Virus record (IMG/VR): IMGVR_UViG_3300044616_001833
Span: 1-25,806 of that record
DNA: 25,806 bases
Direction: 5' to 3' (one strand)
Origin: a virus
Position 1 is the first letter of the stretch, and each line of letters opens with the position of its first letter. Position numbers and translations under genes: made by a program. The notes under the pieces are model-generated. The model saw only the letters and a list, made by a program, of their open reading frames with translations. It did no database searches and was not told where the DNA came from. Shown piece by piece: positions 1 through 25,806 of this stretch.

Positions 1-1190
1 GCGACCTTGCCCGGCACGTCGCCGGCATTGTGCGGCTGGATGACCAGCGGCTTGAAGTCGTCGCCGATCAGCGCGTCCTTGCTGTAGCTGACGTACCGGA
101 GGCCCTTGCCGATGTCACGCATCATCGCGCGCTCGTTCATCGTGCCCTGCGGCATCACCAGCAGGCCGTACTTATCGATGTCACGGACGTTGTTGAACAG
201 GCTCTTCAGCATCCGCTCCATCTCGCGGACGATGCCGAACATGAGGTCGAACAGGCCTGCGCCGTGGAACGTGCCGTTGTCCATGAACCGGGCGAACCCG
301 ATCGGGCAGTACGTCTCGACGCCGGTCAGGTCACGGTCCTCGAGCACCACGTCCCCGCTCGACACGACGTAACGGCTGACCGTGCCGCGAGGCCCGTCCA
401 TCCACAGCTCACGGACCTTGACCACCTCCATCTCGCGCCCGTCCGGAACGCCGTTCAGCGCGCCGGTGCTCGCGGAGTTCAGGATGTAGCCGTTGCCGGG
501 GCTGTCCGCCGGCTCCTCCATGTCATGGCCCCACTCCCAGCTCCACGCGTCCATCCGCTCCTTGTTCTTCTCGAGCGTGCCCTTGCTGAACCGCTCCTGC
601 AGGAACGTCATTGGCACGACACGCTGGCGGATCATGCCACGCGCCTTCGTGTGGTCCATACCCAGGCTCGGGAACGGCATCAGCTCCTTGGGGTGGATCA
701 CCTCCAGGTCGCTGGTCAGCCCGATGGTGGGGTGGTCAACCATGTGACCCGTTACGCCGCACGAACCCAGGAGCGCGAACAGGTAGTTGAACTCCCGCTT
801 GACCTTTTCCAGCTGCTGGTCGCTCACGACCGCATCCGCCACCAGCTGCGCGACGCTCCGCTCCCGGATGCCCGCAAGGCTCATGCCCTGCCGGAGAGCA
901 CGGGGACGCAGGTCCATGGTGTTGAGCCTGGCCGTGGTCTTGTCCACGATGGACAGGAGCTCCGTGCTCTGGAACTCCATGTTCCCGTCTTCGTCCAGGT
1001 AGTACGGGACCACCCGCGCGGTACGGGGATCGAAGACGTCAAACCGCCGGAACCCGTTCAGGTAGTACCACGCAAGGATCCAGAGCGTCCGGCGGTACGT
1101 CAGCTTCGTCAGCTCTCGCTCGACGTGCTGGTCGATGATCCGACCAAGGAGGTTCTTGTCCTTCGGCAGCGTGTAAGCGTCACTCGCCAT
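1..1190 (-). CDS. Portal protein, C-terminus beyond window edge
   Basis: An open frame of 396 codons runs leftward off the window with no stop, so the C-terminus is missing. The start is the ATG at 1190 (MASDAYTLPKDKN), which overlaps the preceding stop by 11 nt. The product is rich in charged helices and aromatic residues, for example RTLWILAWYYLNGFRRFDV near residue 40, then a polar region with short beta-like segments (DREMEVVKV-type, DLTGVETYCPIGF). No signal peptide or membrane segment is visible. The call rests mainly on context: it follows the large terminase and one small gene on the same strand, the usual place for a phage portal, and its size and composition fit. A portal forms the dodecameric ring at one capsid vertex through which DNA is packaged. 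Another head-tail connector protein is the main alternative. Confidence 0.65.
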   Translation of the reverse strand, partial: MASDAYTLPKDKNLLGRIIDQHVERELTKLTYRRTLWILAWYYLNGFRRFDVFDPRTARVVPYYLDEDGNMEFQSTELLSIVDKTTARLNTMDLRPRALRQGMSLAGIRERSVAQLVADAVVSDQQLEKVKREFNYLFALLGSCGVTGHMVDHPTIGLTSDLEVIHPKELMPFPSLGMDHTKARGMIRQRVVPMTFLQERFSKGTLEKNKERMDAWSWEWGHDMEEPADSPGNGYILNSASTGALNGVPDGREMEVVKVRELWMDGPRGTVSRYVVSSGDVVLEDRDLTGVETYCPIGFARFMDNGTFHGAGLFDLMFGIVREMERMLKSLFNNVRDIDKYGLLVMPQGTMNERAMMRDIGKGLRYVSYSKDALIGDDFKPLVIQPHNAGDVPGKV

Positions 1191-1428
1191 TTGTCTTTCG
1201 CTTCCTCAGGGACTTCCATCCGGGCGGCATCTCCTCGAACAATTCCACGCCCTTCAGGTTGAAGGAGGTGGCAGGCGTCGGATCGGGACTGGGCAGCTTC
1301 TGGTTGGCGGGGGTCGCCTCCATCCGGTCCGATACCTCTTGCCCATAGTAGGACTGGGCAAGCATCTGGAAGTATACGAACGGAATCGTGACGTAAAGGG
1401 GATTAGACCCGCGTTCCTCGTTTGCCAT
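1180..1428 (-). CDS. Small protein between terminase and portal (82 aa)
   Basis: The 82-residue product starts MANEERGSNPLYVTIPFVYFQ and ends in a basic tail (KSLRKRKTNGE). A good Shine-Dalgarno run (AGGAG on the minus strand) lies a few bases before the ATG at 1428. The gene overlaps the end of the large terminase by 26 nt and the portal start by 11 nt, so the three genes are probably translationally coupled. I do not recognise a family. The first 30 residues are hydrophobic and aromatic and the middle is proline-rich (PSPDPTPATS). The position suggests a packaging or head-assembly accessory, but nothing in the sequence proves it. Confidence 0.7.
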   Translation of the reverse strand: MANEERGSNPLYVTIPFVYFQMLAQSYYGQEVSDRMEATPANQKLPSPDPTPATSFNLKGVELFEEMPPGWKSLRKRKTNGE

Positions 1429-3346
1429 CGTTGTGCTCCTGGATGCCGCCCATCAGGGCATTGATGGGCATTGAGTTGAAGTCCATCGCTTCCACGGCAG
1501 GCTCCCCACCAGCCAAGGAGTCCCGGATGCTCCCGTCTTCCAGCATCTGGACGAAGTCGAGGGCCCCGGACTGCCCGGTCGCCACCTGGCGGTCAAGCCG
1601 GCCCCGGACCACGAACATGCTCATTGACACCGTGTCGATGAAGTCGTCGTGCTGGAGGCCGCCGCTGTCCGCATCCGGGTTGAACTGCTCGATCTGGTCG
1701 AACAGCATCCGCCACGGCAAAACCCCCCTCCGCCAGACCGGGAACTTGATGAGCCCGTGCTCGAAGCGGTAGTGCAGGGCATTGATCTTTGCCGTCTTGT
1801 CCAGCGTGCCCACCCGCAAGGGGATGATCTTCGGGGGCGTCTCGCCCGTCACTTCCGCCGCACGCTGGCGGACCATCGACTCCATGGCCGAGTACAGGCC
1901 GAAGGACTGCCGGACCACCTCCGGATGGATCGACGGGCACCCCCACCTGCCGGCCATTGCGAACGACTTCTCGATGAGGAGCTGCTCCCGGCACTGCGCT
2001 CCCCAGGTGTCCAGAACGAACAGGCAGGCATCCACCGGGTCATAACCCATCAGGGTGCAGACCTTGTAGTCGCTGTCGCTCGTGTTCGTGTAGCTGGTGT
2101 CCACCGCAATGAACATCCGCACCCGCTCCCGCAGGAACTTCTGGACGGGCATCTTCTCCTCGATGCCGTTCTTCCCGTTCCAGCAGATCGTCGCCTCGCT
2201 CCGCTTGGGATCGGCGTCGAACTCCGGATCCGGGTTCTCCAGCCACCACCCGTGCTTGGCCTGGGTGACCTCGCCGAAGTGCAGGTCCTCGGCCTCGCCG
2301 GGCTGGGCCAGGTACTCCGCCATGTAGTTGTGGCTGCCGATCAGCTCGCGGATCTCCTCGAGGCTGACCAGACCCTTGAGCTTCGGGTCCCCCTCCTTGG
2401 CCTTGCGGTCCAGCGGCCACATGCCGGGCCAGCAGCTCTTGCGCACACCCTCCTCCTCGTACTCCGCCTTGAGGATCAGGCGCGCCCACTGGTCGAAACG
2501 GGAGTCCTTCGCCACGGGGCCGGTGGGGCTGGGCATCGTCTCCATCGCGTGCCACGCGTAGTGCCGCCTGCTCACGAACGTGGCAAGCCAGCGGACGCTC
2601 GTGTCCCGGCGAGTCACCATAGGCATCACCACCTTGAACAGCAGGCGCTCCATGTACGCCCTCAGGATCGACATGCTGGTCGAGGCCTTGGGGTCGTACT
2701 CCGGGTCATCCAGCGCATACACGCGGGGACGACCGCCACGCTGACGGCTCTCGGCGCTGATGGCACGGAACCAGCTGCCGTTGTTCAGGTACATCATCTC
2801 CACGCCGAACGAACGCTCTCCGCGCTTCGGGGTCAGGCGACCGTCTGGGAACTCTGGACCCCAGTCGTCCAGAAGGCGTTGGTTCGACAGGAACTGCGTC
2901 TTCAGGATCTGGGACGTCTGCTCTGCGTTGTCGATGCTGCTCGTGGCGTAGATGAAGGAGTAAGCCGGGCGGCTAACCATCTGAAGGAGTGCCGACTTGC
3001 GGAAGCAATTGCTCTTGGCAAAGCCACGCGGGGCAATCGCGACGCTGCGGGGTGCGAGCGCCCACAGGCGGTAGATGGCGAAGTGCCCCAGCGGCGACTC
3101 GATCGGGTCATCGTCGTAGAAGTAGGGATTGAACTCCTCTTCCCAATCCGGGTAGAGGTAGTAGCGGTCGAAGAAGTTGATGGCCGCAGCGAGCGCTTGG
3201 GCCCGGTCGTTCGGGTCGCCGCCGAGTTGCCACTGCTTGCACGCGTTCACGCGCGCAAGTCTCTGTCCCTCGGGCGTCAGCTCGAGGTAGTCGGCGGGAA
3301 GTGGGTAGAAGTCATTCCCCCCACGCTCGATCCGTACGACGCTCAA
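1403..3346 (-). CDS. terL: Terminase large subunit (DNA packaging ATPase/nuclease)
   Basis: The 647-residue product has the two-domain plan of phage large terminases. The N-terminal ATPase has a Walker A-like loop, IAPRGFAKS, at about residues 104-112 and a Walker B strand, RVYALDD, at about 208-214. The C-terminal RNase H-fold nuclease has a first acidic motif, FIAVDTS (D416), and a late acidic motif, HDDFID (D567/D568, D571). It cuts concatemeric DNA and drives it into the prohead through the portal. The start is TTG at 3346, overlapping the upstream stop as TTGA. No ATG gives a better fit, and GGTGGGG just upstream may serve as a weak ribosome site. That GGTGGGG belongs to one copy of the GCTGGTGGGG word (3349-3358); another copy lies inside the gene near its 3' end (1504-1513). 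Confidence 0.93.
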   Translation of the reverse strand: MSVVRIERGGNDFYPLPADYLELTPEGQRLARVNACKQWQLGGDPNDRAQALAAAINFFDRYYLYPDWEEEFNPYFYDDDPIESPLGHFAIYRLWALAPRSVAIAPRGFAKSNCFRKSALLQMVSRPAYSFIYATSSIDNAEQTSQILKTQFLSNQRLLDDWGPEFPDGRLTPKRGERSFGVEMMYLNNGSWFRAISAESRQRGGRPRVYALDDPEYDPKASTSMSILRAYMERLLFKVVMPMVTRRDTSVRWLATFVSRRHYAWHAMETMPSPTGPVAKDSRFDQWARLILKAEYEEEGVRKSCWPGMWPLDRKAKEGDPKLKGLVSLEEIRELIGSHNYMAEYLAQPGEAEDLHFGEVTQAKHGWWLENPDPEFDADPKRSEATICWNGKNGIEEKMPVQKFLRERVRMFIAVDTSYTNTSDSDYKVCTLMGYDPVDACLFVLDTWGAQCREQLLIEKSFAMAGRWGCPSIHPEVVRQSFGLYSAMESMVRQRAAEVTGETPPKIIPLRVGTLDKTAKINALHYRFEHGLIKFPVWRRGVLPWRMLFDQIEQFNPDADSGGLQHDDFIDTVSMSMFVVRGRLDRQVATGQSGALDFVQMLEDGSIRDSLAGGEPAVEAMDFNSMPINALMGGIQEHNDGKRGTRV

Positions 3347-3693
3347 CGCCCCACCAGCCCCACGGCAGCGATGCGCAGGAACGCAACGGCCATGAGGTTG
3401 TGGTCCTGCACGAAGCGTTCGAGGTCGTCACCGATCTTCAGCCACTTCTCTCCCTCGTGGACCTGGCTCCGGAAGAGCTCGCCGAGCTGGTCGGGTTCCA
3501 TCTTCCGGAACACGCTCGGCTCGAGGACCCCGAGCTGCGGAAGGATCGACGCGCCAAGCCGGTAGCAGTCAAGAGGCGGAAGGCTCTTGATCCTTGCGAA
3601 CGCCGCCTTCTGGAGCGGGGTGGGCTGCTTGGGAGGAGTCGCGGGCAGGGAGGAACTGGGCTGCGAAGGGGAGACTGTCTGGGACTTTGACAT
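3343..3693 (-). CDS. Hypothetical protein before terL (116 aa)
   Basis: I chose the ATG at 3693 (MSKSQTVSPSQ) because the longer frame upstream of it is arginine-rich and looks like noise. The first 35 residues are Ser/Pro/Gln-rich and probably disordered. The rest is helical (AFARIKSLPPLDCYRLG, then KWLKIGDDLERFVQDHN) and ends GLVGR. The stop overlaps the TTG start of the large terminase. The 5' part overlaps the upstream gene (3569-4012) by 125 nt, which is unusually long for this genome. The family is not recognised. Its place directly before terL makes it a second candidate for a small terminase or packaging factor. Confidence 0.6.
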   Translation of the reverse strand: MSKSQTVSPSQPSSSLPATPPKQPTPLQKAAFARIKSLPPLDCYRLGASILPQLGVLEPSVFRKMEPDQLGELFRSQVHEGEKWLKIGDDLERFVQDHNLMAVAFLRIAAVGLVGR

Positions 3694-4012
3694 GGTTCGT
3701 GCTTTCTCGCAGGGACTGTACGAGTTTCGCCGACGCGCTGATCTTAACGACCCGGTCGCCTTCCTGGTGCGTGATCTCCGCGTTCTGGCTCTGAATGATC
3801 CCGTTGATCTCGGCCGTCTCCCGCACCACGCCACGGAGCTGCTTCATCGCCGCCATCGCGACCTTGGGGTCGGAGTCGCGGCTGAACTCGACCAGGCGCT
3901 CGACTTCCTCCCGGACTTCCCAGTTGCTCGACCGCAGCGCAAGGGCCACTCCGTCCAAGCCGAAGTAGGAGCGGATCGTTTCCTCGCCGGAGGATGCGGG
4001 AAGCTGCCTCAA
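3569..4012 (-). CDS. Helical protein, possible small terminase (147 aa)
   Basis: The frame starts at TTG 4012 with a TTGA overlap on the upstream stop and an AGGGG run a few bases before it. The only ATG codons lie too far inside. Residues 10-75 look like paired helices (NWEVREEVERLVEFSRD, then DPKVAMAAMKQLRGVVRETAEI), similar to a short HEAT-like pair. A beta-like stretch follows (AEITHQEGDRVVKIS), then a Pro/Ala/Gln-rich tail. Small terminases are often short helical proteins encoded just before terL, which is why I suggest this role. I see no clear helix-turn-helix. The last 125 nt overlap the next gene in another frame, so one of the two termini may be a chance extension. Confidence 0.6.
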   Translation of the reverse strand: MRQLPASSGEETIRSYFGLDGVALALRSSNWEVREEVERLVEFSRDSDPKVAMAAMKQLRGVVRETAEINGIIQSQNAEITHQEGDRVVKISASAKLVQSLRESTNHVKVPDSLPFAAQFLPARDSSQAAHPAPEGGVRKDQEPSAS

Positions 4013-5877
4013 CGCCGGCCCCTCACTCGGTTCAGGAACCGCTGCAGGACGGTGGTCCGGGTGATCGGCTTCTTGTTCCTCGCCTTGCCCATCGGCGGCG
4101 CTTCAGGCTGCTCGACCCTGCGGATCTGCGGCTTCGGCACCCCAGTAGCCTCCGGGTTCTGCGAGCCCCGAGTCTGGATCGGACCCTGCGGCGTGACTAT
4201 CCTAAGGCCCCTGGCCATGACCCTTGGCTCCCGGATCGGCTCTTCTGGCGGACGGGGCATCGCGACAAGCCTGACGTTCCCGCGTGCATCCTCGACCGGG
4301 ACGAGCATCATGCTCGGGTCGTTGCCCCCACCAGCAGCAGCCCTGAGTGCTTCTTGACGGTCTGAAATGCGACGGTCCAGGTCCAGGCGCATCCGTTCCT
4401 CGCTCCACCGTGGACGAAGAGCTCCGCCTGGAGCCATGCGGGAACGAGCCTCTCTTTCGATGTCTTCAACGGTCCCTCGGGTGAGAGGACCATGAATCAA
4501 CTGTCCGGGATCTCCCTTTGCAGCAGCAGCCTTCTTGCGCATCATGAATTCAATCAGCGCAGTCAGTGGCCTCCTCTTGCCCTGCTTGTCCCGGACGCGT
4601 GGCATGGGATCTTCGCCGCGTGCGCTGGCGGCAAGCCTGCGCTCCTCGCGCTTCCTGTCCTTGACGTTCTGCCGATAAAGCTTACGCTCCTCCGAACCCT
4701 TGGGGGGCAGGTCCATCTCCTTGGCTTCTTTCCTTGCCTTCCTTGACTGCTTCTCTTCAGCAGTGCGGACCCCTGCACTCTTGCCTGTCTTGGGGTTGAT
4801 GACGGTCCCCGCCTCGAAGCTCTTGCCCTGACCGAACATCTTGTTCATGAGCTTCTGGAGCATGAGGGCAGCCAACTTGTTCCCGCTCTTGGCCTGGTTG
4901 TTCAGGTACTCGAGGAAGGGGGGAACAGGCGCGTTCGGGTCGGACTTCGCGAGCGCGGAACGCTCGCGGTACATCTTGGCAAGAACGTCAGGCTTGTAGT
5001 ACCGAGGTACGTTCGGAGAATCCTTGAACGTGAAGTAGATGGGATTGCCGGAGGAAGTGACTGCTTCTGAACCGACGGCCCCCCCAGCACGGGAGATGGT
5101 TTGGCCGATCTTGCTGGGGACACGTTCGCCGGTCCTCTGGTCGATGATGCCCATGCCGGCTCGCTCCATCAGGCGACGGGCGGATGCGCGGCGTGCAGTT
5201 CCGCGCTGTTCTTCTGCGACCCTCTGCTGCTCCCGGCGTTGCATGGCGACCCATGAGTCGCCCGTTTCCAGCGCCTTCTTCTTCTCTTCGGCCTTGCCCT
5301 TGGCGCGGATCACTCGCAGGCGGTCAAGGGCCCGTGCACCCTTGGACGGGGGCATGGCACCGCTGCGTGCCTGGTGTCGCAGCACACGGACACCCATCTC
5401 CAGTCCGGAAGGGGACGCAAGGGAACGGGCAAGGTTTGCCTCGACCTCGGGAGGGAGGCCGGACTCGCGGACAGGACTTCCCTTCGCGGTGTTCTGGCTC
5501 GTGCGTGCAACCTTGAGCGCACGAGATTCCGCTTCCGTCTCCGGAGCCCTGCCGCCTGCAAATCGCTGTTCGTCAACGACCTTCCTGAGGATTGCCTGGG
5601 ACTCGGAAGCATCACGGCGGAGGAGCATGTCCTCCGCGTAGACCGCCAGCGACTTCAGGCCAGGAGCCGCTTCCGGACGGATCTTCTTGGACTTGACCAG
5701 CCGATCGACGGTTTCGTTGATGTTCTCTCGGGAGAACAAGCGCTCGGGGTCGATGTCCCCACGGACCATCCGGCGGACGATGCCTTCGCTTTTGAGGAGC
5801 TCGGGCCACAGCAGGTTCAGCTCACTCGGCGTGACGTTGAAACGGATCCGGCTGCTCTGTTGGGAAGTTTCGGCCAT
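4009..5877 (-). CDS. Large basic helical protein (622 aa), unknown
   Basis: This long protein is rich in Arg, Lys, Glu and Ala, with extended charged helices (for example KAEEKKKALETGD, MQRREQQRVAEEQRG and EERKLYRQNVKDRKREE). A moderately structured N-terminus (VTPSELNLLWPELLKSEGI) and a small ordered-looking patch near residue 290 (NPIYFTFKDSPNVPRYY) stand out. The C-terminus is Pro/Arg-rich and ends RVRGRR. No catalytic motif, signal peptide or membrane segment is visible. It lies in the packaging operon, so an internal virion, scaffold or DNA-binding structural protein is possible, but I do not recognise a family. The start at 5877 overlaps the upstream gene by 56 nt. Confidence 0.75.
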   Translation of the reverse strand: MAETSQQSSRIRFNVTPSELNLLWPELLKSEGIVRRMVRGDIDPERLFSRENINETVDRLVKSKKIRPEAAPGLKSLAVYAEDMLLRRDASESQAILRKVVDEQRFAGGRAPETEAESRALKVARTSQNTAKGSPVRESGLPPEVEANLARSLASPSGLEMGVRVLRHQARSGAMPPSKGARALDRLRVIRAKGKAEEKKKALETGDSWVAMQRREQQRVAEEQRGTARRASARRLMERAGMGIIDQRTGERVPSKIGQTISRAGGAVGSEAVTSSGNPIYFTFKDSPNVPRYYKPDVLAKMYRERSALAKSDPNAPVPPFLEYLNNQAKSGNKLAALMLQKLMNKMFGQGKSFEAGTVINPKTGKSAGVRTAEEKQSRKARKEAKEMDLPPKGSEERKLYRQNVKDRKREERRLAASARGEDPMPRVRDKQGKRRPLTALIEFMMRKKAAAAKGDPGQLIHGPLTRGTVEDIEREARSRMAPGGALRPRWSEERMRLDLDRRISDRQEALRAAAGGGNDPSMMLVPVEDARGNVRLVAMPRPPEEPIREPRVMARGLRIVTPQGPIQTRGSQNPEATGVPKPQIRRVEQPEAPPMGKARNKKPITRTTVLQRFLNRVRGRR

Positions 5878-6337
5878 TGGATTGCTCGGCTGCCGGGATC
5901 ATTGTAAGCACGAAACGCGTGAGTTCAGCAGCGGCTGACCGGATTGCGGCACGCTCCGCAGGCGGGGAATGCACCCCCACCAGCCTCCGGGCGTCGAGGA
6001 TGGAGCGTACGACCAGCTTCCAGTTGCGCTGGATCTCGACCGGATCCACCCGGTTCCGGAAGTGGCGTCGGTTTTTCTTGTCCTTGTGGTAGGAGTTGGG
6101 CCCGTGGAAGTCGGGGTTGCCGGGCATGGACAGGTGTTTCATGCACACCTGGAAGACGGCCGGGTCCACGAACGCCGTGCTGCCGAGCACGATGACCGGA
6201 CAGCAGATCGACCGGCACAGGGCGCGGAACGCGCGGGGCTTGTCGATGCCGAACGCCCGGAGTTCGCCGATGTAGTACTCCTCGCTCATCAGGCGAACGC
6301 CACGGCCGAACGAGATGACTTGCTGCTCAGTCGGCAA
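5822..6337 (-). CDS. Hypothetical protein (171 aa)
   Basis: The product has a compact N-terminal part with several cysteines (RALCRSICCPVIVLGST), then FQVCMKHLSMPGNPDFHGP and a basic segment (HKDKKNRRHFRNRVDPVEI). Helices follow (WKLVVRSILDARRLVGVHS, ERAAIRSAAAELTRFVLTM). The longest start is TTG 6337, overlapping the upstream stop by 11 nt. An ATG at 6289 (MSEEYYIGELRAFG) is a plausible alternative; neither has a strong ribosome site. Its 3' end overlaps the next gene by 56 nt. The family is not recognised. Its place early in the packaging transcript suggests a structural or packaging-related role only by association. Confidence 0.65.
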   Translation of the reverse strand: MPTEQQVISFGRGVRLMSEEYYIGELRAFGIDKPRAFRALCRSICCPVIVLGSTAFVDPAVFQVCMKHLSMPGNPDFHGPNSYHKDKKNRRHFRNRVDPVEIQRNWKLVVRSILDARRLVGVHSPPAERAAIRSAAAELTRFVLTMIPAAEQSNGRNFPTEQPDPFQRHAE

Positions 6338-6854
6338 GCAGGGGGTAGAAGCGGGAGTAGGCGATTCCGCCGGTTCCCGTCAGCTCAGAGGGGTCGCCGA
6401 GCACGGACTGGCCGTACCAGGAACTTGGGGCAGATCCGGAGTACCGCATGTTCGCCATCTTTTGCATCGCTGCGGCACGCCGACGTCTTTCGGTTTCCTC
6501 GGGGGTCATGATGAAGTCGCTGGTTCCCTGTCCGGGAATCATCCCCATTGAGGAGAGGAATCGCATTGTCTCGTTCGTGGCCTTGGTTGACTTTGCTTCG
6601 GTCCCCGAGGTCTTCTGCTGCTGTCGGACGCGCATGCCCCGCATCTTGGGGGTGACGGAGACTTGGGTTCCGTCCGGCAGGGTTTCGACTCGGGTGCCGG
6701 CGGGAGCGGAGGAGCGGACGCGACGACGGCGGTTGCGAGGATCGGAGCCGCCGCGGTTCGAGTCGCGGGAGTGGCGGCGCTTTGAGTACGGCGTGAGCGA
6801 CGAAGCGGCGTAATTCTGGCTGGGAGCGTTGAAGTTCGGAATGAAGCTTGTCAT
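6327..6854 (-). CDS. Basic low-complexity protein (175 aa), first leftward gene
   Basis: The product starts MTSFIPNFNAPSQNYAASS and carries a strongly basic, probably disordered stretch at residues 25-50 (RRHSRDSNRGGSDPRNRRRR). An acidic/charged helix follows (PEETERRRRAAAMQKMANM), and the C-terminus is Gly/Ser/Tyr-rich. It is the first gene of the leftward transcript; its start lies 29 nt from the start of the rightward helicase gene. No clear Shine-Dalgarno precedes the ATG. The composition resembles small virion or nucleic-acid-binding proteins, but no family is recognised. Confidence 0.6.
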   Translation of the reverse strand: MTSFIPNFNAPSQNYAASSLTPYSKRRHSRDSNRGGSDPRNRRRRVRSSAPAGTRVETLPDGTQVSVTPKMRGMRVRQQQKTSGTEAKSTKATNETMRFLSSMGMIPGQGTSDFIMTPEETERRRRAAAMQKMANMRYSGSAPSSWYGQSVLGDPSELTGTGGIAYSRFYPLLAD

Positions 6855-6883
6855 AATGGTCGATTCAGAGAGAGGAGCACGAC
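6855..6883. promoter_or_regulatory. 29-bp gap between divergent transcription units
   Basis: The leftward packaging operon and the rightward helicase gene start only 29 bp apart. The gap holds the helicase ribosome site (GAGAGAGGAG, 6 nt before the ATG) and little else. It is too short for two back-to-back promoters with -35 and -10 boxes, so any promoters must lie inside the coding ends, or the units are read from further away. Confidence 0.5.
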
Positions 6884-8302
6884 ATGCGAGATTGGTGGCT
6901 TCAGAATCCGCTTGACAGCGTAGAGCCTGTCAAGGTTGCGCGCGTTGCGTTGCAGAGGCAATTTACCACAGCCGATGGGGTGCGAGGACTGTGGCGTTGG
7001 CGGAATGACTGGTGGGTGCTCGAGGGCAGCGTGTGGCGGGTGGTCGATGAGGAGCGCGTGCGGGACCTCATGTGGCTGTTCCTGGAGGACAGCGTGTGGC
7101 AGAGGGCCACGCAGAACGGGCTGGTGCTGGAGCGGGTGAGGCCGGACAAGCCGAAGGTGGACGGGGTGGTGAGGGCGCTGGAGGCGTTGGTGAGGATCGA
7201 CGCGGAGAGCGTCCCGCTGTGGCTGGACCGCAGGGCGGGTGACTTCCCGGCGGGGGAGACGGTCGCATTCATGGACCGGCTGGTGAACGTGAAGACGCTG
7301 GAGACGGTGGAGAGGACGCCGAGGTGGTTTGATACGGCGATCCTGCCCGTGAATTGGGATCCGGACGCAAAGTGCCCGAGGTGGGAGCAGGCAGTCCGGG
7401 AGTGGGGCGAGGGGGACCCGATCTGGGCAGAGCTGCTGGCGCGATGGATGGGCTATTGCCTGATGGGGACGCGGAAGTATGCGCGGTGGATGTTGATGTA
7501 CGGCAAGATCCGGGGTGGAAAGGGCACGATCAGCGGGGTGTTGAGGAAGCTGGTAGGCCGGGACGCGTTCATGGGCGCGAGCCTGGAGGACTTGGCGGGA
7601 GGCTTTGGGATGGACGGGCTGGAGCGGACGAAGGTGCTGAGCATCAACGAGGTGAGCGAGCTGGAGGGGAAGAACGGGGAGAGGGTGTGCCGGGTGGTGA
7701 AGAACATCGTGGGCAGGGACCCGATGACGGTGGACGCGAAGTACATGCGGCAGCAGCGGAACGTGGTGGTGAATGCGGCGGTGATGATGCAGAGCAACGA
7801 GATCCCGGTGCTGCCGAACAAGGGCAGGGGGCTGAGCGGGAAGATGCTGGTTCTGCCGTTTGAAGTGAGCTTCGAGGGGCGGGAGGACCTGGATCTGGAG
7901 GGGGATCTGGAGGGTGAGTTGCAGGGGATTGCGGCGTGGGCGATCAGGGGTGCGCATCGGCTGGAGGGGAGTGCGGCTGGGGAGAGGTGGCCCGTGCCGA
8001 AGGCGAGCGATCGGGCGGTGAAGATGTATCACTTGCAGAACAACCCGTTCGATGCGTTCCTCGAGGCGCGGTTCGTGAGGATGCCGGGGGGGTTCGTGAG
8101 CAACACGCTGCTGAGGGCGCAGTGGGACGCGTGGGTGAAGGCGAACCGGATCCGGATGCACGTGAGCATGAACCTGCTGCCGATGAAGGTGGTGCAGGGG
8201 AGCAGCTGGGACGTGAGGCAGACCCGGTTGAGCGAGGCTCACGGGCATGAGCGGGGAATCGAGGGATTGGGTCTGAGGAAGGAGTATGATGACGAGCACT
8301 AG
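6884..8302 (+). CDS. D5/SF3-type replicative helicase (primase-helicase C-part)
   Basis: The 472-residue protein matches the C-terminal half of phage D5-like primase-helicases. A D5_N-like region (residues about 120-190) holds FMDRLVNVKTLE and the typical LPVNWDPDAKCPRWE. The ATPase has a P-loop GKIRGGKGT (207-215), a Walker B-like strand VLSINEV (250-256, with N before E where many have D) and a sensor Asn in MMQSNE (305). These are hexameric SF3 helicases that unwind DNA at phage forks. No zinc finger or primase catalytic motif is visible at the N-terminus, so this is probably helicase only. A strong AGGAG site precedes the ATG. The coding strand is G-rich (many AGG, GTG and GCG codons), unlike the C-ending codons of the downstream replication genes. 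Confidence 0.87.
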   Translation: MRDWWLQNPLDSVEPVKVARVALQRQFTTADGVRGLWRWRNDWWVLEGSVWRVVDEERVRDLMWLFLEDSVWQRATQNGLVLERVRPDKPKVDGVVRALEALVRIDAESVPLWLDRRAGDFPAGETVAFMDRLVNVKTLETVERTPRWFDTAILPVNWDPDAKCPRWEQAVREWGEGDPIWAELLARWMGYCLMGTRKYARWMLMYGKIRGGKGTISGVLRKLVGRDAFMGASLEDLAGGFGMDGLERTKVLSINEVSELEGKNGERVCRVVKNIVGRDPMTVDAKYMRQQRNVVVNAAVMMQSNEIPVLPNKGRGLSGKMLVLPFEVSFEGREDLDLEGDLEGELQGIAAWAIRGAHRLEGSAAGERWPVPKASDRAVKMYHLQNNPFDAFLEARFVRMPGGFVSNTLLRAQWDAWVKANRIRMHVSMNLLPMKVVQGSSWDVRQTRLSEAHGHERGIEGLGLRKEYDDEH

Positions 8303-8310
8303 GAGGGCTC

Positions 8311-8562
8311 ATGAAGCCAGGATCCATGGACGGGGCGGTGGAGGAGCAGGTGTTGGCTGTGCAGATGGGCGACATCAGCCAGCGGGCTACGGCTGCCTTG
8401 CGGTTCCTGGATTGGCTTGAGGGGGTGACCGGACCGAGGTGGGTGGGCACTGAGCGGGGTGCGGTCAAGCACGAGGGCCGGAAGGCGACCGATCAGGAGC
8501 TGGAGGTGCGGAAGGCCGCGCTGGACTACCTGAAGCTGCACCTGCACGGCGAAATGGACTGA
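8311..8562 (+). CDS. Small protein downstream of helicase (83 aa)
   Basis: It starts 8 nt after the helicase stop, behind a strong AGGAGGG ribosome site. The product is helical (VEEQVLAVQMGDISQRATAALRFLDWLEG) and ends in a second helix (TDQELEVRKAALDYLKLHLHGEMD). It shares the G-rich codon use of the helicase, so the two genes probably form one unit that ends at the terminator at 8576-8612. The family is not recognised; a helicase accessory or small DNA-binding protein is possible. Confidence 0.7.
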   Translation: MKPGSMDGAVEEQVLAVQMGDISQRATAALRFLDWLEGVTGPRWVGTERGAVKHEGRKATDQELEVRKAALDYLKLHLHGEMD

Positions 8563-8575
8563 TACTCCCCTCTCG

Positions 8576-8612
8576 CCCCCCATCGCCTTCGGGTTGGTGG
8601 GGGGTTCTTTTT
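8576..8612 (+). terminator. Rho-independent terminator after helicase unit
   Basis: CCCCCC (8576-8581) pairs with GGGGGG (8599-8604). The stem continues with A-T, G-T wobbles and one bulged T, closes with CC/GG around a TTCG loop (8588-8591), and is followed by TTCTTTTT. This is a textbook intrinsic terminator. The 3' arm contains GTTGGTGGGG, one base away from the recurring 10-mer. Confidence 0.9.
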
Positions 8613-8760
8613 GGTCGCTGTACGGGTACCGGGCGTACCGAGAGACAGGCTCCCCTATTCTTTATATATACCTCTTCTATATAAGAGAAGAAGTCTGGTA
8701 CTCCCGGTACGGGTTAGGGATTTGTTGGGGAATTTTGAGAGAGATAGGGCCTTTCCCCCG
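8613..8760. other. AT-rich inverted-repeat region, possible origin or control site
   Basis: This noncoding stretch has the most AT-rich core of the left half (TTCTTTATATATACC, then CTCTT-CTATAT-AAGAG at about 8672-8687). It is framed by CGTACCG (8634-8640) and its inverted partner CGGTACG (8705-8711). GTACGGGT occurs twice in direct orientation (8620-8627 and 8707-8714). It sits just downstream of the helicase unit, where the plus strand changes from G-rich to C-rich. These traits fit a replication origin or an early promoter/operator region. No protein or known iteron is recognised. Confidence 0.4.
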
Positions 8761-8895
8761 TAACAGACGCACAGCGCGGGGGCCGACGCCCCTCCCCCCA
8801 GATCGCCACCCAACGCAGACGCCACAGCCTACGTCCATCGTTACCGGACACCCAGACACAGAGCCGATGACGATGCCAAAGCGCGAGTCACTATT

Positions 8896-8931
8896 CCGTT
8901 TCCTACAGGGGGAAACGGGTGTTGTTTCTCT
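8896..8931 (+). terminator. Hairpin with T-rich tail upstream of 119-aa gene
   Basis: CCGTTTCC (8896-8903) and GGAAACGG (8911-8918) form an 8-bp perfect stem with a 7-nt loop, followed by GTGTTGTTTCTC. It looks like a moderate intrinsic terminator or a transcript 5' hairpin in front of the gene at 8988. The rest of 8761-8987 holds a C-rich stretch with no credible gene. Confidence 0.5.
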
Positions 8932-8987
8932 CTGTCCAGTCGGCCAGAGCAGCACTCGAATCCCACCATGCTCGAAAGGAGCACGCT

Positions 8988-9347
8988 ATGTCCAAGTTGA
9001 ACGCTGAGGTCGCCGCGATGATGTCCGCCATGAAGGCCGAGATCGCCGAACTGAAGGCAACGCTCGCCGCCCAGCCTGTCCGCAAGCCGTCCGACATGAA
9101 GATCGTCGTGACCGAGGGAATCCCCTCCAAGTCCGGCAACGCGTGGGGCACCGTTGAGGTGACCAACGTGAAGACCGGCGAGGTCACGAAGTACTTCCTC
9201 GACAAGCGGCACGCGGCAGGCAAGCGCAGCGATGGTGCCGAGCAGACGGTGTTCTACGCGTCCTGCATGAAGGACAACGCGCCGGCGGCTCCGGCAGCAA
9301 CCGAGACGCCAGCAGCGTCCAGCGAGACGGCAGAAATCACCTTCTGA
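8988..9347 (+). CDS. Hypothetical protein with N-terminal coiled coil (119 aa)
   Basis: The ATG at 8988 follows a strong GAAAGGAG site; the longer upstream frame is noncoding in character. Residues 1-30 form a likely coiled coil (NAEVAAMMSAMKAEIAELKAT). A compact beta-like domain follows (DMKIVVTEGIPSKSGNAWGT, VEVTNVKTGEVTKYFLDKR), and the tail is Ala/Thr/Glu-rich and acidic, ending SETAEITF. The order of oligomerising helix, small beta domain and acidic tail is reminiscent of small DNA-associated phage proteins, but no family is recognised. Terminators flank the gene on both sides, so it is probably its own transcript unit. Confidence 0.75.
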   Translation: MSKLNAEVAAMMSAMKAEIAELKATLAAQPVRKPSDMKIVVTEGIPSKSGNAWGTVEVTNVKTGEVTKYFLDKRHAAGKRSDGAEQTVFYASCMKDNAPAAPAATETPAASSETAEITF

Positions 9348-9360
9348 CGTCCGCACAGCA

Positions 9361-9399
9361 CCCCTCGTAGCCCTAACCGGCTACGAGGGGTTTTCTTTT
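9361..9399 (+). terminator. Strong rho-independent terminator
   Basis: CCCCTCGTAGCC (9361-9372) and GGCTACGAGGGG (9379-9390) form a perfect 12-bp stem with a 6-nt loop, followed directly by TTTTCTTTT. It closes the gene that ends at 9347. Confidence 0.95.
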
Positions 9400-9440
9400 A
9401 GCCGGGCGATGAGTTCGATCTGTCACACCCCGACCCCTCT

Positions 9441-9476
9441 TGCTCCCCCTTGCCTGCGGGGGAGCAGTGTTTTTTC
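9441..9476 (+). terminator. Second tandem terminator
   Basis: TGCTCCCCC (9441-9449) pairs perfectly with GGGGGAGCA (9458-9466), with an 8-nt loop and then GTGTTTTTTC. It lies about 40 nt after the first terminator, giving a tandem stop. The remaining 9477-9592 leader has a short GCAC-GAAA-GTGC hairpin (9566-9577) just before the next ribosome site. Confidence 0.85.
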
Positions 9477-9592
9477 TTGCCGAAGCGCGGTGCCGAGCAT
9501 CGTCAGTCCAGTTGTTGTGGGGTGAATGGCATAGCTCGGCTTCGCTCGTCGCGAGGCCGGCAACAGCACGAAAGTGCAGAAAGGAGGCAGTC

Positions 9593-9886
9593 ATGCAGAC
9601 TGCCAACACAACCCGTCCGTTCGCGTATCTCGCCCCGTGGCAGCCCGCCCAGTTCACCTGCGTGTACGCCATGGAGGACACCGGAGAGGTCGTGCATGTC
9701 AGGGTCCATCACGCCAACGCCTATTGGGAGCGCGTCCAGCGGAACTTCGTCTGTCCGCCCCGCGCCACCTGGCAGGTCTTGGAGATCACCCGGACCAACC
9801 ACACCTCGATGGAGAACGCCATGCAGCACATCCGTGAGTGCGGGCTGCAGATCTACGAGGTAGATCCCGAACTGATCGGTCTGTGA
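9593..9886 (+). CDS. Hypothetical protein (97 aa)
   Basis: The ATG at 9593 has a near-perfect ribosome site (GAAAGGAGG). The product (MQTANTTRPFAYLAPWQPAQ) is a small, probably alpha/beta protein with strands (FTCVYAMEDTGEVVHVRVH, WQVLEITRTNHTS) and a helix (MENAMQHIRECGLQIYEVD). The family is not recognised. It is a free-standing gene between hairpins, like its neighbours, so it is probably expressed early and individually. Confidence 0.75.
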   Translation: MQTANTTRPFAYLAPWQPAQFTCVYAMEDTGEVVHVRVHHANAYWERVQRNFVCPPRATWQVLEITRTNHTSMENAMQHIRECGLQIYEVDPELIGL

Positions 9887-9889
9887 TCC

Positions 9890-9924
9890 ATCTCCTGCAG
9901 GTCGAAAGGCCTGCAGGAGATTTC
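9890..9924 (+). terminator. 14-bp hairpin with GAAA loop after 97-aa gene
   Basis: ATCTCCTGCAGG (9890-9901) and CCTGCAGGAGAT (9910-9921) pair perfectly. Inside them a T-G and a C-G pair close a GAAA tetraloop. Only a weak TTTC follows, so this could be a terminator or a very stable RNA processing or stability hairpin. Confidence 0.7.
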
Positions 9925-9958
9925 AACCCGTCCAGCTCGTAGCCGGACATCAACCCAA

Positions 9959-9974
9959 TGGCCAAAGGAGGCCA
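9959..9974 (+). promoter_or_regulatory. Ribosome site held in a small hairpin
   Basis: TGGCC (9959-9963) and GGCCA (9970-9974) pair around the loop AAAGGA. The Shine-Dalgarno sequence AAGGAGG of the zinc-ribbon gene is therefore split between loop and stem, 3 nt before its ATG at 9978. Such an arrangement can make translation depend on temperature or on a bound protein. Confidence 0.5.
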
Positions 9975-9977
9975 GTC

Positions 9978-10115
9978 ATGTGCAACCAGTACGAAGAGCC
10001 TGATCCGGACGGCGATCGCGACCATCCGGGCATCCATGTCTGTCACGCCTGCAAGAACGACCTCGAAATCGATGCCGAACTCCGTTGCACCCGTTGCGGA
10101 GCGGAATCCCTGTAA
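9978..10115 (+). CDS. 45-residue zinc-ribbon protein
   Basis: This short gene (MCNQYEEPDPDGDRDHPG at the start) is easily missed. Two CxxC pairs, CHAC (22-25) and CTRC (37-40), are 11 residues apart and form a classical zinc ribbon. The N-terminus is acidic. A strong AAGGAGG site precedes the ATG. Small zinc ribbons of this kind bind nucleic acid or host transcription proteins in many phages, but the target here is unknown. Hairpins lie on both sides (9890-9921 and 10245-10284). Confidence 0.75.
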   Translation: MCNQYEEPDPDGDRDHPGIHVCHACKNDLEIDAELRCTRCGAESL

Positions 10116-10123
10116 CACCCCGA

Positions 10124-10133
10124 CCCCACCAGC
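10124..10133 (-). repeat. GCTGGTGGGG word, intergenic copy
   Basis: This exact copy on the minus strand lies between the zinc-ribbon stop and a GAAAGG run at 10134. The interval 10116-10335 holds this copy, a GTG-started frame I do not trust (10150), a pyrimidine-rich tract and a strong hairpin. Confidence 0.9.
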
Positions 10134-10244
10134 AGAAAGGACATCGACCGTGCCCTCCAGAACGCCGTGTCCGATCATCGCCGTGCCTCCCGTCCCCAAT
10201 GGGACGCCGTCAACTACTGATCCTTCCCTTCCCTTCCTTCCTTT

Positions 10245-10300
10245 CCCCACGCGGGGGGATGCGCTTCGCGCCCCCCGCGTGGGGTTGCTTCCGTTTCTTT
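10245..10300 (+). terminator. 14-bp GC-rich hairpin followed by pyrimidine tract
   Basis: CCCCACGCGGGGGG (10245-10258) pairs perfectly with CCCCCCGCGTGGGG (10271-10284). The short interior GCGCTTCGCG can pair further. A T/C-rich tract follows (TTGCTTCCGTTTCTTTC). It probably ends upstream transcripts or stabilises the 5' end of the SSB-like message that starts at 10336. A related hairpin occurs at 24936-24971. Confidence 0.8.
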
Positions 10301-10335
10301 CATTTCTTCTTTCATCTCTTTCACAGGAAACTGCC

Positions 10336-10944
10336 ATGGAAATCAAGTTTGACTCGCTCGCCTCGCTCGACTTCTCGCGCTTTGCCCGTCCGACTCCCGC
10401 CGACTACCCGGCTGGCCGCTATTCCGCGACCATCACCGGCGTCGTCCCGCAGACCAAGGACAGCAAGGACAACTTCACGCTCCGCCTGCAGGTCCAGATG
10501 ACCGTCGACCAGGAGGCCGGCAAGCCCAACCTCCGCGTCAACGACCTCGTCTCGTTCGTCGGACCCAACGGCTTCATGTGGGCTGGCGCCAATGTCTTCT
10601 GCGACCTCATGGCCATCGCAGGCCACGACCGTGACCGCTGCTACTCTGCCTGCAAGGCACTCGCCAACGCACTGGAGTCCGCCAACCCCACGGCCGTCCG
10701 TGATTCGTTCATCAACATCGCTGCCCTCGCCGCAACCCTGCCCGGACAGCGCGTCGCACCGTTCATCACGTGGACGGACGACGGCATGTACGCCAACGTG
10801 AAGGGCACCAAGGCCAACCCCTCCTACATCTCCGCCGCCAACGAGTCGGACCCCGCCGCCTCGTTCACCGGCGATGACGTCGACGGTCACGCCGAACAGC
10901 CCTCACGCCGGGCCAAGCGCACCCTCGTGAAGGGTCGCCGCTGA
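10336..10944 (+). CDS. Candidate single-stranded DNA-binding protein (202 aa)
   Basis: The ATG at 10336 has an AGGAAA ribosome site; the same frame is open upstream but passes through the hairpin. The N-terminal half looks like an OB-type beta barrel (YPAGRYSATITGVVPQTKDS, NFTLRLQVQMTVD, VNDLVSFVGPNG). A helical middle follows (FCDLMAIAGHDRDRCYSACK) and then a linker with an acidic patch (ESDPAASFTGDDVDGH). The last residues are basic (RRAKRTLVKGRR), unlike the acidic tip of classical SSB. Phage replication proteins of the DUF669 type have a similar start. It sits upstream of the DNA polymerase operon. The role is inferred from fold impression and context. Confidence 0.6.
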   Translation: MEIKFDSLASLDFSRFARPTPADYPAGRYSATITGVVPQTKDSKDNFTLRLQVQMTVDQEAGKPNLRVNDLVSFVGPNGFMWAGANVFCDLMAIAGHDRDRCYSACKALANALESANPTAVRDSFINIAALAATLPGQRVAPFITWTDDGMYANVKGTKANPSYISAANESDPAASFTGDDVDGHAEQPSRRAKRTLVKGRR

Positions 10945-10960
10945 TCCATCCACTCGTCTC

Positions 10961-10970
10961 CCCCACCAGC
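10961..10970 (-). repeat. GCTGGTGGGG word, intergenic copy
   Basis: This exact minus-strand copy lies in the 88-nt gap between the SSB-like gene and the next ribosome site (GAAAGGA, about 11021). Confidence 0.9.
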
Positions 10971-11032
10971 CTCTGTCCACCCGGACATGCTGGTGCGGGG
11001 AGCCGGGATCACCACATGCAGAAAGGAACCGC

Positions 11033-11611
11033 ATGCTGCCCTCACTCACCGTCTCAGCCCTCCTCGTCCCAATCCCATTCTCCTCGTGGATCGTCAGCCA
11101 CTCCGCCATGGATTCGGCCACCGCATCCACCATGCCCAACCTGCCCCTCTCCGAGGACCACCGTCCCTACCTCCTCCCTCCCACCAGCGACATGACCGAG
11201 GGCATCCCCCTCCCCACCGAGCTCGGCACGGAACGCGAGGAGTTCTCGTTCCGCCAAGCGTGGGAACTGACACGCTCCCTCGAATCCCTTCCGCCTGCCC
11301 TGCGTCCCATGTACCGCAAGTGGAACCGAGTCCTCTCCCAAGAGCACCAGCTCTCCATGTCCGCAGGCGGCGCTCACCGCTACGCCGGCCTCGAGCCCAT
11401 CGTCATCCACGCTCCGCCTGCCCCGCCCGCACCCGCCGTCATCGAAACCCTGCTCGGCACCGACCGCAAGCGAGCACTCCGTGCCCGGCTCTACCGCCGG
11501 CTCGGCATCGTCCGCTGCCCCCGCACCCAGCGCCTTGCCCGTGACCCGGACTCGGCCTGGACCACCATCGGCGGTCTCGACCGCCGTGTCCGCTGGGCTC
11601 AGCACTCCTGA
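11033..11611 (+). CDS. Hypothetical protein (192 aa)
   Basis: The ATG at 11033 follows GCAGAAAGGA, the same leader used by neighbouring genes. The first 35 residues are hydrophobic or Ser/Thr-rich (MLPSLTVSALLVPIPFSSW), but the stretch is not a convincing signal peptide. A helical middle (FRQAWELTRSLESLPPALRP) precedes a Pro/Ala linker (HAPPAPPAPA) and a basic C-terminus (GTDRKRALRARLYRRLG). The family is not recognised. A strong hairpin follows at 11624. The gene contains TCCCACCAGC (11179-11188), a one-mismatch copy of the recurring word. Confidence 0.65.
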   Translation: MLPSLTVSALLVPIPFSSWIVSHSAMDSATASTMPNLPLSEDHRPYLLPPTSDMTEGIPLPTELGTEREEFSFRQAWELTRSLESLPPALRPMYRKWNRVLSQEHQLSMSAGGAHRYAGLEPIVIHAPPAPPAPAVIETLLGTDRKRALRARLYRRLGIVRCPRTQRLARDPDSAWTTIGGLDRRVRWAQHS

Positions 11612-11623
11612 CTCCTTTCTGCA

Positions 11624-11666
11624 CCCCCGGCGAGGGACGCGTTCGCGCCCCCTCGCCGGGGGATTT
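11624..11666 (+). terminator. 13-bp GC-rich terminator hairpin
   Basis: CCCCCGGCGAGGG (11624-11636) pairs perfectly with CCCTCGCCGGGGG (11650-11662). CGCGTTCGCG lies in the loop and a short ATTT follows. It separates the gene ending at 11611 from the long polymerase operon. The short T-run makes termination possibly incomplete. Confidence 0.75.
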
Positions 11667-11690
11667 GTCCGCACCTCTTCGACCTGTCCC

Positions 11691-11975
11691 ATGCCGACCC
11701 CACCACCCATCATCACCGCCAAGTACCAGGTCTTCTGCGCCACCAACCCGTCCGGCCGAATCATGCAGGTCTGGGCGCAGCCGCCCCGCTTCTTCCCCGA
11801 GGTCATCGCCACCGACTATCCCGACCCCGACACCTGCCAGACCATGCTCGTCTGCGCAACCGACGACTACGCCACCGCACTCCAGTCGTGGCGGGCCAAC
11901 GCATCCGCCTGCCGTACCACCTGCTCCGCTCTCGGCACCAAGTGCCACACCCTGGACCCCCAACTCGAGGACTGA
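11691..11975 (+). CDS. Hypothetical cysteine-containing protein (94 aa)
   Basis: I take the ATG at 11691 (MPTPPPIITAKYQVFCATN) because the frame upstream crosses the terminator. The product has beta-like segments (AKYQVFCATNPSGRIMQVW) and a C-terminal helix with several cysteines (WRANASACRTTCSALGTKC). No clear ribosome site precedes the start, so the exact start is uncertain. It is the first gene of the compact operon and ends 1 nt before the DUF932-like gene. The family is not recognised. Confidence 0.6.
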   Translation: MPTPPPIITAKYQVFCATNPSGRIMQVWAQPPRFFPEVIATDYPDPDTCQTMLVCATDDYATALQSWRANASACRTTCSALGTKCHTLDPQLED

Positions 11976-11976
11976 C

Positions 11977-12774
11977 ATGACAACCTCCCGCCTCTACCTC
12001 CACGCCGGCGCTTCCGAGATCTCCTTCTCCGACCTCGCCGCCATCCCGGCCCCCGAACCCACGCCCTCGTGGCATCCGATCCCGCACTCCACCTACATCT
12101 CCGCCATCCGCGACTCCCTCTCCGTGCTCGGCGCGTCCATCGTCACCGAACGGTTCGCCATCAAGCCGGGCCACACCGGAGCCGACAAGCTCTTCGGCCT
12201 CATCGAGTTCGAGCACCCGCGCCTGCACTCTTCCAAGGGTGGCATCGCAGGCTTCGGATTCCGTGGCTCGTGGGACAAGACCATCGCGCAGTCCGGCATC
12301 ATCTCGTTCCGCACGTTCGTCTGCGACAACATGGCGTTCTCCGGCGGCGAAGCCATCTCGTTCCACCGCAAGAACACGCCCGGACTCGCAGCCGACTACG
12401 AAACCACCATCGCCACGGCGATGATCAACTTCATCTCGACCGCCAACCAGTTCATCAAGGTGCTCGACCAGCTCAACCACGTCCGCGTCCCGGACACCCG
12501 TGAGTTCATCGACACCACTGCCTGCGCACTCGCCGACGAAGGCGCAGTCCTCTGGCAGAACGTCCCGCACCTGCGCCGTGAGCTCATGCGCATCGACGGG
12601 CCCGGCGGATTCTTCCCCACCGAACGCAACGCCGGCCTGACCACGGGCCTTGTCCTCCAAGCCGTCACCGAAGTTGAGAAGCGATCGCTCAACGCCCTGT
12701 CCACCGTCGATCGCATGCAGGCCGCAACCAACTACGTCACCCGCATCGCAGACCTGGAGTACGCACACTCATGA
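11977..12774 (+). CDS. DUF932-like phage/plasmid protein (265 aa)
   Basis: The ATG at 11977 lies just after a GAGGA run in the previous gene. The central part matches the DUF932 pattern as I know it: KLFGLIEFEH, FGFRGSWDKTIAQSGIISFR and RTFVCDNMAFSGG, with a conserved Cys-Asp-Asn at about residue 113. DUF932 proteins occur on phages, plasmids and integrative elements. Their biochemical function is not settled, although anti-restriction or replication links have been suggested. The C-terminus is helical (LVLQAVTEVEKRSLNALST). The downstream gene overlaps by ATGA. Confidence 0.65.
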   Translation: MTTSRLYLHAGASEISFSDLAAIPAPEPTPSWHPIPHSTYISAIRDSLSVLGASIVTERFAIKPGHTGADKLFGLIEFEHPRLHSSKGGIAGFGFRGSWDKTIAQSGIISFRTFVCDNMAFSGGEAISFHRKNTPGLAADYETTIATAMINFISTANQFIKVLDQLNHVRVPDTREFIDTTACALADEGAVLWQNVPHLRRELMRIDGPGGFFPTERNAGLTTGLVLQAVTEVEKRSLNALSTVDRMQAATNYVTRIADLEYAHS

Positions 12775-13088
12775 ACAACGTCCTCGACCCACGCCTCATC
12801 GAATCCATCCGCTCCGCATTCAAGAACAACAACGAGTACTTCTGGGATGCACCCAGCAAGCCCGAGCACATCGATGCCACGGCCAAGTACGCCGCCGCCT
12901 ACTTCAAGCTCGCTCCCAAGTGGATCGAACTGAACGACGCCGTCCGCAACTCCATCACCACCATCGAAGTCCAGTCCGAACTCATCTCCCGCCTGTCCGC
13001 CAGGGTCGACCGCTTCATCGCACTCTGCGAGGACAACGGCATCCTGTCCGACGACATCGAACGCGCCAAGAACGGAGCATCCAAGTGA
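12771..13088 (+). CDS. Hypothetical helical protein (105 aa)
   Basis: It overlaps the DUF932-like gene by ATGA and the next gene by GTGA, so it is translationally coupled on both sides. The product is mostly helical (LIESIRSAFKNNNEYFWDAP, TIEVQSELISRLSARVDRF) and ends KNGASK. The family is not recognised. Confidence 0.7.
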   Translation: MNNVLDPRLIESIRSAFKNNNEYFWDAPSKPEHIDATAKYAAAYFKLAPKWIELNDAVRNSITTIEVQSELISRLSARVDRFIALCEDNGILSDDIERAKNGASK

Positions 13089-13690
13089 TCGCCACCCGCA
13101 CCCGTCCCTACACCGACCCACACCCCACCATCCGCATCCAGGAGGACGCACTCAAGCGCCAGCGCGAGCGATTCGCCGAACGCAAGCGTGCCATCTCACG
13201 CCTCGTCGCAGAAGCACCGTCCGACCAGAAGGAGATCTTCCACTGGACGCTGGTCTACGACCTCGAGCAAGCGCCGCTTATCACCAGCCGTGAACTCCTG
13301 CTCACGCAGGGCATCATCCCCTGCCCCCCGCAGGAACTCATCACGGACCTCGACGTTCACGACGAACTGTGGACCGTCATCGAAGGCATGGCCAAGACCG
13401 GCATCTACCTCCTCAACACGGACCACATGTGTGACCGTGACGTGTACGCCCGCCTGTACTTCCGCATCCTCGACGAGCAGACACGTGGCCTGCCACCTTC
13501 CTGCGAAGCCTGCGAGTACATCGACTGCCTGCACCCGCTCGACCTTGACCACCCGCTCGGCAAGAAACTCGCAGCACGGAAGCCGGCCAACCCTGCCACC
13601 ACGTACGTTCGTGGCCCGGCCTGCCCCCTGTCCGGCGAACTCGCCGACCGTGATCGCTACCTTCCCCGTCCGTCGAACCCCAACGACTGA
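13085..13690 (+). CDS. Hypothetical protein with Cys cluster (201 aa)
   Basis: I place the start at GTG 13085, overlapping the preceding stop as GTGA; the frame is open further upstream only by chance inside other genes. The N-terminal half is helical and charged (ALKRQRERFAERKRAISRL), followed by IFHWTLVYDLEQAPLITSR and a mixed domain. A cysteine group, CEACEYIDCLHPLDLDHPL, near residue 150 could bind zinc. The family is not recognised. It is the last gene before the structured intergenic region at 13691-13947. Confidence 0.7.
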   Translation: MIATRTRPYTDPHPTIRIQEDALKRQRERFAERKRAISRLVAEAPSDQKEIFHWTLVYDLEQAPLITSRELLLTQGIIPCPPQELITDLDVHDELWTVIEGMAKTGIYLLNTDHMCDRDVYARLYFRILDEQTRGLPPSCEACEYIDCLHPLDLDHPLGKKLAARKPANPATTYVRGPACPLSGELADRDRYLPRPSNPND

Positions 13691-13700
13691 CGAACCAAGC

Positions 13701-13753
13701 CATGGGACCGTCCGCACCGCCGGCTCGTAACCGGCGTCAAGCGGAATCCCATG
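13701..13753 (+). ncRNA. Long hairpin after 201-aa gene
   Basis: CATGGGA (13701-13707) pairs with TCCCATG (13747-13753). TCCGC (13711-13715) pairs with GCGGA (13741-13745). CGCCGG (13718-13723) pairs with CCGGCG (13731-13736) around a 7-nt loop CTCGTAA. This gives 18 base pairs with two small internal loops. It has no T-run, so it is more likely an RNA structural element than a plain terminator. The top resembles an anticodon arm, but there are no D or T arms. Confidence 0.5.
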
Positions 13754-13757
13754 AACA

Positions 13758-13806
13758 CCCTGCGCTCCAGGTTTACCTGGTGGCGGACGACGGTCCGCGC
13801 GCAGGG
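13758..13806 (+). ncRNA. Candidate three-way-junction RNA
   Basis: The outer stem CCCTGCGC (13758-13765) / GCGCAGGG (13799-13806) encloses two adjacent hairpins. One is CCAGG-TTTA-CCTGG (13767-13780, a near-perfect palindrome). The other is GCGGAC-GACG-GTCCGC (13783-13798). Only 1, 2 and 0 unpaired bases separate the three helices, so the junction is compact. It follows the 13701-13753 hairpin by 4 nt and precedes the UDG gene. It could be a regulatory leader or a small RNA; no known RNA family is recognised. Confidence 0.45.
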
Positions 13807-13856
13807 AGGTATCCCCCGGCCATCCGCCCTCCTCTGAGCGACCATGCCTCTGTCTC

Positions 13857-13870
13857 GGTTCCGCGGAACC
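13857..13870. promoter_or_regulatory. 14-bp perfect palindrome, possible operator
   Basis: GGTTCCGCGGAACC is its own reverse complement. It lies 77 bp upstream of the UDG start in a noncoding stretch, a typical place for a dimeric repressor site. Confidence 0.4.
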
Positions 13871-13908
13871 CAGCACACGCCACTAGCGTCCACCACGATA
13901 AGGCTCTG

Positions 13909-13918
13909 GCTGGTGGGG
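13909..13918 (+). repeat. GCTGGTGGGG word, intergenic copy
   Basis: This exact plus-strand copy lies 29 bp before the UDG start codon and directly upstream of its GAGGAA ribosome site. Confidence 0.9.
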
Positions 13919-13947
13919 TACCATTCCCGCCCCATCCGAGGAACGAC

Positions 13948-14664
13948 ATGCAACTCACGCTGCTCCCCGCCAAGCCGTCATGCACGGCATGCGATCTCCA
14001 TTCCTCCGCCAAGAACGTAGGCATCCCGTCCCGCCATCTCCCCACCAGCCTTCCCCCTGACCCCGCCAACCCGGTCGTCATCGTCATCGGCATGAACCCC
14101 GGCACCCAAGAGGACCGTGCCGGCGAGTGCTGGATCGGCCCGTCGGGCCAGCTCCTGTCCGGCCCGTACCTCACGGGCTCCGGCATCAACTCCCTCGCCA
14201 CCGTGTACCTCTGCAACGTAGCCCGTTGCGTCTCGCCCGGAGGCAAGCCCAAGCCTGCCCACTACCGCACCTGCTTCAGCCACACGCTCGCCGACATCCA
14301 GGCCATCCTCGAGCACCACATCCCGGCCACCGCCCGTGCCATACTGTGCGCCGGCGCAGACCCAGTCACGCACCTGTCCCGCACCTGGTCCAAGCGTGCA
14401 CTCTCCCAGCAGGATGCCTTCCGTACCCAGGGCATCGCCATCCCGACCCTGTCGCGCACGCACTTCTTCGCCACGTACCACCCGGCTGCAGTCCTGCGCG
14501 AGCCCGGCCTCATCCACCCGGTCGCAGATCACATGGCCCTGCTCCGCAACTTCCTGACCGGAGAACTCGCACGCCCGTCCGCTCCCCTCATCCGCGAACC
14601 CTTCTACCCAGTGACCGAGGCCAACCTCAACAACGCCGCATTCCGGCAAGGCACGCTCCGATGA
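13948..14664 (+). CDS. Uracil-DNA glycosylase, Fe-S (family 4-like)
   Basis: The 238-residue enzyme would excise uracil from DNA in base-excision repair. Motif A is GMNPGTQEDRAG (48-59) followed by CWIGPSGQLL; motif B is YHPAAVLRE (177-185). Four cysteines, C12 and C15 (CTAC), C94 and C109, have the CxxC...C...C layout of the 4Fe-4S family 4 enzymes. The GMNPG start of motif A is closer to the mismatch-specific family (GINPG) than to the usual GEAPG, so substrate range may differ. The ATG at 13948 has a GAGGAA site. The frame is open back to 13702, but that part crosses the structured RNA and has no ribosome site. One GCTGGTGGGG copy (14040-14049) encodes PTS. Confidence 0.85.
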   Translation: MQLTLLPAKPSCTACDLHSSAKNVGIPSRHLPTSLPPDPANPVVIVIGMNPGTQEDRAGECWIGPSGQLLSGPYLTGSGINSLATVYLCNVARCVSPGGKPKPAHYRTCFSHTLADIQAILEHHIPATARAILCAGADPVTHLSRTWSKRALSQQDAFRTQGIAIPTLSRTHFFATYHPAAVLREPGLIHPVADHMALLRNFLTGELARPSAPLIREPFYPVTEANLNNAAFRQGTLR

Positions 14665-14909
14665 CCAACCCTGCCACCCCACCCGCCGACAAGGATCCGT
14701 ATGCCACCTACCTCGAGCAGCTGATCGGCTACACCGCCAAGACCGTGATCATCTACGCATCCGAGGGAGTCCCCGAGGAAACCGCATACGGCTTCGTCTT
14801 CAGCCGAACCGACGAGTCCGGCAAGGAACACTTCCTCTACACCGAGATCCTGCGTGACCCCGAAGGCAACGGGCCCGGCCACCTCCACATCTCCGAGGAC
14901 CTGGCATGA
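14661..14909 (+). CDS. Hypothetical protein (82 aa)
   Basis: It overlaps the UDG stop by ATGA. The product (MTNPATPPADKDPYATYLEQ) has a beta-rich middle (KTVIIYASEGVPEETAYGFV, EHFLYTEILRDPEG), like many small phage early proteins. The next gene overlaps again by ATGA. The family is not recognised. Confidence 0.7.
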   Translation: MTNPATPPADKDPYATYLEQLIGYTAKTVIIYASEGVPEETAYGFVFSRTDESGKEHFLYTEILRDPEGNGPGHLHISEDLA

Positions 14910-15124
14910 CCCGCGACAACGAGGAGAAGGCGAACCGTGCACGCAACGCACTCATCAAGTACGTCGATGACCAGCCACTGACCCGTGTCCTCGAGACCCC
15001 CGACGAGGCTGCGCTCACCGACCTCATCACCGACGCCATGCACCTGTTCGGCAGGCAGGAAGTCCTTGCCGCAGTGGCCCGTGCCGAGATGCACTACGCC
15101 GCCGAGATCGAGGACGAGACATGA
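14906..15124 (+). CDS. Small helical protein (72 aa)
   Basis: It is coupled by ATGA overlaps on both sides. The sequence is helical and acidic (NEEKANRARNALIKYVDDQ, LTDLITDAMHLFGRQEVL, VARAEMHYAAEIEDET). The family is not recognised. It belongs to the polymerase operon. Confidence 0.7.
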   Translation: MTRDNEEKANRARNALIKYVDDQPLTRVLETPDEAALTDLITDAMHLFGRQEVLAAVARAEMHYAAEIEDET

Positions 15125-15318
15125 CCGACCACGAGAAGGACATCGAGAACCTGCGCCTGCAGATCGACATCCTCACCGCCGAGCGCGACGAGGCGAGGCG
15201 GGACGCGGAACGGTGGCAGGCAGACGCCCTGCGCCTGTTGACGGAACGCAACGCAGCCAAGGAACAGAACGTCAAGCTCCTATCCAAGATCCAGGAGTAC
15301 GAGGCACGTGAGCAATAG
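15121..15318 (+). CDS. Coiled-coil protein (65 aa)
   Basis: Nearly the whole product is one amphipathic, charged coiled coil (KDIENLRLQIDILTAERDEA, LLTERNAAKEQNVKLLSKIQ). It starts with an ATGA overlap and its end overlaps the polymerase start by 11 nt. It may be a polymerase partner or oligomerisation factor, but only position supports this. Confidence 0.7.
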   Translation: MTDHEKDIENLRLQIDILTAERDEARRDAERWQADALRLLTERNAAKEQNVKLLSKIQEYEAREQ

Positions 15319-17392
15319 TCCCCGAGTCATCTCCCTCGACATCGAAACCTACGGAGCCGCTGCCACCAACGGGAAGGGAACCCTGTTGCCTGCGCAGACC
15401 GTGTTCCATCCTGCACGGGCCATCGCCACGGACGGCGTTGCCCGCCAGGACCTGGTGCTCACGTGCGCCATCACCGTCGCAGCGTCCGAGCCACGCCGTC
15501 CCGCCAAGGGAACGCTCGACCTCGACGGCATCGCCAGCCTCGTACCCGGCTCCACCTTCACGCTCAACCTGACCGACCCCACCAGCCACGCGTGCCTGTC
15601 CGCATGGCTGCGTCACTCCGACGTGATCGTCGGCATGAACCTGCCGTTCGACATCCTCTGGCTGCGTGCGTTCAGCAACGAGTTCGCGATGCTCCTGTCC
15701 GGCAGGCACACGCTCATCGACCTGTCCGTCGTCAACTTCCTGCACTCCGAGCTACGTCCCGAGCGCAGCCTCAAGTCACTCGGCCCCGTCCTCGGCACGC
15801 ACTCGTACCGTGACGACGCCACTCTCAAGGACGGCCGCCGCTTCCCTTCCCCCACCAGCCCGGACCTCCACGCCTACAACGCGCAGGACACGCACAACAC
15901 CATGCTCGCCGTCGCCCACCTGGCACGGCGCATCCAGCAGGATTACCCCGGCACGGACAAGCTCAACCCAAAGTGCGTCAGCCACTTCAGCAGCACGCTG
16001 TGGTCCACCATCCGCATGAGCGAAGCCGGCATCCCGTTCCGGTTCCGCACCCTGCACAACCTCGAGGATCGCCTGCTCCTCGAAGCAGACCAAGCATCCA
16101 ACTGCGCCGCCGCTGGTGGGGTACTCATCGAAGGCGAAGGCAGCGTCCAGTCGCAGCGCGAGTTCCTCGACCGCTGCATCGCCGACATCCAGGTCGCGCA
16201 CCCCGACTTCCTCACCCACCCACTGCTCACCTACACCGAGAAGAACAAGCAGCTCTCGTGGTCCAGCGAGAACCGCCGCCTCATCTCCAGCCACCTGCCC
16301 GACACGCACCCGGCCCGTGCCATCTTCGAGTGCGCCGACAAGCATGCCACCGCACAGAAGCTCGTCTCCTCATACACCTACCCGCTCCTCCGGCACCGTC
16401 GCACCAAGCCCACGGACAAGTCCTCCGTCCTCATCCCTTGCGCCGGCAACCCGATCATCGGCATCGCATACCCCACGTGGTACACCGTCCCGTCCGTTCC
16501 CAAGGACTCCGGCTCCGAAGGTGGCACGATCCAGGCACGCATCACCTGCAAGAACCCAGCAGCCCAGACATTCCCCGCCGTCATCAAGGACTGCGAGGAG
16601 TCACGCTTCCCCGGCGGCAGCATCGTCTCGTTCGACCTGAGCCAGATCGAGCTCCGCGTCGCAGCCGTCCTGTCCGGCGAGCCAACCCTGCTCGCCGCGT
16701 TCAACGACGGCCTCGACCTGCACACCGAGCGCACGCTCGCCATCTTCGGCCCCGACTCCAAGGAACGCCCGGACTTCAAGGCCCTGCGCCAGATCGGCAA
16801 GACCGTGAACTTCGCCGACCTGTTCGGCGCATCCGCCGCCCGACTCCAGCGTTCCGTGCTCGACATGTCCGGCACGCTTTACCCCATGTCCTTCTTCGAC
16901 CAGATCGTCGCCTCACGCCACGCCCAGCGGCCCCGCCTGGTGGAGTGGCAGCACTCCCTGTGCAAGACCGCCGAGTCGCAGGGCCACATCGAACTGCCGT
17001 ACACCGGCCACTCCCGTACGTTCACCAACTTCCGCCTGGACGAACGGGCATGGCGCACCCGCCGTGAACTCCGCCAGCTCCTCGCCCGTGGCGGCAAGTC
17101 GATGATCTCCGAAGTCTGCAACTTCCCCGTGCAGGCGACCGCCGGCAACGCCATGCTCGCCATCCAGAACCACATCCACCGCAACCTCGGACCCCTCACA
17201 TCCCCCACCAGCCACCTCCAGCCGCGCCTGTTCCTCCAGGTCTACGACGCCCTGTACTTCGACTGCCCGCTGGGCACCGAGGACCATGCCCGTGACCTCA
17301 TGGCGGAAGCAGTCGAGCACGTGTCCGAGTGCGGCTATTGGTACGAACTCTGTTCCCGTTCCGGTCATCACGCACCCCTCATCTACGAGTAA
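15308..17392 (+). CDS. DNA polymerase, family A, with 3'-5' exonuclease
   Basis: The 694-residue replicative polymerase starts at GTG 15308 inside the previous gene. The exonuclease has SLDIET (D11, E13), MNLPFD (N111, D115) and YNAQD (Y190, D194). Polymerase motif A is FDLSQIELR (D443-R450). Motif B is RQIGKTVNFADLFG (R494, K498, F502, F506), with Phe at the position equivalent to E. coli Pol I 762 and Phe instead of Tyr at 766. The late NFPVQATAGNAM (605-616) is conserved. Motif C is unusual: QVYDALYFD (644-652) has Tyr-Asp-Ala where VHDE is normal, so the His and second acid are replaced while D647 remains. There is no 5'-nuclease domain, as usual for phage enzymes. It carries four copies of GCTGGTGGGG (15577, 15850, 16112, 17203). 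Confidence 0.95.
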   Translation: MSNSPRVISLDIETYGAAATNGKGTLLPAQTVFHPARAIATDGVARQDLVLTCAITVAASEPRRPAKGTLDLDGIASLVPGSTFTLNLTDPTSHACLSAWLRHSDVIVGMNLPFDILWLRAFSNEFAMLLSGRHTLIDLSVVNFLHSELRPERSLKSLGPVLGTHSYRDDATLKDGRRFPSPTSPDLHAYNAQDTHNTMLAVAHLARRIQQDYPGTDKLNPKCVSHFSSTLWSTIRMSEAGIPFRFRTLHNLEDRLLLEADQASNCAAAGGVLIEGEGSVQSQREFLDRCIADIQVAHPDFLTHPLLTYTEKNKQLSWSSENRRLISSHLPDTHPARAIFECADKHATAQKLVSSYTYPLLRHRRTKPTDKSSVLIPCAGNPIIGIAYPTWYTVPSVPKDSGSEGGTIQARITCKNPAAQTFPAVIKDCEESRFPGGSIVSFDLSQIELRVAAVLSGEPTLLAAFNDGLDLHTERTLAIFGPDSKERPDFKALRQIGKTVNFADLFGASAARLQRSVLDMSGTLYPMSFFDQIVASRHAQRPRLVEWQHSLCKTAESQGHIELPYTGHSRTFTNFRLDERAWRTRRELRQLLARGGKSMISEVCNFPVQATAGNAMLAIQNHIHRNLGPLTSPTSHLQPRLFLQVYDALYFDCPLGTEDHARDLMAEAVEHVSECGYWYELCSRSGHHAPLIYE

Positions 17393-17395
17393 GCC

Positions 17396-17713
17396 ATGCA
17401 GAACTGGTCCGTTCCCCCCACCGTCTTCGAGTCCCTCTACCGCTACTACAGACACGGCATCCCCGGCGGCGACTTCGTCATGTCCGTCATCAACGACAAG
17501 GGATGGGAAGCCGCAGCTCGTGCCGACCCAGTCAACCGCCAGCACCTGGCCGACATCCTGCTGTTCAACGGGCAGGCCAGCCGATACCACCGTGACTGCA
17601 AGCTGTCGAACGACATGTCCGGATACGACCTGCGCTGGGAAGCATGGCGCGGCAGGTACAGCCCGGAAGCCCAGGAGATCGCCGTCAACCTCGGAGAGGA
17701 AGAAGATGACTGA
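17396..17713 (+). CDS. Hypothetical protein after polymerase (105 aa)
   Basis: It starts 3 nt after the polymerase stop. The N-terminus (PPTVFESLYRYYRHGIPGGD) and the following FVMSVINDKGWEAAARAD look like a small helical protein found in several phages near the polymerase. The middle ADPVNRQHLADILLFNGQAS is also conserved-looking, and the tail is acidic (NLGEEEDD). The function is unknown to me. The next gene overlaps by 8 nt. Confidence 0.7.
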   Translation: MQNWSVPPTVFESLYRYYRHGIPGGDFVMSVINDKGWEAAARADPVNRQHLADILLFNGQASRYHRDCKLSNDMSGYDLRWEAWRGRYSPEAQEIAVNLGEEEDD

Positions 17714-18011
17714 GCACACCATCAGTGAAGTCGAGCGTGACATCCCCGTGTACATCGAGCGCAACGGCATCTACCTCGAGTGCACGTTTGCATGCAAGTA
17801 CAACGTGGTCACAGAGCGGATCGGCAACGGCGACCGACGCTCCTCTGTCGAGTGGCTCGACCGCACGCTCATCAAGGTCGAGTACGGCGACGCGCTCGAC
17901 AACGAGTATCGGTGGATCTATGGGGAAGACATGCACCCCAAAATCAGAAACGTCGTGGACACATTCAACAACGAGATCCAGGACAAACTGGAGAAAGCAG
18001 CGAAGCCATGA
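17706..18011 (+). CDS. Hypothetical protein (101 aa)
   Basis: The ATG at 17706 overlaps the previous gene by 8 nt and the next by ATGA. The product has strands (DIPVYIERNGIYLECTFAC, SVEWLDRTLIKVEYGD) and a C-terminal helix (KIRNVVDTFNNEIQDKLEKA). The family is not recognised. Confidence 0.7.
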   Translation: MTEHTISEVERDIPVYIERNGIYLECTFACKYNVVTERIGNGDRRSSVEWLDRTLIKVEYGDALDNEYRWIYGEDMHPKIRNVVDTFNNEIQDKLEKAAKP

Positions 18012-18406
18012 GTCAATTCCCGAACATACGAAAGTGCATCGACCAGATCCGCCCTCTCCTCCCCGCTGAGTTCACGCTGGTCGTGGAGTACTCCGGGTCC
18101 AACGACTCCGGCTGGTTCGACCACCACTTCTTCTCGATGGAGGAAGGCGACCGGGTCATCTACAAGTCCGAAGACGAGAAGGAAGCAGCGCACTCCATCG
18201 TCCAGTCGTTCATCTCCGACATCCACGACGAGCTGTACCAGCTGCTCGAGTCCAGATTCCCCGGCTGGGAGATCGGGGATGGGTACGTGGACGGATCGAA
18301 CGGAGCATTCACGATCCGCAGCAAGAACAACGTCATCTCCCAGCGGCACGAGATCCGATTCCAGGAAACCAAGGACGAGAGTCCAGACGAGAAAGTGAGC
18401 TTCTGA
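18008..18406 (+). CDS. DUF6878-like small protein (132 aa)
   Basis: ATGA coupling sets the start. The segment LVVEYSGSNDSGWFDHHFFS (about residues 24-43) fits the YxGxxDSG pattern I associate with DUF6878 proteins of phages and plasmids. A helix (EAAHSIVQSFISDIHDELYQ) and a beta-rich end (GAFTIRSKNNVISQRHEIRF) follow. The function of the family is unknown. The next start overlaps as TGATG. Confidence 0.6.
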   Translation: MSQFPNIRKCIDQIRPLLPAEFTLVVEYSGSNDSGWFDHHFFSMEEGDRVIYKSEDEKEAAHSIVQSFISDIHDELYQLLESRFPGWEIGDGYVDGSNGAFTIRSKNNVISQRHEIRFQETKDESPDEKVSF

Positions 18407-18843
18407 TGCACCCATACCACCACGCACTGTCCTCCGCCAAGAAGTTCGGCGGGGAATGGCAGGATTACCTGTTCATCCACAACTGGTTCGACGAGACGAA
18501 GGCACTGATGGGAGACGCACGACACCGTGCCCTCCGGCACCACACCGCCGGCATCTTCTGGTGCGAGCAGGAGTTCGGAACCAACATCAAGGTTGGCGAC
18601 AAGCTGGTTCCGGTCCGGCTGGTCGCGGAGCAGCACGTCATGGAGGACATGGGTTTCCTGCCCACGCCCGAGTGGTGGCTGTCCAACATGAAGCTCACCA
18701 TCGGCATGAACCGAGTCCCCACCAAGCCGCCGATCAGCGGAGACGAATGGGCGGACACCAGGAAGAATCTCCTGAAGGACATCTACGGACTGCACAAGGA
18801 AATCCCTAGCATCCGGGAGTGTCCCGAACCGCCACAGTCCTGA
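18406..18843 (+). CDS. DUF6915-like protein (145 aa)
   Basis: The start overlaps the previous stop as TGATG. The sequence has the pattern I recognise for DUF6915: HPYHHALSSAKKFGGEW, DYLFIHNWFDETKAL, ARHRALRHHTAGIFWCEQEFG. It is strikingly rich in His and Trp, and the conserved histidines could bind metal. The biochemical role is not known. It ends 25 nt inside the ERCC4-type nuclease gene. Confidence 0.65.
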   Translation: MHPYHHALSSAKKFGGEWQDYLFIHNWFDETKALMGDARHRALRHHTAGIFWCEQEFGTNIKVGDKLVPVRLVAEQHVMEDMGFLPTPEWWLSNMKLTIGMNRVPTKPPISGDEWADTRKNLLKDIYGLHKEIPSIRECPEPPQS

Positions 18844-19493
18844 TCGACAGCAGGGAGAAGAAGCCGCTTGCGTTCCCGGCCCACCTCGTGGTGCTGGACC
18901 GCAGCCGCCCCTCCACCGCCGGCAAGTCCCTCACATTGACGGTCCGCACTCAGTCTCAGACCCTCAAGACCGGGGACTACCGGCTGGTGGGGGGCACAAG
19001 CGCAATCGAGCGCAAGGGTTCCTTCGAGGAAATCGCGGGGAACTGCCTGACCGTGGACGGCAGGCGACGCTTCGCCGAGTGCTGCCGTCGCCTCCGTGAC
19101 GAATGCAGGACCGCCTGCCTGCTGTTCGAGGGCTGGATCCGGGACTTCGAAGTGCGTCCTGGACTTCCGCATCCGGGGGTGGCAACCGATGCTTTGCTCG
19201 ATATCATCGGGGAGCACGGTTTGCCGCTCATGCTTCTTCCCCTGAGCACAGTCGGCCAGCGTAGGGCCGCAGGAGAATGGGCACTGAGGTGGCTGCTCGC
19301 GCAGGAACGACATGGCACAGGTCCAACTCACCACGGACGTCAAGAGCTTCTCGATCGCATCGATTGCCGCAGTCACGACGACGACGCCAAGCCGGGTGGT
19401 CACGACGACCAAGCCGGTGGCAGGATCGGGAAGTGTGCTGGTGGGGTCCAGCCTGAACTACCTGAAGTTCAAGACGCTGTCGACCTCGACTAG
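18819..19493 (+). CDS. ERCC4/XPF-type nuclease (224 aa)
   Basis: The start is GTG 18819, needed to keep the first core strand VLIDSREKKPL (residues 7-17). The active-site signature follows: LKTGDYRLV (49-57) and AIERKGSFEEI (62-72), the GD...ERK motif of ERCC4 structure-specific nucleases. Conserved-looking helices come next (RRRFAECCRRLRDECRTACL). Such enzymes cut branched or flap DNA in repair and recombination. The recognisable part ends near WLLAQERHG (about 165). The last 60 residues are low-complexity (HDDDAKPGGHDDQAGG) and overlap the tail gene by 182 nt, so they look like run-on translation at a module junction. A GCTGGTGGGG copy (18983) lies in the catalytic region. Confidence 0.8.
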   Translation: MSRTATVLIDSREKKPLAFPAHLVVLDRSRPSTAGKSLTLTVRTQSQTLKTGDYRLVGGTSAIERKGSFEEIAGNCLTVDGRRRFAECCRRLRDECRTACLLFEGWIRDFEVRPGLPHPGVATDALLDIIGEHGLPLMLLPLSTVGQRRAAGEWALRWLLAQERHGTGPTHHGRQELLDRIDCRSHDDDAKPGGHDDQAGGRIGKCAGGVQPELPEVQDAVDLD

Positions 19494-19809
19494 CGCGTTG
19501 ACCATGACGTTCATCGGCTGGTCCTTCTACCCAGACCAGATGGCGTGGGTTCCCCAGACGCTCTGCGTTGCCACGACGGTCCTGAACACGAACGCGCAGG
19601 CGGCTTTCCCGGGGCTGGCCGGCACGAACTACTACGAGGTTTCGCAGTACACCAAGACGGTCGGTGACGCGAAGATCTTCAACTCCACGAACTCGACGAC
19701 GAACGGTGCATTCATCCTGATCGATACGGTTGGATGCCAGTTCATCGAGGTCCACTGCTCCGCGGCGTCCGGAACCCCCACCGTCCAGGTTCTTCACGGG
19801 GGACTGTGA
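19312..19809 (+). CDS. Virion-type Ser/Thr-rich protein upstream of tail fibre (165 aa)
   Basis: The ATG at 19312 has an AGGAA site. The product is rich in Thr, Ser and Ala with beta-like segments (SIASIAAVTTTTPSRVVTTT, SALTMTFIGWSFYPDQMAW, GAFILIDTVGCQFIEVHCSA), as in phage structural proteins. There is no signal peptide. It starts inside the ERCC4 nuclease frame and its stop overlaps the next start as TGATG, so it is coupled to the tail gene. It is probably a tail or head-decoration subunit; the exact role is unknown. Confidence 0.65.
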   Translation: MAQVQLTTDVKSFSIASIAAVTTTTPSRVVTTTKPVAGSGSVLVGSSLNYLKFKTLSTSTSALTMTFIGWSFYPDQMAWVPQTLCVATTVLNTNAQAAFPGLAGTNYYEVSQYTKTVGDAKIFNSTNSTTNGAFILIDTVGCQFIEVHCSAASGTPTVQVLHGGL

Positions 19810-22370
19810 TGCATCGCAACAGGACCTGGAACCTCACTGACACCGAGGCTGTCCTGCGCACGCAGCGCAACCGAGTCCTGCCGATCGCAGGTCCGAGCGG
19901 GTGCTTGTCCGACAACAAGCCCGACGCGGTCACGCGCGTGGCGGCCAGCGCACTCAGCGCTTCGTCCATCGACGTTAGCTGGGACCCGGATACCGCAGGC
20001 GGCCCAAACGAGGCCACGTTCTGGGAGGTCGAGCGGTCGCCCAACGGCAGCACCGGATGGACGCAGGTCGCGGTGGTCGTGATCAACGCATACGTCGATA
20101 CCGGGCTGGCGGCGAGCACGCAGTATTGGTATCGGGTGATCGCCGGGAACTGTTACGACAAGACCCCGCCAAGCGCCACGGCCAACGCGACCACGCAGGC
20201 CGGAACCGTGCCCGCCGACCCGACCGGGGTCAGCGCGTCCCCGAGCACGGACGGCACGGCGGTCGCGGTCACGATCACCTGGACGGACGCCTCGGCCAAC
20301 GAGGACGGCTTCTACGTCTACCGCAATACGACCAACACCACGGTGGGCGCAACCCTCGTGAACGGGGTCGGCGCGGGCGTCCAGACCTACACCGACGACG
20401 GGGCCAACAGCGGCGGCAACGCGCCCGCCGTGAACACGACCTACTACTACTGGGTCAGCGCCCACAACGGGATCGGCGAGAGCACGAAGGTCGCGGCAAG
20501 CCAGAACGCGACGGGCGGGGTCACGACCCTCAACGTCCCGGCCGCGCCGACCTCGCTCACCGCGACCGCCACGAGCACCACGCAGATCGACCTCGCGTGG
20601 ACCGACAACGCCACGAACGAGACCGGGTACATCGTCCAGCGGCGCAGTCCCGCCGGGAGCGGCGGCTACAGCCAGATCGCCACCCTGTCGGCTGGCGCAA
20701 ACTCGTACAGCAACACGGGCCTGACCGAGAGCGTCCAGTACGAGTACCGCGTCTACGCGACCAATGCGGCGGGCGCCAGCGCCAACAGCAACGCGGCAAG
20801 CAAGTTCACGATCCCCGCGACCCCCACGGGCCTGACGGCGACGGCGGTCAGCAGCTCGCAGATCGACCTTTCGTGGACGGACGTGTCGACCGGGAACACG
20901 GGCCAGCGCATCGAACGGCGCAGCCCGAGCGGCAGCGGGTCGTACTCGACCCTGACGACCGTCAGCGCAACGGCCACGACGTACAGCGACACGGGGCTGA
21001 CGGCGTCGACCTCGTACGAGTACCGCATCGTGGCGACGAACGCGGACTACGACTCGTCGCCGTCGACGGCTGCGAACGCGACCACGCAGAGCGGGGCGCT
21101 GTCACCATCCTGGACCCTCGACTTCAGCAGCGGCACCCCTTCGGGCTACACGCTCACCCGCGCCAGCAGCGGCACCTACGTGGACTCCTCGGGCTACATC
21201 GCGTCGGCGGCCACGGACGTCGCCCGCCTCACCCACAACAGCAGCGGAACCCGGCTCGGGCTTCTGGTGGAGGAGAGCAGGACGAACGAATTCCAATATT
21301 CGGAAGACCCGGCGAATGCGTACTGGACGAAGTCAGGTAGTGGAATCAACAACAACAGCGGCGCTTTCTGGACGGCTCCAGACAATGCGTCAACCGCCGT
21401 GCTGCTGCGTCAGAACACCTCTTCTGCGGCGCATTACATGAGCCGGACGGTCGGTTCACAGACGGCGCGAATGAACAGCGTGTTCGTGAAGAAGCAGAAC
21501 CTTACGGGAGGAAGCGGAAGGGCTGGAAAGTACGCGACGCTCCTCTTGTCAAGAAGCGGCACGGAGTATTACCACGCGACATTCGATCTTGATGCCGGGA
21601 CGGTCACGCAGTCGGCGGTGGTCGGAACGGTGATTTCTTCGACCGACCGAGGCATCGAGGCGTTCAAGGACGACTGGTACCGGATCTGGGTGCGCGGCAC
21701 GGCCAGCACTTCCGGGAACTTGAACTTCGTCCTCGCGCTGGCAACCAACGATTCCAGCGGCACTCCTGCAATGACTGCCAATGGCGAGTCGTATTTGGGG
21801 GCGAATACGACGGACGGAATCTACATCTGGGGAATGGATGGCGCGAACGTCAACGTAGTGCCGACCTCCTACATCAAGACGCCGTCGAACGCATCCGTCC
21901 AGCGCGACCCCGACCGCGTGTACGTCCTCGACTCCACGATCACGTCGTGGGGCGACCCCGGTGCCTTGGTCATCCACTTCTACCCGCCGGGTCAGGCCGG
22001 GACGCTGCTGTCCACCGACGATGCGCCTGCGGAGCAACTCGGCCTTCAGGCCAGCAGCACGACCGCGGCGCGGGCGTTCTGGTCGAACGGTAATACCTCG
22101 ACGGGCACCATCGCCGCGGGGGTGAACAAGGCCGTCCACTACTGGAGCGGAACGTCATCGTCGTTCTGCATCAATGGCGGGTCCGTAGACACCCAGACAA
22201 ACAATGTCACGACCTTCGGAAACATCGACTTCGTTACCTTCGGGATGGAGGCCACCGACAGCAGCGGCACGCCGGGGACGTACACGCAGTACCCGAATCT
22301 CATCATCCGAAAAGTCGAGTTCTACGCCGGGACGCTCACATCGGGCAACCTCCAGACGATCACCACATGA
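19809..22370 (+). CDS. FN3-repeat tail fibre / receptor-binding protein (853 aa)
   Basis: I use the ATG at 19809 (TGATG overlap); the frame upstream is noncoding in character. Four fibronectin type III repeats lie at about residues 39-130, 135-237, 244-333 and 336-427. They are recognisable by PxxPTxLTATAxSxxQIDLxW and YEYRVYATN-like edges. The C-terminal 420 residues contain the phage adhesion pattern GLLVEESRTNEFQYSEDPAN (about 484-503), known from tail-fibre lectin-like domains. A further beta-rich, jelly-roll-like region ends LTSGNLQTITT. It is probably a virion surface protein that contacts the host. The third and fourth repeats are similar to each other, suggesting duplication. Codon choice changes after about 21280, toward more A/T, hinting at a swapped module. 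Confidence 0.8.
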   Translation: MHRNRTWNLTDTEAVLRTQRNRVLPIAGPSGCLSDNKPDAVTRVAASALSASSIDVSWDPDTAGGPNEATFWEVERSPNGSTGWTQVAVVVINAYVDTGLAASTQYWYRVIAGNCYDKTPPSATANATTQAGTVPADPTGVSASPSTDGTAVAVTITWTDASANEDGFYVYRNTTNTTVGATLVNGVGAGVQTYTDDGANSGGNAPAVNTTYYYWVSAHNGIGESTKVAASQNATGGVTTLNVPAAPTSLTATATSTTQIDLAWTDNATNETGYIVQRRSPAGSGGYSQIATLSAGANSYSNTGLTESVQYEYRVYATNAAGASANSNAASKFTIPATPTGLTATAVSSSQIDLSWTDVSTGNTGQRIERRSPSGSGSYSTLTTVSATATTYSDTGLTASTSYEYRIVATNADYDSSPSTAANATTQSGALSPSWTLDFSSGTPSGYTLTRASSGTYVDSSGYIASAATDVARLTHNSSGTRLGLLVEESRTNEFQYSEDPANAYWTKSGSGINNNSGAFWTAPDNASTAVLLRQNTSSAAHYMSRTVGSQTARMNSVFVKKQNLTGGSGRAGKYATLLLSRSGTEYYHATFDLDAGTVTQSAVVGTVISSTDRGIEAFKDDWYRIWVRGTASTSGNLNFVLALATNDSSGTPAMTANGESYLGANTTDGIYIWGMDGANVNVVPTSYIKTPSNASVQRDPDRVYVLDSTITSWGDPGALVIHFYPPGQAGTLLSTDDAPAEQLGLQASSTTAARAFWSNGNTSTGTIAAGVNKAVHYWSGTSSSFCINGGSVDTQTNNVTTFGNIDFVTFGMEATDSSGTPGTYTQYPNLIIRKVEFYAGTLTSGNLQTITT

Positions 22371-22660
22371 CCCCCTTCCACGACTACTGGCTCAAGGGCG
22401 AGGACGAGGCCCACGTCCAAGAGGCGATGGCAGCCGCCGGCCTCGTCTGCGGGTTCACGCAGGAAACCTCGTACTCGGCCATCGGCACGATCTGGGTGCC
22501 GGGACCGGACGTGGACGAGGAAGGCAACCCCGTCCCCGTGCCGCTCCCCGGATGGCATGCCAACCTGCGGCTCAGGGATCCCCTGACGGCCACCCAGGAG
22601 GTCATCCTGAGCCCCATCCTGATCCAGCCGCCGGCACATCCGGTAAGGGTGTGGTCCTGA
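22367..22660 (+). CDS. Small protein downstream of tail fibre (97 aa)
   Basis: ATGA overlap couples it to the tail fibre. The product starts MTPFHDYWLKGEDEAHVQEA and contains GTIWVPGPDVDEEGNPVPV and GWHANLRLRDPLTATQEVIL. Small proteins of this type often follow phage tail-fibre genes, and a tail-fibre accessory or virion role is plausible. The exact function is unknown. Confidence 0.65.
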   Translation: MTPFHDYWLKGEDEAHVQEAMAAAGLVCGFTQETSYSAIGTIWVPGPDVDEEGNPVPVPLPGWHANLRLRDPLTATQEVILSPILIQPPAHPVRVWS

Positions 22661-22661
22661 G

Positions 22662-22871
22662 ATGACAATGGAGCCAGGATCCAACATCGTCAAGCTGTCA
22701 GCAGGAGACTGGGCCAAGATCGCCGGCGTGGCGATCACGCTGTTTGGAAGCCTGCTCGGCGTCTACCTGCACCACGACCGCCAACTCACCCAGCTCATCA
22801 TCCAGCAGCAGTACACAAACGCCCGGCTGGACAAGATCGAGACGAAGCTTTATGAAACGCCTCACCGCTAG
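22662..22871 (+). CDS. Holin-like membrane protein (69 aa)
   Basis: One hydrophobic helix (IAGVAITLFGSLLGVYL, about residues 20-36) is followed by a charged, probably coiled-coil C-terminus (HHDRQLTQLIIQQQYTNARL). Short length, one N-terminal membrane span and its place before a spanin-like gene fit a single-span holin or holin partner that permeabilises the inner membrane at lysis. The ribosome site is weak; a second ATG at 22668 is possible. The end overlaps the next gene by 20 nt. Confidence 0.55.
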   Translation: MTMEPGSNIVKLSAGDWAKIAGVAITLFGSLLGVYLHHDRQLTQLIIQQQYTNARLDKIETKLYETPHR

Positions 22872-23331
22872 CCTCCTGCTGGTGGGGTGCAGCGCGACGG
22901 AGCGGGTATCGGACAACACGAACGAGATCCGGGCAGAAGCCCGCGCCCTGTCCGTGCACGGGGAATCCATCCAAGACAAGGAGGTAGTCACCCGTGCCGA
23001 CAGAATCTACGAACTGGCTGCCGATATCCATGCTCAGCTTCCTGGCCTTGAGGACCGTACCCCTGCGTGGATGGAGACGCTCGTTTGGGTGGCTGGTGCC
23101 GTGGTTGCCGTTGCAGTCGTCATTGTCCTGTGGCAGACCGGACTGGGCCAGGCCATCCGGATTGCCGTCGGCTGGATCCCGCGCAAGAAGGTTTCGGATG
23201 CGGACCTTGCCAGCCGGATGCTCGATGACAAATCACCTGAGGATGCCCGCGAGTATGTCGCTGCGCGGCGGGCATCTGACCCGGAGTTCGATGCTGCGTG
23301 GCGACGCATTCACAAAAAGGAAACAGCATGA
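22852..23331 (+). CDS. Candidate unimolecular spanin: lipoprotein with TM segment (159 aa)
   Basis: The N-terminus MKRLTASLLLVGC is a lipoprotein signal with lipobox LVGC (Cys13; Ser at +2 favours the outer membrane). Residues 14-72 form a polar, helical periplasmic part. A membrane helix follows at about 74-96 (METLVWVAGAVVAVAVVIVL), then a charged cytoplasmic-type tail of about 60 residues ending HKKETA. An outer-membrane lipid plus an inner-membrane helix is the plan of unimolecular spanins, which disrupt the outer membrane. The long C-terminal tail is unusual for that class. The GCTGGTGGGG copy at 22878 encodes part of the lipobox. Confidence 0.55.
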   Translation: MKRLTASLLLVGCSATERVSDNTNEIRAEARALSVHGESIQDKEVVTRADRIYELAADIHAQLPGLEDRTPAWMETLVWVAGAVVAVAVVIVLWQTGLGQAIRIAVGWIPRKKVSDADLASRMLDDKSPEDAREYVAARRASDPEFDAAWRRIHKKETA

Positions 23332-23444
23332 TCCTCGCTGACTTCTCCTCTTTCCTCGGTAGCCTTTGGTTTGCAGCCCTACTTGGTGCGGTCGGCTTCG
23401 TGGCCGGCTGGTACCTGTGCAAGAAGCATGGCTCCAAGATCTGA
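23328..23444 (+). CDS. 38-residue membrane peptide
   Basis: This short gene is coupled by ATGA to the spanin candidate and by TGATG to the phosphoesterase. The product is MILADFSSFLGSLWFAALL, continuing as a single hydrophobic span, and ends in a basic tail (CKKHGSKI). Size and place suggest a lysis helper or antiholin-like peptide, but this is inference. Confidence 0.55.
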   Translation: MILADFSSFLGSLWFAALLGAVGFVAGWYLCKKHGSKI

Positions 23445-24382
23445 TGTCAAAGACTCCCTTGGGAGAGCATCCTAAGGCCCCGTTTCAGGTGAGGGCAGCG
23501 ACAAGGAACATTCACCTTGTCGATCTCGATTGCACCTCGAAGACGGATGAGTGGTGGTTCCTGCTGTCCGGGGACCGCCACCACGACAACCCGCACGCAG
23601 ACCATGAACTTGAGCTCAAGCACCTTGATCAAGCGGTTGAGCGTCGCGCTGGCATCATCGATGTCGGCGATCTGTTCTGCGCCATGGAAGGCAAGTTCGA
23701 TCCTCGCCGCAACAAGGCGGGCATTCGCGAAGAGCATGCACTGGCTGCGGACTACCTCGATTCCCTAGTCCGCCACGCCTCCGACTTCTACGCGCCGTAC
23801 GCAAAGAACTTCGTCGTGATCGGCCGGGGCAATCACGAGTCCGCGATCCTGAAGAACTGCGAGACGGACCTGACCGAGCGGCTGTGCGAGCGCATGAGCC
23901 AGCAGACCGGGCACAAGGTGTATCCCGGAGGCTACGGCGGCTGGCTCCGTTTCAACATCAACCTTGACACCGAGCGGTTCACCCTGTCCCTCAAGTACTT
24001 CCACGGGGCTGGTGGGGCTGCGCTCATGTCCTTCGACACGCTCAAGGTCCGGCGTAACGCGGCGGTCATGCCGGACGCGGACGTGATCGTGCAGGGCCAC
24101 GTCCACAAGCAGTGGTTCATGCCGCTGTCCCGCGAGCGACTTGTCTGCGACAAGGCCGGCTGCCGCGTGGTCAGCGACATCCAGTACCACGTCCGCACCG
24201 GGACGTACAAGGACGAGTTCGGCGACGGCCACAGCGGCTGGCACATCGAGCAGGGCCGAGGACCCGAGGTGCAGGGCGCGGTGTGGATGCGGCTCTACCT
24301 CGCGAAGCAGACCGGCAAGACGATCAGCGGCGACCGCAAGACCTACTACCAGCTCACGCCTGAGTTCCACCTCGCGCACTGA
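23444..24382 (+). CDS. Calcineurin-like metallophosphoesterase (312 aa)
   Basis: The start overlaps the previous stop as TGATG. All main two-metal motifs are present: GDRHHD (D44, H46), VGDLF (D76), GRGNHES (N130, H131), FHG (H187) and GHVH (H219, H221). The order and spacing fit calcineurin-like phosphoesterases, which cleave phosphodiesters in DNA, RNA or nucleotides; the phage target is unknown. It lies outside the replication operon, after the lysis genes. A GCTGGTGGGG copy (24008) is in the codons just after the catalytic His187. Confidence 0.88.
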   Translation: MSKTPLGEHPKAPFQVRAATRNIHLVDLDCTSKTDEWWFLLSGDRHHDNPHADHELELKHLDQAVERRAGIIDVGDLFCAMEGKFDPRRNKAGIREEHALAADYLDSLVRHASDFYAPYAKNFVVIGRGNHESAILKNCETDLTERLCERMSQQTGHKVYPGGYGGWLRFNINLDTERFTLSLKYFHGAGGAALMSFDTLKVRRNAAVMPDADVIVQGHVHKQWFMPLSRERLVCDKAGCRVVSDIQYHVRTGTYKDEFGDGHSGWHIEQGRGPEVQGAVWMRLYLAKQTGKTISGDRKTYYQLTPEFHLAH

Positions 24383-24383
24383 A

Positions 24384-24393
24384 CCCCACCAGC
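24384..24393 (-). repeat. GCTGGTGGGG word filling the intergenic spacer
   Basis: The spacer between the phosphoesterase stop and the HExxH gene start is 12 nt, and 10 of these are an exact minus-strand copy. No Shine-Dalgarno sequence remains in front of that gene. Confidence 0.9.
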
Positions 24394-24394
24394 C

Positions 24395-24661
24395 ATGGCG
24401 AAGGGCGATCGAATCCTCCGCATCCGTGGCCAGCGATGGCGGATCAGGTTCGTGCCGCACCTGGGGGACGCGGAGGGCTTGTGCCACAAAGAGGAGCGCG
24501 TGATCCGCATTGCACGCGGCTACCCCGAGGAGCGGACCATGGACTCGATCATCCATGAGATCCTGCACGCGGCGCTGTGGGACCTGGACGAAGAGGCGGT
24601 GAACGAGACGGCCAACGCAATCTCCGCCGCACTCTGGCGTCTGGGCTACCGCCGGAAGTGA
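24395..24661 (+). CDS. Small HExxH metallopeptidase-like protein (88 aa)
   Basis: The product has a core zinc motif HEILH (residues 54-58) on a helix, followed by acidic residues E67/E71 in DLDEEAVNETAN that could give the third ligand. The N-terminal half has short basic beta-like segments (ILRIRGQRWRIRFV). At 88 residues it is far shorter than ordinary gluzincin peptidases, resembling the small SprT/ImmA-type domains carried by phages. The substrate is unknown. The upstream spacer is replaced by a GCTGGTGGGG copy, so translation probably depends on coupling to the phosphoesterase. Confidence 0.7.
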   Translation: MAKGDRILRIRGQRWRIRFVPHLGDAEGLCHKEERVIRIARGYPEERTMDSIIHEILHAALWDLDEEAVNETANAISAALWRLGYRRK

Positions 24662-24674
24662 AGCTTAAACTTCC

Positions 24675-24697
24675 ACTTGTAAGAAACTCTTACAAGT
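24675..24697 (+). terminator. Hairpin after HExxH gene
   Basis: ACTTGTAAG (24675-24683) pairs perfectly with CTTACAAGT (24689-24697) around AAACT, followed by CTTCATT. It is a possible weak terminator at the end of the late unit. A related CACTTGTGAAG occurs about 78 nt downstream. Confidence 0.6.
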
Positions 24698-24992
24698 CTT
24701 CATTACCGCGTACGTGGGATCGACAGTCCCAAATAACGTGTACGGACCCACCACACTTGTGAAGATCTGTAGCACTTTCTATCCGGCGACCGACAATTCA
24801 TCACAGCCGCCGTGTGGGATTCCCACTACCCACATTGCCGGGGAACACACGGCATCTTGTTGTTGGCTTCCGACCGAAGCGAGCGATTAGATCAACGGCG
24901 GTGAAGCAGATACTACACCCCCTCCCCCTAGAGTCGCGCACGCGGGGAGGCGCGGTGCGCCCCGCGTGCGCTCACCCCCAGGAGTCCCGACT
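24698..24992. promoter_or_regulatory. Inverted-repeat-rich intergenic control region
   Basis: This region has no credible gene and is more AT-rich than the rest. It holds TGGGA...TCCCA (about 24715-24731), the 13-nt palindrome GTGGGA-T-TCCCAC (24814-24826) and an outer pair GCCGTGTG (24809-24816) / CACACGGC (24846-24853). The repeated GTGGGA half-site suggests an operator pair. I see no convincing -35/-10 promoter. Confidence 0.45.
24936..24971 (+). other. 12-bp GC-rich hairpin before nuclease gene
   Basis: GCGCACGCGGGG (24936-24947) pairs perfectly with CCCCGCGTGCGC (24960-24971). No T-run follows. It resembles the hairpin at 10245-10284 (shared ACGCGGGG/CCCCGCGT) and lies 21 nt before the next start, so it could be a 5' leader structure. 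Confidence 0.6.
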
Positions 24993-25806
24993 ATGCCCCC
25001 ACCAACCGTATCAGTCAGCTACCCAACGTCCGTATGTGACCCGGTTTCACCCTGGCTTGAAAGCCACGGGATCTTTGCCCGGACCCCCCTCATTCGGTCC
25101 AGCGACTACCGCCTCGTCCGGTCGTGCCCACGCACATATTATCTGTCACGCCGTCTGGGGCTCGTAAAAGCCTTCCAGTACAGCCGGGCGCTTAGTCGGG
25201 GTTCATGGGTACACCTGGCCTTCGCGTGCATCCTGGACGATCCTAGCGACCGTGCCGTGACGCTGGAGCAAGCCGTGGTCGCCCGGTGCGAAGAGCTCCG
25301 GGACGTGGCCAAGACCCTCGGCACCTCCTCGGACAAGATCCGGGAGATCGTCGCCCGTGAGGAACAGGACGCTCGCGTCAGCATCGCGTGGTTCAATGCC
25401 GCCCTCCAGGTCCCGGACGGATCCGGACGCACCATCGCCCATCGCTTCCGCGAGGACTGGCAGATCGTGGAGCAGGAGCCGGAGATCGCGTTCAAGGACT
25501 GCCTCATCCAGCCCGACTGCCTCGTCCGAGACAAGGCCGGCAAGCTCTGGATCGTGGACTTCAAGACCACGGCCATGTCCACCAATGCCCGCCTCCAGAC
25601 CTGCCCACTCGAGTTCCAGACCCAGCACTACTTCAACACCATGCTTCGCCGCACGGCCGCAGACCCGGCAGCTGCCGCGCAGTGGTCCGACCCCGACCGC
25701 ATCGGCGGCGTCCTGCACATCGCCGTGCGCAAGCCGTCCATCGAGTTCGGCATGCGTGACCGTCCGTTCAGCCTGGACACCAGTCCATTCAAGTCCGGCC
25801 CCCGCA
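24993..25806 (+). CDS. Cas4/RecB-like PD-(D/E)XK nuclease, partial
   Basis: The frame is open to the right edge (271 codons). The start is ATG 24993 with GGAG about 9 nt upstream. RecB-family motifs are present in order: LVRSCPRTYYL (Cys45), GSWVHLAF (His74), the acidic run QEPEIAF (161-167), QPDCLV (D175), VDFKTT (D189, K191) and QTQHYF (Q209xxxY213). This order fits Cas4/AddB/RecB-like exonucleases that resect DNA ends. Cys45 and C-terminal cysteines beyond the window could carry an Fe-S cluster, but this cannot be checked here. Confidence 0.83.
   Translation, partial: MPPPTVSVSYPTSVCDPVSPWLESHGIFARTPLIRSSDYRLVRSCPRTYYLSRRLGLVKAFQYSRALSRGSWVHLAFACILDDPSDRAVTLEQAVVARCEELRDVAKTLGTSSDKIREIVAREEQDARVSIAWFNAALQVPDGSGRTIAHRFREDWQIVEQEPEIAFKDCLIQPDCLVRDKAGKLWIVDFKTTAMSTNARLQTCPLEFQTQHYFNTMLRRTAADPAAAAQWSDPDRIGGVLHIAVRKPSIEFGMRDRPFSLDTSPFKSGPR

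Follow-up and report, generated by a model that had tools for sequence, protein, structure and literature searches.

What leads a bacteriophage to repeat the same ten letters in both orientations and in several reading frames? The stretch of DNA analysed here (the window, 25,806 nt) is a fragment from a family of uncultured dsDNA phages with genomes of ~50 kb, and its two strands together carry 17 exact copies of the 10-mer GCTGGTGGGG. The word contains the E. coli Chi octamer, and the same GG extension is present on 17 of the 19 Chi octamers of the window. A preliminary description had given these two counts, with a random expectation of roughly 0.2 at an assumed GC content of about 64%. Our recount agrees with both, GC was measured at 63.9%, and 100 dinucleotide shuffles of the window yielded an expected count of 0.18 with a maximum of 2. 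No relevant match to the 10-mer was found in a search of the literature.

A strict word conserved site by site

GCTGGTGGGG is the top over-represented 10-mer of the window. Markov models of order 2, 3 and 4 predict 0.13, 0.22 and 0.49 copies respectively, an enrichment of ~35-fold over the fourth-order model. Because one-mismatch neighbours are far rarer than exact copies when set against expectation (15 observed, 6 expected in the window), the word is a strict one. Curated genes hold twelve of the copies; in 300 synonymous-codon shuffles the mean was 0.78 and the maximum 4.

Complete close relatives hold 26-35 copies per genome. At 80-90% nucleotide identity 75% of copies are intact, compared to 16-20% of control 10-mers, and the edges of the conserved block are sharp, falling at exactly the ten bases of GCTGGTGGGG. 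The copies are thus under strong purifying selection, site by site. Codon shuffling and comparison with relatives were the checks proposed in the preliminary description, whose argument for selection on DNA is borne out: occurrence in several frames and on both strands, the codon shuffles and the ten-base block all point to selection on DNA rather than on protein. The genes and copies in question are as follows, with conservation given as intact copies among aligned relatives.

1403-3346, minus strand: terminase large subunit gene (PHROG 38, E=1e-32)
1504-1513, minus: copy inside the terminase gene; intact in 14/20
3349-3358, minus: copy directly upstream of the terminase start; 12/17
4326-4335, minus: copy inside gene 4009-5877
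5975-5984, minus: copy inside gene 5822-6337; 2/14
10124-10133, minus: copy scored as intergenic; a single aligned relative only
10961-10970, minus: intergenic copy; one arm of an inverted pair with a 14-base spacer
13909-13918, plus: copy ~27 bases ahead of 13945, the likely start of UDG; 9/10
14040-14049, minus: copy inside the UDG gene, antisense; 9/13
15308-17392, plus: family A DNA polymerase (PolA) gene (Pfam E=6.5e-24)
15577-15586, minus: copy inside PolA, antisense; 12/16
15850-15859, minus: copy inside PolA, antisense; 5/17
16112-16121, plus: copy inside PolA, sense; 12/17
17203-17212, minus: copy inside PolA, antisense; 15/17
18819-19493, plus: ERCC4-type nuclease gene in the early replication/recombination region (PHROG 3490; weak Pfam ERCC4 match)
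18983-18992, plus: copy inside the ERCC4-type gene; 11/17
19437-19446, plus: copy close to the end of the ERCC4-type gene; 1/7
22878-22887, plus: copy close to the start of gene 22852-23331; 15/15
23417-24382, plus: SbcD-like DNA repair exonuclease gene (PHROG 7339, E=6e-10)
24008-24017, plus: copy inside the SbcD-like gene; 3/16
24384-24393, minus: copy 2 bases past the SbcD-like gene; 13/14
24993-25805, plus: start of a PD-(D/E)XK (PDDEXK_1) exonuclease gene (Pfam E=9e-13), cut by the contig end

The copies at 13909 (plus) and 14040 (minus) form a convergent pair. The inverted pair at 10961-10970 is kept in several relatives, its second arm having decayed in the window.

Related words across the phage family

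The family, defined by its terminase large subunit gene, had no match for its terminase, portal or Sak4 among 50,697 phage records, and the relatives listed in IMG/VR are all metagenomic. An unexpected result of the comparison was that a G-rich word is over-represented in every lineage but differs from one to the next, with AGTGGGGGGA, CGTGGGGGGAC, GAGTGGGGG, CTAGTGGGGAA and TAGCGGGGAA among them. At least nine such words, related but different and 8-10 bases long, follow the phage tree around a conserved core, at ~20-40 copies of the lineage word per genome. Like GCTGGTGGGG, those of the other lineages are asymmetric and G-rich, with TGGGG or GCGGGG, and TAGCGGGGAA, used by two lineages, contains AGCGG. 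Genome GC among complete family members ranges from ~0.41 to 0.63, and the exact word AGTGGGGGGA is common to members with GC of 0.45-0.56. Whatever reads them, the nine or more words of the family lend themselves, as a natural series, to the study of how word and reader change together.

Within one lineage the positions of sites are conserved. Between the deepest lineages (A to D) only 4 of 356 sites lie at homologous places, against 3.8 expected; positions turn over and density is kept, as expected if it is the number of sites that matters and not their position. Sites are scattered along the entire genome, 0.5-0.7 of them per kb, with random or slightly even spacing (any regularity is weak), ~80% of them inside genes and 20% between genes. 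An apparent strand polarity (370:188, ~2:1 toward the terminase strand) is equalled by control words of the same composition, so the sites show none beyond what composition explains. A candidate Chi that lacks strand polarisation has been reported for Vibrio (PMC8022716).

A Chi-like reading

Sites that are dispersed, mostly genic, present in both orientations and independent of transcription, and that shift position while their density persists, are easier to reconcile with Chi-like sites for recombination or nuclease control than with operators or promoters. We put at roughly 45% the probability that the copies act as scattered Chi-like sites, orientation-specific and with a host helicase-nuclease as their putative reader. 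Such an enzyme, attacking free dsDNA ends, would recognise the word while unwinding phage DNA; it would most likely be a host enzyme of the AddAB or RecBCD type, because no helicase-nuclease of that kind is visible among the phage-encoded proteins. Recognition would attenuate the nuclease so that a 3' single strand remains, which would then feed recombination through the phage Sak4-like recombinase and ssDNA-binding protein, or through host RecA. The circularly permuted genome of the phage probably goes through a stage of linear concatemers, and many sites anywhere along it would afford the phage both protection and recombination, with each lineage carrying the version of the word read by the enzyme of its own hosts. 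The gene set of the family comprises a PD-(D/E)XK exonuclease, a Sak4-like ATPase, an OB-fold ssDNA-binding protein, and ERCC4 and SbcD-like nucleases; in relatives the Sak4-like and ssDNA-binding genes come after the PD-(D/E)XK exonuclease gene.

The words of the family resemble known Chi and Chi-like motifs, which include GCTGGTGG, GNTGGTGG, AGCGG and GAAGCGG (PMC8022716), and GCGGTGGT in Caulobacter (PMC5443536). Like the RecBCD Chi of E. coli (GCTGGTGG), whose octamer it contains, GCTGGTGGGG is asymmetric, dispersed, and found both in and between genes; however, ten bases are conserved here rather than eight, the words of other lineages lack the octamer, and the host and reader are putative. 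The AddAB motifs of B. subtilis (AGCGG), S. aureus (GAAGCGG) and Caulobacter are likewise G-rich and asymmetric, and that of B. subtilis lies inside TAGCGGGGAA, whereas the words described here are longer and are not enriched in the candidate host. In lambdoid phages with a recombinase and without a RecBCD inhibitor, host Chi is over-represented with a median O/E of 2.5 (Bobay et al. 2013, PMC3784561). The present family similarly encodes a recombinase (of the Sak4 family) and is enriched in its word, yet it does so at ~0.5-0.7 rather than ~0.2 sites per kb, and by tens of times rather than 2.5-3 times.

Several observations weigh against a Chi-like role: the enrichment is far above published phage values; at ten bases the word exceeds in length every Chi that the literature cited here names; the strand bias is no more than base composition explains; the candidate host, if it is one, has the word of its phage at chance level, and its phylum lacks Chi-like density of GCTGGTGGGG; and scans of limited sensitivity for unrelated word-rich viral contigs recovered none. 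The preliminary description had suggested a host-type recombination hotspot or nuclease signal; the hotspot or nuclease signal is the best-fitting candidate, and the host-type part is not borne out by the one candidate host, in which the word of its phage is not enriched, or by its phylum, which lacks Chi-like density of GCTGGTGGGG. Its packaging (pac) signal fits poorly with so many dispersed copies. Were the words indeed host Chi, one could read from each lineage's word which Chi its environmental host uses. The list of known Chi sequences, now short, would grow, and uncultured phages could be assigned to hosts by a new route.

Other readers and other roles

A factor encoded by, or specific to, the phage may instead read the word and co-evolve with it along the phage tree, serving to start or restart replication, to organise the genome or to control recombination in the phage alone; we regard this as a real possibility, if not the expected one. 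The words do track phage phylogeny with a conserved core across the GC range given above, and the exact word AGTGGGGGGA spans members of differing GC, but hosts could likewise follow the phage tree. Among 84,980 species genomes the family was matched in one, the Myxococcales MAG G016, whose host link is defined by binning alone. Outside its three phage contigs the word of its phage occurs twice, against 2-3 expected, so this chromosome, if it is a host at all, does not use the word, a point in favour of a phage-specific reader. Terminase or portal profiles gave no further match in 378 genomes of its phylum, the portal profile gave none in plasmids, and none of 379 genomes of the phylum carried GCTGGTGGGG at Chi-like density.

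Three pair-pattern scans of 2.9 million viral contigs, with an estimated sensitivity of ~1/3 per genome, likewise recovered no unrelated contig rich in GCTGGTGGGG. The convergent pair was seen in 12 stretches, all of them from the family, whose members were the only contigs rich in GCTGGTGGGG among those with the pair pattern; this favours a phage-specific factor, although the limited sensitivity of the scans for unrelated phages tempers the point. Other contigs with paired words were coding repeats or hairpins. One contig (L180; 8 copies on one strand, GC 0.68) was unconvincing as an unrelated word-rich phage, and contigs that carry GCTGGTGGGG and had seemed unrelated (PolA at 33%) proved to be family members, their recombination genes being 50-70% identical. 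Against a phage-encoded reader, the family revealed no obvious conserved gene for a protein that binds DNA sequence-specifically; the gene adjoining Sak4, conserved but without an assigned function, encodes the OB-fold ssDNA-binding protein. That the whole family depends on 20-40 scattered G-rich words of 8-10 bases, with a reader carried or specified by the phage and co-evolving independently of host Chi, we consider possible but less likely than not; if phage-specific, the words would constitute an undescribed system of dispersed sites.

Operators or 'stoperators' of a phage repressor, which block transcription in relatives of mycobacteriophage L5, are improbable. Like the present words, Cluster A stoperators are asymmetric, occur in comparable numbers in genomes of ~50 kb and have motifs that vary slightly between related phages along the tree, but they predominantly follow the direction of transcription (PMC6550527). 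Here orientation ignores transcription: 63% of early-gene sites lie on the strand opposite to it, matching base composition. Only 20% of sites are intergenic, deep lineages do not share the places of their sites, and none of the scanned proteins was recognisable as a repressor or integrase. Orientation, location and turnover of position together speak against promoters and stoperators, and the regulator site of the preliminary description, taken in the operator sense, fits poorly.

Somewhat more improbable still is a KOPS-like segregation or translocation signal, a DUS/USS-like uptake signal or another word unrelated to recombination. Dispersed short G-rich words of similar density exist in systems of these types, but the strong strand polarity beyond composition needed by KOPS-type signals is absent here, and nothing is known that would lead a phage to retain an uptake word. 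Chance, codon usage, protein repeats or mutation bias can be dismissed as a negligible prospect: the genome is GC-rich and GCTGGTGGGG does arise from tandem coding repeats in some unrelated viral contigs, but Markov, dinucleotide and codon-shuffle controls rule out chance and codon use with 0.2-0.8 copies expected throughout against 17 observed (12 genic), one-mismatch neighbours lack comparable enrichment, and sites are kept far above background with sharp ten-base edges.

A conserved ten-base word

The preliminary description held that GCTGGTGGGG, a Chi-like word extending the Chi octamer GCTGGTGG by GG, is strongly over-represented in the window, and the counts bear this out: 25,806 bases at 63.9% GC hold 17 exact copies, against 0.13-0.49 expected under Markov models of order 2-4 and 0.18 (maximum 2) in 100 dinucleotide shuffles, and no 10-mer there is more over-represented. 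The extension is present on 17 of the 19 octamers, and words one mismatch away are far rarer than the exact word (15 against 6 expected, scattered across many words). Curated window genes contain 12 copies, whereas synonymous-codon shuffles of the same genes give a mean of 0.78 and a maximum of 4.

Each near-complete close relative has 26-35 copies. When the window is aligned pairwise with its relatives, which are not independent samples, copies stay intact far more often than control 10-mers, whether or not these are matched for GC: at 80-90% identity, 50 of 67 against 15-20%; at 70-80%, 69 of 126 against 13-15%. Above 90% identity, 27 of 35 are intact with no excess over controls, which is what few substitutions would predict. 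Conservation covers exactly ten bases and drops sharply on either side (86-94% identity inside, ~78% overall), with single changes tolerated at positions 1, 2, 3 and 10 and never at 4-9; the proposed ten-base unit and the conservation of its copies among related genomes both stand.

Lineage-specific words in an uncultured phage family

The window, listed as a virus record, belongs to a family known here from >160 metagenomic contigs, whose terminase, portal and Sak4-like protein had zero matches among 50,697 phage records. Complete or near-complete relatives measure 49-54 kb and differ in start point, as circular or circularly permuted genomes would.

Genes of the window
1403-3346, minus strand: terminase large subunit
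6884-8302, plus strand: DUF5906 SF3 helicase/primase
15308-17392, plus strand: family A DNA polymerase (PolA)
in the window: uracil-DNA glycosylase (UDG)
in the window: ERCC4-type nuclease
in the window: SbcD-like exonuclease
in the window: PD-(D/E)XK exonuclease, gene interrupted by the contig end

In relatives, the early operon beyond the window's end goes on to encode a Sak4-like ATPase, then a small protein whose predicted structure (AlphaFold pLDDT 86; Foldseek matches to PrgE and, more weakly, RPA/SSB) falls among OB-fold ssDNA-binding proteins. A tail protein bearing fibronectin type III domains (19734-22370) sits within a word-free stretch of ~3.4 kb, and an Mtd_N domain (major tropism determinant) begins three proteins of relative G001 (L131:4-696, L133:9401-10405, L133:12960-13520).

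In each complete or long member examined, a G-rich word of its own stands out as the most over-represented; the words of other lineages were chosen in the same genomes where they were then counted.

Enriched words by lineage (G-numbers, family members)
GCTGGTGGGG: the window's lineage, G013/G014
CTGGTGGG(G): G399/G400
CGTGGGGGGAC: G404-G406, G410
AGTGGGGGGA: G407, G411, G412, G418, MAG phage
GTGGGGGGGA: G408
TGGGGGGAG: G415
GAGTGGGGG(T): G414/G416
CTAGTGGGGAA: G403
TAGCGGGGAA: G409/G413
AGTGGGGGAG and GCTGCGGTGC: G402 (L268-L270), one lineage with two enriched words

Judged from protein identities, the words mirror the phage tree, GGTGGG-type words occurring only in a clade sharing Sak4 at at least 64% identity, although in part of it the DNA polymerase is quite different (27-33%). 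Replacement of the DNA polymerase (27-33% identity) is seen in phages G399 (L265-L267), G014 and G013 (L145-L147), most of whose remaining proteins lie far nearer to those of the window's lineage.

Across 22 genomes, with relatives' genes from a simple home-made caller, 80% of words are genic where ~86% of DNA is coding, in sense and antisense and in several frames; gaps between words are random to slightly even. The terminase strand holds a 2:1 excess, independent of transcription direction, which reflects composition, since same-composition control words show a matching bias (favoured strand in late genes, 70% of words against 65% of controls; early genes, 63% against 60%). Within lineages and between near ones the sites hold their positions (shared sites in lineages A-B, 33/148 against 1.3 expected; C-D, 26/362 against 3.9) and do not between deep ones (A-D, 4/356 against 3.8), while density is maintained.

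Candidate readers of the words

Sites that are dispersed, redundant, unlike promoters and selected for number rather than position, with G-rich asymmetric words and phage recombination genes, are better fitted by Chi-like control of an end-degrading helicase-nuclease, the reader we infer, than by operators, promoters or packaging signals; among the readings first offered, the recombination or nuclease signal fares best, and regulator sites and packaging fare worse. Published Chi and Chi-like motifs share the style of these words, and that of GCTGCGGTGC partly matches Caulobacter Chi, GCGGTGGT. Host Chi is over-represented in lambdoid phages that have a recombinase and lack a RecBCD inhibitor (PMC3784561).

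A PolA relative was found in one bacterial genome among 84,980 species genomes, a Myxococcales MAG (G016, PCCS01), where a near-complete family phage is binned on three contigs, C7, C18 and C72 (L143, L144, L254, L255, L130). The remaining 3.6 Mb of the MAG contain two copies of AGTGGGGGGA, the word of this phage (2.3-2.8 expected), and it is enriched in none of 37 relatives; no Chi-like density of GCTGGTGGGG appears in 379 genomes of the phylum, and no other sampled genome of that phylum holds the phage. If the MAG is the host, a host-Chi reading fails for this lineage; the binning may be wrong. Three scans of viral contigs for paired GCTGGTGGGG, with an estimated chance of about one in three of detecting each equally rich unrelated genome, found only family members rich in it. 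With these results and the uncertain binning, we put the probability that a host enzyme reads the words as Chi-like sites at about 0.45, and hold a phage-specific reader, which the chance-level counts in the MAG and the family-restricted richness would suit, to be somewhat less likely.

Two paired arrangements were also seen. A perfect inverted pair, TCCCCCACCAGC-N14-GCTGGTGGGGG, at one intergenic spot (window 10961-11000), persists in many close relatives (L361, L363, L366, L379, L383, L392, L395, L399) and has decayed in G001 and the window; it may serve as an origin, form a terminator hairpin or act as a two-way site. Two words converging ~120-131 bases apart are present in L366, L399, L404, L408 and L412 and in the window, where they lie at the start of UDG (13909-14049); among 2.9 million viral contigs only family members carry such a pair, some relatives having a second one.
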